NCBI RefSeq assembly: GCF_004792295.1
Contig: NZ_SRRY01000001.1
Span: 2,983,501-3,047,500, forward strand
Source of the DNA: Pseudoalteromonas sp. MEBiC 03607
GTDB taxonomy: Bacteria > Pseudomonadota > Gammaproteobacteria > Enterobacterales > Alteromonadaceae
Length of the DNA stretch: 64,000 nucleotides
Direction: 5' to 3'
The notes beneath the pieces are model-generated. The model saw nothing but the letters and a program-made list of their open reading frames with translations. It searched no databases and was not told where the DNA came from. The first letter of the stretch is position 1. Each line of letters begins with the position of its first letter. Shown in pieces: positions 1 to 64,000 of this stretch. A program made the position numbers and the translations under genes.

Positions 1-513
1 GCGACCAAGTACGCGAATAGCATTCGCTTCAAAGTCAAAGTTCATTGTTAGGTAAGGCTTGTCCCAATCACCAAACACACCAAGACGTTTGAAGTCTGTT
101 TTTTGACCTTCAACTTGTTTCTTAGCGTATTCGCGACACTTTTCACGGAACTCAGCAGCAGACACTTTCACACCTGGCTTGCCTACCTTCTTCTCAACCA
201 TTAACTCAATTGGTAAACCGTGACAGTCCCAACCAGGCACATAAGGTGCATCAAAGTCAGACAAGGTTTTTGACTTAACAATAATATCTTTAAGAATTTT
301 GTTTACCGAGTGGCCTAAATGGATATCACCGTTTGCATACGGAGGGCCGTCATGCAAAATGAAGGTTTTTTTACCTTTTTTAGCGCTGCGAATTTGACCA
401 TAAAGATCGTCTTCATACCATGTCTTAAGCATCTTTGGTTCACGTTGAGCCAAATTGCCGCGCATTGGAAACGCTGTTTCCGGTAAATTCAAAGTATGTT
501 TGTAGTCGCTCAT
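1..513 (-). CDS. ileS: Isoleucyl-tRNA synthetase, N-terminal part (cut by window edge)
   Basis: Charges tRNA-Ile with isoleucine in the cytoplasm. Only the first 171 codons lie in the window; the gene runs off the left edge. The translation begins [20 protein letters not shown] and carries the class I signature [12 protein letters not shown] at about residues 57-68, with HLGH as the HIGH box, then a [10 protein letters not shown] block; all are typical of bacterial IleRS. The start ATG is at 511-513. ribF lies just upstream on the same strand (25 bases apart), the usual gammaproteobacterial order murJ-ribF-ileS, so they are probably co-transcribed. The identification is secure; the rest of the protein cannot be judged here. 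Confidence 0.97.
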
Positions 514-538
514 TAATCCTACTTTCCGTATCGGCTAC

Positions 539-1465
539 CTAATTTAAACCAAAACACTGCTTAGCGGCGGTCACATCATCTGCAATCTGCGCCGTCAGTT
601 GTGTTAATGTCTCGAATTTTTTCTCATCGCGAAGCTTTTTAATTAGCTCCACGTGCATAAATTGTCCGTAAATGTCTTGCGCAAAGTCGAACAGATGAAC
701 CTCTAACAAAGCGCGTGTTCCATTAAATGTGGGTTTGTTGCCAATATTTGCAACCCCAAATAATTCTTTTTCGCCAACTTTTGCTCGTACCGCGAACACC
801 CCATTTACAGGGCATACTTGGCGTTTTAATGCTATATTGGCCGTTCTGAACCCTAATTCACGACCTTTTGCCCAGCCATGAATAACACGTCCAGAAATTG
901 CATAACCATGACCTAACATGGTTTTTGCGTCTTCTAATTGCCCTGCAGCAAGTGCCTGGCGAATAAGAGTACTGCTCACTCTATCATTGAGCCTGCGAAA
1001 ACTCGCAGTACTTTTCACATCCATGTTTAACTCAGCACCCATGGCTTTAAGCAACGCAAAATCACCACGGCGCCGCTTTCCAAAGCAAAAGTCATCGCCT
1101 ACAGTCAGAGCTTTTACACCTAACTTATCAACCAATACTTGGCTTACAAACTGCTCTGCTTCCATATTGGCAAATTGCTGATTGAAGCTAATGCAAATCA
1201 CTCGCTCCACTCCCAATTTAGCAAGTAAGCTAAGCTTATCACGTAGTCGAGTTAAACGCGCTGGAGCATTATCTTTAGCAAAAAATTCTTGTGGCTGAGG
1301 CTCAAATAACATCACGGTACTTGGCAATTGATGCTTTTCTGCGTCTTGCAGCAAGCCTTTAATCACTTCTGCATGACCTAAGTGCACACCATCAAAATTA
1401 CCAATGGTCAACACACAGCCATAATGCTGCGCGCGAATATTGTGAATACCTCTAATTAACTCCAT
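539..1465 (-). CDS. ribF: Bifunctional riboflavin kinase / FAD synthetase
   Basis: Converts riboflavin to FMN and FMN to FAD in the cytoplasm. The 308-residue length fits the family. The N-terminal adenylyltransferase domain shows GNFDGVHLGH at about residues 22-31. The C-terminal flavokinase domain starts near GRVIHGWAKGRELGFRTANI (about 190-210) and includes the VFAVRAKV and GVANIGNKPTF blocks. It lies between murJ and ileS on the same strand, the conserved gammaproteobacterial context. No truncation or missing motif is seen. Confidence 0.97.
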   Translation of the reverse strand: MELIRGIHNIRAQHYGCVLTIGNFDGVHLGHAEVIKGLLQDAEKHQLPSTVMLFEPQPQEFFAKDNAPARLTRLRDKLSLLAKLGVERVICISFNQQFANMEAEQFVSQVLVDKLGVKALTVGDDFCFGKRRRGDFALLKAMGAELNMDVKSTASFRRLNDRVSSTLIRQALAAGQLEDAKTMLGHGYAISGRVIHGWAKGRELGFRTANIALKRQVCPVNGVFAVRAKVGEKELFGVANIGNKPTFNGTRALLEVHLFDFAQDIYGQFMHVELIKKLRDEKKFETLTQLTAQIADDVTAAKQCFGLN

Positions 1466-1538
1466 GCCACCTTTTTGCCTTTATCAGCGAGCCCAAAACA
1501 TTGATATCGGGCTTGAAGCGCCGATTATAATCTTTTTT

Positions 1539-3119
1539 TTAGTTTGATTCAGTAGTTGCAACACTTTTTATCGTATTTAGTCGCACGCCTAAAATGAATA
1601 AGGCTGCAAAATATACAAAAACCGCCAACACTAATAACCCGCCCAACAACAACACTTGCTCAGTAAAGTGCCAAGTTTGCCACATAAATTGCTGGCCTAC
1701 GTACCACACAGACGCAGCCATTAATAAACTTGAAAACAAACACTTAAAGGTAAAACCAAGGCTCATCGCAGAAAACTGATAGACCCCTTCTTTACGTAAT
1801 TGATGATACAACAAATAAGCATTACAACTAGCCGACATTGATGTGGCCAAAGCCAGACCTAAATAACCAATAAATGGTGCCAACATAATGTTAAACACCA
1901 TGTTTAAAACCAGAGTTTTAATACCAATTTTAACGGGGGTTTTTGTATCTTGACGCGAATAAAAGCCTGGTGCTAGCACTTTGATTAGCATAAAACTAAC
2001 TAATCCCACTGAATAAGCCATCACACCGTAGCTCACCGCTTGGACATGATCAATTTCACCGTCCTGAAACGCGCCGTGGTCAAATAAAACCGTAATAATA
2101 AGCGGGCTAATTACCATTAAACCAAACATGGCAGGCAAGCCTAAGAAAATAACAAACCTTACCCCCCAATCAAGGGTCAGCTGAAAATCTTTTGTACTTT
2201 TTGTGCTATGTAATTTTGACAATGCAGGCAATATGACCGTTGCGATACCAATACCAAATAAGCCTAGAGGAAACTCAATCAATCGGTCTGAGTAATAAAG
2301 CCAAGCGATAGAGCCTGTCATTAACATAGAGGCAATCATGGTATCGAGTAACAAGTTTATTTGGCTTATCGAAACGCCAAACAAGGCAGGTAGCATGAGC
2401 TTTCTAACTTTTTTGACGTTTTCATCTTGCCACCCCCATTTAGGGCGGCTCAGCATGCGGGCACGATACAAAAACGGCAACTGGAACAGTAACTGAACTA
2501 GACCACCCACAAATACGCCGATGGCAAGCGCATACGCCCCCACCGAAAACTTATCATGTAGAAAAATAGCGCAAGTAATAATTGATACGTTTAAAAGTAC
2601 GGGTGTAAAAGCGGCAACGGCAAAGCGATTATATACGTTCATGACCGCGCCGCTCAGGGCAACCAAACTCACAAAAAATAAATACGGGAAAGTCAGTTTT
2701 AACAGCGCACTGGCAAGAACGAACTTTTCGGCATTTTCGCCGCCTTGCCACCAATCAATAAACCAGCCAGTACCAAATAATGCGGCAATGACAGGCGAGG
2801 CAACCACACCAAATAGAGTAACCGCTAATAAAATGGTACCCAAAGTACCGGCAGCTTGAGCAACAAACAACCTGACCTTATCATCGCCTTGCTGTTCTTT
2901 TATCTCAGATAGAACAGGTACAAATGCTTGTGCAAAAGCGCCTTCTGCAAATAAGCGACGTAAAAAATTAGGAATTCGATTGGCAAACAAAAAAACATCC
3001 GCTGCGGCACTTGCACCCAGTAAATTAGCCACTACAGCATCTCGCACCAATCCTAAAATACGCGAAATCATTGTCATAGCACTGACTATCATTCCGGAAC
3101 GAAATAATCCTTTTGCCAC
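1539..3119 (-). CDS. murJ: Lipid II flippase MurJ
   Basis: Inner-membrane flippase that moves the peptidoglycan precursor lipid II to the periplasmic face. The protein is 526 residues and almost wholly hydrophobic, with about 14 predicted membrane segments as in the MOP superfamily. The N-terminus (SGMIVSAMTMISRILGLVRD) and the block RIPNFLRRLFAEGAFAQAFVP at about 48-68 are hallmark MurJ/MviN sequences. It heads the murJ-ribF-ileS group and is divergent from rpsT, which is its standard neighbour in gammaproteobacteria. Confidence 0.97.
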   Translation of the reverse strand: MAKGLFRSGMIVSAMTMISRILGLVRDAVVANLLGASAAADVFLFANRIPNFLRRLFAEGAFAQAFVPVLSEIKEQQGDDKVRLFVAQAAGTLGTILLAVTLFGVVASPVIAALFGTGWFIDWWQGGENAEKFVLASALLKLTFPYLFFVSLVALSGAVMNVYNRFAVAAFTPVLLNVSIITCAIFLHDKFSVGAYALAIGVFVGGLVQLLFQLPFLYRARMLSRPKWGWQDENVKKVRKLMLPALFGVSISQINLLLDTMIASMLMTGSIAWLYYSDRLIEFPLGLFGIGIATVILPALSKLHSTKSTKDFQLTLDWGVRFVIFLGLPAMFGLMVISPLIITVLFDHGAFQDGEIDHVQAVSYGVMAYSVGLVSFMLIKVLAPGFYSRQDTKTPVKIGIKTLVLNMVFNIMLAPFIGYLGLALATSMSASCNAYLLYHQLRKEGVYQFSAMSLGFTFKCLFSSLLMAASVWYVGQQFMWQTWHFTEQVLLLGGLLVLAVFVYFAALFILGVRLNTIKSVATTESN

Positions 3120-3286
3120 CTTAAACCCGTTATCAAAAATCTTATAAGATGGGCGATTATGCCTAAAATATCTTTAAAGCACTAGGCTCGAACCCGACCC
3201 TTTGTTACAATAGCGATATTAACTGCTAAAGCGGCAAATTGATGTTCGTTATAAGGAGCAGTTTTTCTTGAGATGTCAAAATTTCG

Positions 3287-3315
3287 TTGACATTCATGAT
3301 AAAAACAGGCATATT
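3287..3315 (+). promoter_or_regulatory. Candidate sigma-70 promoter of rpsT
   Basis: A perfect TTGACA at 3287-3292 is followed after 17 bases by CATATT (3310-3315; four of six matches to TATAAT). It lies about 50 bases before the rpsT start codon. Read by eye only; a second upstream promoter in the 240-base murJ-rpsT gap is possible. Confidence 0.5.
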
Positions 3316-3362
3316 CCACGGCCTTTAAATTAAGCTTATTTTAAGATTGTTAGGAGCAAACC

Positions 3363-3623
3363 TTGGCTAACATCAAGTCTGCAAAAAAACGCGCTATTAC
3401 GAGCGAAAAAAATCGTCAACATAACGCAAGCCGTCGTTCAATGATGCGCACTTACTTCAAAAAAGTAGTTGCTGCAATTGAAGCGGGCGACAAAGAAGCT
3501 GCACAAGCGGCATTCGCTGTTGCAACACCTATCCTAGACCGTTACGCAACTAAAGGTCTAATCCACAAGAACAAAGCAGCTCGTCATAAGAGCCGTTTAG
3601 CAGCTAAAATCAAAGCGCTATAA
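3363..3623 (+). CDS. rpsT: 30S ribosomal protein S20
   Basis: Binds 16S rRNA in the small subunit. The 86-residue, lysine/arginine-rich protein begins [20 protein letters not shown] and ends [15 protein letters not shown], characteristic of S20. The start codon is TTG at 3363-3365, preceded by TTAGGAG at about 3350. A UUG start is also used by E. coli rpsT, where S20 represses its own translation, so the weak start is probably functional and not an annotation error. Monocistronic, with a strong terminator directly downstream and murJ divergent upstream. Confidence 0.98.
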
Positions 3624-3641
3624 TTTGTTTTTGATGAATAT

Positions 3642-3670
3642 AAAAAAACCGGCTTTTGCCGGTTTTTTTT
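3642..3670 (+). terminator. rpsT terminator (probably bidirectional)
   Basis: Inverted repeat AAAACCGGC - tttt - GCCGGTTTT followed by a T run and preceded by an A run. It can therefore also stop transcription from the convergent receiver gene ending at 3696. Confidence 0.9.
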
Positions 3671-3695
3671 TATCTTAATGTTTTTCAGATAACTG

Positions 3696-4079
3696 CTATG
3701 CAATCTCTAAATCGGGGTAAAACTTTTTCAGCATTGCCGCGATCTTCTTTGGGGTAAAAGGCTTTACAACGAAACCTTTGGCGCCCTTTTCAATCGCTTC
3801 TTTAACATTTTCCACTGTTGAATGTGCAGACACCATAACAACATTTGCTTCAGGTGAAATATCATTTATCTGTGAGATGATTTCCTTACCGTCACCGTCA
3901 GGTAGTTCAATATCTAAAAAGATAATATTAAACTCCTTCTCTTTGCACGCGCTTAAACACTGCGCTGCTGTGGATGCCTCTCGAACATTATCGATACCTA
4001 GGTGCATAAGCGTTTGGTTTAAAAAGCTACGCACGGTGCCAACATCGTCCACGATAAGAATTGAAAGCTGCGTGTCCAT
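3696..4079 (-). CDS. Single-domain (CheY-like) response regulator
   Basis: A 127-residue stand-alone receiver domain with no output domain. Visible residues: acidic pair D11-D12 (LIVDD), phospho-acceptor D56 in FLDIELPDGDG, S84 in MVSAHS, and K106 in VVKPF. The full phosphorylation and switch set is therefore present. Such proteins act by protein-protein contact (flagellar motor, phosphorelay or a PP2C/kinase partner). No histidine kinase or chemotaxis gene is adjacent, so the partner is unknown. It is convergent with rpsT and divergent from the next gene. Confidence 0.9.
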   Translation of the reverse strand: MDTQLSILIVDDVGTVRSFLNQTLMHLGIDNVREASTAAQCLSACKEKEFNIIFLDIELPDGDGKEIISQINDISPEANVVMVSAHSTVENVKEAIEKGAKGFVVKPFTPKKIAAMLKKFYPDLEIA

Positions 4080-4156
4080 ACTATTCCTCTAATCTTTAAA
4101 GATAACACTTATTGCTAATACAATATTAACTTAAATAAATAATTTACGCTTTGAAT

Positions 4157-4187
4157 TTGACTATTATATCAAAAACTTCGTTATAAT
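4157..4187 (+). promoter_or_regulatory. Candidate promoter for the 4229 gene
   Basis: A perfect TATAAT at 4182-4187 lies 41 bases before the ATG at 4229. A TTGACT is present upstream at 4157-4162, but the 19-base spacer is longer than ideal. The -10 call is better than the -35 call. Confidence 0.4.
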
Positions 4188-4228
4188 CTCATTATAGAGA
4201 GCTATATATAAAAGGCCAGATAAGCTTT

Positions 4229-4672
4229 ATGTCTAATAAAATAAAAAAACAATCTTTGCTTGGTAAAACACCTGAACGAAAAAAACCAACACAAGCAAAG
4301 CGACAAAGACCAGTAAACCAACAACAAGCACGCGCACAAGCCGCGCAGCAAAGCATTCCTGAAATCGAGCTTAAAAAAAGTAAAGCACGTTGGTATACAC
4401 TCGCAGCGGTTGTATTAATTCTACTAATTACACCAAAACCTATTTTAATCACCTATGAAAAGCTTGGTATGGTATCTCAGAGTGTGTTCTGGCCAGGCAT
4501 TTTTGGCTATGGAGCAAACTTATTTGATTCAACCCTCAGTCCCCGTGCAGACCTAAGTCGTAACGTTATTTATCTTTGCCAAGATAAGCGTAAACCAGAC
4601 ACTTGCCAGAAGTACCGTGTGACAGATAAAAGTGGTTTCTTCGCAGCAATGAAAAAACTAACAATAGATTAA
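4229..4672 (+). CDS. Small membrane protein of unknown function
   Basis: 147 residues, not recognised. The first 50 residues are very basic and Gln/Lys-rich. One membrane helix follows at about 55-75 (YTLAAVVLILLITPKPILIT), then a 70-residue tail with two cysteines in YLCQDKRKPDTCQKY, which could form a disulphide if periplasmic. The basic N-terminus suggests a cytoplasmic N-terminus and periplasmic C-terminus. It has its own promoter-like -10 and is followed closely by another small membrane gene. The gene call is supported by an ATG start and normal protein composition; no function is proposed. Confidence 0.7.
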   Translation: MSNKIKKQSLLGKTPERKKPTQAKRQRPVNQQQARAQAAQQSIPEIELKKSKARWYTLAAVVLILLITPKPILITYEKLGMVSQSVFWPGIFGYGANLFDSTLSPRADLSRNVIYLCQDKRKPDTCQKYRVTDKSGFFAAMKKLTID

Positions 4673-4772
4673 AAAAACTAATCTGAAAATTAAAAATTAC
4701 TTGGTTGAAAGCTGTGTAAAAGATCACCATAATGGCGCTCCTTTTTCAACACAGATATGAATTGATACGACC

Positions 4773-5018
4773 ATGGTAAACGAGCTAGATTGGCTTTTAA
4801 ACTTAACGCTACTTGCCCTAGGATTAGGTGCATTTTTTATTAACCAGCTGACATTACTACGTTTTGCAGCGATCAGCGCGTGTAGTTTATTGTTTCTATC
4901 ATTTAGCTTAGATCTAATGTCGTCAAGTGTTATCTCGAATATGAGCTTAGTGTTGATCAATACATTTTATTTATTCAAGGTCTATACATTTGGCCAACTG
5001 AATATCAATCAAGGTTAA
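4773..5018 (+). CDS. Small hydrophobic protein of unknown function
   Basis: 81 residues with two or three membrane segments: LLNLTLLALGLGAFFINQLTLL (about 8-29), FAAISACSLLFLSFSLDLM (about 31-49) and a weaker one near the C-terminus. The ATG lies in a poor ribosome-binding context. A strong terminator follows at 5072, and the gene above is on the same strand 100 bases away, so the two may share a transcript. Not recognised. Confidence 0.55.
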   Translation: MVNELDWLLNLTLLALGLGAFFINQLTLLRFAAISACSLLFLSFSLDLMSSSVISNMSLVLINTFYLFKVYTFGQLNINQG

Positions 5019-5071
5019 TCTTCTCCTAAGATAAATTGATAGAATAGGCTATCCCATCTATCATCTTTTCT

Positions 5072-5103
5072 GCCCAAGCAGCATTCTGTTTGGGCTTTTT
5101 TTT
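5072..5103 (+). terminator. Rho-independent terminator
   Basis: Stem GCCCAAGCAG - catt - CTGTTTGGGC (10 pairs with one G-T) followed by eight T residues. It closes the 4229-5018 unit. Confidence 0.85.
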
Positions 5104-5166
5104 GCTTACAAGATGACTGAACTGAGATACCATATTAGTCGTATATAAATAATTTGGAGGTGCACT

Positions 5167-5748
5167 GTGTCATTTAACGACTTCGACTTATTTCTTTCGT
5201 CAATGGAAGACGTAAAACCTCTTAAGCATGACACTGTTCAATTTGATTCCATGAAACAAGGCCCTTCACTAGCGCAACAAGAAAAACGTAAAGCAGCTGA
5301 GTGTGATTTAGCAATTGATGAAAACTATTTACGCAGTGAGTTTGTTGAGCTGTTAGATCCCCATGCCATATTGGCATTTAAAAAAGATGGTGTACAAGGC
5401 CAAGTATATAAAAATCTGCGTTTAGCTAAATATCAACTTGATGCCACGCTTGATTTGCATGGTCAGCCTCTTCAACGAGCTCGCAGCACGCTTTTAAATT
5501 TTATTGATGACTGCCACAAACGAAATATTCGTGTCGTGCTTATACGTCACGGCATTGGTATCAAAAATAAATCACAACCAGGTATTTTAAAAAGCTATAC
5601 CAATAAGTGGCTACAAGAAATTCCAGCAGTTTTAGCGTTTCATAGTGCCCTTAAGCATCATGGTGGTAGCGGTGCAACGTATGTGATGATTAAAAAGTCA
5701 GACGAGAAGAAACACGAGAACAGAGAAATCCATTCAAAAAGAAGTTAA
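5167..5748 (+). CDS. smrA: Smr-domain protein, probable DNA endonuclease SmrA
   Basis: 193 residues with a C-terminal Smr (small MutS-related) domain at about 95-180. It shows the family motifs LDLHG (about 98-102), the central VLIRHGIG block, and the GGSGATYVMIK end. Stand-alone Smr proteins of this size in gammaproteobacteria are called SmrA/YdaL and have nicking nuclease activity. The start is GTG at 5167, chosen because a good ribosome-binding site (TTGGAGG at 5154-5160) precedes it. It appears to be a single gene. The symbol rests on length and domain; the paralogue SmrB is the main alternative. Confidence 0.85.
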   Translation: MSFNDFDLFLSSMEDVKPLKHDTVQFDSMKQGPSLAQQEKRKAAECDLAIDENYLRSEFVELLDPHAILAFKKDGVQGQVYKNLRLAKYQLDATLDLHGQPLQRARSTLLNFIDDCHKRNIRVVLIRHGIGIKNKSQPGILKSYTNKWLQEIPAVLAFHSALKHHGGSGATYVMIKKSDEKKHENREIHSKRS

Positions 5749-5810
5749 TAGAAAAAGCGATTGAAGTGCAGCATTAAAACATGCTGCACATACTCACTGA
5801 GATTGGTTGG

Positions 5811-5945
5811 TTATGATTTGCTAACTTCAGTGGCCTGAGCTGGCTGCTCCGATGCATTAGCTTGATTAAACCATGCTGAAACACCAAGAACGATAACTGA
5901 CACTACGACCAGACTAAATTTAGCTCCACCTTGATTAGATTTCAT
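5811..5945 (-). CDS. 44-residue single-span membrane peptide
   Basis: A short gene with start ATG at 5943-5945 and stop TAA at 5811-5813. An AGAGG ribosome-binding site lies 6 bases ahead of the start. The peptide begins MKSNQGGAKFSLVVVSVIVL, with one membrane helix at about residues 10-26, followed by a polar Gln/Ala/Glu-rich tail ending VSKS. It sits alone between convergent smrA and the upstream dehydrogenase. Codon pattern, ribosome-binding site and helix support a real small protein; the function is unknown. Confidence 0.6.
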   Translation of the reverse strand: MKSNQGGAKFSLVVVSVIVLGVSAWFNQANASEQPAQATEVSKS

Positions 5946-6042
5946 AACGCCTCTTTTTTATTGTTGTTTTTTTATTGAGCAACAACAGAATAACAAAGTT
6001 ACAGATGTTAACAAGGTGTTTATTAAACTAATTTGTAATTTG

Positions 6043-6975
6043 TCAATAACCTTTTGTTCTATCAATCTGATTCATTAGGTTTTTACCTTCGATTAGTCTC
6101 TTTACATTATCTGAAATTTGCAAAGTAACTGACTCTATATCTGACAATGCAGCACAGTGTGGGGTTAAGGTCACTTTGTCATGAGACCAATAAGGGTGTG
6201 TGTTAGGCAAAGGCTCTTCGCTAAGCACATCTAGCGTAGCGCCACGTAATTGCTCATTATCAAGTGCCTCGAGTAAATCTTCATCAACGACATGTTTGCC
6301 TCTGGCAACATTAATTAGTACCGTATGGCTTTGCAGTTTGCTAATGAGTGATTTATTTATAATGCCTTGAGTGTGCTGACTAAGTGGTAGTAAGCAAACG
6401 AGATAATCAATTTGACCAAGCATGTCATCTAATCCATGCTGTGTGTAATACGTGTCCACCTCAGAATCATGTTTTTCACTATTAGACCAAGCGCTCACTT
6501 TAAAGCCATTTGCAAGTAAGCGCTTAGCACAAGCTTTGCCTAGTTCACCATAACCTAAAATACCCACATGTTGCTGTGAATACGCTCGCTTTGGCTTCCA
6601 ACTGCCGGCTGATTGTTTTAAATAATACTCTTTAAGCCTAAGCTTGTGTGCCAATACATGGGTCAACACATACTCTGCCATATCATTAGCCAGGTTATCA
6701 TCAACAATTCTAACAACGGGAACATGTGCAGCAATCTTAGTTAAATCAATGCTATCAACACCCGCCCCAAAAGAAGAAACGGCTTTTAAATTTACTAATT
6801 TTGGCCATAAATCAGCGGGCGCATTCCAAGCAAGCACAAATTCAACCGCTTCGTAATCAGTACACTCTGACCAAAGCTGTACCTTGACCTCTGGTAATAA
6901 AGCTTGCAGCTTAGTAATTAATTGGCTGCAATCTCGGCCTGTTATAGCCACAAGTAAAATCATTGTCTTCTCCAT
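6043..6975 (-). CDS. D-2-hydroxyacid dehydrogenase, GhrA-like (glyoxylate/hydroxypyruvate reductase)
   Basis: A 310-residue NAD(P)-dependent reductase of 2-oxoacids in the cytoplasm. The Rossmann motif GILGYGELGKACAKRLL is at about 138-154. The catalytic arginine lies in NVARGKHVVDE (about 223), the glutamate in LSEEPLP (about 252) and the histidine in LTPHCAA (about 272). The substrate-side loop SSFGAGVDSI is present. The set resembles GhrA more than SerA or PdxB, but substrate specificity cannot be read directly. Two starts are possible: ATG at 6973-6975 behind GAGG, or the ATG four codons later, behind GGAG. Monocistronic. Confidence 0.85.
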   Translation of the reverse strand: MEKTMILLVAITGRDCSQLITKLQALLPEVKVQLWSECTDYEAVEFVLAWNAPADLWPKLVNLKAVSSFGAGVDSIDLTKIAAHVPVVRIVDDNLANDMAEYVLTHVLAHKLRLKEYYLKQSAGSWKPKRAYSQQHVGILGYGELGKACAKRLLANGFKVSAWSNSEKHDSEVDTYYTQHGLDDMLGQIDYLVCLLPLSQHTQGIINKSLISKLQSHTVLINVARGKHVVDEDLLEALDNEQLRGATLDVLSEEPLPNTHPYWSHDKVTLTPHCAALSDIESVTLQISDNVKRLIEGKNLMNQIDRTKGY

Positions 6976-7086
6976 TTTGCCTCGTACTCAAAGCGCTCAT
7001 TAAAAAGTCACACAACTGCAACCTAACTGTCACAGCAAACTCTTAACCTAATTTCATCGCTAAATGCGCTTAAGATTGAGGTGTGT

Positions 7087-8802
7087 ATGATCAGTGTTGA
7101 TAAAGTAATAGAAGCAAACTTACCACAGTTAGAAAATTCACCAAAAGTAAAAGGCTTAGTAAAAAAAGGCCTGGGTTATTTATTACATGAGCAAGAGTTT
7201 GTTGCCTTTGGTGATGCATACCCACACTTACAAGGACTTGAGTTTGTAGAGCAGGTGCTCGAAGAGCTAGACTTTGACACACGCTACAAGCCAAAGCAAA
7301 TGGAGCATATACCTAGTGAAGGCAATATTATTATTGTGGCAAACCACCCAATTGGTTCACTCGATGCATTAGCGCTAATAAAAGTCTTATCAACTGTGCG
7401 CCCTGACTTAAAGGTTGTTGCAAACCGCATGCTAATGTCTATCACCCCAATGCACTCGTTGCTACTACCCGTTGATAACCTCTCTGGTACGAGTAAAAAG
7501 AAAGAACTTGCTAATATCCAACAGCACTTAAAATCAGACGGTGCGTTATTAATTTTCCCTGCAGGCGAGGTATCGCGATTAAGTCCAACGGGAATTAAAG
7601 ACTGTAAATGGAACAGTGGTTTTTTACGTATGGCAAAAAAAGCTAACGCGCCTATTTTACCTATTTACATCAAAGCGAAAAACAGCCCGCTATTTTACGG
7701 CACCTCAATGATTTATAAACCATTAGCCAGTTTGTTATTGGTCAAAGAGATGTTTAAACAACGACAAAAATCATTAGAGTTTGAAATTGGTGCATCTATC
7801 CCACCTGAGTCATATTTAATCGAGAATTTAAAAGATAAAGAAATAGCTCAGCTGATAAGAAAGCAACTGTATCGACTTATTACTAAAAAACCTCTGCCGT
7901 TAAAAACACAAACCCCCATAGCCAGCCCAGAAGCGACTAAAGACCTTAAAAAAGCCATTGAGGAGTGTGAATTATTAGGTGAAACCTCTGATGGAATGAA
8001 AATTTACTTATATCAATACTGTGGCAGCTCGCCGATTTTTCGTGAGCTAGGCCGACTTCGTGAAATTGCGTTTCGCGCAGTCGGTGAAGGCAGTGGTAAA
8101 CGCCGAGATATAGATAAATACGACATGGATTATCAACACCTTGTACTATGGGATGCCAAACAACTTGAACTAGTTGGCGCATATCGACTTGCCTGCGCAC
8201 AAGACATCATAGAAAAACATGGCCGCAAAGGTTTATATACCGATAGCCTATTTAGCTACAGCGATGATATGGCACCGTATTTAGAAAAAGGTATAGAGCT
8301 TGGTCGAAGCTTCGTGCAACCCAAATACTGGGGCAGAAAGAGCCTAGATTATTTGTGGTTTGGCATCGGCGCATTCGTTAACCGTTACCCGCAATACCGC
8401 TATTTGTTTGGCGCGGTTAGTGTGTCAAATGCACTACCCGAGCAAGCTAAATCGCTACTAGTTCATTATTACCAACATTATTATGGTGCTAAACAAGTGT
8501 TAGCAATCCCCAATAATGAATATCGTCATACAGAATCACAAAAAGCACAATGTGCTCAGTTATTTTCTGGTAATGATATTAAAGAAGACTTTGTTGAACT
8601 TAAACATGTGCTTGCCAATATCGGCGCACAGGTCCCAACCCTATTCAAACAATACACTGAACTTTGCGAGCCAGGCGGCGTACAGTTTTTAAGTTTTAGC
8701 ATCGACCCTGAGTTTAATAATTGCATTGATGGATTAGTACTTGTCGACTTAGATAAAGTAAAAGCCAGTAAAGCCAAAAGGTATTTGGGACAGACACGCT
8801 AA
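7087..8802 (+). CDS. olsF: OlsF-type bifunctional acyltransferase (PlsC-like domain + GNAT domain)
   Basis: 571 residues from the ATG at 7087, which is preceded by GAGG at 7078-7081; an in-frame GTG at 7081 overlaps that site and is less likely. The N-terminal half (about 60-270) is a PlsC-type glycerolipid acyltransferase with IIVANHPIGSLDAL and FPAGEVSRL. The C-terminal half (about 290-520) is the GNAT-like OlsB domain: LREIAFRAVGEGSGKR, LVGAYRLA, ELGRSFVQPKYWG. A fused OlsA/OlsB layout is known as OlsF, which makes ornithine (and possibly glutamine) lipids from amino acid plus acyl-ACP. The fusion order GNAT-after-PlsC agrees with OlsF. The head-group amino acid cannot be told from sequence. 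Single gene with its own terminator. Confidence 0.8.
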   Translation: MISVDKVIEANLPQLENSPKVKGLVKKGLGYLLHEQEFVAFGDAYPHLQGLEFVEQVLEELDFDTRYKPKQMEHIPSEGNIIIVANHPIGSLDALALIKVLSTVRPDLKVVANRMLMSITPMHSLLLPVDNLSGTSKKKELANIQQHLKSDGALLIFPAGEVSRLSPTGIKDCKWNSGFLRMAKKANAPILPIYIKAKNSPLFYGTSMIYKPLASLLLVKEMFKQRQKSLEFEIGASIPPESYLIENLKDKEIAQLIRKQLYRLITKKPLPLKTQTPIASPEATKDLKKAIEECELLGETSDGMKIYLYQYCGSSPIFRELGRLREIAFRAVGEGSGKRRDIDKYDMDYQHLVLWDAKQLELVGAYRLACAQDIIEKHGRKGLYTDSLFSYSDDMAPYLEKGIELGRSFVQPKYWGRKSLDYLWFGIGAFVNRYPQYRYLFGAVSVSNALPEQAKSLLVHYYQHYYGAKQVLAIPNNEYRHTESQKAQCAQLFSGNDIKEDFVELKHVLANIGAQVPTLFKQYTELCEPGGVQFLSFSIDPEFNNCIDGLVLVDLDKVKASKAKRYLGQTR

Positions 8803-8817
8803 TAGTCATTAAAAAAT

Positions 8818-8850
8818 AAGTCGGCATGTTCGCCGACTTTTTCTTTTTTA
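8818..8850 (+). terminator. Bidirectional terminator between olsF and dapE
   Basis: Stem AAGTCGGC - atgttc - GCCGACTT followed by a T-rich tract and preceded by an A run. It sits between two convergent genes. Confidence 0.85.
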
Positions 8851-10026
8851 ACTAAATATATTTCTAAGCGCAGCTAAATATATTTGCTCAATAGTTTTTA
8901 AGTCTACTATGGGTACGTGTTCATTAACTTGATGAATGGTATGGTTTCGCACGCCACATTCAATCACTTGCGTGTGCTCATTGGCAAAAAACCGACCATC
9001 GGATGTGCCACCACTTGTACTAAGCATTGGAAAGCTGCCAGTGATTTCATGCACGGCTTGTTCAAGCTGCTGCAACAAGCAATTACTTGCTTGATGCAGG
9101 GTATAAAATGATTCACACGGACGCTCCCAAACAAGCGTTAGCTGCGATGCTAAATCAGCCAATGCAAATTGAATTTCTTCTTTAACATCTTTGCTTTTAT
9201 AGCCATGACTATAACGCACGTTAAAGGTGAGCTCACACTGAGCAGGAACAAGGTTATCGACCACATTGGCAATATTAATTCCGGTTACTTGCAGTGTTGT
9301 TGCCGAGCTAGCTTCATCTTTGTGCCAGCTAATTGCCATTAAGCGCTTTACAACCTCGGCACTTAAATGTGCTGCGTTTATGGTGTTTTCTGGATAGGCA
9401 ACATGCCCTGCTTTACCTTGAATAGATAATCGTGCAGAGAGGGCACCCCGCCTGCCATTTTTTATGGTATCACCCACATGCTGATGGCTTGTTGGCTCGC
9501 CAACGAGACAACCATCAAGCACAACACCTTGTTTGGCAAGACGTTCAGCAATCAGTAAAGAGCCATATTCAGCCTCGCCCTCTTCATCTGAGGTAATTAA
9601 CCAGTAAAATGTGCCGCGTTTATTGCTATTTTGCGCTAAAAACCGTTTGGTTGCGCAAAGCATAGCGGCAACGCCGCCTTTCATATCTGCTGCGCCACGA
9701 CCATAGACACTGCCATCCACTATCTCACCACTAAATGGATCAACTCGCCAATCACCTTGCGCTGCAGGTACCACATCAATATGACCTGAAAAAGCAACGA
9801 TAGGGCCTTCGCCAAAAGTGATTTTAGCAATTAAATTAGTAACATGATTAAAACTAAATACCTCACAATCAAAGCCTAGCTGGCTTAAATTACTTTCGAG
9901 CCAGTCAATTGCCCCAGCTTGCTCGGGCGTTACCGATTTAAATCGGATCAAGGTTTGTAATGTTTCTACCACCTCAGATTGCTCTGATAGGTGCGTTGCT
10001 AACTCTGCATTTGATATCAAACTCAT
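8848..10026 (-). CDS. dapE: Succinyl-diaminopimelate desuccinylase
   Basis: Hydrolyses N-succinyl-LL-diaminopimelate in the lysine/peptidoglycan precursor pathway. The 392-residue M20 metallopeptidase-fold protein shows SGHIDVVP (H82, D84), GRGAADMKGG (D114), SDEEGEAEYGS (E148/E149) and VGEPTS, with the C-terminal zinc-ligand histidine in NHTIHQVNEHVPI. Slightly longer than E. coli DapE (375). The MATE gene lies 70 bases upstream on the same strand, so the two may be read together. Confidence 0.93.
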   Translation of the reverse strand: MSLISNAELATHLSEQSEVVETLQTLIRFKSVTPEQAGAIDWLESNLSQLGFDCEVFSFNHVTNLIAKITFGEGPIVAFSGHIDVVPAAQGDWRVDPFSGEIVDGSVYGRGAADMKGGVAAMLCATKRFLAQNSNKRGTFYWLITSDEEGEAEYGSLLIAERLAKQGVVLDGCLVGEPTSHQHVGDTIKNGRRGALSARLSIQGKAGHVAYPENTINAAHLSAEVVKRLMAISWHKDEASSATTLQVTGINIANVVDNLVPAQCELTFNVRYSHGYKSKDVKEEIQFALADLASQLTLVWERPCESFYTLHQASNCLLQQLEQAVHEITGSFPMLSTSGGTSDGRFFANEHTQVIECGVRNHTIHQVNEHVPIVDLKTIEQIYLAALRNIFS

Positions 10027-10096
10027 AATAACCCTAGTTATGTAGAAAGCTTGGGTTATTACAACGAGAGTTTATGACCGCAATATGAAACTTAAA

Positions 10097-11515
10097 TTAA
10101 TGATTTCCTTCTTCAATGAGGGTTTCTTGGGTCACCTTGGCTATGTCTTTATCTTCTTTGGTTAATTGTGTTCGTTGCCAACGACCTGCGGCGAACCAAA
10201 GATAAGTAATGATTGCCACAAGTACATTGGTGATAGCAAACGAATACCATATGCCCTGTGGTCCCAGTGAAGTATGCTTAGACAAAATATACGCTGCAGG
10301 AAATTGAATAACACATTGCGAAAGCAGTGACACAATCATCGCATTGAGCATATTTCCTGAAGCCCTAAATGCAGCAACAACACAAAGCTGCACGCCTATT
10401 CCGCCCCAAGTTAAGCACATGACGCGAATGAACTCTGCGCCACCAGCGATCACAGACTCATCATCAGGAATAAAAAAAGCCACCAAGTATTCAGCAAATA
10501 CATAAGCTAAAACGCCCACTAATGTCAGGCCTAGCAGCCCCCAAAGCGCGGCTAAACGTGTTATTTGTGCTGCACGCTGCGGGTTTCCTGCTCCCATGTT
10601 TTGACCTACCAAGGTAGAAACGGCCATTGAAAGACCCATTGCCGGGATCATCACCATTTGCAAAATATTAGAGCCAACACCATAAGAGGCAATGGTGTGC
10701 GTACCAAAGCTGGCAACCAAAAACGACATAATAATTAACCCAAAGGCTCTTGCAGAGAGTTCAACCGAGCCAGGAGCCCCTAAAAAGAACGCTTGTTTCA
10801 TATATTGCCAATCTGGTTTGAAGCTAGAGAGTTTAAGTTGAATGCCGTGACGGCCTCGCAAAAATACCCAAACGCCTATTAATGCCGCTAAACTTTGCGT
10901 AATGAGAGTGGCTAATGCAGCCCCCATTACGCCAAAACCAGAGAAATCACCAAATCCAAAAATCAGTAAAGGGTCGAGCACAAAATTGAGTAAAACAGTA
11001 CCGCTAACAATATACAGTGGCACCTTAGTTTGCCCGATGCCACGCATTAAAGCCTGAAACATGGCATAAATAAACACAAACACAACACCAATGAAAGATA
11101 CATGCATAAACTTAAGCGCATCACCAAACACTTGCTCTTCAACGCCTAATAAAGTCAAAAAGTAAGGCGATAACACATAACCTATTAAACCAAGTATGGT
11201 TGCGGTAATTGTCACCATTAACATGGTTTGAGCAGCAACATGGTTTACCTTATCTTGCTGGCCAGCTCCCATATATTGAGCAGATAAAATGGCTCCCGCC
11301 ATTGCCAACCCTGAGCCAATAGCAATAACTAAAAAAGTAACCGGCATACTGACAGAAACGGCAGCTACTTGCTCTGCCCCCAAGCGCCCTACCCAAAAAG
11401 CATCGGTTAACTGATAAGCAGACTGCAAAATATTAATTAAGATGATCGGGATACCTAATTTAAGTAACGCTTTTGAAATCGAGCCATGAAGAAATAAATG
11501 CTGGGGATCAGCCAT
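10097..11515 (-). CDS. MATE family efflux transporter
   Basis: An inner-membrane cation/drug antiporter of the multidrug and toxic compound extrusion family. About 12 membrane segments are visible in 472 residues. It has the duplicated MATE layout, with ILINILQSAYQLTDAFWVGRLG near the N-terminus and the matching AFGLIIMSFLVASFG/ VGSNILQMVMIPAMGLSMA in the second half. The start is taken as ATG at 11513-11515, behind AGGTG; a GTG three codons earlier is less likely. The substrate is unknown. It resembles the NorM/DinF group in general; no closer assignment is made. Confidence 0.9.
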   Translation of the reverse strand: MADPQHLFLHGSISKALLKLGIPIILINILQSAYQLTDAFWVGRLGAEQVAAVSVSMPVTFLVIAIGSGLAMAGAILSAQYMGAGQQDKVNHVAAQTMLMVTITATILGLIGYVLSPYFLTLLGVEEQVFGDALKFMHVSFIGVVFVFIYAMFQALMRGIGQTKVPLYIVSGTVLLNFVLDPLLIFGFGDFSGFGVMGAALATLITQSLAALIGVWVFLRGRHGIQLKLSSFKPDWQYMKQAFFLGAPGSVELSARAFGLIIMSFLVASFGTHTIASYGVGSNILQMVMIPAMGLSMAVSTLVGQNMGAGNPQRAAQITRLAALWGLLGLTLVGVLAYVFAEYLVAFFIPDDESVIAGGAEFIRVMCLTWGGIGVQLCVVAAFRASGNMLNAMIVSLLSQCVIQFPAAYILSKHTSLGPQGIWYSFAITNVLVAIITYLWFAAGRWQRTQLTKEDKDIAKVTQETLIEEGNH

Positions 11516-11617
11516 GAAACACACCTAATAAACTAATAACATCGTTAGTTTAACAGCCGCAAATGAACATAAAGTCAATGAGAGTCAATCTTTTTTTCGC
11601 TGTACCCGTTTAAAAAC

Positions 11618-11631
11618 TTAATCTAAATCAA
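11618..11631. promoter_or_regulatory. Candidate FNR/CRP-family binding site upstream of ompW
   Basis: TTAATCTAAATCAA matches the FNR consensus TTGAT-N4-ATCAA at nine of ten positions. It lies about 120 bases before the ompW start. E. coli ompW is known to respond to FNR, so the location is sensible. Found by eye; not tested against background. Confidence 0.4.
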
Positions 11632-11749
11632 TAAATGGCTTCACTTAGTTCAAACATTTTTGAAACTTTGATCTAGAACAGGTTTTGTCCCCTCCAACTT
11701 AGTAATAATAGCCTCAACCAAATAAGACAAGTAGTTCGCGGAGAACAAC

Positions 11750-12403
11750 ATGAAAACCAAATTAAGCATTGCATTACTTACTTCACTATTAGCACTCTCT
11801 CCTGTTGCAAACGCAAACTTAAGCGTGAACGTGGGTGCTATTAACGTAAACCCTGACAACGATAGCTCAAAAATCAATGAAGCTCCGGCACTAGGCTTAC
11901 GCGCAGATGATGACACGCAATTAGGTATTACTATAGATTATGCACTAGACGATAACTGGGTTCTTGAGTTAGTTGCTGCAACGCCATTTAGTCATGATGT
12001 TCAAGGTGCTGGAGGCTTAGCTGGTAATAAGATTGCTAAAATTAAACACTTACCACCAACTTTCCTAGCACAATATCACTTTTTTGATGCAACCTATAAA
12101 TTCCGTCCATTTGTAGGTGTAGGCGTAAACTATACAGTTTTCTTTGATGAAGAGCCTTCAGCTGCACTAAAAGCAACATTAGGTACTGACGACGTAGAAG
12201 TCAAACTAGACGACTCATTTGGCTTTGCAGCTCAAGCTGGTTTCAACTACATGATGAGTGAAAACTGGGGTCTACATGGCATGGTTTCACTTATTGATAT
12301 CGATACAGATGCAACTGTATATGCTGGCGGCTCGAAAGCACTAACATCAACAGTAGAAATTGACCCTGTCGTTGCTATGTTTGGTATTAAATACAAATTC
12401 TAA
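11750..12403 (+). CDS. ompW: OmpW family outer membrane protein
   Basis: An eight-stranded outer-membrane barrel that passes small hydrophobic molecules. 217 residues with a signal peptide (residues 1-22, ending VANA). The family features are present: mature start with VNVGAINVNPDND, TQLGITIDYALDDNWVLELVAATPFSHDV, FLAQYHFF, the conserved FRPFVGVGVNYT and the C-terminal MFGIKYKF with a terminal Phe. The gene is monocistronic, divergent from the MATE gene, and followed by a strong terminator. A candidate FNR-like site lies upstream. Confidence 0.93.
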   Translation: MKTKLSIALLTSLLALSPVANANLSVNVGAINVNPDNDSSKINEAPALGLRADDDTQLGITIDYALDDNWVLELVAATPFSHDVQGAGGLAGNKIAKIKHLPPTFLAQYHFFDATYKFRPFVGVGVNYTVFFDEEPSAALKATLGTDDVEVKLDDSFGFAAQAGFNYMMSENWGLHGMVSLIDIDTDATVYAGGSKALTSTVEIDPVVAMFGIKYKF

Positions 12404-12431
12404 CTTTCATTTTGTGAAAGCCCATACGCAC

Positions 12432-12458
12432 AAAAAGGCCATTAAATGGCCTTTTTTA
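12432..12458 (+). terminator. ompW terminator
   Basis: Stem AAAAGGCCATT - a - AATGGCCTTTT running into six T residues, 30 bases after the ompW stop. Confidence 0.9.
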
Positions 12459-12648
12459 TTTGTTCCCACTCTAGAAAAACCTGCAACACGAACTTGATTC
12501 TCGCTCAGGTTCAACCAACTAATCAATTTAGACTACACTATAAAAATAACCCATTTCTTTTTACTGGTTTTTATTTTTTGTTTATTTAACCGTTACTTAT
12601 TTTACTGTTTTTCATTGCAATATCTGAATTTTCAGAGCCAAAGACGTG

Positions 12649-12677
12649 TTGTTCCTATTTGCTCGCGATTATAAAAT
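12649..12677 (+). promoter_or_regulatory. Candidate sigma-70 promoter of the PGA-like operon
   Basis: TTGTTC (12649-12654), a 17-base spacer, and TAAAAT (12672-12677). It lies about 57 bases before the start codon at 12734. It is the best sigma-70 match I could find by eye in the gap. Confidence 0.4.
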
Positions 12678-12733
12678 GGTTGTAATAATTTTGACCTATC
12701 TAAAATAAATTAGGTGGCAGCTCGAGGTGTTAA

Positions 12734-14947
12734 TTGAAAGTAATTGTCAATTCGTTAGTGTTGATTCTTTGCACAGCTCTAATCTCGTGCAAAGTAAAAG
12801 ATCCTAGTGAAGATAAACCGCAACAACAAAAGCAAGATACAATTAGTGATCGTGAAGCGCTAATTGCGGGCACCGCTGACATCGTATTTACTATTACCAA
12901 TGAAAATCAAACACCTCTCAACAATGTGAGCGTTGACGTTGCAGGTCAAGAGTACCTATCCGATGAAAATGGACGTGTTTCTATTAGCAACCTCTCTTTT
13001 GGTAATCACGCTGTTTTTATTGCACAATCAGGTTATTTCCCAAAGGCAGGTATTTTAGTAAACCAACCTAACTCTGTAACCTCACACATCCAATTAGAAA
13101 CACAATCAGCAAATTCAAAAAGCTTGTTATTTGCTGGTGATACAATGTTTGGTCGACGCTTCCTAGACCCCAATTTAGAGACGATGGGCACATCTGTACC
13201 TAATGTTAACACTGCGCTCATTCGACCTGACTCAGCCCGCGAAGATAGTATCGCCATAACCACAGAAGTTGCAGCGCTCTTTAAAGCTGCTGACTTTTCA
13301 TCGGTTAATCTTGAGTCACCTATTACGACAATGCCAACAACAGTTCATCCGACTAAAGAATTCAGCTTTTTCTCTTTGCCTGAATCACTGCAAAGCCTTA
13401 CTGAAATTGGTATTGATTATGTTGGCCTTGGTAATAATCACATCTATGACTATTTGCAAAATGGCCTTGAAGATACACTCCTTGAAGTGTCAAATGCAGG
13501 GTTCCTAAATAGCGGTGCGGGTTTAAGTGAAACTGACGCTTTTAAAACTGTCGAGCATAACCTTGATAATGTTAATTTAGTGCTCTTTGCTGCAACTTCA
13601 ATTACCGGAAAAGAACATCAATATACCTACGTTGCTGACACCAATAAAGGTGGGGCTGCTGATTTAACAAATTCAGCGGCAGTCAAAGCTGCACTTGAAC
13701 AGTTAGATCCTACTGACTTTGTCATTGCACAAATGCATGGTGGTGATGAATACTCGTATACTCCATCACCTTATATAGGTAGCCGATTTGAAGTTCTTTC
13801 TTCACAAAATACTGATCTACTAATTGGCCATCACCCACACATTGCCCAAGGCTTTGCTGTATTTAATGAAATACCAGCCATATTGGGCTTGGGTAACTTT
13901 GTATTTGACCAACCCAGACTTGATACCTTATTAGGCCTTGCAGTTCTGCTGGATCTTGATACGCAAAGCCAAAAAATCACTCGTGGTTTTGCTTATCCTA
14001 TTTATTTAGAAGACTATAAACCTCGATTCACCACTGGTTTTTTAAGTCACTATTTATTGAGAAGAATCGCCGAACTTTCTGATGACAATATTACGCTTGT
14101 TCCCCGAGAAAGCTACGCTGAAATATATTTTGCTGCAAATCAAGCAACAAAAAATACTCAGCAAGTGACTATCAACATTGATGCCAACACTGACATCATA
14201 GACTTGAGACAATATTCACCATCATCTGCTGCTTACGTTTCATCCATAGACGTTAATAGTGGTTCTTTAGATACGCTTTTAGTGGGCCGAGATATTATGG
14301 TCTTTGGCGATTTTGAAGATTGGGATAACGACGCAGACACCTTTGAAGTAAGTCGATGGGATCATAGCAGTGAAAGTGTGTTGCCTTGCACTGATAAGCC
14401 ATTCAATGGTTTGCAAGCTCTGTGCTCAACCCGTGATAAGTTTGACAACACTCCCTCTATTATTCCATTTAGACACACTATGCGGGTTATGGAGTTAACC
14501 GACGAAACAGGTGCACTAGAGTTAAGTAAAGACTTTTCATTACTGACCTATTTGCAATCTGAAAATGGTGGTCAGCTTGAGGCCTTGCTTACTTATACAA
14601 CAGAAATTGATGACCTTACCTTCGCAGAAAACCAAATTCCCGTTAGCGAAGGAGGTAATCAACCATGGCATGTTTTTAGCCATGACTTTAGTTTACCTTC
14701 TGATGAGTTAACACTTGGACCTAAAAAATTACCACCTCGTGGCGTAAAACTACAATTTAGGCACTATCCACCCAATACAGGAGAAGCGATCACGCGTCTA
14801 GATGATGTCGCAATGATCAGCTGGCAACAAAGTATCAACCTAGAAAACGGACAATGGAAGACCGATAAAATGCACGGTTTTGACTTTTTAAAAGTCAATT
14901 CAAGTAGTGAAGTGAGCTTAACGCTGACATTCACTGTACTTGATTAA
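12734..14947 (+). CDS. CapA/PgsA-like lipoprotein (metallophosphatase-fold capsule protein)
   Basis: 737 residues. The start is TTG at 12734, preceded by GAGGTG, and gives a lipoprotein signal with lipobox LISC (Cys 19). Residues about 50-115 form a carboxypeptidase-regulatory-like beta-sandwich (PLNNVSVDVAGQEYLSDENG). The CapA (PGA_cap) domain spans about 130-410 with LLFAGDTMFGRRF, FSSVNLESPI, GLGNNHIYDY, AQMHGGDEY, IGHHPHIAQGF and LGLGNFVFDQ. About 300 residues of unassigned beta-rich sequence follow. In Bacillus PGA systems CapA/PgsA is the third component, needed for synthesis or export. First gene of a seven-gene run, ending 9 bases before the next. CapA proteins also occur outside PGA loci; here the PgsC- and PgsB-like genes support the link. 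Confidence 0.82.
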   Translation: MKVIVNSLVLILCTALISCKVKDPSEDKPQQQKQDTISDREALIAGTADIVFTITNENQTPLNNVSVDVAGQEYLSDENGRVSISNLSFGNHAVFIAQSGYFPKAGILVNQPNSVTSHIQLETQSANSKSLLFAGDTMFGRRFLDPNLETMGTSVPNVNTALIRPDSAREDSIAITTEVAALFKAADFSSVNLESPITTMPTTVHPTKEFSFFSLPESLQSLTEIGIDYVGLGNNHIYDYLQNGLEDTLLEVSNAGFLNSGAGLSETDAFKTVEHNLDNVNLVLFAATSITGKEHQYTYVADTNKGGAADLTNSAAVKAALEQLDPTDFVIAQMHGGDEYSYTPSPYIGSRFEVLSSQNTDLLIGHHPHIAQGFAVFNEIPAILGLGNFVFDQPRLDTLLGLAVLLDLDTQSQKITRGFAYPIYLEDYKPRFTTGFLSHYLLRRIAELSDDNITLVPRESYAEIYFAANQATKNTQQVTINIDANTDIIDLRQYSPSSAAYVSSIDVNSGSLDTLLVGRDIMVFGDFEDWDNDADTFEVSRWDHSSESVLPCTDKPFNGLQALCSTRDKFDNTPSIIPFRHTMRVMELTDETGALELSKDFSLLTYLQSENGGQLEALLTYTTEIDDLTFAENQIPVSEGGNQPWHVFSHDFSLPSDELTLGPKKLPPRGVKLQFRHYPPNTGEAITRLDDVAMISWQQSINLENGQWKTDKMHGFDFLKVNSSSEVSLTLTFTVLD

Positions 14948-14956
14948 GGAGGAATT

Positions 14957-16852
14957 GTGGTTGTATTACAACAATTGTTGCGATTAACGCAACAAAGAGC
15001 CTTTTGGTTTACTGTTTGCTTATTTGCAATTGTGATTATCAGTAACCTGCTGAATTTATTTCAAGCAAGTAATGCCTTTTTATATAAAAAAATAGAATCT
15101 CTCAGTAACACTCAGCAAACAAATGTAGTGCTTATCACCAGTCAAAACCTTAGTGCTAACCATTCACAATTAGTCACCCAGCTTACAGAGTACCAGCCAA
15201 AAGCAATCATTGTTTTAGCAGATGAACCTTTAGCACCTGTAGACAATGAGCGTGTTTTCTACCCTTATTCGCTAAGTAAGTACTGTGTGCCAAATGTAGA
15301 GATTTGGGCAACATATCAAATGCGTATTCCAGCAGCGACTAACCTTGAGTGTGAAAGTGTGTGGCAAGCTGTTTTTGGTTATAAGCACGAAAAATCAAGA
15401 CTGATTAACTTTAAATTGGCAGTTTCTGCGCTACCTAAATTTACAGCTAAGCGAGTTCTTGGCTTTGATGTGATGAGTGAGCAACTCGAAAATAAAGTGA
15501 TTATTGTCGGTCAGCAATCAGCTGAATTTAATGTGCTGATACATGCCCCTAAATTAGAAGGGCTTAATGACCCCTTACTTCTTTTTGCTTATATCGCTGA
15601 TAGTCTAGAAAAAAACAGCACAATAAATGAGCTTAATTTTGTTATCTCGATAGTACTTGCGCTGATACTGGTATTTGTCCTACTGTTTTTCTTTCAAAAA
15701 ATGTCGATTAGTTATTCATTTTTAGTCGCACTAAGCATAACTATCATTTGGTGTTGCGCTGGCTATTTTTTAGTGAACTTTGCAAAGTTATTTATCCCTA
15801 TCGGCCAATACATCATTCTGACCTTTGTCACATTATTTTGGGTTGTGGTGGCGAGGAAGATTTCTGAAGATAAAGAGCTTACAACTGATGTAAATAACAT
15901 TCAGCAAATGATGATGGGCCGTTATATTCCGCAAAGCTTTATAGAGCACCCTTCTCCATGGGATCCCATAATACAATTAATTAGCCAACAGTTAGATCTA
16001 GAAAAATCAATTTTTTTAGCTCGAAAAGAAGACGACCATCGCGTCGTTGAAATTCGGGCTATCAACTGCCAACTTGATGATATTCAAGAAATGAGACGTG
16101 ACTATCAGCGAACGCCTTATAGTAATGCGTTAAAGTCATTGGGTATTGTAAAGATCAACCGTCCATTTTTTAAGCAAATCATTGAGGGTGAAATCGAGTT
16201 TATCGCACCACTGGTATATGCCGGAGATGTCCGTGGGTTTTGGGCTTTATCAATTATTCCTAATCATAACTTTAACCAACAAGCCTTTGAGCAAAACGTT
16301 AATAAATTTGCAGCTCAGGTTGCTGAACTACTATTCCATTACCATATTTTCAAAACAACACAGGCTAAAAACCGTACCTTATTAAACAGGCTACTCACCT
16401 TTAAGCTGCACGAGCCTATTAGCCAAAAGGTAAAAAGCTCCCTGAACGAAATGGAGCAAAAGCTTACTACCTTAGAGATGGTTTTTAACCACACAAGCCC
16501 AGCAACTGTGCTTTTTAATCTGTTTGGTCAAGTTATTCAAACCAATGCATCTTTAGAGCGTTTTGCTAAGCAGCATCAAATAGCTATTTTTGAAACCACT
16601 GCGCTTGATTTGCTGTGTAAAAGTTGTGAGCTTGATATTGAGATTGCAAAGGGTAAATTACGTTACATTACACTTAATAAAGCGACCGTTGAGCTTCCTG
16701 CTAAACTTGGTGCACATCATTACACTCTAATTATTAGAGCGCTTCATTCAGATAACTCGCAAACTGCATCAGGTGCACCTTTTCAAGTATCTGGAATTTT
16801 ATTTGAGTTTATAGCAAATACTCCTGAAATAACTTCGGAGGCTAAACTTTAA
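14957..16852 (+). CDS. CHASE2-like membrane sensor with GAF- and PAS-like regions, no output enzyme
   Basis: 631 residues. One N-terminal membrane helix (about 15-36) is followed by a periplasmic region of about 190 residues ending with LENKVIIVGQQS, a CHASE2-like block. Three consecutive membrane helices follow (about 228-300), the topology usual for CHASE2 proteins. The cytoplasmic part has a GAF-like region (about 335-470, including FIAPLVYAGDVRGFWALSI), a short coiled linker and a PAS-like region (about 510-610, FNLFGQVIQTNASLERFAKQ). I find no kinase, GGDEF, EAL or DNA-binding motif. GTG start at 14957 behind AAGGAGG. Its stop shares a base with the next start, so it is translationally coupled to the PgsC-like gene and probably senses or gates polymer synthesis. 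Domain calls are inference from pattern and topology. Confidence 0.6.
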   Translation: MVVLQQLLRLTQQRAFWFTVCLFAIVIISNLLNLFQASNAFLYKKIESLSNTQQTNVVLITSQNLSANHSQLVTQLTEYQPKAIIVLADEPLAPVDNERVFYPYSLSKYCVPNVEIWATYQMRIPAATNLECESVWQAVFGYKHEKSRLINFKLAVSALPKFTAKRVLGFDVMSEQLENKVIIVGQQSAEFNVLIHAPKLEGLNDPLLLFAYIADSLEKNSTINELNFVISIVLALILVFVLLFFFQKMSISYSFLVALSITIIWCCAGYFLVNFAKLFIPIGQYIILTFVTLFWVVVARKISEDKELTTDVNNIQQMMMGRYIPQSFIEHPSPWDPIIQLISQQLDLEKSIFLARKEDDHRVVEIRAINCQLDDIQEMRRDYQRTPYSNALKSLGIVKINRPFFKQIIEGEIEFIAPLVYAGDVRGFWALSIIPNHNFNQQAFEQNVNKFAAQVAELLFHYHIFKTTQAKNRTLLNRLLTFKLHEPISQKVKSSLNEMEQKLTTLEMVFNHTSPATVLFNLFGQVIQTNASLERFAKQHQIAIFETTALDLLCKSCELDIEIAKGKLRYITLNKATVELPAKLGAHHYTLIIRALHSDNSQTASGAPFQVSGILFEFIANTPEITSEAKL

Positions 16853-19800
16853 TGGATTTCGTTTTAGCGCTTTTTCCTGCAGGTAGTGGACTGGGCCAAT
16901 CAGTAATAACAACTGTTTGGGTCGGCACGGCTGTAGTGTGCCTACTGAATTTGCGCTTTGGTTTTCCACTCACAGGCCTTGTTGTACCTGGTTACATTGT
17001 GCCACTTTTGATAATAAGCCCCACCTCTGCCGCGGTGATTATTATAGAAGCAATTGTTGTGTTTGGGGTTATGCGCTTTAGTGCAAATTACTTGATGGAG
17101 CGTTTTGGCTACAGTGAAATGTTTGGCAGGGACCGTTTTTTTGCCATCATCCTAATTAGTATTTTAGTTCGTGTTTGTATGGATACCCTGTTTTGGCCAA
17201 TTATTGCAGATCAGTTGAGCCAATGGGATATCACTTTCGATTATGCATCACAACTTTATTCTTTGGGTCTTATCATCATCGCACTAACTGCCAATGTAAT
17301 GTGGAATGGTGGCTTTAAGTACGGCCTGAAAGTAACTTTCATTCAGTTGTTCATTACCTATATTTTAGTACGATTTGTACTTATGCCATTTACCAATTTT
17401 AGTATCGCTAACTTAGGTATTATGTATGAAGCTGTTGCCGCATCAATCATTGCAGCGCCAAAAGCCTATATTATTTTAGTTATTACCGCTTTTTTAGCTT
17501 CCAGAGCAAATTTAAAATATGGTTGGGAGTTCAATGGTATCATGCTACCAGCCCTATTAGCTTTGCAGCTTACCCAACCAAGTAAGATTTTAACCTCATT
17601 CATTGAAACAGCTGTTATCTTAGCCGTTGGCGGCTCTCTCATTCATTTCACTCGCCTAAAACATGCACATATCGAAGGTGCTAGATTATTGATGTTATTT
17701 TTTACTATAGGCTTTATCTTTAAGCTTATTTTAAACTATATCGTCGTTTGGTTTTTTCCAACGGTAAAAGTAACCGACACTTTTGCATTTGGTTACATGC
17801 TGGCCACCTTACTTGCCCTAAAGATCTATCAAAAAAATGCGTTAGGCCTTGTGCTCAGAGCCACTTTTCAAACATCTGTTGTAGGTGGAAGCCTTGCTAT
17901 TATTGTTGGCTTTTTAGTAATGCTTATCCCTTCTTTACTAACAAAACAAAATATTGATCCTGAAGCAGAACAGTTGCAAGTCATCACGCTCAATCAGCAA
18001 GTGAGTCAATACAAAAGCTACTTATATACTACGCGTTCCAATAAGGTAACCGTAAGTAGCTACAAAGCCAGTCAGGCAGTCTCTGATTTCAAATATGCGG
18101 TTTATCAGTTAAATGAAGCGATTAAAGGTAAGCAAAAAATAGGTCACCTTAGCGCTTTATTTAACTCTATCGGGTTTAAACTTGTTAGTGATGAAAACTA
18201 TGTATACCTAATAGATATTGTTGAGAATCAGCAACGCGGTTTATTTGTGATTAACAAAACGCCACAAACGCCACTCATGATCACAGTTCCGTATCCTATC
18301 ACTGAAAATCTTGCTAGCGACTCTGCAGCCCTTATTTTTCAGCATCTAAAAAGTAAAGCTTTAGTATTTGGGGCAACAAAAACGCCTCAAATAACATTAG
18401 CGAAGGAAAACCAGCAAAGCCCTTTTTACCAAGCATTTATTAACGCATTAGAGGCGCAAGAATTATTGCAAGTTCGTGAATCTAACCGCTACACCGCAGC
18501 TTTACTAAAAAGCACGCCTGCTGAAGTTAAAAGCCAGTATTGGATCTTTAATCGACTTCCGCCCTCTATAAGCCAACGCGAAATGCATGAGTTTATCGGC
18601 AGTGAAGCCACTTATTTTGGTAAGGCAACAGCGAGTAGCTTACCTTCGAGTAGTTTTAAAGGGTCTATGCTAGAAGTCTTTCTTAATGGAGATAATTACA
18701 CCAACATATTGGCGTATATATACCGTGAAAATTACCGTTATAGCAATTTAAAACTCAACATAATCAATGAAGAAATGGTCAAAATTGTCGAAGATTTCTC
18801 ATCGTATATAAGTAGTAAAGGCAGTCTCAATTATCAACCACTGACACACAGCCAAGTTGCGCTTTGGGAATTTGAAGTACTAACACCACTATATAGATTG
18901 ATACAGCAAATCGGCAATGCCTCACTGAACGAGGATATTTTAAATCACCTGAAGCAGATAAATGGCACTGCAGAGTTACTTAACTATCAGTTACAACTAG
19001 TACAGAATAATAGTGGCCGATATTTACTATTAAGTCCCTTACAAAATAATGAAGCAATGGATCTTGGCCAAGGTCTGTATGCGTTTGCGCTTAGCAAACA
19101 TGAAGCAATAAGTTTAAGCGTGCCAAGACCTGTTTTTGAAGGAAATACACTTAGTTTTGCCAGCCAACTTTTTACGACTTCAAATGCCGCTAACTTATTA
19201 ATTGCAGGAGCACACCCATATGCTCACCCGAAGGCTAATGTACTTGCTGCAGACAACGTCGATTCATTATTCAATATCGTCCATCAAAGCTATTCGCGTT
19301 TTAAAGCACAACAACCGAGCTTAAATATCCAAATTCGCAGCCACAGTGCTCCGTCATGGATCCGCCCTAATGCAATTGCATTTTCAAATACTCAGGTAAG
19401 TGACGTTGCTGCCCCTTTAATGGAAAAACTAACCAAAGACTTAAGCATTTTAGGTGTTAATTACCAAGTAGTAACGGGCCAAAAAGCCACTCGGGGTCTT
19501 GAGATTGGTAGCTCACCGCAATATGGCTATCAACAGTTTAATGCAAACAGCGAGCTCGCTACTTTATGGATAGCCTCAGACTTTAAAGAACAGTTTTCAA
19601 TGGATCAAGATAGTTTGCTTATGCGCCTTCTTGCGATTTCTACTTATCCAACAGTCACCACTATTAACCTAGCCACTTTATCTCCTTCTAACTGGTTAAC
19701 GTTACCTGACAGCGATAAACAAATTATCTTTAGAAAAATTAATCAATATACCGCCGATAAGCAAATTGCTGTACTGAAAACAATATGTTCAGAGCTTAAT

Positions 19801-19965
19801 GAGTGCGTATTACAAACCATAAAATTAGAAAATTTAGATAAATTCGCACTGATGATCAAGCAGCACAATAGTCTAGTCGCTATATATAATCCGGCGAGCA
19901 ATCAATTGATCGATGTGGATGTTTTCAACAAAATGATGGGGGGAGGCTTTGATGTATCTAATTAA
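16852..19965 (+). CDS. pgsC: PgsC/CapC-like membrane protein, internally duplicated, with large periplasmic extension
   Basis: 1037 residues, against about 150 for classical PgsC/CapC. Residues 1-365 are membrane-embedded and contain two copies of a PgsC-like unit. Copy 1 (about 36-180) has RFGFPLTGLVVPGYIVP and ALTANVMWNGGFKYGLKVTF. Copy 2 (about 223-355) has KYGWEFNGIMLPALLAL and ALKIYQKNALGLVLRATF. The TG-x-VxPGY motif is best kept in copy 1. Residues about 370-1037 are soluble and probably periplasmic. They contain two related blocks, about 455-515 (GLFVINKTP, ITVPYPITEN) and about 725-915 (GLYAFALSK, LSVPRPVFEG, TLWIASDFKEQF), which resemble the separate amidohydrolase-like gene at 22209. 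It overlaps the next gene by 14 bases. The family call is firm for the membrane part; the symbol is by homology. Confidence 0.75.
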   Translation: MDFVLALFPAGSGLGQSVITTVWVGTAVVCLLNLRFGFPLTGLVVPGYIVPLLIISPTSAAVIIIEAIVVFGVMRFSANYLMERFGYSEMFGRDRFFAIILISILVRVCMDTLFWPIIADQLSQWDITFDYASQLYSLGLIIIALTANVMWNGGFKYGLKVTFIQLFITYILVRFVLMPFTNFSIANLGIMYEAVAASIIAAPKAYIILVITAFLASRANLKYGWEFNGIMLPALLALQLTQPSKILTSFIETAVILAVGGSLIHFTRLKHAHIEGARLLMLFFTIGFIFKLILNYIVVWFFPTVKVTDTFAFGYMLATLLALKIYQKNALGLVLRATFQTSVVGGSLAIIVGFLVMLIPSLLTKQNIDPEAEQLQVITLNQQVSQYKSYLYTTRSNKVTVSSYKASQAVSDFKYAVYQLNEAIKGKQKIGHLSALFNSIGFKLVSDENYVYLIDIVENQQRGLFVINKTPQTPLMITVPYPITENLASDSAALIFQHLKSKALVFGATKTPQITLAKENQQSPFYQAFINALEAQELLQVRESNRYTAALLKSTPAEVKSQYWIFNRLPPSISQREMHEFIGSEATYFGKATASSLPSSSFKGSMLEVFLNGDNYTNILAYIYRENYRYSNLKLNIINEEMVKIVEDFSSYISSKGSLNYQPLTHSQVALWEFEVLTPLYRLIQQIGNASLNEDILNHLKQINGTAELLNYQLQLVQNNSGRYLLLSPLQNNEAMDLGQGLYAFALSKHEAISLSVPRPVFEGNTLSFASQLFTTSNAANLLIAGAHPYAHPKANVLAADNVDSLFNIVHQSYSRFKAQQPSLNIQIRSHSAPSWIRPNAIAFSNTQVSDVAAPLMEKLTKDLSILGVNYQVVTGQKATRGLEIGSSPQYGYQQFNANSELATLWIASDFKEQFSMDQDSLLMRLLAISTYPTVTTINLATLSPSNWLTLPDSDKQIIFRKINQYTADKQIAVLKTICSELNECVLQTIKLENLDKFALMIKQHNSLVAIYNPASNQLIDVDVFNKMMGGGFDVSN

Positions 19966-22219
19966 ACGCTTCTTCGCTATCTTAGTTCTTATAATTGTAT
20001 TGTTAACAGCCTTATTTGCTTGGAATAGCTTTTTAATTTGGCTAGATTCTGCTGAGCCAGTTAACCCCCAAACCAGTAAAGAAACTCGCTCAAAAGTACA
20101 GTGGCTTAGTAGCACAAAACCACTGACTTATACATTTTCAAATCAGCGAACACACTCACTTAGGATCTTATCAAACGCCGTATTTGATCAGTCTGTCACT
20201 CTTGAACAGCCGGTAAATTACGCCATCAAATACACTCTTTATAATGACAAGAAAGAGGTGATTGTAGATAAAGTTTATCACCACGCTTCAAAGTTAGTTA
20301 ATAACAGTCAAGATCAACAAATTAAGCAAATCATTGAAAATAAGCAGTCTTTGAATGTGGCTTCTGGGCAATCATTTTACCTACCCATTAAACATTACCC
20401 ACAAGCGAAAAGCTTAGCACTTACACTTATTCCTGAAGAAAAGACAATTCAAGGAGTGGTAGTTCGAGTGCATGCTAAAACACCTGACCAAAACGTTGAT
20501 CCACTCAATAGTTGGCTAAAACGCCCCGTCGATAGACGTAAACGTGCAACTGATTACCTCACGATGGGTGAAAATACCTTAACAAATACTGAAATAACGA
20601 ATGCAATGGCGTTTTGGTGGCAAAAAATAGCGCCACAAGGTATTCCTGGAATCGACTTTAAATCAGATATTCTTTATGAAAGCTTACCGTATAATGTACT
20701 AACCTATGATTTTAGTCAGCAACAGCATAGTCTTGCTGCTTACTATACCAAACATGGTTTATGCGCCAGTATCACATTAGACAATAGTGATCGTTTAAAT
20801 TTCACTGTTAGTAATGACCAAGAGACTCCGTCATTAATCTGGTATGACAAACTTCAGTTTGAAGCACCAAAAGTTATAAATTACACGCTAACAGATAAAG
20901 AAAACACATATCAAACTCAGCCTCTTGAGCCGGGATTAATTACAATTTGCAGTGAGCAAGAGCTGCTAACCCAATGGCGAACTGAATCTGGTACCGCTAT
21001 TTTAACAAGTTATGCTGGTAGTTACCTGATTAATGCGCAAGAGCACGTAGAGTTCGATGTTGTGCCATTAAGCCATTTGAACCTTGAGCTCAGGGCTCTC
21101 GAAACGAGTCAATTAGATATTTCTCTATACGATGAAAACCAAATCCAAATAGATCGTTACTCTATTACGATCAAAGGTGAAATCTCTGACTTTGATCGAT
21201 TAATAGCAGACAACACTCAAAGACAAGTCGTAGGTATGCTTACCCCCTACTACCTTCGTACTGGGAAAGAGACAAAATATGTAAAAATTACGGCTAATAA
21301 CGATGTGTACGTGCGATTGAAATCAAGACTCGCGAGTTTTCATTATCAACGCCGAATTGCACACCAGCCAATTCTTACTGAGTCTACTAATGGCTTTTAT
21401 GATATTGCAGCATGGTATGAACAAAAAGCACGTAATCACTATGACTTATCGCAACGTGATCTGTTTGTAAATATTCGTACATTTGCTCCGCCTCCAGATG
21501 TTGAGCAAACTACAACATATTACCAATCTAAAGAGCTTTTCAATCTGTTACCACTATCAAATGTGGCTCTTGGGTTAAGCCCGAACCGTTATTATGAGGA
21601 ACAGCAACCTGCAGAGGAGTTTAATTTTGGACTCTATGATAAAAATCAGGCTATTCCCTCTGCTAGCTCAAATGATAACCGCTTAATCTCTCGATTAAAT
21701 AGTAACAGTGCAAAAGAACTTAAAACTGATGACATCTCATTTGCTGATCAACAGCAGTTAGTTAACGAAGCCAGTGTAATTTATCAAAATTGGTATGGTC
21801 ATCGCCCATGGGTAAAACAGCGCCTTTATCAATTGGTTAAAAATAAGCCAGTGAAGCTATCATATGATAAAAAGAAACGTCCAATTAGCATTGTTTTTAA
21901 AGTATTTCGTGCCCAAAGCAATGAACCTGTAACTTTAAACATTTCGCATTCTGCAAAATACAAGCTTGGGCTTACAAGTGAATACAGTATTGCGAAGCAA
22001 AGTTTCCAACTTCACAACTCTGAACTATTAAAGTCTTTTTTGATCCATCCTAAAAAAAGTCAAATAACGAGTTACCCGAGCGTTACACTCAATCTAGCTA
22101 ATGATATAGAGACACTGCAGTATGTGACTTTAAGTTCTTCAGAAACAATTTGGTTGTCTATACTTGAAGAGTACCCAATGCAGGAGCAAAAAGTAAGGTG
22201 GTGGAATAATGAACTTTAA
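19952..22219 (+). CDS. Anchored periplasmic protein of the PGA-like operon, function unknown
   Basis: 755 residues from ATG 19952, chosen over the TTG one codon earlier because of the strong GGGGGGAGG just upstream. One membrane helix at about 5-28 (FFAILVLIIVLLTALFAWNSF) is followed by about 725 residues that look periplasmic and beta-rich, with no membrane segment. Short blocks such as GKETKYVKITANNDVYVRL resemble GQYLTIRSHTDAYVKI in the 1424-residue protein two genes downstream, hinting at a shared beta-sandwich module. I do not recognise a family. Overlapping both neighbours (14 and 11 bases), it belongs to the same operon. A role bridging inner-membrane synthase and outer-membrane exit is plausible but is inference. 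Confidence 0.7.
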   Translation: MYLIKRFFAILVLIIVLLTALFAWNSFLIWLDSAEPVNPQTSKETRSKVQWLSSTKPLTYTFSNQRTHSLRILSNAVFDQSVTLEQPVNYAIKYTLYNDKKEVIVDKVYHHASKLVNNSQDQQIKQIIENKQSLNVASGQSFYLPIKHYPQAKSLALTLIPEEKTIQGVVVRVHAKTPDQNVDPLNSWLKRPVDRRKRATDYLTMGENTLTNTEITNAMAFWWQKIAPQGIPGIDFKSDILYESLPYNVLTYDFSQQQHSLAAYYTKHGLCASITLDNSDRLNFTVSNDQETPSLIWYDKLQFEAPKVINYTLTDKENTYQTQPLEPGLITICSEQELLTQWRTESGTAILTSYAGSYLINAQEHVEFDVVPLSHLNLELRALETSQLDISLYDENQIQIDRYSITIKGEISDFDRLIADNTQRQVVGMLTPYYLRTGKETKYVKITANNDVYVRLKSRLASFHYQRRIAHQPILTESTNGFYDIAAWYEQKARNHYDLSQRDLFVNIRTFAPPPDVEQTTTYYQSKELFNLLPLSNVALGLSPNRYYEEQQPAEEFNFGLYDKNQAIPSASSNDNRLISRLNSNSAKELKTDDISFADQQQLVNEASVIYQNWYGHRPWVKQRLYQLVKNKPVKLSYDKKKRPISIVFKVFRAQSNEPVTLNISHSAKYKLGLTSEYSIAKQSFQLHNSELLKSFLIHPKKSQITSYPSVTLNLANDIETLQYVTLSSSETIWLSILEEYPMQEQKVRWWNNEL

Positions 22220-22952
22220 CTTTATTATTGTTTTTGCATTATTATTTACTCCGTTACCAAGTGTTGAGAGTGATTTTGAGCAACTCACATTAACCTTGCA
22301 TGCTTGGCTCAATAACCAAGATGAAGTCCCTAAGCACTTTACTTTTAGCGAGGGTGTGTTGTATGCCAAGAAATCTTTAACTTCAGGTGGCGAAATACAT
22401 TTTAAGCCAAAAGGTAAACCTTGTATTTCTTATGCACCGCATAGATATTTTGACAAGCATACTTTACTAATTGCTAAAGCTCTGTTTAGTGAGTGCCAAG
22501 TTTTGTTGACGAATACTAAGCATAGAAGCAGCCGCGACCTCCAAGGTAAAATTATAGACTTTAGTCAATACCAAAATAGCAGTAGTAATGCCTTCATTCT
22601 GGCATACGGTAAAATTGTTGAAACATTTTCAATTTATCAAATCCATGGATTTGCAAAGGAAAAGCGCACTACAGAGCAAGGACGAAAAGCAGATATCATC
22701 ATCAGCGAAGGCCATTTACATGCATCGCAACGCAGCATACACATCTCTAAATGCCTGAATTCTAAACTTGATGTAAATGCCCTAGTTTATGGGCAGGATG
22801 TATATGAACTAGGAGGTACACAAAACATTCTTAATTCGCTAGGTCCTGTGAATAGTCACTTTTTCCATATCGAGTTAAGTCGCGAACTTCGAGAGCGCTT
22901 AATTACCAATAACTTACTTTTAAAGCAGTTTAGCCAATGCCTTATTTCATAA
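22209..22952 (+). CDS. Exported N-formylglutamate-amidohydrolase-like protein (possible polymer hydrolase)
   Basis: 247 residues with an N-terminal signal-like segment (1-20). The pattern resembles the N-formylglutamate amidohydrolase / PGA-hydrolase fold: ISYAPHRYFDKHT at about 72-84, SSRDLQGKIIDFSQYQ at about 106-121, YQIHGFAKE at about 142-150, and HIELSRELRERL at about 220-231, matching the family's terminal IExSRxLR block. Histidines 77 and 145 and Glu 222 are candidate metal or catalytic residues. In PGA systems such enzymes trim or release gamma-linked polymer. It overlaps the genes on both sides, so it is part of the operon. I am fairly sure of the resemblance, less of catalytic activity. 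Confidence 0.5.
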   Translation: MNFNFIIVFALLFTPLPSVESDFEQLTLTLHAWLNNQDEVPKHFTFSEGVLYAKKSLTSGGEIHFKPKGKPCISYAPHRYFDKHTLLIAKALFSECQVLLTNTKHRSSRDLQGKIIDFSQYQNSSSNAFILAYGKIVETFSIYQIHGFAKEKRTTEQGRKADIIISEGHLHASQRSIHISKCLNSKLDVNALVYGQDVYELGGTQNILNSLGPVNSHFFHIELSRELRERLITNNLLLKQFSQCLIS

Positions 22953-25900
22953 TCGCTTTTATAACACTTACGCTGCTAGCCTTTAAACCTGCTCATGCTG
23001 AACAGCAAGAGCATGCAGTACTTCAGCCGCCGATTTGGTTAAAAACTTCACCTAAATTAGATGTGCTGGCAACGACACAAAAGATACAAGTTGATTCTTT
23101 TGAACACCAATATTTATGGCTACCTGAAGGGCATTGGTTGGAGATCAACTCAGAACTGTTAGATAAGTTCATTATGAGTGTAGGCAACACACAATATATT
23201 CAGCAACGGATACAACTGGAACGAGACTTACTGTGTTCTAATAACCGCTGCCAACTTCCGGCCTTAGGCCACAACCGTATTGTGGCAATTCAAAACCGTC
23301 AGGATGAACAGGCTGAGTTTTCAGCTTTAGTTGGCCACTATCAAACAAAAATTGATAGCTTTAAACGCGCATTAAAACTTGCCAAACCTTCAATATTACT
23401 CTCTTCAAGGCAAGGCAGTGAACGTTTTTATAAATTCGATAAAGGCGAAGAAGTTACTCTTTACTTCCCTGATGCTAAAAAAATTAAGCTTTCTGTTAGA
23501 AAAAATATGCAATCACTGGAGCGCCACGGCGCTGTGTATGCCTATGTTGATGAAGTACTCACAGCAAAAGTAAACATCATTAATAACCAAGCTCTTGAAT
23601 ATCAAGATCAACAAGTAGGTCTGGTAAATAGTGACTATTTAGCCATTAATGCAGGGCAATATTTAACGATAAGAAGCCACACAGATGCTTACGTAAAAAT
23701 AACACAAAGCCATCGAGCTATATTCGATGACACAACAGCTAACAAAACCAAGGAAAAGTTGCTGCTACCTTACTGGTTAAAAACCGCTAATGACGCGATG
23801 GAATCAGTTTACAGTAAATATTCCCTCAACGTTTTTAGTGATGACGTATTTACGCACAATGAGCCTTTGGCTGTAAAACGCCATTATGACTTGCTTTCTT
23901 TAATGTCTACTCAGACTCTACTAAAAGGCAGCAGCGTAGTGCATGCCTCTACATCATCAAAAAGTGTTCTAATCACTGAGCTTGAAGAACAACGATTAGT
24001 TGATGATCAGTTTTATCCTCGCATTAATAAGCAAGTTAGGGATATTACATCACTTTCTCAAGTCCCCCTTCGTTATGACTTATCGAGTCAAAAACGTGCG
24101 ACCCCTTGGCTTACATTTGTAGCTCGAAGCGATGAAGATAGTCAGTTAAAACTGACAGCTGGTGGCATGAGCTGGTTAATAAATATCAAGGCAACACAAC
24201 ATTACCAAACGATTAGTGTGTCAGTTCCTGTAAACCACAAAACCATGACAATTCAAAAAACTACTGACGACGTTCCCGTTATTGAGTTTGCAGTTTATGC
24301 TCGAACACTCACTGATTTTCCTAGTAACGAAGTACTCTACTTACAACCTGGAGCTCTTGATCAGAACAGCCCTATCACAGCTCAACTGGTAACTAACCAC
24401 TTAAGAAAGTTATATAGTGACTATCTTGCGATGATACAGCCCTATGCGCCAGCAAGGAGAAAAGTTAAGTTACTAAATTGGCAGCAATCTATGCTAACCG
24501 CTAAGGATTTAGCTAAATCGGCACCATTAGATGCACTTGCCTTTTTAAAACCATTAACGCAAAACCCCGATCCATCAGTCGCAGAGCAAGCATGGCAAGT
24601 TAAAATAGATATTTTACGTGAACAACACCAGTTTCATCTTGCTACGAGTTATTTAGAAGGACTATATAAAAGTACGCAACAAAAGGAATTGCAACAGTTT
24701 GCATTAAGATCGCTATTAGAAACTTATCAAGCCGAACAGCAAGAGCTTAAACTGTTTGCGCTATGTGCTGGTAACCTAAATATATTAAGCGAGTGCAGAA
24801 ATATACTGATCGAACTTGCAACTAAGCAACAGAAAAACCGACTTGCGCTTTGGCTTGCACATCAAGCAGAAGAAACTCAGATTGCCGAACAAAGTTATAC
24901 GGCTCTAAACTACCATAGTTTGAGCTCTACGATAAAAGCCGAAAATAAACAGTATGAATTACTTTCGGGTGCGCAAGAAACGTTAATAAATTCACAAGGG
25001 AAGTTGCAAAACACCGTACTCTCTCAACATATGCCTTGGCAATATACAGCATTAGAACCAGTCCACCTGAGCATAAGTGCACGGACTGAAGCCAAGCAAA
25101 ATGGCGAGTATCAAACCGCATGGTTAATGGCTGATAGTGAATACCAGCATAAATTAATACCAATCTTTAGTGATATACCTTCAAACACATTGGTCGTTGA
25201 AAGCCAACAAGCAGCCTCTGTTTCTTCAACGATGATCGTTAGTCTGCAAGCTGGAGAAACACTTAATTTATCAGCAGATCAGAAGACCTTTCTAGATGTC
25301 AAAGATATCTCTGATTCGTTATTTACACGATTTGAGTATTATTCTGATGCTACGAACAAAGTAATCACAGGCGATATTATGTCGCTAATTTATGCTTATG
25401 ATGCAACACAACGTGAGCTGTTAATTAATGGCCTATATTTATTATCTAAAAAGCGTTTAAACAATAATGAATACACGCAACTATTACAGCGGATCGCTAC
25501 AATACCCGCCTCCGCTTCATTGACCTTTTTACAAAATAGAATAGAAAGTTTTGGTCACTGGCAACCTCTAGATAGCCTTGTAGATTATGCTGGTACACGC
25601 CTTTTCGATATCCAAAGTTCTGCACAAACTAGCTTTGCTGATAGGTTTAACCAATTCAAAACGCATTTAAAAAATAATGAAGGATTATTGATTCGACCAT
25701 TCCACACACTTTACATAGATTTAGCTCAAACAGAGGGAGAACAAATTCGTTTCGTATTTAGTTTTTCTACTGCAGAGCTGGCTCAAGCTAATGTGGCAAA
25801 CTTATCTATAAAACTCGCTAACAATTTAAAAATATGGTCAGTTACCGAGCAGCAGAGCATTCCTTTTACATTTAACAAACAAGAGCTAGATAATAACATT

Positions 25901-27211
25901 ATTGCCCTTCACTGGCTTAATCCCTATTTATCTCAGCAACTAAAAGTTGAAGCACAACAATATATTGCAGGTCGTTGGAGAAAGTTAGATTTACCCACAA
26001 CCATGCTATTTTATTCTGTAGTTCCTAACACACCACTAGTGGCAACGTTGAATGCAGATCGCTTGATTAAATTAGAGAAAATGAATAACTACAGTCGTAA
26101 CGAACGTCAATTTTTCCACCCAGCAGGAAAAATTGAAGTCAAAGCCGCTGAGCTTGAGCATGTACGCCTTTATACATGGGAACTGAGTGATCTTAACAAT
26201 AAGATTTCAGAGTTTACTCAAGCGCAAATTCCTTTGCCAGACTTAGTCACTTATCAAGCACCTGAGCAGCAAAAAATAGTAAGTGAGCAAACATCATTTC
26301 AAAGTGATGATTTAAATTGGCAAGCTTTCATTCTTTACGATCAACAAGAAATATTTCAGAGCGCTGAAAATATCCCAACGCGACGAGACATTGATGTTGG
26401 TGCTCGCTTACGTATTAACGACGAAAACAATTGGTATCAATTAGAAGGCTATTATTCATTTAGTGAAAACCAGACAGACATAATGGCACTTAATGGCTAT
26501 TATTCATGGCAAGATGATACAACCCCCTGGTATGCGGGTGCGCAACTTCAAAGCCGCTGGCAACCAAGTCATGATGGCTTTGACAGTCAATATGCTCTTG
26601 ATGGCAGCCTTTATGTTGGGCAAAAATGGCAACGTGACTCAACACATCGCCATCAATGGCAACTGTCACCATTTATTCGCTATAGCAGCGCTGATTTAAA
26701 CGATTATCTCCGTGACGACTTACTTAATTCAAGTGTGTTCAATTTTTATCGTGAAAACCATGCATCTGGTTGGCAGGGATTTTATCAATACCGCTATCAA
26801 CCTTGGGTCGACAATTATTTAAATTTTAGTGTTTCATCCAGTTCAAATGATGATTGGACAAGCCTAGATTATTTACGCTTCAACACAAGCTGGAACCAAT
26901 ATTATCATGACCATATTTTCCAACTCGGCATTGATAGTTATTACCGCTTTAAAGATGAAAACCGTGCTACAGCCACTTGGCAATACATCACACAATTTGC
27001 TTGGCAAACGCAAATTAATTTAGGTGATTTCTCGCATGGTTGGTTAAAGGTTCGATTACAACAGGATTGGGTATGGGATAACCACAATATAAGTATCGAA
27101 TTTTCATCAGGTAATAATCAGCATACAGGTTTTGCCCCTTTTGCACATGATGAAATTATATTCCCAACACTTCAGTTAAATCATTTGCTAGAGCACAGTG
27201 ACTATGAGTAG
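22937..27211 (+). CDS. Large exported protein with helical repeats and C-terminal beta-barrel-like region, probable outer-membrane polymer exporter
   Basis: 1424 residues. Signal peptide 1-21 (ending PAHA). Residues about 160-480 are beta-rich. Residues about 510-670 are helical and repeat-like (LLNWQQSMLTAKDLAKSAP onward), similar in character to TPR or Sel1 solenoids. From about 1150 to the end the sequence alternates polar and aromatic residues in short segments (WYQLEGYYSF, LNGYYSWQDD, WYAGAQLQSRW, FYQYRYQPW, YLNFSVSSSSND), as expected of outer-membrane beta strands. The layout parallels BcsC and PgaA: signal, helical repeats, barrel. The C-terminus (HSDYE) lacks the usual terminal aromatic residue, which is a caveat. 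It overlaps its neighbours. No named family recognised. Confidence 0.6.
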   Translation: MPYFIIAFITLTLLAFKPAHAEQQEHAVLQPPIWLKTSPKLDVLATTQKIQVDSFEHQYLWLPEGHWLEINSELLDKFIMSVGNTQYIQQRIQLERDLLCSNNRCQLPALGHNRIVAIQNRQDEQAEFSALVGHYQTKIDSFKRALKLAKPSILLSSRQGSERFYKFDKGEEVTLYFPDAKKIKLSVRKNMQSLERHGAVYAYVDEVLTAKVNIINNQALEYQDQQVGLVNSDYLAINAGQYLTIRSHTDAYVKITQSHRAIFDDTTANKTKEKLLLPYWLKTANDAMESVYSKYSLNVFSDDVFTHNEPLAVKRHYDLLSLMSTQTLLKGSSVVHASTSSKSVLITELEEQRLVDDQFYPRINKQVRDITSLSQVPLRYDLSSQKRATPWLTFVARSDEDSQLKLTAGGMSWLINIKATQHYQTISVSVPVNHKTMTIQKTTDDVPVIEFAVYARTLTDFPSNEVLYLQPGALDQNSPITAQLVTNHLRKLYSDYLAMIQPYAPARRKVKLLNWQQSMLTAKDLAKSAPLDALAFLKPLTQNPDPSVAEQAWQVKIDILREQHQFHLATSYLEGLYKSTQQKELQQFALRSLLETYQAEQQELKLFALCAGNLNILSECRNILIELATKQQKNRLALWLAHQAEETQIAEQSYTALNYHSLSSTIKAENKQYELLSGAQETLINSQGKLQNTVLSQHMPWQYTALEPVHLSISARTEAKQNGEYQTAWLMADSEYQHKLIPIFSDIPSNTLVVESQQAASVSSTMIVSLQAGETLNLSADQKTFLDVKDISDSLFTRFEYYSDATNKVITGDIMSLIYAYDATQRELLINGLYLLSKKRLNNNEYTQLLQRIATIPASASLTFLQNRIESFGHWQPLDSLVDYAGTRLFDIQSSAQTSFADRFNQFKTHLKNNEGLLIRPFHTLYIDLAQTEGEQIRFVFSFSTAELAQANVANLSIKLANNLKIWSVTEQQSIPFTFNKQELDNNIIALHWLNPYLSQQLKVEAQQYIAGRWRKLDLPTTMLFYSVVPNTPLVATLNADRLIKLEKMNNYSRNERQFFHPAGKIEVKAAELEHVRLYTWELSDLNNKISEFTQAQIPLPDLVTYQAPEQQKIVSEQTSFQSDDLNWQAFILYDQQEIFQSAENIPTRRDIDVGARLRINDENNWYQLEGYYSFSENQTDIMALNGYYSWQDDTTPWYAGAQLQSRWQPSHDGFDSQYALDGSLYVGQKWQRDSTHRHQWQLSPFIRYSSADLNDYLRDDLLNSSVFNFYRENHASGWQGFYQYRYQPWVDNYLNFSVSSSSNDDWTSLDYLRFNTSWNQYYHDHIFQLGIDSYYRFKDENRATATWQYITQFAWQTQINLGDFSHGWLKVRLQQDWVWDNHNISIEFSSGNNQHTGFAPFAHDEIIFPTLQLNHLLEHSDYE

Positions 27212-30200
27212 TAACGGACTTACAAAACGCCTTGAAAATTTGCTTTTCGCAGATATTGCCAGTTTCTGGTTAGATTTATATCGTCAAAAATACCGCGAAC
27301 TCGTAGATGAATTAAGTCAATGGGAGCTAATCAAGGATCAGCCTGAAGATTATGACGAAGATGACTGGCTATTACTGCAAGCCATTGCATTTTTAACTCA
27401 TAAAATAGATACCTTACAAAATCAATTGACCAAGCTTGATAGCGATCACAGACGCTTTATTGAACGTTTAAATCATGCTGAGTTAAAAGCGGAAAGACAA
27501 TTTCATATTTTAGACTATGCAGCAGCGCTTGGCGCAAGCAAATTGCAACTGCAAAAGGATCAAGAGGCATTTCAACGTTGGTTTGATGAAGGAGCCATCG
27601 TAAACCGATACCAAGATAAAGTCTCTGAGCTTGAGCAATCATTGAAATTCTTAATAGGTAAACTAGGTGATCTAACTAATCGTTATTTACGTATTCACTC
27701 GGGAGAAATAACTAAATCATGGTTAACACTTAACTTAGAAAGTTTCTTTTTAGGTTTATTAGAAAAAACTGAGAATGAAGCAATTCGTAACTCTATTTTT
27801 CGCGCTCTTGCCAACCAAGTTAATTTAATTAGTGAATATGTCGGCGAAACTAAGTTCGATTCCAATCTTGTTGAGCTACTACTGTTTTCTCTTGAGAAGC
27901 AATCAACACCTCATGCCGCTAAAGTGGATATTTTAGAGATCCTGATCAATTTAAGACCCACTTTTACCCGCTATTTTATGCGTTCACAAATTGATTTAGA
28001 TGTCTTGCCAAATGCTAAAGTAGAACGACAACATTTGTTTCTACTGACATCTTTTTCAAAAATTATATGTAAACAACCAAAATTAAATGAGGCTAATTAT
28101 AAATTACTAATCTTGCTTGCAAAACACGCCTATCCCCGTGTAAGACAGAGTGTTATTGAACAATGCCCACTATTACAGTGGCCTTTTGCTATCAAGCTTT
28201 TAATAGTTCGCTTACAAAAAGAAACTCAACAAGCTGTAAGGCTGACACTCATCAAGCAATTAACAGATCCTCGTTTTACCGAAGAGCTACAATCGTTTCA
28301 TATATGGCGCCAACAGTTAAAAAAAGTACAAAGCTTTGCAGAAAAACGATTGCTGTTGGAGCTTACGCCACGGATCATGTTTAATTTACAAGTTGAATGT
28401 GAAGAGCAAAATCAAGCAGATATATTATTTAAGTCATTTATTAATGTATTAAATAAACAACTTGAGAATGAACAAAGTAATGCCGTCAGACGCGTTATTA
28501 CCCGTGTTCGAGAGCAGTTAGTCAGCTTTATGTATCAGCAACAAGTTGCTGAGATCGAATTTAATTTAAACTCTCATTTAGATATAAATTTAAGCTCGAA
28601 GGAGATAGAGCAAGATTTACTTGGCCGACTTTTAAGCAAACAAGCACAAAATAATGAAGCCTTCAACGTAAAAGAAAAAAGTAAAAGCTATCTAATAACA
28701 AGGGGATATAAGCGTGGTTTCCGCTTTTGGCGGCTCTGGCACGAATTTAGAAACCCAAGCACAGGAAAACGCCAAAGTTTTAATCATACACAAGCTAGAA
28801 AGCCAAGTGCATTTATGCACGTCCCGAGCTGCACTGTTGCAGAGATCAGCAAAACAGAAGTGCCTGGCGAGCCTCGCTTCGATGATAAGCAGTTCAGCGC
28901 TCGACCACACTTACCCATGCTTGATTTTTTATTAAGTATTTTGTCGCAGGATAACTTAAAAACACCTGCAAAATCATTTACACCTGATGGTATTTTAGTT
29001 ATCACGCCACCCTCTAACATACTCAAACGTATGTATGCGTATAGTTGGATTTCATTCAACTTTGAAAAATTAGATGATCTACGAAATGGTTCAGAGGTTG
29101 AACAGCGAGATTTCTTAGATCTCATAAGAAGTAAAGGTTTTGTACTTGAATTTCAGCAATATGGGTCTGTTCTTGATGCAGAGTTTCCAGTGGAATCAAG
29201 TATTGCCAACTTATATAAGAAACTATCTATAACGCCTTTTTTATTCAATATGTGGGCAAGTTTTAAAGAGTATGCCTATTCACTTTATCAAAATAGTATT
29301 GGCCAATTAATCTTTTTTGTTTTGGCTTTTTCTACATACTTTTGGGCGCGCCATATTAGGATAAGTAAACAAATAAAATCGGATAGAGCAAAGATCCCCG
29401 TTTCAATCGGTGGCTGGGGCACCCGGGGTAAATCAGGAACTGAACGCTTAAAAGCTGCATTATTTAGTAGTTTAACCTTAAAAGTAATAAGTAAAACAAC
29501 AGGTTGTGAAGCTACACTTATTTATGCAAGAGCAAGTGGAGAGCAGTTCGAAATTCCATTGTTCAGACCTTTTGATAAAGCGAGTATTTGGGAACAAAGT
29601 GATGTACTTCATTTTGCAACAAACGTGAAAGCTGATGTATTTCTTTGGGAATGTATGGGGTTAACCCCACGTTACGTGAAAATTTTAAGAAACTGGATGA
29701 ATGATAATTTCTCTACGATTACCAATGCTTATCCAGACCATGAGGATATTTTAGGGCCAACAGGAATAGATGTCGCAAATGAAACAAGTCATTTTATTGG
29801 TGAAAATAGCCTAGTATTCACCAGCGAACAAAATATGGCTCCAATTCTTGACTTAAATGCGAAACAAAAGAACTCAAATTTAATTCAAGTACATTGGGCT
29901 GATAGCTTACAAATAACAGAGGACATACGCTCTCTTTATCCATACCAAGAGCACCCTGCCAACATCGCACTGGTTTGTAAAATGGCTGAGCATATAGGCT
30001 TAAATAAAGACTATGTATTTAAAGAAACATCAGCACGAATTGTTCCAGATATAGGTGTATTACAACATTTTGCCAAAGCACCAATTGCAACAATAAGCCA
30101 ATCATTCGTAAATAGCATGTCCGCAAACGAGCGATTAGCAACATTAGAAAATTGGCAACGTCTCAATATATATCAATTAAACGACGATCCTAAAACTCAG

Positions 30201-31283
30201 GTCATCGCACTAATTAACAACCGTAATGATCGTGTTGCACGTTCAAAGGTATTTGCCTCAATATTAAGCAATGATCTCCGCTTTGACCGAATCGTAGTGA
30301 TTGGTAGCAATGTAGATGGATTTTATAGCTATTTTTTAGATGCGCTCACAGAGAGAGTCGATAAGTTAATTGAAATTAATGATATTGAAAACTTAGAGAC
30401 ACTACTAGAGCAATTTAACCTACTCACAGGCTCACAAGTAAAGGCGAGGCTAAGTAGTGCTTATGGCAGCATGATAGCAGAAAACCTTCTCACCCTAAGC
30501 GAAGGAAGTGTCAATAAGTCTTGTATAAAAGAAATCACCGGAGACATTTCATCTCAAGAAATCGCGACTATTCTCTATACCCTGCGCCACTACTATCAGC
30601 GTATAGCTTTAGATTCTTTAAAGGGTGATATGCAAAAGTACAGGGATGAGATAAAAGAGCGATTAATTTTAATCACAAAGTCAAAAGTTACTCTACTTGA
30701 CGACAGCAACATATCCGCAGATGAGATAACCAAAGCTATTGCAAACCTAGCTTTACCGAATACCCATCAAGTGATTGTGGGCATGCAAAATATTAAGGGA
30801 GCGGGATTAAATTACGTATACGCTTGGCAACAGTGGCAAAAGGTATCTCAAACTATAACAAAAATGCTGAGCAAACATTGCTCTGCAAAAGAATTTAGAA
30901 CGGCATTAACAAACTTAAATATGATTGTATCATTTAATTTATTAGAAATAGATTATTTAAAGCAAAACTTAGTTACTCTTAAGAAAAGCCAGCTTGCACA
31001 AAATGAGTTTTGCCAAGCTGAAATAACTGCTCTTCAAGAGAAAATTTCTAGCGATAATACGTCAGTAAACGAAGAGAATTCGCAACCTCGTGCACTTCGT
31101 TATTTAAATCAAATGATCGAATCATTTTTAGATGCAGGTGCTGCTGTTAAGCGTAAAAAGCGAGCCATTCAAATTTATGATGATATTGCTGAAAAACGCA
31201 TAACATTAGAAAAAGCGATAAAATTACTTAGTGAGATGAATCGAAACCAAAGCTCAGGGTGGTTTACTAAGAAATCGAAATAA
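27204..31283 (+). CDS. pgsB: Giant PgsB/CapB-like amide ligase with N-terminal helical extension
   Basis: 1359 residues from ATG 27204 (GTG at 27198 also possible), against about 390 for Bacillus PgsB/CapB. Residues 1-440 are helical, with coiled-coil-like sequence at 60-140. A membrane helix lies at about 698-717 (IGQLIFFVLAFSTYFWARHI), directly before the ligase domain. Mur-ligase-type ATP-binding motif GGWGTRGKSG is at about 736-745, then SKTTGCEATLIYA, FLWECMGLTPRYVK, and TNAYPDHEDILGP at about 839-851. The C-terminal ligase part keeps NSMSANERLATLENW and LINNRNDRVARSK. These are PgsB landmarks. PgsB joins glutamate through the gamma-carboxyl using ATP. A further 300 residues follow. It overlaps the previous gene by 8 bases. 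The family is secure; the amino acid used is not. Confidence 0.8.
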   Translation: MSSNGLTKRLENLLFADIASFWLDLYRQKYRELVDELSQWELIKDQPEDYDEDDWLLLQAIAFLTHKIDTLQNQLTKLDSDHRRFIERLNHAELKAERQFHILDYAAALGASKLQLQKDQEAFQRWFDEGAIVNRYQDKVSELEQSLKFLIGKLGDLTNRYLRIHSGEITKSWLTLNLESFFLGLLEKTENEAIRNSIFRALANQVNLISEYVGETKFDSNLVELLLFSLEKQSTPHAAKVDILEILINLRPTFTRYFMRSQIDLDVLPNAKVERQHLFLLTSFSKIICKQPKLNEANYKLLILLAKHAYPRVRQSVIEQCPLLQWPFAIKLLIVRLQKETQQAVRLTLIKQLTDPRFTEELQSFHIWRQQLKKVQSFAEKRLLLELTPRIMFNLQVECEEQNQADILFKSFINVLNKQLENEQSNAVRRVITRVREQLVSFMYQQQVAEIEFNLNSHLDINLSSKEIEQDLLGRLLSKQAQNNEAFNVKEKSKSYLITRGYKRGFRFWRLWHEFRNPSTGKRQSFNHTQARKPSAFMHVPSCTVAEISKTEVPGEPRFDDKQFSARPHLPMLDFLLSILSQDNLKTPAKSFTPDGILVITPPSNILKRMYAYSWISFNFEKLDDLRNGSEVEQRDFLDLIRSKGFVLEFQQYGSVLDAEFPVESSIANLYKKLSITPFLFNMWASFKEYAYSLYQNSIGQLIFFVLAFSTYFWARHIRISKQIKSDRAKIPVSIGGWGTRGKSGTERLKAALFSSLTLKVISKTTGCEATLIYARASGEQFEIPLFRPFDKASIWEQSDVLHFATNVKADVFLWECMGLTPRYVKILRNWMNDNFSTITNAYPDHEDILGPTGIDVANETSHFIGENSLVFTSEQNMAPILDLNAKQKNSNLIQVHWADSLQITEDIRSLYPYQEHPANIALVCKMAEHIGLNKDYVFKETSARIVPDIGVLQHFAKAPIATISQSFVNSMSANERLATLENWQRLNIYQLNDDPKTQVIALINNRNDRVARSKVFASILSNDLRFDRIVVIGSNVDGFYSYFLDALTERVDKLIEINDIENLETLLEQFNLLTGSQVKARLSSAYGSMIAENLLTLSEGSVNKSCIKEITGDISSQEIATILYTLRHYYQRIALDSLKGDMQKYRDEIKERLILITKSKVTLLDDSNISADEITKAIANLALPNTHQVIVGMQNIKGAGLNYVYAWQQWQKVSQTITKMLSKHCSAKEFRTALTNLNMIVSFNLLEIDYLKQNLVTLKKSQLAQNEFCQAEITALQEKISSDNTSVNEENSQPRALRYLNQMIESFLDAGAAVKRKKRAIQIYDDIAEKRITLEKAIKLLSEMNRNQSSGWFTKKSK

Positions 31284-31369
31284 GACTAACTTTATGTCGA
31301 TTATATTAAAACAATATAAAACTTAATTATTTAAAATTTAAACAAGAGCAAAACGCACATTAAAAATCA

Positions 31370-31380
31370 GAATTTTCCTA
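31370..31380 (+). promoter_or_regulatory. Shared element GAAWWTTCCTA, copy 1
   Basis: GAATTTTCCTA. The same 11-base pattern occurs once before each of the three tandem paralogues, 77-80 bases ahead of a TTGAAA in every case (here TTGAAA at 31460). Confidence 0.45.
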
Positions 31381-31532
31381 TTAAATTAAGAAACATAAAA
31401 CTATCATAAACTTAGATTAGAAAACCCTGTAAAACCCACAAATAAACCCTGTACCTAAATTGAAAATATTCATATAAAGGATGAAAATAAAGAAGATAAA
31501 AACACTTTATCTAATCAAAGAAAGGATATTTT

Positions 31533-32765
31533 ATGAAGAATTTAGTTTGTAAGTTAGCTGTATTGCCACTAGCGGTTGCCTCAGCGTTTGCTGTAGCAAA
31601 CACAAATCTTGTTGAAAATGGATCATTTGAAGCAGAAGTTGTTAGTGGTCAATGGCAATTATTCAATGAAATTACAGGTTGGACACGCAGCGCTAATGCC
31701 CCTTTTGAAGTACAAACAAATAGTTTGGGTATTCTTAAAGCAAAAGATGGCCAACAATACCTAGAACTTGGCTCTACGCAACAATATAGCGTGTCTCAAG
31801 TTGTATCAACAGAAGCTGGTAAAATGTATGAATTTAGCTTCTATTACTCAGCACGTGCTTCTGGCGATGACACAGCTAGTAAAGTTGAAGTATTTTGGAA
31901 TGGTGAATCTTTAGGCGTTGTTAATGCTAAATTTAAAGGTTGGACAAAATACAGCTTTACTGTAGAAGCGAGTGAAGCCAGTTCAGAAATCACCCTAAAA
32001 GGTATTGGAACAGGTGGTAGTACCGGTGGCTTTATAGACAATGTATCTGTCGCTGAAGTTGCAGAATATTGCTCAGTTAAATCTGGTTTATACGCGATTA
32101 ATAAATTTGGTTCTGATACTGAAGGCTACATTTATCACTTAGATCCAGAAACATCTGCAGTTTCACCAATTGCTGGTGTTACTAACACTGCTGCAAATAT
32201 CGCTGGTAAAGACGGAAAGCTCTACTTTATGGAGCAGTTAGATAGCGAAACTAGAGATTCAAAAATCTATAGTCTTGATTTAGAAACAAATACACAAAGC
32301 GAACTAGCAGATACTAACTCGTACACTATTACCCGTTCGACAGTTTCTCCTGATGGACTTAACTTGCGTGCAACAAGCAAAACTTACATGTACGACTTCA
32401 ACCTTGAAACTGGGGCGAAAGAAGTATTAGGTAAATTTAGCTTCGAAGGTGAAGAGTTCACTGGCGGTGATATAGCTTATTCATATGATAATAACGTACT
32501 TTACTTATTAACTGATAAAGCACTTTACACTGTAGATGAAAGCACGTTAGAACTAACTTTAGTTGGTGAGCATGGTGTAAATTGGGCATCAGGCCTAGCA
32601 GTTGCCGATGATGGTACTATCTACGTTACTGGCAGAAAGAGTGGTCAAAGCGCGAAACTTTATACGCTAGATCAAAATACTGCTGAAGCAACTTTTGTAT
32701 TACGCGGTCCTGCACATCTGAATGACCTAACTTACATTAGTGAATCAGTTTGCTCAGTTGAATAA
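31533..32765 (+). CDS. Secreted jelly-roll + propeller-like protein, paralogue 1
   Basis: 410 residues. Signal peptide 1-22 (LPLAVASAFAVA). Residues about 25-178 start with NLVENGSFEAE and end with GGFIDNVSVAEV, the look of a DUF642/CBM-type jelly-roll carbohydrate-binding module. Residues about 184-410 contain repeated short beta blocks (GYIYHLDPETSAV, SKIYSLDLETNTQ, ALYTVDESTLELTLVGEHG, AKLYTLDQNTAEATF), as in a beta-propeller. Single cysteines at its start (EYCSVKSG) and end (ESVCSVE) could close the domain. AAAGGA ribosome-binding site before the ATG. First of three tandem paralogues directly after the PGA-like operon; no clear terminator separates them from it. Function unknown. Confidence 0.75.
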   Translation: MKNLVCKLAVLPLAVASAFAVANTNLVENGSFEAEVVSGQWQLFNEITGWTRSANAPFEVQTNSLGILKAKDGQQYLELGSTQQYSVSQVVSTEAGKMYEFSFYYSARASGDDTASKVEVFWNGESLGVVNAKFKGWTKYSFTVEASEASSEITLKGIGTGGSTGGFIDNVSVAEVAEYCSVKSGLYAINKFGSDTEGYIYHLDPETSAVSPIAGVTNTAANIAGKDGKLYFMEQLDSETRDSKIYSLDLETNTQSELADTNSYTITRSTVSPDGLNLRATSKTYMYDFNLETGAKEVLGKFSFEGEEFTGGDIAYSYDNNVLYLLTDKALYTVDESTLELTLVGEHGVNWASGLAVADDGTIYVTGRKSGQSAKLYTLDQNTAEATFVLRGPAHLNDLTYISESVCSVE

Positions 32766-32781
32766 ATACATTTGATATTTT

Positions 32782-32808
32782 AATGCCAGTTTAATACTGG
32801 CATTATTT
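32782..32808 (+). terminator. Terminator after paralogue 1
   Basis: Stem AATGCCAGT - ttaat - ACTGGCATT followed by ATTTC. The ATGCCAG core recurs in the terminators of the other two paralogues. Confidence 0.75.
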
Positions 32809-33016
32809 CAACATCCCATCATTTTTATATAAAAACCTCTCCTCAACATTGATTTAAAATTACGCGTAACAAATATGAAAAATAAAACACACAATAAATA
32901 AGACCTTCAGAAAAAACACCTCGAAAAAATCAATAACTTTTTAACTAGAAAAAATAAAAACACAAATACAAAAAACCTACCCAAAAATAAATCAAAAAAA
33001 ACAAACTTTAAAATAA

Positions 33017-33027
33017 GAAATTTCCTA
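33017..33027 (+). promoter_or_regulatory. Shared element GAAWWTTCCTA, copy 2
   Basis: GAAATTTCCTA, 79 bases before the TTGAAA of the paralogue 2 promoter. See copies 1 and 3. Confidence 0.45.
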
Positions 33028-33105
33028 GATAAAAACAACGCAATAAAAGTCAACAGGTTAACAGTTAAACTCGACAACACTTAATATAAACAGACTAATA
33101 TACAT

Positions 33106-33133
33106 TTGAAAAAGAGCCGAATAATATTAGAAT
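33106..33133 (+). promoter_or_regulatory. Candidate promoter of paralogue 2
   Basis: TTGAAA (33106-33111), a 16-base spacer, and TAGAAT (33128-33133, five of six to TATAAT), 29 bases before the ATG. Confidence 0.5.
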
Positions 33134-33162
33134 TTTAATATTAATACATAACGGAGAATGTC

Positions 33163-34407
33163 ATGAAAAAATTTGTAACCAAACTAGCAGTTTTACCTTT
33201 AGCTATCGCATCTGGCATTGCAATGTCTAGTACAAATTTGGTAGAAAATGGTTCTTTCGAAAATACTGATCCTGTAACCGATCATAACGGCGAATGGCAG
33301 TTATTTGATCAAATTCCAGGCTGGACTAGAAGCAGTAATGCTAAATTTGAAATACAAACAAACAAACAAACGAGCTTACTAGCACAGGATGGTGAGCAAC
33401 GCCTAGAGCTTGATTCAACAGAAAATTACAGCATCTCACAAAATGTATTGACACAAGCAGGTAAAAAGTATGAGTTAACCTTTTACTATTCTGCTCGTTC
33501 AGAAGGAAATGAAACAACAAATAAAGCAGAAGTTTTTTGGAATGGTACCTCTATAGCTTTAATAAACAGTACTACTCGAGGTTGGACAAAATATAACTTC
33601 ACTGTTGAAGCAACTGGCGGTACATCTGAAATAATGTTCTCTGGTGCGGGAACCTCTGATTCATATGGTGCATATATTGATAACATCTCTTTAACTGAAG
33701 TTCCTGAGCCTTGCCCTGTCACAACAGGCTTATATGGTATTAATAATTTTGGTTCAGAAACCGAAGGCTACATCTACCACTTCAACCCAGAGTCAAATGC
33801 TGTAACCATTGTTTCAGGCGTGTCTAATACTGCATCAAATATTGCAAGTTATGGCGGTATGCTTTACTTCGTAGAACAGTTAGATAGCACAACGAAAGCT
33901 TCAAAGATTCATAGCTATGATCTATTAAGTGGTGTGCAAGGAGAAGTTGCTGATACCACTTCATACCCTATTTACCGTTCTGTAGTGAAAGCAGATGGCG
34001 AGACTTTACGGGCTACAAGTAAAACCTACATGTATGATTTTAACCTAGTGACCGGTGAGAAGGACATCGTTGGAAAATTAACATACTCGGGTGATACATT
34101 CACTGATGGTGACATTGCCTACTCAAGTGACAATAATGTGCTTTACGTACTAACTGGTAAAGCTTTATACACCCTTGATGAAGGCAGCTTTGAGTTAACA
34201 TTAGTCGGTGAGCATGGTATTCACTGGGCATCTGGTATTGCGATTGCGGATGACGGTACCATCTATGTATCTGGCCGTGAAAGCAAAGAAAACGCAAAAA
34301 TTTATACTCTAGATCAAAATACTGCTGCAGCGACATTCGTAATGGATGGTCCTGCACATGTTAATGATTTAACTTATGTTAGTGAAGCAATTTGCTCATT
34401 CGAGTAA
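33163..34407 (+). CDS. Secreted jelly-roll + propeller-like protein, paralogue 2
   Basis: 414 residues, same architecture as paralogue 1: signal peptide (LPLAIASGIAMS), jelly-roll module from NLVENGSFENT to GAYIDNISLTEV (about 25-180), and a beta-propeller-like domain of about 225 residues framed by one cysteine at each end (EPCPVTTG and EAICSFE). Shared signature segments include GWTKYNFTVEATG, EGYIYHFNPES, TSKTYMYDFNL and DDGTIYVSGRE. Own promoter and terminator. The paralogues are clearly homologous but well diverged, so the duplication is not recent. Function unknown; the modules suggest binding of a surface polymer. Confidence 0.75.
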   Translation: MKKFVTKLAVLPLAIASGIAMSSTNLVENGSFENTDPVTDHNGEWQLFDQIPGWTRSSNAKFEIQTNKQTSLLAQDGEQRLELDSTENYSISQNVLTQAGKKYELTFYYSARSEGNETTNKAEVFWNGTSIALINSTTRGWTKYNFTVEATGGTSEIMFSGAGTSDSYGAYIDNISLTEVPEPCPVTTGLYGINNFGSETEGYIYHFNPESNAVTIVSGVSNTASNIASYGGMLYFVEQLDSTTKASKIHSYDLLSGVQGEVADTTSYPIYRSVVKADGETLRATSKTYMYDFNLVTGEKDIVGKLTYSGDTFTDGDIAYSSDNNVLYVLTGKALYTLDEGSFELTLVGEHGIHWASGIAIADDGTIYVSGRESKENAKIYTLDQNTAAATFVMDGPAHVNDLTYVSEAICSFE

Positions 34408-34423
34408 ATTGATATAAAGCCAT

Positions 34424-34452
34424 AAAATGCCAGCTTGTGCTGGCATTTTTTT
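34424..34452 (+). terminator. Terminator after paralogue 2
   Basis: Stem AAATGCCAGC - ttgt - GCTGGCATTT followed by T residues. The 20 bases from AAAGCCATAAAATGCCAGCT are identical after paralogue 3. Confidence 0.9.
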
Positions 34453-34594
34453 ATCTCGCGAAACTAAAAAGAAAAAACAAGCTTTTAAATAGCATTAAAG
34501 AAAACCCTAATAACGACCACCAAAACAATAAAAACAAACTAAAATTTAAAATAAACACAATAGTAAAGTATAAAACAAAGCCAAAAAATAATAT

Positions 34595-34605
34595 GAAAAT
34601 TCCTA
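34595..34605 (+). promoter_or_regulatory. Shared element GAAWWTTCCTA, copy 3
   Basis: GAAAATTCCTA, 77 bases before the TTGAAA of the paralogue 3 promoter. Confidence 0.45.
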
Positions 34606-34681
34606 GAAGCATCTTAACCTATAACTTTCAATAACATACAAAATTACAAACCTAGCCAAAACAAGAAAACACAAACAACAA

Positions 34682-34709
34682 TTGAAAACCACTTTAATTA
34701 AAATAAAAT
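34682..34709 (+). promoter_or_regulatory. Candidate promoter of paralogue 3
   Basis: TTGAAA (34682-34687), a 16-base spacer, and TAAAAT (34704-34709), the same geometry as before paralogue 2. Confidence 0.5.
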
Positions 34710-34750
34710 TAACTCATACATAAATAAAACCAAATATAAATGGGTTAATC

Positions 34751-36469
34751 ATGATTAAAAAAATATCAAAACTAGCAATATTACCTTTAGCTATCGCATC
34801 AACTTTTGCTGTTTCAAATACTAATTTAGTTGAGAATGGTTCATTTGAAGCTGATGAAATAAGTGAAAGATCTGGTACTTGGCAGCTTTATAATGAACTT
34901 TCAAATTGGAGCAGCAGTGAAAGTGTATATTTTGAAGTTCAAACCAACCTTTTAAAGGAAATGACAGCACAAGATGGTGATCAGTATTTAGAACTTAACT
35001 CAACAAAAAATTATCGTATCTCGCAAAAAATAACAACAACTCCTGGTAAAACATATGAATTTAGCCTCTATTATTCTGCACGTGTTAACGGTGCACAAGG
35101 TACAAATAATATAGAGGTATATTGGAATGGTAGATTATTAGAAGCTTTAAATAGTAGTCAAAAAGGTTGGACAAAATACACCTATACTATCGAAGCTACA
35201 GGAACAAAATCTGAAATCGCAATTGCCGGTGCCGGTGCAGCAAACGGCTATGGTGGATTAGTAGATAATATATCTGTTATAGAAGTTACAAACCCAACAA
35301 CAAACTTAGTTCAAAATGGCTCTTTCGAAGTAGACAGAGTAGCCTCTGCTGATGGCCGTTATCAATTTTTTGAAAACTTAACTGACTGGAGCGCCAATGA
35401 AAATCTTTGGCTTGAATTACAATCGTCTTCTTTAAATAAGATTGATGCTCAAGATGGTGAGCAGTACTTAGAGTTAAATTCAAATGGTGCTTATAGCGCT
35501 TTTCAAGAGATACCTACAGAAGCTGGTAAACAATATGAATTTAGCTTTTACTACTCTGGTCGAGTAGATAATGCTGAAGATGTTAATAATGTTGAGGTGT
35601 TTTGGAATGGTGAATTACTAGAAGCATTAAACACGACTCAGCGTGGTTGGACTAAGTATAGTTACACTGTTGAAGGCACGGATGTAAGTTCTCTTATCGA
35701 ATTAGCAGGTACAGGTAGTCATGCAGGTATTGGTGGTTTTATTGATAACGTTGTTGTGACAGAAGTTGCTGAACCTTGTGCTGTTACTACCGGTTTATAC
35801 GGCATCAACAACTTTGGCTCAGAAACAGAGGGATACGTTTATCACTTTAATCCAGAGTCAAGCGCTGTGTCGATTATTGCTGGCCTTAACAATACAGCAT
35901 CAAACATTGCTAGCAAAGATGGTATGCTTTACTTCATGGAGCAGCTTGATAGCAGTAGTAAAGCATCAAAAATCTACAGCCTAGATTTAGCCACTGACAC
36001 ACAAGCTGAAGTTGCAGATGTAACATCATTCCCGATTTATCGCTCGACGGTAACCCCGGATGGCCTATCTTTACGTGCTACAAGCAAAACATACATGTAC
36101 GATTTTGACCTAGCAACAGGTGCGAAAACAGTATTAGGGAAGCTTTCGTATGAGGGGGATACTTTCTCTGATGGCGACATTGCATACTCAAGTGACTTCA
36201 ACGTGCTATACGTTTTAACAGGTAAAGCACTTTATACTTTAGATATGGGTAGTTTTGAATTAACCCAAGTCGGTGAGCACGGTGTTAATTGGGCATCAGG
36301 CCTTGCAATTGCTGATGATGGTACAATTTATATTTCAGGTAGAGAAAACGGTGAGAATGCGAAAATCTATACCTTAGATCAAAACACAGCAGAAGCGACA
36401 TTCGTGATGGAAGGCCCGTCACATGTAAGCGATTTAACATTTGTTAGTGAAGCAGTTTGCATGAAGTAA
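34751..36469 (+). CDS. Secreted protein with two jelly-roll modules + propeller-like domain, paralogue 3
   Basis: 572 residues. The signal peptide (LPLAIASTFAVS) is followed by two copies of the jelly-roll module, about 24-178 (NLVENGSFEADE to GGLVDNISVIEV) and about 183-337 (NLVQNGSFEVDR to GGFIDNVVVTEV). The shared propeller-like domain follows (about 342-572), again framed by cysteines (EPCAVTTG and EAVCMK). The extra module accounts for the 160-residue size difference from its two neighbours. Both copies keep AQDGxQYLELNS, YEFSxYYS and RGWTKY/KGWTKY, so neither is obviously decayed. A promoter and terminator are present. Function unknown. Confidence 0.75.
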   Translation: MIKKISKLAILPLAIASTFAVSNTNLVENGSFEADEISERSGTWQLYNELSNWSSSESVYFEVQTNLLKEMTAQDGDQYLELNSTKNYRISQKITTTPGKTYEFSLYYSARVNGAQGTNNIEVYWNGRLLEALNSSQKGWTKYTYTIEATGTKSEIAIAGAGAANGYGGLVDNISVIEVTNPTTNLVQNGSFEVDRVASADGRYQFFENLTDWSANENLWLELQSSSLNKIDAQDGEQYLELNSNGAYSAFQEIPTEAGKQYEFSFYYSGRVDNAEDVNNVEVFWNGELLEALNTTQRGWTKYSYTVEGTDVSSLIELAGTGSHAGIGGFIDNVVVTEVAEPCAVTTGLYGINNFGSETEGYVYHFNPESSAVSIIAGLNNTASNIASKDGMLYFMEQLDSSSKASKIYSLDLATDTQAEVADVTSFPIYRSTVTPDGLSLRATSKTYMYDFDLATGAKTVLGKLSYEGDTFSDGDIAYSSDFNVLYVLTGKALYTLDMGSFELTQVGEHGVNWASGLAIADDGTIYISGRENGENAKIYTLDQNTAEATFVMEGPSHVSDLTFVSEAVCMK

Positions 36470-36486
36470 ACTGAGTTTAAAGCCAT

Positions 36487-36514
36487 AAAATGCCAGCTAA
36501 GCTGGCATTTTTTT
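36487..36514 (+). terminator. Terminator after paralogue 3
   Basis: Stem AAAATGCCAGC - taa - GCTGGCATTTT plus T run; near copy of the terminator after paralogue 2. Confidence 0.9.
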
Positions 36515-36533
36515 ATTAATCACTAAATTGGTA

Positions 36534-37064
36534 TCATTTATTTGTTAGTTTCTTTTGCTCTAACATTTCTTTCCAATGCATCACTTCTGTTGGCAAAATA
36601 GGTGTTACACCTTTAAAGCCAGCGACTTCAAGCATTTCCTCAACGCTCACAACGCCATTCTTACGTTTAAATACACCACGCACATAAGCAATCGCATGTA
36701 GACCACGCTCAGAGTGAAACTTTTGCTCAATATAAAAGTATTTATGATCCCAGCCAACTAAACGCGTACTCACTGTGTATTTTTGAAGAGGTTTGATATC
36801 ACGAATATAGGTAATTGCAGTCGCATTAACGATTGGGAACCAACGGCGTTTCATAATATGTTTTAGTAAGCCTACTCGCTCAGTCATCCAGGTACGAGCA
36901 AGATCCATCATCGCTAAATAACGAGAATTAGTCAGATGGAAATTAATATCGCAATCGGTTGGTAACGCTTTGAATTCAATATCAATCGTGTCTAATAATT
37001 GTTGATAATCACGATTACGTTTAATTTTAAAAAACAGCAGTATTAGTCGAAAATAGAGGTTCAC
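36534..37064 (-). CDS. Hotdog-fold acyl-CoA thioesterase-like protein (4HBT family)
   Basis: 176 residues. A short hydrophobic N-terminus (MNLYFRLILLFFKI) is followed by a hotdog domain with DCDINFHLTNSRYLAMMDLAR at about 57-77. That block is typical of 4-hydroxybenzoyl-CoA-thioesterase-like proteins, with Asp 59 as the likely catalytic residue and the NSRYL helix. Members of this subgroup (THEM6-like) occur across bacteria and animals, and the substrate is usually unknown. The start is GTG at 37064 without a clear ribosome-binding site, so the first residues are uncertain. Convergent with paralogue 3. Confidence 0.75.
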   Translation of the reverse strand: MNLYFRLILLFFKIKRNRDYQQLLDTIDIEFKALPTDCDINFHLTNSRYLAMMDLARTWMTERVGLLKHIMKRRWFPIVNATAITYIRDIKPLQKYTVSTRLVGWDHKYFYIEQKFHSERGLHAIAYVRGVFKRKNGVVSVEEMLEVAGFKGVTPILPTEVMHWKEMLEQKKLTNK

Positions 37065-37173
37065 AGTAAAGGTCTAACCAGTTGATAATGCACAAAGTGT
37101 ATCACAGCATATTGCTAAGGCGAATAATCTGCTCTAATCTGTGCATATATTAGTATAAAAAAAGAATAACCTA

Positions 37174-37662
37174 ATGAAATTATTTAGTTTGGTAACTCTA
37201 TTTAGTGCAAGCTTTTTCACCAGCTCAGCATTTGCTGACTTTAACTTTCCTGGTGAGGGCTCTTTACGCTATCCAACGGGTGTCGAAAAGGCATTTAAGT
37301 TTGGTTTTGCGTGGCAACAAGAAGCTGAGAAGTTCACCATTGGCGATAAAAGTTATGACATGTCACTACCAGAATCTTACTCTGTAGCCATCACGCTTAG
37401 TAAAGATGAAGAGCAAGTGTGGGTTCAAGAATTCAATAATGGCTTCATTGAAGGCTTTAGTTGGAATATTGCCGATCACACCTTAAAACTTGAAAAGAGA
37501 AAGTTCAGTGATTCTGTTAAAGGTGATTACGTAATTAGCCTTGATAACCGAGATTACTTTTTTGCCCGCAATAATATTAGTATCGTGATCAAATTCGATC
37601 ACGATGGTATAAAAAATATCGCCATTGATGGTGTCACCAAAGATATGGGTACCAAACAATAG
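37174..37662 (+). CDS. Small exported protein of unknown function
   Basis: 162 residues with a clear signal peptide (1-21, ending SSAFA). The mature part of about 140 residues is beta-rich and alternates charged and aromatic residues (FTIGDKSYDMSLPESYSVAI, KGDYVISLDNRDYFFARN). No cysteines and no membrane segment beyond the signal. Not recognised. Stand-alone between the divergent thioesterase and tyrR, with its own terminator. Confidence 0.7.
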   Translation: MKLFSLVTLFSASFFTSSAFADFNFPGEGSLRYPTGVEKAFKFGFAWQQEAEKFTIGDKSYDMSLPESYSVAITLSKDEEQVWVQEFNNGFIEGFSWNIADHTLKLEKRKFSDSVKGDYVISLDNRDYFFARNNISIVIKFDHDGIKNIAIDGVTKDMGTKQ

Positions 37663-37678
37663 TATTCAATAGAAAAGT

Positions 37679-37709
37679 AAAAGGCTTAGTTTTCACCTAA
37701 GCCTTTTTT
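37679..37709 (+). terminator. Bidirectional terminator before tyrR 3' end
   Basis: Stem AAAAGGCTTAG - ttttcac - CTAAGCCTTTT with a T run on one side and an A run on the other. It serves the exported protein and the convergent tyrR. Confidence 0.85.
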
Positions 37710-37741
37710 GCTTAATTAAATAGTATTGCAAGCTGTTACCA

Positions 37742-39298
37742 TTAAACCTTCACAGTCTTTCGGTTAATCCCATAATCTCTAAGTTTGTTTGCCACTGCGG
37801 TATGACTCAACCCCAAACGTTTAGCGAGCTGACGAGAACTTGGGTATGCAGGGTATAACTTACGCAATAGCGTTGCTTCAAAACGTTTTACCGCTTGGTC
37901 TAAGGTTCCTTCAAAGTCAGACTCAAGATAACCTAAATCATGGGTAAAAGTTGGTAACTGCAGGTGCTCAATACGTAATTCGTTATCATCTAACAAGGAC
38001 ACAGCACGGTAAATCGCATTTTCTAATTGGCGGACGTTTCCAGGCCAAGGATAATCCTGTAAAAAACGTAAGCAATCTTCCGATAATACAGGTACTGAAT
38101 GACCATTCTGCTGGGCATATTTTTGAATAAAATGCTCTGCTAACGGGCCAATATCAGCTTTTCTATCGCGTAGTGGTGCAATTTCTAGAGTTAGTACATT
38201 GATACGATAATATAGATCTTCTCTAAATGTGCCCTCTTGAACCATAGCAGGTAAATCTTTTTGTGTTGCAGCAACGATACGCACATTTACTTTTACTTCG
38301 TTTTCATCGCCAACTTTACGGAAGGTACCGTCTTGTAAAAAACGTAGTAGCTTAGTTTGCAGCTGAGTCGACATTTCGCCAACTTCATCTAAAAATACCG
38401 TACCACCATCAGCTTGCTCTAAAACGCCGCGTTTTGGTGCTGCGTTTTCTTCGTAGCCCGCATAACCAAATAATTCAGACTCTGCGACATCATCCGGCAG
38501 TGAAGCACACGATAATGCAATAAATGGTTTTACAGAACGATTTGACGCGTAATGACAGGCACGAGCTAAGAGCTCTTTACCAGTACCGGTTTCACCTGTT
38601 ATGAGGATCGGAGCCTCTAACTGCGCCATTTTACGCGCCTCGCGAACAACACGGCGCATTGCTGTACTAAAATTATGTATGGTAGCAAAGCTTTCTTGGC
38701 CGTAACGACGAAACGCACTCACTTGCTGACCTAGGCGACTTTGCGACTTAATATTAATCACCGCGCCAGCTAATACATCCCCTTCAGCGCCTTGTGGTAC
38801 AGAAATAGGCAAAATATCTGCAATAAAGTCTTCACCTGCCACTTCTACCCGTGTGGTTTGACCAAGAACCTCTTTCCCTTCAAGCCAACGAGTAAAATTA
38901 AACCCTTTTAGCAAGTTATTGATGTTGGCACCTATAACCTCACTTTCAGATAATTGCAGGTCGCGACAAGCAGCATCATTACACAAGCGCACCCACCCTT
39001 TTGCATCAATAGAAATAACACCATCAGGTAATGCACGCAGTAATGTATTTAATTCATTATGCTCTCGCTCAGAAGGTAAAAATGCAGTGGTACGGACATC
39101 TTTTACACCATCAATCAGGCGGATTGATGGCATAATTTTTTGGAATTGTTCAAACTCAATAGGTGGGAAACTGACGTACATACGACAATTTACCGAATCT
39201 ACTTCGATGCCTTTTAAATCGACCTGGTAACTCACCAAGATATTGAGAATCTCTTGTGCGATACCTATTCGGTCAGCACAGTGGATATCTAAACGCAT
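37742..39298 (-). CDS. tyrR: Aromatic amino acid regulator TyrR
   Basis: 518 residues from the ATG at 39296-39298. This start was chosen because MRLDIHCADRIGIAQEILNI matches the TyrR N-terminus and GAGG precedes it; the frame stays open 19 codons further upstream. Domains: ACT (1-70), PAS (about 80-185), AAA+ ATPase (about 205-440) with GETGTGKE and GGTVFLDEVGEMS, and C-terminal helix-turn-helix (SSRQLAKRLGLSHTAVANKL). The sigma-54 contact motif GAFTGA is absent: the segment reads FGYAGYEENAAPKRG, as in E. coli TyrR, which acts on sigma-70 promoters. It probably controls hppD in this window and itself. Confidence 0.93.
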   Translation of the reverse strand: MRLDIHCADRIGIAQEILNILVSYQVDLKGIEVDSVNCRMYVSFPPIEFEQFQKIMPSIRLIDGVKDVRTTAFLPSEREHNELNTLLRALPDGVISIDAKGWVRLCNDAACRDLQLSESEVIGANINNLLKGFNFTRWLEGKEVLGQTTRVEVAGEDFIADILPISVPQGAEGDVLAGAVINIKSQSRLGQQVSAFRRYGQESFATIHNFSTAMRRVVREARKMAQLEAPILITGETGTGKELLARACHYASNRSVKPFIALSCASLPDDVAESELFGYAGYEENAAPKRGVLEQADGGTVFLDEVGEMSTQLQTKLLRFLQDGTFRKVGDENEVKVNVRIVAATQKDLPAMVQEGTFREDLYYRINVLTLEIAPLRDRKADIGPLAEHFIQKYAQQNGHSVPVLSEDCLRFLQDYPWPGNVRQLENAIYRAVSLLDDNELRIEHLQLPTFTHDLGYLESDFEGTLDQAVKRFEATLLRKLYPAYPSSRQLAKRLGLSHTAVANKLRDYGINRKTVKV

Positions 39299-39368
39299 TA
39301 CATCCTCAAAAAACGGGAACCTATAGTATGAGAATAATACGCTAAGTCCCATCAACTGGGTAGTCTAT

Positions 39369-39386
39369 TGTAAAGAATTTTGGACA
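39369..39386. promoter_or_regulatory. Candidate TyrR box upstream of tyrR
   Basis: TGTAAA-GAATTT-TGGACA against the TyrR consensus TGTAAA-N6-TTTACA: the left half is perfect and the right half matches four of six. It lies about 70 bases before the tyrR start. A second imperfect palindrome, GTAAA-N7-TTTAC, is at 39394-39410, reaching into the 3' end of bcsG. Autoregulation is known for E. coli tyrR. Confidence 0.45.
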
Positions 39387-39402
39387 AATTTAAGTAAACT
39401 GT

Positions 39403-40977
39403 CTATTTACCGGGATATTTCGTCCACTCTCCACCATCAAGCTGAATATAAGGTTCATTTTTAAAATACATCATTACTGTGTCTTGATTTTCTGCTACTT
39501 TCGCAGAGGTAGGCAGATTATCTAATACACGCTTAACAGGCACTTTAGCGGCGAATATATCAAGTTCAAAGGCATTATTAATAAGCTCAGATAACGAAAA
39601 ATAGCTCATCGTTTCATTTACTTCGGTTAACTGAGAATGCTGTATTTTAGGGCCAATAAACTTCACAGCTGCTGGCACAGAAACAATAGAAGGACTCGGA
39701 ATTTCTCGTAAGCCTGCAAACTGAAGCTTATCACCTTCTAAAGCAGCGCCATGCTCTGGCACTACCACAAGCAATACATTTCGCCCTGAACTTTCTAATT
39801 GACTAATAAAAGTATCAATGTCATCGAATAAACGTTGCTGTCTAAGCGGATAACTTGCCAAACTATTCATCCTCTCACGGCCAGCAACTTGATTGCCATC
39901 ATGGAGACTAATGGTATTGTAGTAAAGTGCTTGAGGCTGCTGACTATTCTGATGCTTTTTCGACCAATTAGATAAAATATCAGCATCAGAGTATATAGGC
40001 TCACCATCAAAACCATATTGAGCAGGCTTTAGATTACTAAAATCAAGTTTAGGTACCGAAACACCACCATACTGTCTGATCAAGCCAATAAAATCATCAA
40101 AATGTCCATCATGATTCATAGCCACATTTGTGTTAAATCCTAACTCTGCCAAATTATTAAATAGTAAGCACTCTTGTCTGGCAGGTTTAAATAAGTCAGC
40201 TTGGCTTGTTTGTCCACAACTTGCTCGCAGCAAGCGAATAGCTGCCGGACCACTATACGAGGTCGCAGAATTAAATTGACTAAATAAAATGTCAAAATTA
40301 GCAAAAAGTGAACTAGGCTTTACGCCAATTGCATTGAGATCTGCCGTAGCCAATGAACATATGTTAAGCACAACAACATCAAATGGTTCGCCATTAAAGG
40401 CTTTCGGAAACTGACTAATAAGCTGCGATTGCTGTTGATAAAAGTCACCTAGCTGTTGATCTGGTGTTCTCTGCTGAGCACTGTGCGTCACAGTGACAGG
40501 CGTTTGAGCTTTTTCATTAGTAGCCATTAAAACCGGTGAAGAGCTATCATTTAAAGGTGTTGAGCCAAGCCAGTATACATAGATAAAACCAACAACTGAT
40601 AAACTGGTATATCGTAACCATTTAACAGTTAGAAAATAAAAAACAATTGCAATAAATAAAGCGAAGACAAAATCTAAATTGATCAAGCGAAAGGCTATTT
40701 CAAAAAAATAGCTAATACTGAAATCTTGTAAATTATCTGCTTGCTTTGTTAAACGCGAAATAGGCGGCAGCCAAGAATCCTGATACATCAAGACAATGCC
40801 AATGACGACACTGATAGCCTGTTTAAGCCGTGTTAACCAAACCTTATCAAATGAAATAACCAGAAAACAAAAGAACGCTAAATTTGCAAATAGATCAAAG
40901 GAAATAGCTCCTTGGCTAAACAATACAAACTTAATTAAAAAATATAAATTCCAAATACCTAGACCTGACAACCTCAC
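39403..40977 (-). CDS. bcsG: Cellulose phosphoethanolamine transferase BcsG
   Basis: 524 residues. About four or five N-terminal membrane helices (up to residue 145) are followed by a periplasmic alkaline-phosphatase-fold domain. Key residues are visible: Cys in VVLNICSLA, the nucleophile Ser in SATSYSGPAA, and the Glu-His pair in VVPEHGAAL. BcsG moves phosphoethanolamine from phospholipid to cellulose in E. coli and Salmonella. The start is GTG at 40977, overlapping the bcsF stop in a GTGA arrangement. Last gene of the minus-strand bcsEFG group; slightly shorter than E. coli BcsG (559). Confidence 0.93.
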   Translation of the reverse strand: MRLSGLGIWNLYFLIKFVLFSQGAISFDLFANLAFFCFLVISFDKVWLTRLKQAISVVIGIVLMYQDSWLPPISRLTKQADNLQDFSISYFFEIAFRLINLDFVFALFIAIVFYFLTVKWLRYTSLSVVGFIYVYWLGSTPLNDSSSPVLMATNEKAQTPVTVTHSAQQRTPDQQLGDFYQQQSQLISQFPKAFNGEPFDVVVLNICSLATADLNAIGVKPSSLFANFDILFSQFNSATSYSGPAAIRLLRASCGQTSQADLFKPARQECLLFNNLAELGFNTNVAMNHDGHFDDFIGLIRQYGGVSVPKLDFSNLKPAQYGFDGEPIYSDADILSNWSKKHQNSQQPQALYYNTISLHDGNQVAGRERMNSLASYPLRQQRLFDDIDTFISQLESSGRNVLLVVVPEHGAALEGDKLQFAGLREIPSPSIVSVPAAVKFIGPKIQHSQLTEVNETMSYFSLSELINNAFELDIFAAKVPVKRVLDNLPTSAKVAENQDTVMMYFKNEPYIQLDGGEWTKYPGK

Positions 40978-41150
40978 TTGTTATCCTTCTTTTGCTTTTT
41001 AGGGGTATAGGGGGTCAATATCACATGCCTAAATGTCAATGTGCGATATAAAAGTAAAGCTCTTTTAAACAGTAACTTACCTGCTTTACTAACAAAGAGC
41101 CCTAACACCAATGCAACAGCAAAGGTGATGAAAAATTGATTTAAGCTCAT
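40974..41150 (-). CDS. bcsF: Cellulose biosynthesis small membrane protein BcsF
   Basis: 58 residues, begins MSLNQFFITFAVALVLGLFV and ends KKQKKDNK. One membrane helix (about 5-22) and a basic tail, as in E. coli BcsF (63 residues). Start ATG at 41148-41150 overlaps the bcsE stop (ATGA), and its TGA overlaps the bcsG GTG. BcsF anchors BcsE to the inner membrane and helps recruit BcsG. The call rests on size, topology and position between bcsE and bcsG; sequence similarity of BcsF proteins is low. Confidence 0.85.
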   Translation of the reverse strand: MSLNQFFITFAVALVLGLFVSKAGKLLFKRALLLYRTLTFRHVILTPYTPKKQKKDNK

Positions 41151-42775
41151 AATACTTCGCTTTTTAAGGTCACTTTAACCTGTTCTGAAATTGGCCGGCT
41201 AAGCTCTCTAAATTCAGGCTTCTCTTTATCCAAGTTTGCGATACCTGCCGGCTTTGCATCTAATATATTTCTCACATTATTTTGCAATTCTTTTGTGTAA
41301 TCAGGTACATCGCTGTCAGCATAGCGTTGGTGAATACGTCGACACGCCTGTTGAATATAAAAATGATCTGCAATGATATTTTTTGATGAAAAGAAATCAC
41401 TTATTTGCAACTTAAACAAATGTTTAATCGCATTCTCTACATCGTGTTCACGACAAGCATGAAGGTACAAATAGATATACCCATCTGCATAACTAAGAAT
41501 GTCCCCCTCTCGTTTTACGTGAAATAAATGCAGCGGATGAATAGCATCTATTCTTGGTAACAATTGAAGTTTTACAAACACCCCACTGACACCTAAATTA
41601 GCTGCTGAATCACTGTGCTTTAATACTTGCTCAGAAAATTTCGTGATTGGCAAATAACCTTTTGATAATACATTTTCGCTTTCTTTAAGCACATCATCCA
41701 ATGAGTGAGGAAGCGCTCTAGAAAATTGAAACCCTTGAATTGATTGAATTTGAGATAACAAACGTGATGGCTCTGAAAAACTATATAAAATAAGATTTAC
41801 ACCGAGCGTTAAAAATAAGCACTCATCTTGGTGACGAATGACACCATCTACATTTTGTATTACCAACTTTAATTTTCGACCACACTTTTTACGAAGTGAA
41901 AAACAATCTTTAGCTAACGCTAATAAGTCTGTATGGCGTGAAACAGCAAAAACTATGGTTGCCGCCTTCTTAGTTAGACTGATTGAAAACAAAGTATCAT
42001 TATCATCTATCATTTTAAATGAAGCCGGGAGCTTGGTACCTTGAGGAACTGCATTCCTAGTCAGCCATACCTCGTCTTCGTCTAAATCTTGTTGTAATAA
42101 TACATCGCTCTCTACAGTACGATTAACGTCTGAATCTATTAGTGCTAATTGACCATTAAATAATTGCAGGTTAATTGTACGTCCAGCAATTACACCCTCT
42201 CTATGCGCCCAAAAATCATACTCAAGCGAGCGAATTGACGCTTCTTTTGTCATATGAACTAAACCATCAAAAAAGCGATTCATAGCGTGTAATCGCTGTC
42301 TCGCTTCACCAAGCTGCGCACCTGAAATTAAAAAGACTAAAGTCACATCCTTAGTTTTAGTGAGTGCTTGGTAGAGGGTAAGCTTCTCAATTAATTGCTC
42401 ATCGCTTAGTGATGCGATAACAGCAGAGTCTAAATGCACAAAGACACTGCTATTTTGTAGCTGTTTGTAGTGCTTTAATTCTCGGATGATGCCTCGTGAA
42501 AAAGAGGCGCTTTTTGATACGTTATTACTATGCTGTAAATGAAACGGATAGAGTAACCCTTGCTCAAATAAATTAAACAAAACATCCGAGCCTTGGTTAT
42601 CAAAAAACAAATCAATTTGTTCAGACAAGACAAATACAGGTTCTTTATTGTTAGACAACATATGCCCAACTAACTCCAAAAGCTGGCTATTTAAAGGTGA
42701 AAGAAACGCATAGCTTGCCCCTCGCCTTAACTCAGAATACGCAGCCTTTAACCCTGTTATGTCTAAATATGACAC
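41147..42775 (-). CDS. bcsE: c-di-GMP-binding cellulose regulator BcsE
   Basis: 542 residues, cytoplasmic. BcsE proteins bind cyclic di-GMP through an RxGD motif; here it is REGD (R422) in FHVKREGDILSYADGYIYLYL. The N-terminal part (1-200) resembles a degenerate P-loop/receiver region (ALTKTKDVTLVFLISGAQLGEARQRLHAMNRFFDGLV), as known in the family. It heads bcsE-bcsF-bcsG on the minus strand, divergent from bcsRQABZC with a 119-base shared promoter region. The motif and context make the call safe. Confidence 0.9.
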   Translation of the reverse strand: MSYLDITGLKAAYSELRRGASYAFLSPLNSQLLELVGHMLSNNKEPVFVLSEQIDLFFDNQGSDVLFNLFEQGLLYPFHLQHSNNVSKSASFSRGIIRELKHYKQLQNSSVFVHLDSAVIASLSDEQLIEKLTLYQALTKTKDVTLVFLISGAQLGEARQRLHAMNRFFDGLVHMTKEASIRSLEYDFWAHREGVIAGRTINLQLFNGQLALIDSDVNRTVESDVLLQQDLDEDEVWLTRNAVPQGTKLPASFKMIDDNDTLFSISLTKKAATIVFAVSRHTDLLALAKDCFSLRKKCGRKLKLVIQNVDGVIRHQDECLFLTLGVNLILYSFSEPSRLLSQIQSIQGFQFSRALPHSLDDVLKESENVLSKGYLPITKFSEQVLKHSDSAANLGVSGVFVKLQLLPRIDAIHPLHLFHVKREGDILSYADGYIYLYLHACREHDVENAIKHLFKLQISDFFSSKNIIADHFYIQQACRRIHQRYADSDVPDYTKELQNNVRNILDAKPAGIANLDKEKPEFRELSRPISEQVKVTLKSEVL

Positions 42776-42828
42776 AAATATTTCCTTTAAAAAAATACTT
42801 TAGTACTAGTTTTAAGCGATATTCTATA

Positions 42829-42834
42829 TATAAT
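42829..42834 (+). promoter_or_regulatory. Candidate -10 element of the bcsRQABZC operon
   Basis: A perfect TATAAT about 60 bases before the bcsR ATG, within the divergent bcsE-bcsR gap. No good -35 hexamer lies 16-18 bases upstream, so an activator may be needed, or this may be chance. Confidence 0.35.
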
Positions 42835-42894
42835 GCAGGCTATGTCCATCGCTTGTTGATATTTTTTAAACAAATATTTTTCTATGAGTTTTAA

Positions 42895-43098
42895 ATGAAT
42901 AACTTTGCAGTAACTAAATCGAATACATTAACTCAATACGACATAGACAACTTATTGCAAAAGTTTGGTGGCAGGCAGCAAGAGTATGTCGAAATTACAG
43001 ATGTCGAAAAAAATCGTAAAACAATAGAGAAGTATCCTCTTATTAGCGATATTTCAAACGCAATAGCAGATGCCCAATACACAAGAATAATAAAGTAG
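42895..43098 (+). CDS. bcsR: Cellulose biosynthesis protein BcsR
   Basis: 67 residues. Similar in length and pattern to E. coli BcsR (62): an N-terminal asparagine-rich start, a middle YVEITDVEKNRKTIEKYPLI that parallels YADISQREQLAAALKRWPLL, then a short helix. BcsR pairs with BcsQ at the cytoplasmic vestibule of the synthase. First gene of the plus-strand operon, 13 bases before bcsQ. The position makes the call reliable although the protein is short. Confidence 0.85.
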   Translation: MNNFAVTKSNTLTQYDIDNLLQKFGGRQQEYVEITDVEKNRKTIEKYPLISDISNAIADAQYTRIIK

Positions 43099-43111
43099 TT
43101 AAAGAGTCATC

Positions 43112-43831
43112 ATGAAAAGAGTTTTCTTAAAAGGAATTAAAGGAGGCACAGGCACAACCTCAGTGGTTGCAAACCTTGCCTGCGCGTTAAGAAAATCAAA
43201 TGAGTCTGTATTTGTCATAGACTTAGACCAAAAAGGAGATCTAGGGCTTCATTTCGGACTAGCTTGGGAACACCGCTTAGGATGGACTGATTACGCTGAT
43301 TTTGCTTCTGCTTGCGAGCAGTTTCACCAAGATAATGATGGCGTCATTTTTTTACCCTATGGTAATCAAACCAATATGGGGCTTGATTTTTCAAGTATTA
43401 TCAAACACTCATTGCAACTTGATTGTGATGAAAATACATGGATGTTATTCGATTGTCCTGCGCATATCGATGTGCTTCGCTATCCACTAAATAGCAATGA
43501 TATAGTACTTGAAATCGTTAACTGTGATGCCATTTGTCATAGTTTGGCATATAAGCGATTACAGTCTCTAAAAACGGCTACTTCAACTTGGCAGCACTAT
43601 TTTTTAATCAACAAATACCATTCAGCCTCAGAAATTGAGTCCGACCTATTACAATTATGGCAATCGGAATTGCCGCTGCTAGCACCGCTATTTATTAATA
43701 AAGACGAAGTGATTAAAGAAGCCACCGCTTTTCGCAATGTTGCTATCAATTGTGCTCCGTACAGTGTTGCCAATGACGATTTTGAAACACTCGCAGGCTG
43801 GCTTGTAAGCCGTGCAAGTTATGACAAATAA
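43112..43831 (+). CDS. bcsQ: Cellulose biosynthesis ATPase BcsQ (MinD/ParA-like)
   Basis: 239 residues. Deviant Walker A motif KGGTGTTS at 10-17 (GIKGGTGTTSVVANLACAL), FVIDLDQKGDLGLHFG at about 34-49, and MLFDCPAHID. BcsQ is a MinD-like ATPase that associates with BcsR, BcsE and BcsA to assemble and place the synthase. It overlaps bcsA by about 11-20 bases. Complete, no missing motif. Confidence 0.93.
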   Translation: MKRVFLKGIKGGTGTTSVVANLACALRKSNESVFVIDLDQKGDLGLHFGLAWEHRLGWTDYADFASACEQFHQDNDGVIFLPYGNQTNMGLDFSSIIKHSLQLDCDENTWMLFDCPAHIDVLRYPLNSNDIVLEIVNCDAICHSLAYKRLQSLKTATSTWQHYFLINKYHSASEIESDLLQLWQSELPLLAPLFINKDEVIKEATAFRNVAINCAPYSVANDDFETLAGWLVSRASYDK

Positions 43832-46484
43832 CCACAATAAAACACTCAGTTGGCCTGAGCGAGTCAGCAGAATAATATTAAGCTTCTTTTTGACTAAGAA
43901 GCTCGTTCGCTTTGTTTTTTATAAATTTCATGGTTACTATAACCAACACAAAATGAGCCTGATTGGCGCATTCACATTGCCGTTTCTTTTATTACTAACG
44001 TCTGTATTTATAAAGTTAGACAAGCAACGAAAATACCAAATAAAACAAAAGCTAACATATTATTTTCCGCATATAAATCAGCCTGTATTCACTGCTAGCA
44101 ATTGTGTCCGTATTTTATTACAGGCGTTTTACCTTGCCTTATTTAGAGTAACAAACAAAACATCAAACGATAAAAGCAACATACTATCTTGCCAAAAGGT
44201 TAGTGCTTTTTTTCGCTATTTAAATTTAATCGATCGGCTGTTAGTAAGAATTTGCAAACGCACATGGTCATTTAGTGTAAAGCGTGTAAAAGCAGCACCT
44301 TATCGACAACCTTTTGATTCAAAGTTGTGGCATCACCGCTATCTAAAAGTGTTATTTGCAGTGCTGCTCTTTTTCGCTGTTGCAGTGTTTGTCACTGTGC
44401 CTTTTAGTATTGAAGCACAAGCAATATTTATTAGTTTAATTTTAGTCGTCGCATATTCTTTGAGACGAGTAAAGGGTCAAATGGCAACGATTGTCTTAGT
44501 CACTTTAGCAATCACAACATCAACACGTTACCTATGGTGGCGCTATTCAGATACACTAAACTTTGGCGATCCACTTGCCCTTGTATTAGGGATCGGCTTA
44601 TTGCTGGCAGAAACCTACGCTTGGTTAGTGCTAATTTTAGGTTTTTTTCAAACCATCAACCCATTACAGCGTAAACCGATCGCATTGAGTAAAGATACGT
44701 CTAGTTGGCCGACTGTCGATATTTATATACCAACGTATAACGAGCCACTTGATGTCGTTAAACCAACAACAATTGCCGCTCAAAGTATTGATTGGCCAGC
44801 AGATAAGCTTAACATTTATATTTTAGATGATGGTAAGCGCCCTGAGTTTGCCGAATTCGCAAAGCAAATTGGTGTTGGCTATTTAACTCGTCCTGATAAC
44901 AAACATGCCAAAGCTGGCAATATGAATCATGCGATGAAAGTAACCAATGGCGACTACATTGCTATTTTTGACTGCGACCACATCCCTGCTCGCTCATTTT
45001 TACAGATGACAATGGGCCAGTTCATCAATGATAGTAAAGTGTGCTTGGTGCAAACACCTCATCACTTTTTCTCAGCCGATCCGTTTGAACGAAATCTAAA
45101 AAATCACCGAAAAATCCCTAATGAAAACATGCTGTTCTATGGGTTAATTCAAGATGGCAATGATATGTGGGATGCGACCTTCTTTTGTGGTTCGTGTGCT
45201 GTTTTAAGGCGCAGTGCCCTAGAAGAAATTGGGGGTTTTGCCGTAGAAACCGTCACAGAAGACGCCCATACAGCTCTTAGAATGCAGCGCGCTGGCTACA
45301 AAACCACGTACATTAATATTCCGCAAGCTGCTGGCCTTGCCACCGACAGTTTATCTGCACACGTAGGTCAGCGTATTCGCTGGGCACGCGGCATGGCGCA
45401 AATATTCCGTTTAGATAACCCATTATTAGGCAAAGGCTTGAGTATTGCGCAACGCGTATGTTACCTCAATGCCATGCTGCACTTTTTATCGGGCATACCG
45501 CGTATTGTTTTTCTTACTGCACCACTGGCATTAATTTACTTTAATGCGCAAATTATCTATGCCCCCTTTATCGCCATATTTCTATATATTGTTCCCACAT
45601 TATTGCAAGTCAAAATGACCAATTCTCGTATCCAAGGAAAGTACCGATACTCTTTCTGGGGTGAGGTTTATGAATCAGTACTTGCTTGGTACATTTTAAA
45701 ACCCACAACGGTTGCCCTGATTAATCCAAATAAAGGTAAGTTCAATGTCACCGAAAAAGGCGGCTTGAACAAGTCAGAGCATTACGATTGGATAATATCA
45801 AAACCGTATATATTACTGTTACTTATCAACGTAATTGGTATGGCTTATGGCCTATCGCGATTACTCTTTGGTGATAGTTCTCATATCGGGGTTTTACTCA
45901 TTAGCATGTTATGGGCAAGTTACAATATTATCATTTTAGGTGCCGCAGTCGCTGTTGCAGCTGAAGCAAAGCAAGTGCGTAGCTCACACAGAGTCAAAGC
46001 CAACTTCCCCGCTGCCATCCGCTTAGCAAATGGACGCACTATCAAAGTTCGCGTAACCGACTACTCAAATAATGGGGTTGGTATTGACACAGGCCACAAT
46101 CATTTGTGCCAAGTAAACGATAAAATCGAGCTATTAATGAGTCGTGGTTTAAAACAATTTTCGTTTGACACCTATGTCTGCAATACCCGTGATTCATTGA
46201 TGGGGTTAACCCTTAAAGAGCTCGATTTAGAGAAGCAAAAAGCATTTATCCAATGTACTTTTTCACGTGCAGATGCGTGGCTTGATTGGCAAGACAACTT
46301 CAAACATGACAAACCGTCATACAGTTTTTCACATGTTTTCTATACCAGCCTAAGAGGCTTTAAAAACTTAATATTTCATGCTCCAAATCAATTAAGACCG
46401 TTGATTCTATTTGTATCAAACATATTAAATTTTGTAGCGTCGTTATTACCTAAAAAACCAATAAAAGCATTAAAATCATCATGA
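43821..46484 (+). CDS. bcsA: Cellulose synthase catalytic subunit BcsA
   Basis: 887 residues from ATG 43821 (an in-frame GTG at 43812 is an alternative). Inner-membrane GT2 glycosyltransferase that polymerises UDP-glucose and threads the chain outward. Motifs: ILDDGKRPEF (about 333), IFDCDHIPARSF (about 382), VTEDAHTALRMQRAG (about 477) and GQRIRWARGMAQIF (about 514, the Q-x-x-R-W box). A C-terminal PilZ domain binds c-di-GMP, with RSSHR at about 719 and DYSNNGVGIDTG. Several membrane helices flank the catalytic core. Its stop is four bases into bcsB. Strong similarity in pattern to E. coli BcsA along its whole length. Confidence 0.97.
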   Translation: MTNNHNKTLSWPERVSRIILSFFLTKKLVRFVFYKFHGYYNQHKMSLIGAFTLPFLLLLTSVFIKLDKQRKYQIKQKLTYYFPHINQPVFTASNCVRILLQAFYLALFRVTNKTSNDKSNILSCQKVSAFFRYLNLIDRLLVRICKRTWSFSVKRVKAAPYRQPFDSKLWHHRYLKVLFAVLLFFAVAVFVTVPFSIEAQAIFISLILVVAYSLRRVKGQMATIVLVTLAITTSTRYLWWRYSDTLNFGDPLALVLGIGLLLAETYAWLVLILGFFQTINPLQRKPIALSKDTSSWPTVDIYIPTYNEPLDVVKPTTIAAQSIDWPADKLNIYILDDGKRPEFAEFAKQIGVGYLTRPDNKHAKAGNMNHAMKVTNGDYIAIFDCDHIPARSFLQMTMGQFINDSKVCLVQTPHHFFSADPFERNLKNHRKIPNENMLFYGLIQDGNDMWDATFFCGSCAVLRRSALEEIGGFAVETVTEDAHTALRMQRAGYKTTYINIPQAAGLATDSLSAHVGQRIRWARGMAQIFRLDNPLLGKGLSIAQRVCYLNAMLHFLSGIPRIVFLTAPLALIYFNAQIIYAPFIAIFLYIVPTLLQVKMTNSRIQGKYRYSFWGEVYESVLAWYILKPTTVALINPNKGKFNVTEKGGLNKSEHYDWIISKPYILLLLINVIGMAYGLSRLLFGDSSHIGVLLISMLWASYNIIILGAAVAVAAEAKQVRSSHRVKANFPAAIRLANGRTIKVRVTDYSNNGVGIDTGHNHLCQVNDKIELLMSRGLKQFSFDTYVCNTRDSLMGLTLKELDLEKQKAFIQCTFSRADAWLDWQDNFKHDKPSYSFSHVFYTSLRGFKNLIFHAPNQLRPLILFVSNILNFVASLLPKKPIKALKSS

Positions 46485-48730
46485 TAAAAACAATATCAAC
46501 ATTATTGCTGACTGTTTACGCACTAAGTTTTTCGCAGTGGGTCGTCAGTGCAGAGCCTCTTGCAAATAAAGCTATTTTTGAAGATGGCTATCCAGAGCAG
46601 GCACCTGTAGAAACGCTGACTATGAGCTTTGAAAGCCTAGGGTTAAGTACATTCAAGTTAGATGGTATCAATAATAGTGCCCGTGTTGATTTTACAAACC
46701 GATTAGACAAGTTAGGTAAGCAGTTAACGCTAGACTTTTCGTATACACATTCACCGTCTTTGATTGGCAAGGTGTCTCACTTAAAAGTGTTCTTAAATGA
46801 AAACCTAATGACGGTATTACCCATCGGTGATAAAAATAATCTTATTGGTAACAAATATGAGCATAAAGTTCCTCTTAATCCCAAGTTAATCAAGGACTTT
46901 AACCAAATTCGCTTTGAACTTGTCGGTTTCTATGACCTCGTTTGCCAAGATGATCACAGTGCCACCATTTGGGCTGAGCTAAGTAAAAGTAGCCGGATCA
47001 CAGTTGATAATCAGTCACTAGCACTTGACAGTTTATTTGAATATTTCCCAGCACCATTTTTTGATAACCGTGATTCAACGAAGGTCAATTTACCTTTTAT
47101 ATTTGCATCACAACCTGATGAACAAACACTTGAGGCTGCTGCCACATTATCAAGCTTCTTTGGTGCGCAAGCCAAATGGCGCAAAGCGCAGTTCCCAGTA
47201 AAAATCAATCACGCGCCTACTCAGCACAGCGTTGTTTTTGCCACCAATAACAATAAGCCTGATTTTTTGTTGAATTACCCTGATGTTGAAAAACCTACTG
47301 TAGAAATTATCAGCAGCCCGACTCAACGCTACGCCAAAGTACTTCTAGTATTAGGTAAAGACACTGCACAATTAAAAGAAGCCGTTGTTGGTCTAGTCTT
47401 TGGCTACAAAGTAATGACGGGTCGAAGCGCAACAATAGATGGCATAAACACGCTTCCTCTTAGAAAAGCCTACGATGCGCCTTTTTGGGTGCGCTCAGAT
47501 CGCGCAGTCACATTTGCTGAGCTTATTGATTACCCAACCCAATTACAGTCAGAGGGCTTACGTGGTCAGCCAGTGCGTCTTGATTTACGCTTTGCACCAG
47601 ACTTATTTACTTGGCGTGAAAATGGTATCCCTATTACCTTAAATTACCGTAACACTCCCGTTGAGCCAAACATGCTGTCACGTTTAAATATGCTGATAAA
47701 CGGTCAGTTTATTGATGGCTTTATTTTAAGTAATAAAAGCAGTGACACCCTATCAAGCCAGACCATATTACCTCTACTGGCAAACGAAAAGTTGAACCAA
47801 TCTCGACAAGATTTTGAGCTTAATGGTCTCGACTTATCAACAAATAATCAGCTTACTTATGATTTTAACTTTGCTGTTTCTAAGTCTGGTGAATGTAGTG
47901 CAATACCAGCTGGCGGTGAGTTTGGTGCAATTGACGGCAGTTCAAGTATTGATGTAAGCCGCTTTCACCACTATATTGCAATGCCAAACTTGCGCGCTTT
48001 TGCCAATGCAGGCTTTCCGTTTACTAAATTTGCTGACTTACATCAAAGTACATTATTGATGGAGGCAAATAGCTCTGTTAAAGCGATCAGTTTACTGCTC
48101 AATTTTACCGGTCACTTAGGAGCGATAACAGGCTATCCTACGCATCAGTTAGATATCCAGTTCCCAAGCGAACCGTTAAACCTCACTGATAAAGATATTA
48201 TCATTATTGGTAAGCCCGACTCATTCACACAATCACTTACAAAAGACAGTGATCTCAGTGTGTTAATCAATAATAGCCAACGTATTGTTGATCAAGCGAT
48301 CTACAATGGTGCATACGACACACAAGATAGCGACAAAGTTAAAGTAAGCATAAAGAGTGTTGGTCGATTAGCGGTAATATCAGGCTTTCAATCACCGTTC
48401 GATTCTGAGCGCTCAGTGGTGTCGTTAATCGCCACTAACGACGATGCTTACACGCTGTTATCTGACACACTCTTAAGTGACGAAAAAACAGCCCAAATTA
48501 TGGGTAGCTCAGCGATCATAAATAGTCAGGGTATAAAAACGATTAAAACGGATGAACAGTACTATGTAGGCCAAGTGCCAATCCATACTTTAATATGGTT
48601 CCATCTCTCAGATCGCCCCTTTGTTTTAGCAATTTTATCGCTTATTACATTATTACTTATTTCATTTATTTTTTGGCGATTGTTGGCACTACTAACGAAA
48701 AAACGTTTATCTGAAGGAGATAACACATAA
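46481..48730 (+). CDS. bcsB: Cellulose synthase periplasmic subunit BcsB
   Basis: 749 residues. Signal peptide 1-24 (ending WVVSA), a long periplasmic beta-rich region with carbohydrate-binding and flavodoxin-like repeats, and a C-terminal membrane anchor at about 718-742 (FVLAILSLITLLLISFIFW) that packs against BcsA. Segments such as LRGQPVRLDLRFAPDLFTW, NFTGHLGAITGYPTHQL and GEFGAIDGSSSIDVS fit BcsB. It overlaps bcsA by four bases (ATGA) and abuts bcsZ. Confidence 0.95.
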   Translation: MIKTISTLLLTVYALSFSQWVVSAEPLANKAIFEDGYPEQAPVETLTMSFESLGLSTFKLDGINNSARVDFTNRLDKLGKQLTLDFSYTHSPSLIGKVSHLKVFLNENLMTVLPIGDKNNLIGNKYEHKVPLNPKLIKDFNQIRFELVGFYDLVCQDDHSATIWAELSKSSRITVDNQSLALDSLFEYFPAPFFDNRDSTKVNLPFIFASQPDEQTLEAAATLSSFFGAQAKWRKAQFPVKINHAPTQHSVVFATNNNKPDFLLNYPDVEKPTVEIISSPTQRYAKVLLVLGKDTAQLKEAVVGLVFGYKVMTGRSATIDGINTLPLRKAYDAPFWVRSDRAVTFAELIDYPTQLQSEGLRGQPVRLDLRFAPDLFTWRENGIPITLNYRNTPVEPNMLSRLNMLINGQFIDGFILSNKSSDTLSSQTILPLLANEKLNQSRQDFELNGLDLSTNNQLTYDFNFAVSKSGECSAIPAGGEFGAIDGSSSIDVSRFHHYIAMPNLRAFANAGFPFTKFADLHQSTLLMEANSSVKAISLLLNFTGHLGAITGYPTHQLDIQFPSEPLNLTDKDIIIIGKPDSFTQSLTKDSDLSVLINNSQRIVDQAIYNGAYDTQDSDKVKVSIKSVGRLAVISGFQSPFDSERSVVSLIATNDDAYTLLSDTLLSDEKTAQIMGSSAIINSQGIKTIKTDEQYYVGQVPIHTLIWFHLSDRPFVLAILSLITLLLISFIFWRLLALLTKKRLSEGDNT

Positions 48731-49845
48731 TGAAAATCTTTGCTTCTTTACTATTCGTTTTGACATTGTCTATCAATGTGTCAGCCGAGCAAAACTGTGC
48801 GGCTTGGCCTCAATGGAATACATTTAAACACCACTTTATCTCGCCTGAAGGTCGCGTGATCGATTTAGGCTCTCAATACGATATAACGACTTCAGAAGGA
48901 CAGTCTTACGCACTTTTTTTCGCTTTACTTGCTAATGACAAAGCAAGCTTTGATAAGTTACTCGAGTGGACCGAAGTGCAGCTTTCTGAGGGTGACTTAA
49001 GTACACGCTTACCTGCATGGCAATGGGGGATTAAAAACAATCAACCACAAATTTTAGACTCTAACCCCGCTTCTGATTCAGACTTATGGATTGCTTACAC
49101 CCTGTCACAAGCTGCTATTTTATGGAATGAAAGACGATACGCAGTACTTAGCTCAGTGATGGCTGAACGCATTATTCGCGAAGAAACAGCCTATATTCCC
49201 AACCTTGGCCTTACATTATTGCCAGGGCCAAACGGCTTTGAGAAAGAAACACATTGGAAACTAAACCCTAGTTATGCGCCATTATTTATTTTGGCCCAAT
49301 TTAGCCAGTTATACCCTCATTCACCGTGGCAGCAATTACATGATAACTCCGCAGACATGCTAATTAGCACTGCTCCCAAAGGTTTCAGTCCTGATTGGGT
49401 TAATTACAATACCGATAAGGGTTTTTATCATGATGAACATGCGCCGCCAACAGGGAGCTATAATGCTATTCGTGTTTACCTTTGGGCTAGTATGATGGCA
49501 GAAGATGCAAAATACAAAACAGCACTTATGCAGCAGTTCAAACCCATGGCCAATAGCGTAACTGCATCTGGTAAAGTGCCATTACAAACTAATGCTATTA
49601 ACGGTAAAACTCGTGGCACAGGCCCAACAGGATTTAGCGCTGCGATGCTGCCTCTTCTAGAAACTGAGAATCAATCACAAGCTGTCGGTGCTATTCAACA
49701 AACACTAATGATGGATACACGCTTTACAACTAATCGATACTACGACAGTGTACTTTATCTATTTAGCAATGGTTTTATGACAAAACGTTTTAGTCTTGAT
49801 AAAAACGGTGCCTTAACAACCAACTGGAGCAATAAATGCCAATAA
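48730..49845 (+). CDS. bcsZ: Periplasmic endoglucanase BcsZ (GH8)
   Basis: 371 residues with a signal peptide (1-19). GH8 fold: catalytic acid Glu 56 in TTSEGQSYALFFALLAND, and the SDSDLWIAYTL block (Asp 116, Asp 118) that carries the second acidic group. It cuts beta-1,4-glucan in the periplasm and tunes cellulose output. Its stop lies inside the start of bcsC, a 10-base overlap, so translation is coupled. Confidence 0.95.
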   Translation: MKIFASLLFVLTLSINVSAEQNCAAWPQWNTFKHHFISPEGRVIDLGSQYDITTSEGQSYALFFALLANDKASFDKLLEWTEVQLSEGDLSTRLPAWQWGIKNNQPQILDSNPASDSDLWIAYTLSQAAILWNERRYAVLSSVMAERIIREETAYIPNLGLTLLPGPNGFEKETHWKLNPSYAPLFILAQFSQLYPHSPWQQLHDNSADMLISTAPKGFSPDWVNYNTDKGFYHDEHAPPTGSYNAIRVYLWASMMAEDAKYKTALMQQFKPMANSVTASGKVPLQTNAINGKTRGTGPTGFSAAMLPLLETENQSQAVGAIQQTLMMDTRFTTNRYYDSVLYLFSNGFMTKRFSLDKNGALTTNWSNKCQ

Positions 49846-52800
49846 AGTGGCTACTTGCTGTGTTTTTAGCAAGCTCCAGTGCATTCGCAGCAACAAATAA
49901 AGACCTTAATACTCAGTCTATTGATTGGCTAATTAGCCAAATACATTTAGGTGAAGTCGAGCGCGATACGCAATTAATGTCTGACAGCTTAGAAAAGCTG
50001 TTAAGTATTGCGCCGCAAAACCCCCAAGTAAAATGTGCTGAAATACGTGTATTGTATGCCCTTAAAGAAACGACAAAAGCACGTTCACGACTGAGTGAAC
50101 TGTCTGAAAAATCACACCCATGTGTAGCCAACATTGCATTGCTTATTCGGGTCGATAACGAAGACAAGGCGGTTATCCAACAAGCCCGTTTACGTGCTCG
50201 TGCAGGTCAGTATATTGAGGCTGTGAAAATTTATAACCGCTTATTTAAATCAACCTACCCAAGTATTGAATTTGAGCTTGAGCATATTAACTGGCTTGCG
50301 CAAGACGATGAACAATATGAGTATGCTTTAAATGGCTATCGCTCCTTAATGTCTCGATATCCGCACAGCGGTCGTATCGAGCTTGCTTATGCGCGCCATC
50401 TATTAAGTAAAAACCCAACAAATAAACAAGGCTTGGATCTATTAAGTCATTATGCTCATAGTAATTTTTACAGCGTTGAAGCTGAAAGTGCATGGCTATC
50501 AACACTAAAGGCGATGCCTCTTGATAAAAACACGCTTCACGCTTACGAGCAGTATTTAGATGCTTTCCCACTCAGCAGTAAGGGAAAACTTCAATTTAAT
50601 GATTTTAAAAAGGATTACCAAGCGGAGCTAAAAAAACAAGCCGATCCTGCTTTCAAAACATGGCAAAAAGGCAGTGTCGAACTAGAAAAGCAAAATTTTA
50701 CAAAGGCCGAAGCGCTATTTAAACGCGCCTTGCAGGGTCGCCCAGATGACCCCGAAATATACAACAGCCTAGGTTTACTGAACCTAAGGCAAGGCAGAAA
50801 TGCCAATGCCTACCAGTACTTTAAAAAAGCTCAAAAATACAGCATAGATGCAAATCGCATAACGGTATTAAAAGGTCTCGCCAATACCGCACGTTTTTGG
50901 CAATACATAGATGAAGCTAAATCGGCCATCAGTAGCAATGAATTAAAACAGGCTGATCTTAAACTTGATTTAGCAGATACGTTAAATGAAGACCCTAATA
51001 CCGTGTTGTTTTACCGCGCAGAACTTGCCAAACAAGCTGGGCAATATCAAAACGCGATGAACCTTTATAAGCAAGTGCTAAAAGACGATCCCCTACAACA
51101 GCCTACTTTGCGTGCCATGCTTGAATTAACTGCCTCTGATGGTAATTATGCACGTAGCCATCAATTTTATAATGGTTTAACTCGTCAGCAACAGGCATTG
51201 GTTGCTGAGGATTATACCCTCTTACAAACCCAACAATTACGAGCCCGTGCAGACGAACTTACAGCGCAAGGCAAGCTTGATGAAGCGGTTGATGTATTAC
51301 TGGTAGCAATCAAACAAAGTCCTCGCCAAAGCTGGCTTTACTACGACCTTGCAAACTTATATCAACAACAGGGTTTGGTTGATCATGCCAAAGCACTTTA
51401 TAAAAAAACCTTGTGGCAATTTCCGTTAGATGCCGAGCTACGCTACAGCCATGCTTTATTTTTACGTTCGTTAAATGATTACCAAGGCGCACTGGCAACC
51501 TTAGATTACATTCCAAATAACGCACGTACTGAACAAATTAATGTACTAACAGAGCAGCTAAGCATTAATACTAAGCTTGAAAGACTCTCTGTCAACAATA
51601 CAGAGACTAATAAAGCCACGATGATTTATAAGCTCACCGAGTTAGAAGCTCAACCATTAACGCCTTTAATGCAAGCTGAGCTTGCCAGCCAGTGGCAGCA
51701 AATCAATGAGCAACAGTATGCGATTAGGCAACTGAAGAGAGCCCTTACTCGTGACCCAAGCTTGAGCCCTTATTGGCATATGACTTATGCAAATTGGCTA
51801 ATTGAAAGCAACGATAAAAACGCTGCTGAGAGCTGGTTTGCAGACTATCAACTGCCGAGGAACGCAACCGATGCTGATCAATCACAATGGTTAGCACTGC
51901 AAGTTAGTTATATTAATCGTTTTATTGATAATAATCATAGAGTTGCCAAGCTATCTGAACTTGCAACGCAATACCCCGATAACTCAGAACTGGCAGAGGC
52001 GCTGATCAATGCTCATATCGAGCAAGGCAATAACAAAGAGGCTATTACTCGCTTTGAGCAGCACACCGCAAAAGGACAAACTGTGTCAACGGATACTGCT
52101 TTAGCTATTGCGGCACTTGCTCGTCAGCAGCAAAGAGATGATTTAGCTGATCGCATCATTGCTGGGCAAATTAATCAAGTTTCAACTGAGCAAAGTTATC
52201 GTCAACAGCAATTAATGACCGCACTTGAACAATTTACAGATACACAAAGTGCCATTAATCTCGCTGAGCAATTGCTGGCTAAATCAAACAATAACCAAGA
52301 GCTCTATTATCAAGCGGCAGCAGTTGCACAAGCTAAACAACAAACTACGCTTGCACAAAGCTGGTACCGTGCAGCCGTTGATAAAAAAACTGCAACAAGC
52401 AATTTAACTGATGAGCAGAACTATGAGCTGTATGCCCTTGATGAAAATGAAGCTTGGTATGTCAATAATGCCAAACGTCAATTGCAAAGCATCGAGCGCG
52501 ATGAGCAGGCGTATATCACTGCAGCAATCAACCTAAGCAGCCAAACCAGTACGCAAAATGAGTCAACTCTTGGCGCTGGTGCAACACCTATTGAAGCTGG
52601 TTTTCCACTTTGGGGTGGCACAGGAATTGTTAAACTAGACCCGATGACAATATCGAGCCAAGAAACCCGCTTTGATCAAACCTTTGCAGGCAGTCGCTAT
52701 GGACAAGGGGCTCTGTGTATTTTTGACTGTCCATTTTTAACAATTAAACCAGAGCAACAAGGCACGGATATTGGCCTTGCCTGGCAAAATGAGCAATGGC

Positions 52801-53648
52801 GCTTTGATATTGGCACTACCCCATTGGGGTTTTTAGTCGAAGACATTGTGTGGGGCGTTAATTACAAAGGTGATTTAGGCGATTTTGGTTATGGCGTCAC
52901 GTTTAATAAACGCCCAGTCACCAGCTCTGTATTATCGTATGCGGGGTTAGAAGATGTCTTTACCAACCAAGTATGGGGTGGCGTTAGAGCAACACAATTA
53001 CAACTTAGCCTATCCCATGACCTAGGCCTAGACTGGGGTTTTTGGGCAAGTACCAACTATCAAATCTTGCAAGGTAAAAACGTTAAAGATAACCAAAGCT
53101 ACAGCCTTATGGGTGGTAGTTATTATCGCTATATTCGTGAAATAAACACCGAATTAAGCCTAGGACTTAACTTATTGCACTGGTCATATAAGTATAATTT
53201 AAGTGAAGAAACCTGGGGGCACGGAGGCTATTACAGCCCACAAAACTACTTGGGTGCATCTTTACCTGTTATTTTTGATAAACGGGTTGGTCATAATTTT
53301 ATTTATAGGCTTCGTGCTGGGGTATCTTGGTCTACCACCACCACTGACGACATCGCGTTTTTCCCGAACGACCCTATTTTACAAGGCCAAGCTGAGGCAC
53401 AAACTGCTGTAACGGGTGTTGTGCCTTACTTTGAGGGCGATATCAGCAGTGGTTTATCGTATAACTTAGGGGCAAGCTTTGAATACAGGTTCACGCCCCA
53501 CTGGTTCTTTGGCGGTTATTTTAACCTAGATAGAGCCGATTTTTATGAGCCGAACTACGGTCAGTTGTATTTCCGTTATTACTTTAATCCAGTCTACAGT
53601 GAGCTGGCTTTCCCGGGTAAACCTGTTGTGCCTTATGCAAACTACTAA
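49836..53648 (+). CDS. bcsC: Cellulose outer-membrane exporter BcsC
   Basis: 1270 residues. Signal peptide 1-18 (SSSAFA). A TPR solenoid (roughly 30-880) shows repeated pairs such as FTKAEALFKRALQGRPDDPEI and GLVDHAKALYKKTLWQFPLDAEL. A C-terminal beta-barrel follows (about 930-1270), with GGTGIVKLDPM, DIGTTPLGFLVEDIVWG, WGHGGYYSPQNY and a terminal aromatic (PYANY). BcsC conducts nascent cellulose across peptidoglycan and outer membrane. Last gene of bcsRQABZC. Confidence 0.95.
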   Translation: MPIKWLLAVFLASSSAFAATNKDLNTQSIDWLISQIHLGEVERDTQLMSDSLEKLLSIAPQNPQVKCAEIRVLYALKETTKARSRLSELSEKSHPCVANIALLIRVDNEDKAVIQQARLRARAGQYIEAVKIYNRLFKSTYPSIEFELEHINWLAQDDEQYEYALNGYRSLMSRYPHSGRIELAYARHLLSKNPTNKQGLDLLSHYAHSNFYSVEAESAWLSTLKAMPLDKNTLHAYEQYLDAFPLSSKGKLQFNDFKKDYQAELKKQADPAFKTWQKGSVELEKQNFTKAEALFKRALQGRPDDPEIYNSLGLLNLRQGRNANAYQYFKKAQKYSIDANRITVLKGLANTARFWQYIDEAKSAISSNELKQADLKLDLADTLNEDPNTVLFYRAELAKQAGQYQNAMNLYKQVLKDDPLQQPTLRAMLELTASDGNYARSHQFYNGLTRQQQALVAEDYTLLQTQQLRARADELTAQGKLDEAVDVLLVAIKQSPRQSWLYYDLANLYQQQGLVDHAKALYKKTLWQFPLDAELRYSHALFLRSLNDYQGALATLDYIPNNARTEQINVLTEQLSINTKLERLSVNNTETNKATMIYKLTELEAQPLTPLMQAELASQWQQINEQQYAIRQLKRALTRDPSLSPYWHMTYANWLIESNDKNAAESWFADYQLPRNATDADQSQWLALQVSYINRFIDNNHRVAKLSELATQYPDNSELAEALINAHIEQGNNKEAITRFEQHTAKGQTVSTDTALAIAALARQQQRDDLADRIIAGQINQVSTEQSYRQQQLMTALEQFTDTQSAINLAEQLLAKSNNNQELYYQAAAVAQAKQQTTLAQSWYRAAVDKKTATSNLTDEQNYELYALDENEAWYVNNAKRQLQSIERDEQAYITAAINLSSQTSTQNESTLGAGATPIEAGFPLWGGTGIVKLDPMTISSQETRFDQTFAGSRYGQGALCIFDCPFLTIKPEQQGTDIGLAWQNEQWRFDIGTTPLGFLVEDIVWGVNYKGDLGDFGYGVTFNKRPVTSSVLSYAGLEDVFTNQVWGGVRATQLQLSLSHDLGLDWGFWASTNYQILQGKNVKDNQSYSLMGGSYYRYIREINTELSLGLNLLHWSYKYNLSEETWGHGGYYSPQNYLGASLPVIFDKRVGHNFIYRLRAGVSWSTTTTDDIAFFPNDPILQGQAEAQTAVTGVVPYFEGDISSGLSYNLGASFEYRFTPHWFFGGYFNLDRADFYEPNYGQLYFRYYFNPVYSELAFPGKPVVPYANY

Positions 53649-53892
53649 CTATCGCACTACAAAGGGGAAGTGTCGCAAGATCTTCCCCTCACCATAAGGT
53701 CTATGTATACTGTAGCGCACTTGTAGCTAGGATAAGGGTGTGTCCCTTTCCTTCAAGTACAAAACTTGAGCAACAAACCATTATCTTAGCTGCATCAAAA
53801 AACATGGCCACCCGTTCACTCATTCTAAATATAGAACGACTAAAGCAAAAACAATAAGGCCTCAATAAAAATCTTAGAGTTAGGAAGTAAAT

Positions 53893-55323
53893 ATGAGTTC
53901 ATTACCTAAAGCAGGTGACTTTTTAGGGCATCCTAAAGGGTTATTCCTGTTGTTCGGCACAGAGATGTGGGAACGTTTCGGTTATTACGGCATGCGCGCT
54001 ATTTTAGTATTATATTTAGTTGCTCTTGTGCAAGAAGGTGGTTTTGGCTGGTCAAATGCCGATGCACTAAGCCTTTACGGTACCTTCACTATGGCTGTTT
54101 ACATTACACCGTTACTGGGTGGATGGTTAGCTGATAATGTTTTAGGGCAACGTAAAGCGATTATCCTTGGTGGTTTATTAATGGCTGCGGGTCATTTCAC
54201 TATGGGTATTCCTCACAACTATTTAGCTGGCCAAGAAGAAAACGTTTTCTACATTGGTTTAACACTGCTTTGTTTAGGTAACGGTTTATTTAAACCAAAT
54301 ATCTCAACCATGGTAGGTGACCTATATAAAGAAGGCGACCAACGTCGTGATGGCGCGTTCACTATCTTCTACATGGGTATTAACTTAGGTGGTGCATTAG
54401 GTCCACTTGTTGCAGGTTATGCTGCAGCAGCAATGGGTTGGCAATGGGGCTTCATCGTAGCGGGTATCGGTATGGTGATCTCTGTACTTATGCAACTTGC
54501 ATTAAGTAACAAATACTTAGGCGATATTGGTGTTGTACCTTCGGCTAAGCTTTCACAAGCTCAATCTGAATCAAACACTAAAGAGCCACTGACTAAAGTT
54601 GAAACTGATCGCATCAAAGTTATTTTCACTATGAGTGTATTCAGCATTATCTTCTGGATGGGCTTTGAGCAAGCAGGTGGTCTTATGAACTTGTTTGCTA
54701 ACGACTACACTGACCGTATGTTACTTGGTTTTGAAGTGCCTGCTTCTTGGTTCCAATCTTTAAACTCAATTTTCATTATTGTATTTGCACCTTTAGTTGC
54801 CATTATTTGGTTAAAGCTTGATAAACGTGAACCTAATTCACCAGTTAAGTTTGCTATTGCACTTATTTTCTTAGCACTTGGTTTCATCACTATGATCCTA
54901 GCGCTTATGACACAAGGTCAAGGTGAGCACTTACAAATCAGCATGATGTGGTTAGTATTATTCTACTTATTCCACACGCTAGGTGAGTTATGTTTATCGC
55001 CAATTGGTTTATCTATGGTGAGTAAACTTGCACCTCTACGTTTAGCTTCAATGCTTATGGGTATTTGGTTCCTATGTACAGCGGTTGCAAACAAGATTGC
55101 TGGTTTCGTAGGTTCATTCCTAGGTGAAGGTGAAGAAGCGCTAGATAACGCTATGGGTATCTTCATTGGTTTAGGCGCAACAGCGGTTCTTTCTGCTGTT
55201 ATCATGTACTTACTAAGCGACAAACTAGTAGCTTGGATGCATGGAGCTGAAGGCCAACATGAGCCACAAACTACTGAGCACATCTTAGCTGAAGAGCTAG
55301 AAGTGACAGCTGAAAAGCAATAA
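53893..55323 (+). CDS. Proton-dependent di/tripeptide transporter (POT/PTR2 family)
   Basis: 476 residues, about 14 membrane segments. The POT signature ExxERFxYY is perfect: E24-Y32 in FGTEMWERFGYYGMRAILVLYL. The second PTR2 motif region (FKPNISTMVGDLY, FTIFYMGINLGGALGPL) is present. It imports short peptides with protons. Monocistronic, followed by a hairpin. The gap to bcsC (244 bases) holds a hairpin at 53664-53688 but no gene. Which Dtp subtype is not decided. Confidence 0.92.
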   Translation: MSSLPKAGDFLGHPKGLFLLFGTEMWERFGYYGMRAILVLYLVALVQEGGFGWSNADALSLYGTFTMAVYITPLLGGWLADNVLGQRKAIILGGLLMAAGHFTMGIPHNYLAGQEENVFYIGLTLLCLGNGLFKPNISTMVGDLYKEGDQRRDGAFTIFYMGINLGGALGPLVAGYAAAAMGWQWGFIVAGIGMVISVLMQLALSNKYLGDIGVVPSAKLSQAQSESNTKEPLTKVETDRIKVIFTMSVFSIIFWMGFEQAGGLMNLFANDYTDRMLLGFEVPASWFQSLNSIFIIVFAPLVAIIWLKLDKREPNSPVKFAIALIFLALGFITMILALMTQGQGEHLQISMMWLVLFYLFHTLGELCLSPIGLSMVSKLAPLRLASMLMGIWFLCTAVANKIAGFVGSFLGEGEEALDNAMGIFIGLGATAVLSAVIMYLLSDKLVAWMHGAEGQHEPQTTEHILAEELEVTAEKQ

Positions 55324-55331
55324 TATTTATT

Positions 55332-55363
55332 CCCCGTAGCGCCCGCTGCGGGGTATTTCTCTC
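55332..55363 (+). terminator. Probable terminator after the POT transporter
   Basis: Stem CCCCGTAGCG / CGCTGCGGGG with a short loop, followed by TATTTCTCTCTT. The hairpin is strong but the T tract is imperfect. Confidence 0.6.
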
Positions 55364-55438
55364 TTCCCTATTCCCTCTGCGTCCTTAAAACTGATACTAT
55401 ATTCCGATATTAATTTGGTTTGCAAAGGAACTGAGCAA

Positions 55439-58162
55439 GTGCGCTTAAACACTCAACTACTGGTCATTGTTCTGACTAGCTTATTACTGACAGCATGTGG
55501 TGGCGATAAAACAACAAAAGAAGTCGCAACAGCTCCTGATCAGTCTGGTTTAATTATTTCTGTTGAAAATGGTTTTTCCGCACAATTTGCACAAGGCGAT
55601 GTCACACTTAACGCAACAAGTAACACGGTTACAACAGATACCACGTTTACTTACACTGAAACAACCGCTTCAAGCACAGATATAGAGCAAGGTATTGTCT
55701 CCGCAATTCATACTTTTCGCCCCAATAACCTGATATTTGCTGAACCATTAAGTTTAGCGATTAAGTTACCAAATGAGCAAACTAACCTTGCCTTTAGCAT
55801 AGTGCAGTTAGTCGATGAGCAATGGCAAACACTTACCACTGAGCTAAGCGACGATGGATTTGCAGTCAGCGCTATCACTGAATTTGGCAGTTTTGCTTTA
55901 ATGTCGCGCACCGTGCCTGCAGTAAGTAAAACCATTGGCGAGCAATGTAGTGACACAACCAGTAACCAAACTGTACGCTTTATCCATGTTGCTGATTTAC
56001 ACGCGCGCTTTGGCTTTAAAGAGCAGTTATTTAGCCGTATTCGCAGTTACTACGACAATGCCAAACTTGAAAACCCAAATACCTTATTTACCAATGGCGG
56101 CGACGATTATGAAAAAGGCACCGTAGCTGAACAAACATCACAAGGGTTAGCCACTGTCGAAGCAATAAAAGCCATGGCCTTTGACGTACGTGTGATTGGT
56201 AACCACGACTATGCATGGGGACCAGAGCAACTGCTAGATTTTGCCGATGACGATAATGCTATCGTGTTATCAAGTAATACCAAATATGATGGTAGCGATG
56301 ATACGCCGTTTGCCGGTGTCGATTTTTCAGTTGTTCAAGTTGGTTGTCTTCGAATTGGCTTTTTTGGCATGACTTCAGTGCCTTGGAATGAACTTGATGA
56401 ACCAGTTGAAGACGATCCAATTCCCGATTTTATCGCTAATTTCAAAATGAATTGGCAATGGCAAGAAGTGGCGGAGCAGATTGTTAACCAATACCGTCAA
56501 GATGTTGATTACATAGTGATGGTAAGTCACTTAGGTGAAGGCACAGATACCCGAATTGCACAAAATGTAGCGGGCATTGATTTAGTGCTTGGTGGGCATA
56601 CCCATGGCGGTGAAAGTTATCAAACCTTAGATAACGGCAGCATTGTTATTCAGCCAAACTTTTTTGCACAAGGGCTAACTGATCTTACCTTAACCTTTAA
56701 CCTTGAAGACAAAACTCTTGCTGATGTTGATTATAATACCGTAGCAACAACCAGCATTACGACCCTAGATGAAAGCACTAAAACTGCCATCGATGAAATC
56801 ATGGGTCGTTATGCGCCAGATGCAAACACCGAAATTGCCGTTTCAGAAAATTACCCAACCGCAGAAGAACTCACTGCAATTACAGCCAAAGCGACTATGC
56901 AGCAGTTCCCTGCTATTGATGCCGTCTTGCTTGATGCAAGCCAAGTACAAGATCGCTGGCTACCGGGTACATTAACCCAAGAAGACTTTCATGCCGCGTT
57001 TAAGGTTGAACGCCAGCCATCAAATACCTCAGGGTTTAATGCCATTTATCAAATCGCGGTGACTGGTAGCCAATTAAAAACCATGCTTGCAAGCCAGCCT
57101 GAATGGGTCTCTTTAGTGCCAGATAACATTAACGATGCAAGCACTTATCAGGTTGCCCTATTTAAAGGCCCAGCGCTTAATACTGGGTTGTTCTTTCCTA
57201 CTCTGCCAAGCTTAGAAGCCCAATTGGTCGCTGAAAGTTGGTGGTTGCTTGATAACTACGCGCGATCACGCACCAGCCAATGTTTATATATCGACACCGA
57301 TAACACACTTAACGCCTGTAAAACGGATGATGCAGTCACAGTATGGAATTTTAATAACCCTGAGCAAGGTTTTAGTAGTGACTTTGGCCCCGCAACACTT
57401 AGCTTTTATGACCCTGAAGACAAAAACTGGGGGCCAGAGAATAGTCAATTTGCCACCACCACAGAGCTTGAAATTGCTGATTTACCAACTGGTGCCTCAG
57501 GCGTGTTAGCTTTCGCTCGCCATAGCCCAACCCAAGGCTTAATCTTAACGGCTAATAGTGCTGCCAACGGTGATTACCAAACAGAAGGGTTTATCGCTGA
57601 TTACACCTTAGTGATGGATATTATGTGGCCAGAACAAAGCACCAATGAGTGGCGTTCATTATTACAAACCGATATGACTAATAGTGATGACGCAGACCTG
57701 TACGTTAGCCGAGATAACGCCATTGGTATTGCCACCACCGACAGCGGCTATTTTGGTGAAGTACCTGCTAACAGTTGGCATCGTATTGCCTTTGTGTTTT
57801 ATGCTGCTCCAAACAATGGTGCACTAAAAATTTACCTTGATGGCGAGCTAATTGGTTTTAAAGATGAAGGTGAGATTGGTGAACGCTGGGCAATTAACAA
57901 CGCGGCGCTGCTTTTAACCGATAATGACTACGAAACTAAGCCGGGTTACTTAAACGCCTTGTTATTTGCTGGTCGTGCGATGACTGATGCCGAAATTGCC
58001 AATATGGGCGCAGCACAGCAACAACTCAATTTCACCCAATCAACCCGTACCCTAAACCAAGTGGTTGAGCGTCATTATCAAGCTGCACCACAAATTATGA
58101 GTAATCCTTGGTTACAACAACGTAGCAAGTTTTTTAACAAAGCGCGCCAAACCGTAAACTAA
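55439..58162 (+). CDS. Lipoprotein 5'-nucleotidase/UshA-type phosphoesterase with N-terminal beta domain and C-terminal LamG-like domain
   Basis: 907 residues from GTG 55439, chosen for AAGGA nine bases upstream and a short lipoprotein signal with LLLTACGG (Cys 20). Residues about 35-155 form a ZU5-like beta domain. The calcineurin-type phosphoesterase spans about 175-430 with FIHVADLHARFG, TNGGDDYEKG, VIGNHDYAWG, VMVSHLGEG and LGGHTHGG, all metal-binding blocks. The 5'-nucleotidase C-terminal domain covers about 450-620. A LamG/concanavalin-like domain follows (about 690-870; WRSLLQTDMTNSDDADLYVS, GALKIYLDGELIG). It probably releases phosphate or nucleosides at the cell surface. The four-part architecture is unusual. 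Substrate unknown. Confidence 0.75.
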   Translation: MRLNTQLLVIVLTSLLLTACGGDKTTKEVATAPDQSGLIISVENGFSAQFAQGDVTLNATSNTVTTDTTFTYTETTASSTDIEQGIVSAIHTFRPNNLIFAEPLSLAIKLPNEQTNLAFSIVQLVDEQWQTLTTELSDDGFAVSAITEFGSFALMSRTVPAVSKTIGEQCSDTTSNQTVRFIHVADLHARFGFKEQLFSRIRSYYDNAKLENPNTLFTNGGDDYEKGTVAEQTSQGLATVEAIKAMAFDVRVIGNHDYAWGPEQLLDFADDDNAIVLSSNTKYDGSDDTPFAGVDFSVVQVGCLRIGFFGMTSVPWNELDEPVEDDPIPDFIANFKMNWQWQEVAEQIVNQYRQDVDYIVMVSHLGEGTDTRIAQNVAGIDLVLGGHTHGGESYQTLDNGSIVIQPNFFAQGLTDLTLTFNLEDKTLADVDYNTVATTSITTLDESTKTAIDEIMGRYAPDANTEIAVSENYPTAEELTAITAKATMQQFPAIDAVLLDASQVQDRWLPGTLTQEDFHAAFKVERQPSNTSGFNAIYQIAVTGSQLKTMLASQPEWVSLVPDNINDASTYQVALFKGPALNTGLFFPTLPSLEAQLVAESWWLLDNYARSRTSQCLYIDTDNTLNACKTDDAVTVWNFNNPEQGFSSDFGPATLSFYDPEDKNWGPENSQFATTTELEIADLPTGASGVLAFARHSPTQGLILTANSAANGDYQTEGFIADYTLVMDIMWPEQSTNEWRSLLQTDMTNSDDADLYVSRDNAIGIATTDSGYFGEVPANSWHRIAFVFYAAPNNGALKIYLDGELIGFKDEGEIGERWAINNAALLLTDNDYETKPGYLNALLFAGRAMTDAEIANMGAAQQQLNFTQSTRTLNQVVERHYQAAPQIMSNPWLQQRSKFFNKARQTVN

Positions 58163-58191
58163 ACTATACAATCAACTTAATAAAAAAGGCC

Positions 58192-58218
58192 GTTTCAGGC
58201 CTTTTTTATCGCCTTGCA
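58192..58218 (+). terminator. Terminator after the 5'-nucleotidase gene
   Basis: Stem AAAAAAGGCC - gtttca - GGCCTTTTTT, 30 bases after the stop. Confidence 0.9.
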
Positions 58219-58336
58219 AATACTAAAATTAATGATTAAAAACAAGTAGATAAATAAAATAAAGGATAACATCCATTAGTCAAAATAGTGCCCTGCTCAT
58301 TGCCTTTGAAACTGCAACTGCTGAAATTAAAATCAT

Positions 58337-58354
58337 TGTCCCATTTAATTTACA
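58337..58354. promoter_or_regulatory. Candidate TyrR box upstream of hppD
   Basis: TGTCCC-ATTTAA-TTTACA against TGTAAA-N6-TTTACA: the right half is perfect, the left half keeps TGT. It lies about 122 bases before the hppD start. An inverted repeat GACTA-aatg-TAGTC follows at about 58365. Confidence 0.4.
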
Positions 58355-58476
58355 AAGGCTGCTTTGACTAAATGTAGTCGAGATCTTCCCCTTATTAGGA
58401 TTCTGGTTAATCATCCGCTCATTACAGAACAATAATTCTTTTTAGCGCAGTGCTTATAATTGCGGGAGTAATGACA

Positions 58477-59523
58477 ATGAGCGAAGTAAATAATCCGTTA
58501 GGCCTAGTGGGCATTGAATTCACTGAATACGCAACACCAGATGCAGATTACATGGACAAAGTGTTTACTGATTTTGGCTTTTCAAAGCTAAAAAAATTCA
58601 AAGGTAAAGACATTGTTTATTATAACCAGCATGACATTCATTTCTTACTAAACAATGAGCGTGATGGTTTCTCTGCTGAATTCGCTAAAAGCCACGGTCC
58701 AGCGATCTGTTCTATGGGTTGGCGTGTAGAGAATGCACAAAAAGCATTCGAGGTTGCTGTTGAGCGCGGTGCAAAACCTGCCACAGATTCAACACACAAA
58801 GATTTACCTTACCCAGCTATCTACGGTATCGGCGACAGCTTAATCTATTTCATTGAGCAATTTGGCGACAAAGGGTCTATCTATGAGTCAGACTTCGAAG
58901 ATCTAAGCGAACAAAACATTGTTGAAGACAAAGGCTTCATCCGTATCGACCATTTAACCAATAACGTTTACAAAGGTACGATGGAAACATGGGCTAACTT
59001 CTATAAAGACGTATTTGGTTTTACCGAAGTACGTTACTTCGACATTAAAGGTCAAAAAACAGCGTTATTATCTTACGCACTTAAATCACCGTGCGGCACT
59101 TTCTCGATTCCAATCAACGAAGGTAAAGATAACAACAACAACCAAATCGATGAGTACTTAAATGAGTACAATGGTCCGGGTGTACAGCATTTAGCATTCC
59201 TTACCAATGACCTAGTAAGCTCACTTGATAAGCTTGACCAATCAACGATTGCGACGCTTGATATCATCCCTGAGTACTACGACACCATTTTTGACCGTGT
59301 GCCTTGGGTTAAAGAAGACAAAGAGAAGATCCGTAAGCATCAAATCCTAGTAGATAGCCAAAGCGAAAACTGTTACCTACTGCAAATCTTCTCGAAGAAC
59401 CTATTCGGTCCTATCTTCATCGAGATGATCCAACGTGTAGATGACGGCGGTTTCGGTGAAGGTAACTTCCAAGCCCTTTTCGAATCAATCGAACGTGATC
59501 AAGAGCGTCGTGGTGTAATCTAA
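58477..59523 (+). CDS. hppD: 4-hydroxyphenylpyruvate dioxygenase
   Basis: 348 residues from ATG 58477, behind GGGAG; an ATG six bases earlier is an alternative. Converts 4-hydroxyphenylpyruvate to homogentisate with non-haem iron in tyrosine breakdown. Two vicinal-oxygen-chelate halves are present. The iron ligands are visible as His in IRIDHLTNNV, His in GPGVQHLAFLTND and Glu in GPIFIEMIQR near the C-terminus; the closing helix (GGFGEGNFQALFESIERDQ) is typical. A terminator and probable second promoter separate it from fahA. Homogentisate dioxygenase is not in this window. Confidence 0.95.
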   Translation: MSEVNNPLGLVGIEFTEYATPDADYMDKVFTDFGFSKLKKFKGKDIVYYNQHDIHFLLNNERDGFSAEFAKSHGPAICSMGWRVENAQKAFEVAVERGAKPATDSTHKDLPYPAIYGIGDSLIYFIEQFGDKGSIYESDFEDLSEQNIVEDKGFIRIDHLTNNVYKGTMETWANFYKDVFGFTEVRYFDIKGQKTALLSYALKSPCGTFSIPINEGKDNNNNQIDEYLNEYNGPGVQHLAFLTNDLVSSLDKLDQSTIATLDIIPEYYDTIFDRVPWVKEDKEKIRKHQILVDSQSENCYLLQIFSKNLFGPIFIEMIQRVDDGGFGEGNFQALFESIERDQERRGVI

Positions 59524-59538
59524 ATCATCATCATGAAT

Positions 59539-59570
59539 AAAAAGCAGCGTTATTCACACGCTGCTTTTTC
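59539..59570 (+). terminator. Terminator after hppD
   Basis: Stem AAAAAGCAGCGT - tattcac - ACGCTGCTTTTT, followed by TCTCG. It separates hppD and fahA. Confidence 0.85.
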
Positions 59571-59666
59571 TCGTTTTGAATTCTGTTTTAAAGTAACTGT
59601 TTAAATTGCGTTGATTGCCTCCATATAGATAACTAACAAATCAGCGCGAACAAATAAGGAAAGAGT

Positions 59667-60980
59667 ATGAGCCTAATTAACGAAACCCACGATATTAATT
59701 TAAAAAGCTGGGTTGCATCTGCTAACGAAGCGAACTGTGACTTCCCAATTCAAAACCTTCCTTTTGCAGAAGTACGTCGTAAAAATTCAGACGAAGCGTT
59801 CCGTGGCGCTGTAGCAATTGGTGACCAAGTTATCGATTTAGCGAAAGTAAACGAACTTGGTTTATTCTCTGGTGATGCACAGGTTGCTGTTAAAGCAGCA
59901 AGCCAAGCTACATTAAATGAATTTATGGGCCTTGGTCAGCAATATTGGTCTGCACTTCGTCTTGCCCTATCAAAAGCACTCCGTGAAGGTGCCAGTGAGC
60001 AAGAACAATTAAGCGAAGCGCTTATCGCTCAAGCAGACATCGAATTTGCGCTACCGTGTCGCATTGGTGATTACACTGACTTTTATACTTCTATTTACCA
60101 CGCAACAGCAGTAGGTAGCCTGTTCCGCCCAGATAACCCTCTTTTACCTAACTACAAATGGGTACCAATTGGTTATCACGGCCGTTCATCGTCAATTGAT
60201 GTATCAGGTCAAACGTTCCACCGCCCTAACGGTCAAACTAAAGCTCCTGATGCTGACGTACCTTCATTCGGCCCTTGTAAACGCCTAGACTACGAACTTG
60301 AACTAGGTATTTACCTTGGTAAAGGTAATGAATTAGGTGATGCAATTGCCATTGAAAACGCTGAAAACCACGTATTTGGTTTCTGTGTATTTAATGACTG
60401 GTCTGCGCGTGACTTACAAGCGTGGGAATATCAACCATTAGGTCCATTCCTTGCGAAAAACTTCGCTTCGACAGTATCACCTTGGATTGTTACAACAGAA
60501 GCACTGGCACCATTTAGAACAATCTGGACACGTGACGAAAACGATCCTCAACCAATGGACTATTTAGAGTCAGCTCATAACCGTGAGTTTGGTGCATTCG
60601 ATATCAAAATGGATGTGCAAATTGAAACTGAAAAGATGCGTGCAGCTGGTGAAGCGCCAACACAGGTATCTAAATCAAGCTTCAAGCACTCTTACTGGAC
60701 AGTTGCGCAAATGGTCGCTCACCACACAGTAAATGGCTGTAACTTCCAACCGGGCGATATGTTAGGTTCGGGCACGCAGTCTGGTCCTGAGCATGAAGAA
60801 GCCGGTTCATTACTAGAGCTATCTCGCGGTGGTAAAGAAAAGATCACTCTAGCGAATGGCGAGCAACGTACTTTCTTAGAAGACGGTGATAACGTAATTA
60901 TGCGTGGTTGGTGTGAAAAAGACGGTTTTGCACGCATTGGCTTTGGTTCAGTTGAAGGTACAGTGTTACCTGCAAAATAA
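59667..60980 (+). CDS. fahA: Fumarylacetoacetase
   Basis: 437 residues. Last step of tyrosine catabolism: fumarylacetoacetate to fumarate and acetoacetate. Blocks typical of the family: DYTDFYTSIYHATAVGSLFRP (catalytic and metal region), GYHGRSSSIDVSG, DYELELGIYLGKGNELG, FNDWSARDLQAWEYQPLGPF and GDMLGSGTQSGPE. The full two-domain length is present. Start ATG at 59667 with AAGGAAAG before it. It follows hppD on the same strand, but with an intervening terminator. Confidence 0.95.
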   Translation: MSLINETHDINLKSWVASANEANCDFPIQNLPFAEVRRKNSDEAFRGAVAIGDQVIDLAKVNELGLFSGDAQVAVKAASQATLNEFMGLGQQYWSALRLALSKALREGASEQEQLSEALIAQADIEFALPCRIGDYTDFYTSIYHATAVGSLFRPDNPLLPNYKWVPIGYHGRSSSIDVSGQTFHRPNGQTKAPDADVPSFGPCKRLDYELELGIYLGKGNELGDAIAIENAENHVFGFCVFNDWSARDLQAWEYQPLGPFLAKNFASTVSPWIVTTEALAPFRTIWTRDENDPQPMDYLESAHNREFGAFDIKMDVQIETEKMRAAGEAPTQVSKSSFKHSYWTVAQMVAHHTVNGCNFQPGDMLGSGTQSGPEHEEAGSLLELSRGGKEKITLANGEQRTFLEDGDNVIMRGWCEKDGFARIGFGSVEGTVLPAK

Positions 60981-60997
60981 AAGTAATCATTTGTTAT

Positions 60998-61022
60998 AAG
61001 GGCAATTTTTGCCCTTTTTTTT
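60998..61022 (+). terminator. Terminator after fahA
   Basis: Stem AAGGGCAA / TTGCCCTT with a short loop and a long T run. Confidence 0.9.
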
Positions 61023-61112
61023 GCATTTTTTATAACTGGGTTACAAATTTTTGCTAGCTTTTTTGAATCATATTGCTATCTTAACTCGGTTATTAGTCAT
61101 TTTTTATACGCT

Positions 61113-62258
61113 ATGTTAGTTAAACTTAAGTCTTTTTATCGCACGTTTTTTCCAGCTAGGCAGCTGTTGATCCGTCAGAACGGCGAAGTAAAGCACCTTA
61201 TCCTTGCGCCTTGGTTACAACTAACGACGTTTTTAATTGTATTAACAACAGTTGCTTGGTTGAGCATTTCGACGCTGCAAATCATTTCGCAAGCCGATCA
61301 AATATCCAGCATTGAACAATCACAACTTAGCAAGCAACAAGAATGGCAAAAAAAGCATGCTCAACAACAGCTTACATACCAAAAACAAGTAGAACAGTTG
61401 GCCATACTAGAGCAAAAGCAAGCGTTATTACAAAGCATGATTGAGTCATTACCTGAATCAATCAATAAAACCACTCCTGAGGGCAGTATCGAGCCGGTAC
61501 TGCTCCCAATTAAAGAACATGCCGAAGAGTTTCATGCACCGTTAGAAGATGAACACCCTAAACAAGCAATGCAACTTGAGAGCTTTTCAGAGCGTATAGC
61601 ACGACTTGATAAAAGCTATAACTACACTTTTGGCATGCTCGAGCAACAAATCCAACAACGCCATCAAGAAATTTTAGCAATGCTTGAAGGTGCAGGGCTT
61701 AATGATGCGCTTGTCCGAAGCGCAACTGACGAAAGCGACACAGCCCAAGGTGGTCCTTTAGATTTATTTGACGAGTCAAAAATTCCCGCTGAATTTCTAA
61801 CGATTGCAGATAAATTGCTAGCGCTTAATAACCTTGAAAATCTGTTAAGTGAATTACCGCAAACCCTCCCTGCTGCAGATTATTATATATCCAGTAGCTT
61901 TGGTCTGAGAAAAGATCCAATGAATGGCCGTCGAGCATTTCATAAAGGGGTTGATTTAGCTGGCTGGCATAAAACCGAAATTTTTGCCCCCGCAGATGCA
62001 ACCGTACTTCGCGCAGGAAGAAACGGTGGCTACGGCAACTTTATTGAACTTCAGCATAAAAACGGTTTTGTCACACGTTTTGGCCACCTAAATAAAATCA
62101 AAGTAAAAAAAGGCCAAACAGTTAATAAAGATGACGTTATTGGCTTAATGGGTAGTACAGGTCGCAGTACAAGTACTCATTTACATTACGAAGTTTTAGT
62201 AAATGGCAAGCATGTCAACCCAGTTAAAATAACAAAGGCGCTTTCTCGTGTTCGGTAA
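61113..62258 (+). CDS. M23 family membrane-anchored peptidase
   Basis: 381 residues. One membrane helix at about 34-54 (LQLTTFLIVLTTVAWLSIS), a Gln-rich coiled coil at about 65-115, a linker, and a C-terminal LytM/M23 domain at about 265-375. The zinc residues are present: His and Asp in AFHKGVDLAG and the HLHYEV motif near the end. It cleaves or regulates peptidoglycan cross-bridges in the periplasm. It overlaps the bactofilin gene by 11 bases; M23-bactofilin pairs are known to work together in cell-shape control (CcmA/Csd1 type). Confidence 0.9.
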   Translation: MLVKLKSFYRTFFPARQLLIRQNGEVKHLILAPWLQLTTFLIVLTTVAWLSISTLQIISQADQISSIEQSQLSKQQEWQKKHAQQQLTYQKQVEQLAILEQKQALLQSMIESLPESINKTTPEGSIEPVLLPIKEHAEEFHAPLEDEHPKQAMQLESFSERIARLDKSYNYTFGMLEQQIQQRHQEILAMLEGAGLNDALVRSATDESDTAQGGPLDLFDESKIPAEFLTIADKLLALNNLENLLSELPQTLPAADYYISSSFGLRKDPMNGRRAFHKGVDLAGWHKTEIFAPADATVLRAGRNGGYGNFIELQHKNGFVTRFGHLNKIKVKKGQTVNKDDVIGLMGSTGRSTSTHLHYEVLVNGKHVNPVKITKALSRVR

Positions 62259-62736
62259 AAAAAAACAAGCTCCAGCTAGCTCAACTAGCTCTACTTTAAA
62301 AAGAACAAACCATACTCCCTCTATTATTGCAGAAGATGTTCGCTTAACTGGCACTTTAGTAAGCCAAGGTGAAGTTCAACTTGATGGTCGTATTGACGGT
62401 GATTTAAGAGTAAAACATCTTGTTATCGGCCTAACAGGCATGGTTGAAGGTCTTATAGAAGCAGATAGTGTCGTAATTAAAGGCAAGATCATTGGCTCCT
62501 TGATTGCGAATAAGGTAACCATAGAAAGTACGGCTCAAGTTCACGGTGATGTGTTTCACGATACATTAAGTATTGAAGCAGGTGCCAATATCGAAGGCAG
62601 CTTAAAGCATCGTCATGAAGAAGACAAAATTGCTCCTATCAAGCCAAGCTCAAGCGATGAAAGTAGCCCATCAATACTCCCTGACGATAGCAACGACTTG
62701 TCGTTTGTGAACAAACAAGCCGCTGATAAGTCTTAA
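62248..62736 (+). CDS. Bactofilin
   Basis: 162 residues, cytoplasmic polymer-forming scaffold. The central beta-helix repeats (about 28-125) show the spaced hydrophobic/glycine pattern: GTLVSQGEVQLDGRIDGDL, GMVEGLIEADSVVIKGKIIGS, ANKVTIESTAQVHGDVF. Short disordered tails flank it. The start is GTG at 62248, behind AAAGGCG and inside the upstream peptidase gene. Partner of the M23 peptidase in setting local wall growth. Its stop overlaps the stop of the convergent gene. Confidence 0.92.
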   Translation: MFGKKKQAPASSTSSTLKRTNHTPSIIAEDVRLTGTLVSQGEVQLDGRIDGDLRVKHLVIGLTGMVEGLIEADSVVIKGKIIGSLIANKVTIESTAQVHGDVFHDTLSIEAGANIEGSLKHRHEEDKIAPIKPSSSDESSPSILPDDSNDLSFVNKQAADKS

Positions 62737-63209
62737 CGTTTTTTAGCCGTTACATACATCGTAATATCCGCGGTGAACACTAACTCATCGCGGCTATTAT
62801 AAACCTTCACCGGGACAACGATATCTAGCTTATCTAACCACTCGTTTGGCACCTCAATCTGTGCGACTGCACGCATATCAGTATCAATTTTCGCTAAATA
62901 ATTTACCGTCATCCCCTTTGGGATCCAACGATGTGTTTTGGCAGGCACAGTTGCATCCACCATTAAGCCTGCGCAAAGCTCTGCTACATTACACTGGGCA
63001 ATGGCATGGATAGTACCAATATGATTATGAATTGCTCGGCGATTTTTAACGATTGCGCTGCAATGCCCTGCTGACAACTCTGTGATCAATGGTTTTATTG
63101 AGCCAAAATAAGGGGCTTTAAAACACACCGCTTTACTAAATAACCACTTCCCTTTTGGTAATGACTGGCATTTAGTCCAAATTTTTAATAATGATGATTG
63201 TGAGCTCAC
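62733..63209 (-). CDS. Hotdog-fold thioesterase-like protein (DUF4442 type)
   Basis: 158 residues. The pattern SAGHCSAIVKNRRAIHNHIGTIHAIA (about 46-71) followed by ELCAGLMVDATVPAKTHRWIPK is that of DUF4442/PaaI-like hotdog proteins, with Asn/His near 62-63 and Glu 77 as likely active-site residues. The substrate is unknown. Its TAA overlaps the bactofilin stop by two bases, so the two genes converge with no spacer or terminator. Start ATG at 63207-63209. Confidence 0.75.
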   Translation of the reverse strand: MSSQSSLLKIWTKCQSLPKGKWLFSKAVCFKAPYFGSIKPLITELSAGHCSAIVKNRRAIHNHIGTIHAIAQCNVAELCAGLMVDATVPAKTHRWIPKGMTVNYLAKIDTDMRAVAQIEVPNEWLDKLDIVVPVKVYNSRDELVFTADITMYVTAKKR

Positions 63210-63375
63210 GACGTTTATCCATTATTTTTATGATGTGAGATAAAAAGCTAACACATCAGACCAGATAGCGAAATGGAAAATTTTTGTAAGCAGTTTTAAT
63301 GATTACACATTTCGCTAAGTGAATGCTTTTCTTTTCCTTTAGGGGCACATAAAATACCGTTTTAAAGGAGAGCGA

Positions 63376-64000
63376 ATGCAGTCACGCCAGCACAAAAACC
63401 TAAGTCTATTATTCATCCTGGGCCTTCTGGTTATATTTAGTCCATTAGCAATAGATATTTACCTTCCAGCATTTCCTACTATTGCTGAACAGTTCAATGC
63501 TTCAGAAAAGCAAGTGCAACAAACTGTAGCCATATTTATGTTAACTGTAGGGCTTGGCCAACTCATTGCTGGCCCTTTAGCTGATAAATTCGGTCGTAAA
63601 CCCGTGGCTTTAGCAGGTGTTATAATCTATGGTTTAGCTGCTTTTGGCGCTTATCTGGCACCTGATTTTGCAAGCCTTATGGTAGCAAGGGCCTTACAAG
63701 GTTTAGGAGCTTGCGCTACGTTTGTGGTGGCATTTGCCATCGTAAGAGATAGGTTTGGTAGTGAACGAAGTGGCCAAATCATCACTTATCTCAATGGTAT
63801 TGTCTGCTTTATTCCCGCTCTTGCGCCTATTCTCGGTGCTTGGCTCACAGTACAGTTTGGTTGGCGCATGAACTTTTTATTCATGGCTGGCTTTGCGCTA
63901 ATTGGTTTATTCATAACTTTGTTAATGTACAAAGAAACACGCCCTGCAGACAGCATTTACAGCGGTCACCTGCTTGATTTACGTCGTTTTATTCCGATTA
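63376..64000 (+). CDS. Bcr/CflA family multidrug MFS transporter, N-terminal part (cut by window edge)
   Basis: The first 208 codons are present, starting at ATG 63376 behind AAAGGAG. Six membrane segments are visible. The N-terminus (SPLAIDIYLPAFPTIAEQF) is the Bcr/CflA hallmark, and motif A follows as GPLADKFGRKP. The sequence continues past the right edge. Drug specificity is unknown. Confidence 0.9.
   Translation, partial: MQSRQHKNLSLLFILGLLVIFSPLAIDIYLPAFPTIAEQFNASEKQVQQTVAIFMLTVGLGQLIAGPLADKFGRKPVALAGVIIYGLAAFGAYLAPDFASLMVARALQGLGACATFVVAFAIVRDRFGSERSGQIITYLNGIVCFIPALAPILGAWLTVQFGWRMNFLFMAGFALIGLFITLLMYKETRPADSIYSGHLLDLRRFIPI

Follow-up and report, generated by a model that had tools for sequence, protein, structure and literature searches.

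A candidate envelope-spanning exporter for a gamma-linked amino-acid polymer in Pseudoalteromonas

A seven-gene operon of the marine Gram-negative Pseudoalteromonas sp. MEBiC 03607 probably encodes a machine of the synthase-dependent, BcsABZC-like kind that exports a gamma-linked polymer of amino acids. The likeliest product is poly-gamma-glutamate (gamma-PGA), familiar as the slime of natto. From homologies, structural models, gene order and co-occurrence we infer the polymer and its glutamate identity, the path it takes and what each step does. As far as our literature search reaches, the route of a gamma-linked polyamide through the outer membrane of a diderm is undescribed, and no assembled system of a PgsB/PgsC synthase with two-membrane exporter parts was found described. 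The operon supplies a complete inventory of parts for gene-by-gene testing, connects the fields of polyglutamate and exopolysaccharide secretion, and points to gamma-PGA in marine bacteria.

A recurrent locus with a PgsB-like ligase

The operon occupies positions 12734-31283 of the window, that is, the whole 64,000-nucleotide stretch of DNA analysed, and all coordinates given here are on the plus strand. All seven closely spaced ORFs that an earlier note had described were found there, encoding proteins of 737, 631, 1037, 756, 247, 1424 and 1361 aa with intergenic spacings, from gene 1 to gene 7, of 9, -1, -17, -11, -16 and -14 bases. In order, they specify a PGA_cap lipoprotein, a CHASE2-type protein, PgsC, two exported proteins, a large outer-membrane protein and PgsB, and the PgsB, PgsC and CapA motifs named in that note are present in the translations. 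Its description of the core proteins as enlarged three- to seven-fold was rough: against family models of 380 and 132 positions, PgsB is enlarged about 3.6-fold and PgsC about 8-fold, and CapA is nearer 2-fold if Bacillus CapA has the length that we assume.

The same genes recur in the same order both within the genus and in distant genomes, and the locus is therefore not a chance arrangement. A survey of 99 Pseudoalteromonas genomes found both PgsB and gene 6 in 57 and neither in 42, and genes 2-7 lay together in 19 of 19 neighbourhoods (20 had been taken from the 57 PgsB-bearing genomes, and L097, at 2.5 kb, was excluded). Further afield, the order PgsC-4-5-6-PgsB was exact in 40 of 56 assessable loci, which derive from the best 80 of 340 loci and not from a random sample; the 24 with less than 9 kb upstream were left out, and a gene split over two ORFs was counted once. 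The earlier expectation that all seven genes stay together holds for this order and fails in part for the remaining gene, CapA, which is sometimes missing.

Gene 7 (27198-31283), already named PgsB by automatic annotation, encodes a PgsB-like ligase fused to an N-terminal region of about 650 residues. The ligase domain (residues 722-1071; 29361-30410) aligns with TIGR04012 PgsB (E 9.5e-63) across positions 17-356 of the 380 in the model. Its 212.2 bits fall just under the equivalog threshold curated for that model, 222.7 bits, and we therefore file the protein as PgsB-like and not as an equivalog. GTRGKSGTER and PDHED are invariant in all 32 aligned relatives, chosen from 120 listed, and a GxRGKS P-loop and an NxxPDHxD-type motif are what we take to be the marks of a PgsB ligase. 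The N-terminal region appears HEAT-like by its relatives, some of which carry precomputed PF13646 or PF02985 matches; a Pfam search found neither HEAT family in the window protein. A PgsB ORF longer than 1000 aa was present in 80 of 80 distant loci fetched, loci that had been sought with the long form. Searching solved structures by sequence gave nothing useful for PgsB, and nine PLSDB plasmid records matched it, none covering more than 80% of the query.

PgsC and a candidate gamma-PGA hydrolase

Gene 3 (16852-19965) encodes a PgsC with a doubled CapC unit and a large C-terminal region. It exceeds the Pfam gathering cut-off for PF14102 CapC (110.4 bits against 27, in two stretches) and falls below the equivalog cut-off of TIGR04011 (49.7 bits against 96.45). 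Of the profile searches that the earlier note had called for, those with CapC and PGA_cap scored above their Pfam cut-offs and that with PgsB fell slightly short; neither of the outcomes it had named as contrary, an absence of PgsB/PgsC profile matches or genes not kept together, arose. The two CapC-like repeats lie in residues 1-372 (16852-17967) and align with each other by hhalign at P 4.6e-5 (probability 68.5%, for a pair without a shuffle control).

Judging from profile alignments, the C-terminal region of PgsC consists of two domains of the gene 5 family in which the zinc histidines are mostly replaced, with arginine at the clearest site. The first (residues 375-640; 17974-18771) matches the gene 5 family by hhalign at P 6e-13; across 40 aligned sequences (of 45 available), its first histidine site holds Ala in 16, Tyr in 8, Phe in 5 and His in 2, and its second is occupied by Arg542 in 38. 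The second domain (residues 641-1037; 18772-19962) matches the gene 5 family at P 1.3e-16 and the first domain at P 1.2e-21, with Arg829 in 40/40, Arg759 in 32/40 (His in 4/40) and the acid at 763 retained (Glu in 36, Asp in 4). Compared directly with PF05908 proteins, the C-terminus gave nothing significant (P 0.048 and 0.54), so that it connects to this group via gene 5 only, and neither the single PgsC sequence nor its profile found anything useful among solved structures.

Gene 5 (22209-22952) was one of "two periplasmic proteins" in the earlier note; it is exported, and its modelled fold and zinc-site pattern, those of the PghP/N-formylglutamate amidohydrolase group, now suggest a candidate gamma-PGA hydrolase. 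His78, Asp82, His146 and Glu222 are invariant in the alignment (39 of 67 available sequences), the zinc site being judged by residue pattern. PghP and YndL (PF05908) share their fold and the His-acid-His-Glu pattern with gene 5. They have Glu where gene 5 has Asp, and gene 5 stands further apart in being exported, in lying within an operon and in having diverged beyond the reach of the Pfam model. Two of 39 relatives matched PF05908, at best E 0.014 and below the gathering score, and the window copy did not match; a rescan of ten chosen relatives found no match either, so the PF05908 model by itself could not place the gene. Of five PF05908 hits, four went into an alignment and the fifth, with a stop inside its match, was left out; the window's own genome has no match to PF05908 or PF05013. 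A profile search against the sequences of solved structures also gave nothing useful, though fold comparison later placed the protein.

The polymer of such a machine may instead differ from plain poly-gamma-glutamate: it could be built from a different amino acid, be a gamma-glutamyl chain of mixed composition, or consist of glutamates attached to some other molecule. We consider this reading unlikely. It is consistent with a PgsB score below the equivalog cut-off and with the N-formylglutamate amidohydrolases, which match the gene 5 fold equally well, at equal or higher Z, as well as with carboxypeptidases close behind in Foldseek. The first Foldseek match is nevertheless PghP, and gamma-PGA hydrolases account for three of the five top VIA rows in the structure comparison; both results favour poly-gamma-glutamate.

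A proposed path to the cell surface

Gene 6 (22937-27211), with a signal-peptide-like N-terminus, encodes a probable outer-membrane channel. A model of residues 490-1424 (pLDDT 87.1, pTM 0.62) places a helical solenoid, assigned by DSSP, at residues 490-656 (24404-24904) and a 14-strand beta-barrel at residues 1127-1393 (26315-27115), an arrangement that strengthens the earlier proposal of a channel and is the solenoid-then-barrel build of synthase-dependent exporters (BcsC/PelB/PgaA). The closest fold neighbours are the porins OmpG and CymA, followed by PelB and BcsC. The profile of the solenoid region, from an alignment of 58 of 63 available sequences, finds designed PPR proteins (best 7.8e-8). 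Pfam searches of the window protein and two relatives gave no hit to the BcsC sequence family (e.g., PF05420). Gene 4 (19949-22219) has, by hydropathy, one N-terminal membrane helix followed by a large and probably periplasmic region. Pfam searches assigned no family to the window protein, three of 37 relatives matched CarboxypepD_reg (best 7.3e-5), and the profile, from 37 of 69 available sequences, found nothing useful among solved structures.

Perhaps the polymer is retained, either within the periplasm or bound to the envelope, as an osmolyte, metal buffer or anchored layer, and gene 6 has some other role. Passage of the outer membrane is a prediction, the barrel resembles plain porins more than it does exporters, and gene 4 is without a useful match; yet gene 6 and PgsB adjoin and co-occur without exception in 99 genomes, and a solenoid precedes the barrel as in PelB and BcsC, which makes retention improbable.

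We favour export. At the inner membrane PgsB, acting with the doubled PgsC, would elongate the chain using ATP, and PgsC would pass it across; its arginine-bearing pseudo-hydrolase domains may hold the polyanion. Gene 4, anchored in the membrane, is a candidate scaffold for the periplasmic path, along which gene 5 may trim or clear stray chains, as BcsZ or AlgL do. Gene 6 would carry the chain over the periplasm and out through its barrel to the cell surface. The gene 6 model and the hydrolase fold of gene 5 strengthen the earlier claim of a self-contained PgsB/PgsC-type synthase with an envelope-spanning exporter.

Comparable parts are known from several systems. Bcs cellulose and the Pel, PNAG and alginate exporters likewise combine, in one operon, an inner-membrane synthase, a periplasmic hydrolase and a solenoid-plus-barrel outer-membrane protein. 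Their barrels have 16 strands (BcsC, PelB and PgaA) or 18 (AlgE), unlike the 14 of gene 6, which also lacks a BcsC Pfam match, and the product here would be an amino-acid polymer. PgsBCA/CapBCADE of Bacillus, which has no outer membrane, shares the PgsB ligase, the PgsC membrane protein and a PGA_cap protein with the present locus; what sets the present locus apart from it are the extra envelope proteins, the large N-terminal region fused to PgsB and a PgsC that is doubled and carries two gene-5-like domains. The PgsB-PgsC-PgsW locus of Cetobacterium (Fusobacteriota) shares a diderm host and the pairing of PgsB with PgsC, but its PgsB (376 codons) and PgsC are short and are accompanied by PgsW and gamma-glutamyltransferases. 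No counterpart of genes 4-6 is annotated in the 19 kb covered, in a gene table that may be incomplete. The earlier note placed classical PGA capsules in Gram-positives, but PGA systems extend beyond these: a survey reports them in most phyla (PMC5542703), and by the title of a cited reference Fusobacterium nucleatum was the first Gram-negative shown to make polyglutamate.

It is possible, though somewhat less likely than not, that the operon represents a class of trans-envelope machine for amino-acid polymers in several diderm phyla, in which PgsC absorbed two hydrolase domains whose zinc sites became arginine-lined polymer-binding sites, so that inactive copies guide the chain and active gene 5 polices it. 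The operon in any case shows the reuse of a hydrolase fold within a synthase subunit.

Sensor-like and accessory genes

Gene 2 (14957-16852) encodes a CHASE2-type membrane protein homologous to proteins of about 900 aa with CHASE2 and HATPase_c. Its own CHASE2 match is sub-threshold (17.9 bits against 26.3), and one relative passes at 57.1 bits, which bears out the CHASE2-like sensor of the earlier note by homology. The kinase region was found in 33 of 37 distant rows (six of which also built the profile, with L075 and L132 being one gene) and in none of 20 Pseudoalteromonas copies, namely the window's and 19 from the genus, where neither a two-component kinase nor a HATPase region was detected. 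By sequence comparison, gene 2 is a member of a kinase family whose kinase half, usual in distant relatives, was lost in Pseudoalteromonas, and it may still sense envelope signals.

This loss, of kinase half and receiver, might suggest a decaying relic, as might broken frames of PgsB (G060 and G089), gene 6 (G060) and PgsC (L087) and a single stop within the gene 6 match in four other genomes, but decay is very improbable, given that no stop interrupts PgsB in 55 of 57 genomes, every assessed neighbourhood keeps genes 2-7 together, the key residues of gene 5 are invariant, and the stop in one of the four (G051) looks terminal because gene 6 reads as a single 1433-aa ORF in L090.

Gene 1 (12734-14947) encodes a CapA/PgsA-like protein with a lipobox-like LISC near residue 19 and a PGA_cap domain at residues 131-393 (PF09587, 157.1 bits against a Pfam gathering cut-off of 27). 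We had considered CapA a member of the essential core and dropped this view, since an ortholog (E 1e-160 or better) is carried by 50 of the 57 PgsB-bearing Pseudoalteromonas genomes and by no others of the 99, and a PGA_cap match by 20 of 35 distant genomes; CapA is thus accessory. The 35 were drawn from the 80 distant-locus genomes, with upstream regions taken for 24 and downstream or flanking stretches for three, and in six of the 20 the match lies within 20 kb of PgsB on the same contig. We postulate that CapA may tune output or the D/L ratio; the protein also matches the MslH epimerase model NF038314 weakly (E 3.6e-6, 25.6 bits against a cut-off of 700).

The seven-gene cluster and its assignment

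Genes 1-7 constitute a real, conserved, envelope-spanning PgsBC-type system, which is probably an exporter with a predicted gamma-PGA-type product; our confidence in the exporter reading is no higher because the fold matches of gene 5 (PghP-fold hydrolase) and gene 6 (probable outer-membrane channel) are of limited specificity. The seven ORFs lie on the plus strand (12734 to 31283) and are as tightly packed as the earlier note had described, with spacings of 9, -1, -17, -11, -16 and -14 bases from gene 1 to gene 7. The upstream neighbour is an OmpW-type gene, and a terminator-like hairpin 3' of it (12432-12456; one found versus 0.2 expected) separates the cluster from that gene.

Pfam profiles identified gene 1 as a PGA_cap protein and gene 3 as a CapC protein, in agreement with that note; gene 7 encodes a PgsB-like ligase that scored slightly below the NCBI cut-off. 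Genes 4 and 5 had no match in Pfam, and genes 4, 5 and 6 had none in NCBIfam; the sole Pfam match of gene 6, Bunyavirus NS-s (E 0.022), was read as chance. A sequence search returned 219 whole-protein PgsB relatives. Several among the best 120 of these already carry the source annotation 'poly-gamma-glutamate synthase PgsB', and the best named ones, from Pseudoalteromonas, are 73% identical; the name is therefore known, and what calls for description is the system.

Conservation within and beyond Pseudoalteromonas

Gene 7 and gene 6 each occur in 57 of 99 Pseudoalteromonas genomes, which a row-by-row comparison showed to be the same 57, and the two genes are adjacent by coordinates in every one. 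Genes 2-7 were found together in 19/19 fetched genus neighbourhoods (with PgsC as two ORFs in one, L087).

Outside the genus, a scan for long PgsB (the ligase fused to a large N-terminal region), with non-Pseudoalteromonas queries and one genome per species, gave 340 relatives, from which the best 80 were taken. Many of these 80 genomes are MAGs, and we take the loci to represent Gamma-, Beta- and Alphaproteobacteria, Desulfobacterota-type bacteria, Nitrospirae, Planctomycetota, Verrucomicrobia and Holophagae/Acidobacteria. Long PgsB was rare in a class draw (6/369 genomes, including the window's own). ORF calls and profiles recovered gene 7 in all 80 of these best loci and gene 6 in 64. Genes 3, 4 and 5 were recognised in 53, 53 and 52 loci, respectively, but gene 2 in 15 and gene 1 in 4; the 10 kb length of the flanks and the presence of short contigs set a limit on all these counts. 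Where at least 9 kb of upstream sequence was present, the order 3-4-5-6-7 was exact in 40/56 loci and different in 16.

Gene 6 was unrecognised by profile within the fetched stretch in 8/56 (L042, L044, L052, L062, L065, L072, L073 and L079). Beyond that stretch, the acidobacterial loci L073 and L079 do have gene 6 and a PGA_cap gene (L130 and L131, respectively), and one of the two also has gene 5. The alphaproteobacterial L065 and L072 carry genes 2-3-4-5-7 with a short gene 4, and the outer-membrane part of these systems may differ. At six loci (L019, L022, L023, L051, L067 and L009) gene 6 occupies two ORFs, as if two of its parts were separate proteins. Gene 4 at L075/L132 is 1636 aa, twice the usual length. 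Two long PgsB genes are present in G127, the genome of L073, and the second such gene of genome G132 contains a stop.

CapA (gene 1) is present in 16/19 genus neighbourhoods. Orthologs of gene 1, counted at E 1e-160 or better, occur in 50/99 Pseudoalteromonas genomes, all within the 57 PgsB carriers, and the remaining seven carriers had no match at 1e-20. Weaker matches (9e-52 to 6e-23) were found in six genomes without PgsB, and G098 has an additional, second weak match. PGA_cap was matched in 20/35 distant genomes, drafts among which may miss genes; it lies <20 kb from PgsB on the same contig in six of the 20 (G099, G107, G119, G122, G127 and G130) and elsewhere in the others.

Remodelled domains in genes 2 and 3

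The CapC match of gene 3 falls in two stretches, which align with each other (P 4.6e-5, probability 68.5%). Passages of PMC6029982 describe five membrane helices in Bacillus PgsC, so two repeats would give ten; the charge distribution does not decide the side of the C-terminus. The C-terminal region comprises two mutually homologous domains (P 1.2e-21; five shuffles, 0.4-0.84) that match gene 5 (P 6e-13 and 1.3e-16) and not the gene 4 profile (0.4 and 0.59). The position aligned with the second zinc His of gene 5 is Arg in 38/40 first and 40/40 second domains. The first site is Ala 16, Tyr 8, Phe 5 and His 2 in domain 1 (n=40) and Arg 32, His 4 and other 4 in domain 2 (n=40), and the intervening acid is retained, mostly as Glu. 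Judged by these residues, the domains look like inactive copies, and perhaps they bind polymer.

A relative of gene 2, the CHASE2-type membrane protein, lies directly upstream of PgsC on the same strand in 22/24 distant upstream regions (exceptions L108 and L119), with a small receiver-like ORF between them in 13/24; the one such ORF tested with Pfam was confirmed as a receiver. One relative matched CHASE2 (57.1 bits), HATPase_c (28.4 bits) and, below cut-off, HisKA (17.6), and another matched HATPase_c alone. A kinase-region profile, built from the stretch past the end of the window's gene 2 protein, matched 33/37 distant rows, six of which were profile input (L075 and L132 are one gene); the four exceptions are three weak matches elsewhere in the locus and a 679-aa copy. 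The same profile matched 0/20 Pseudoalteromonas copies, the window's included, so this genus has lost a kinase module and, across the 19 genus neighbourhoods, the receiver as well.

Known systems and neighbouring loci

A full-text literature search, excluding most subscription journals and all preprints, found no description of such a system among the papers listed, and no paper with both 'PgsB' and 'HEAT repeat'. Passages of a survey (PMC5542703) treat capB and capC as mandatory and capA and capE as accessory, and place PGA systems in most phyla; we infer that some loci of this kind may be included in its counts, with their extra genes left undescribed. Parts of PMC6029982 report that pgsBC is sufficient and that PgsA alters the D/L ratio, and quote earlier work in which all three genes were essential. 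The Chroococcidiopsis plasmid pCHRO.01 (L139) carries a short pgsB together with a PgsC/CapC gene of 333 codons. An HlyD-type adaptor and a metallophosphoesterase are encoded nearby, and the locus is perhaps another diderm export solution.

In this 4.56 Mb genome, a cellulose locus (BcsG, BcsE, BcsQ, a cellulose-synthase-type glycosyltransferase, BcsB, GH8 and BcsC; 39403-53648) starts ~8 kb downstream, which places two matrix-exporter loci side by side. Directly 3' of the operon are three DUF642/choice-of-anchor-C-type paralogs (31533-36469), 63-65% identical to one another over most of their length, the third with an additional N-terminal copy of the same domain. Past the cellulose locus lies a gene for a 915-aa calcineurin-like phosphoesterase protein (55415-58162).
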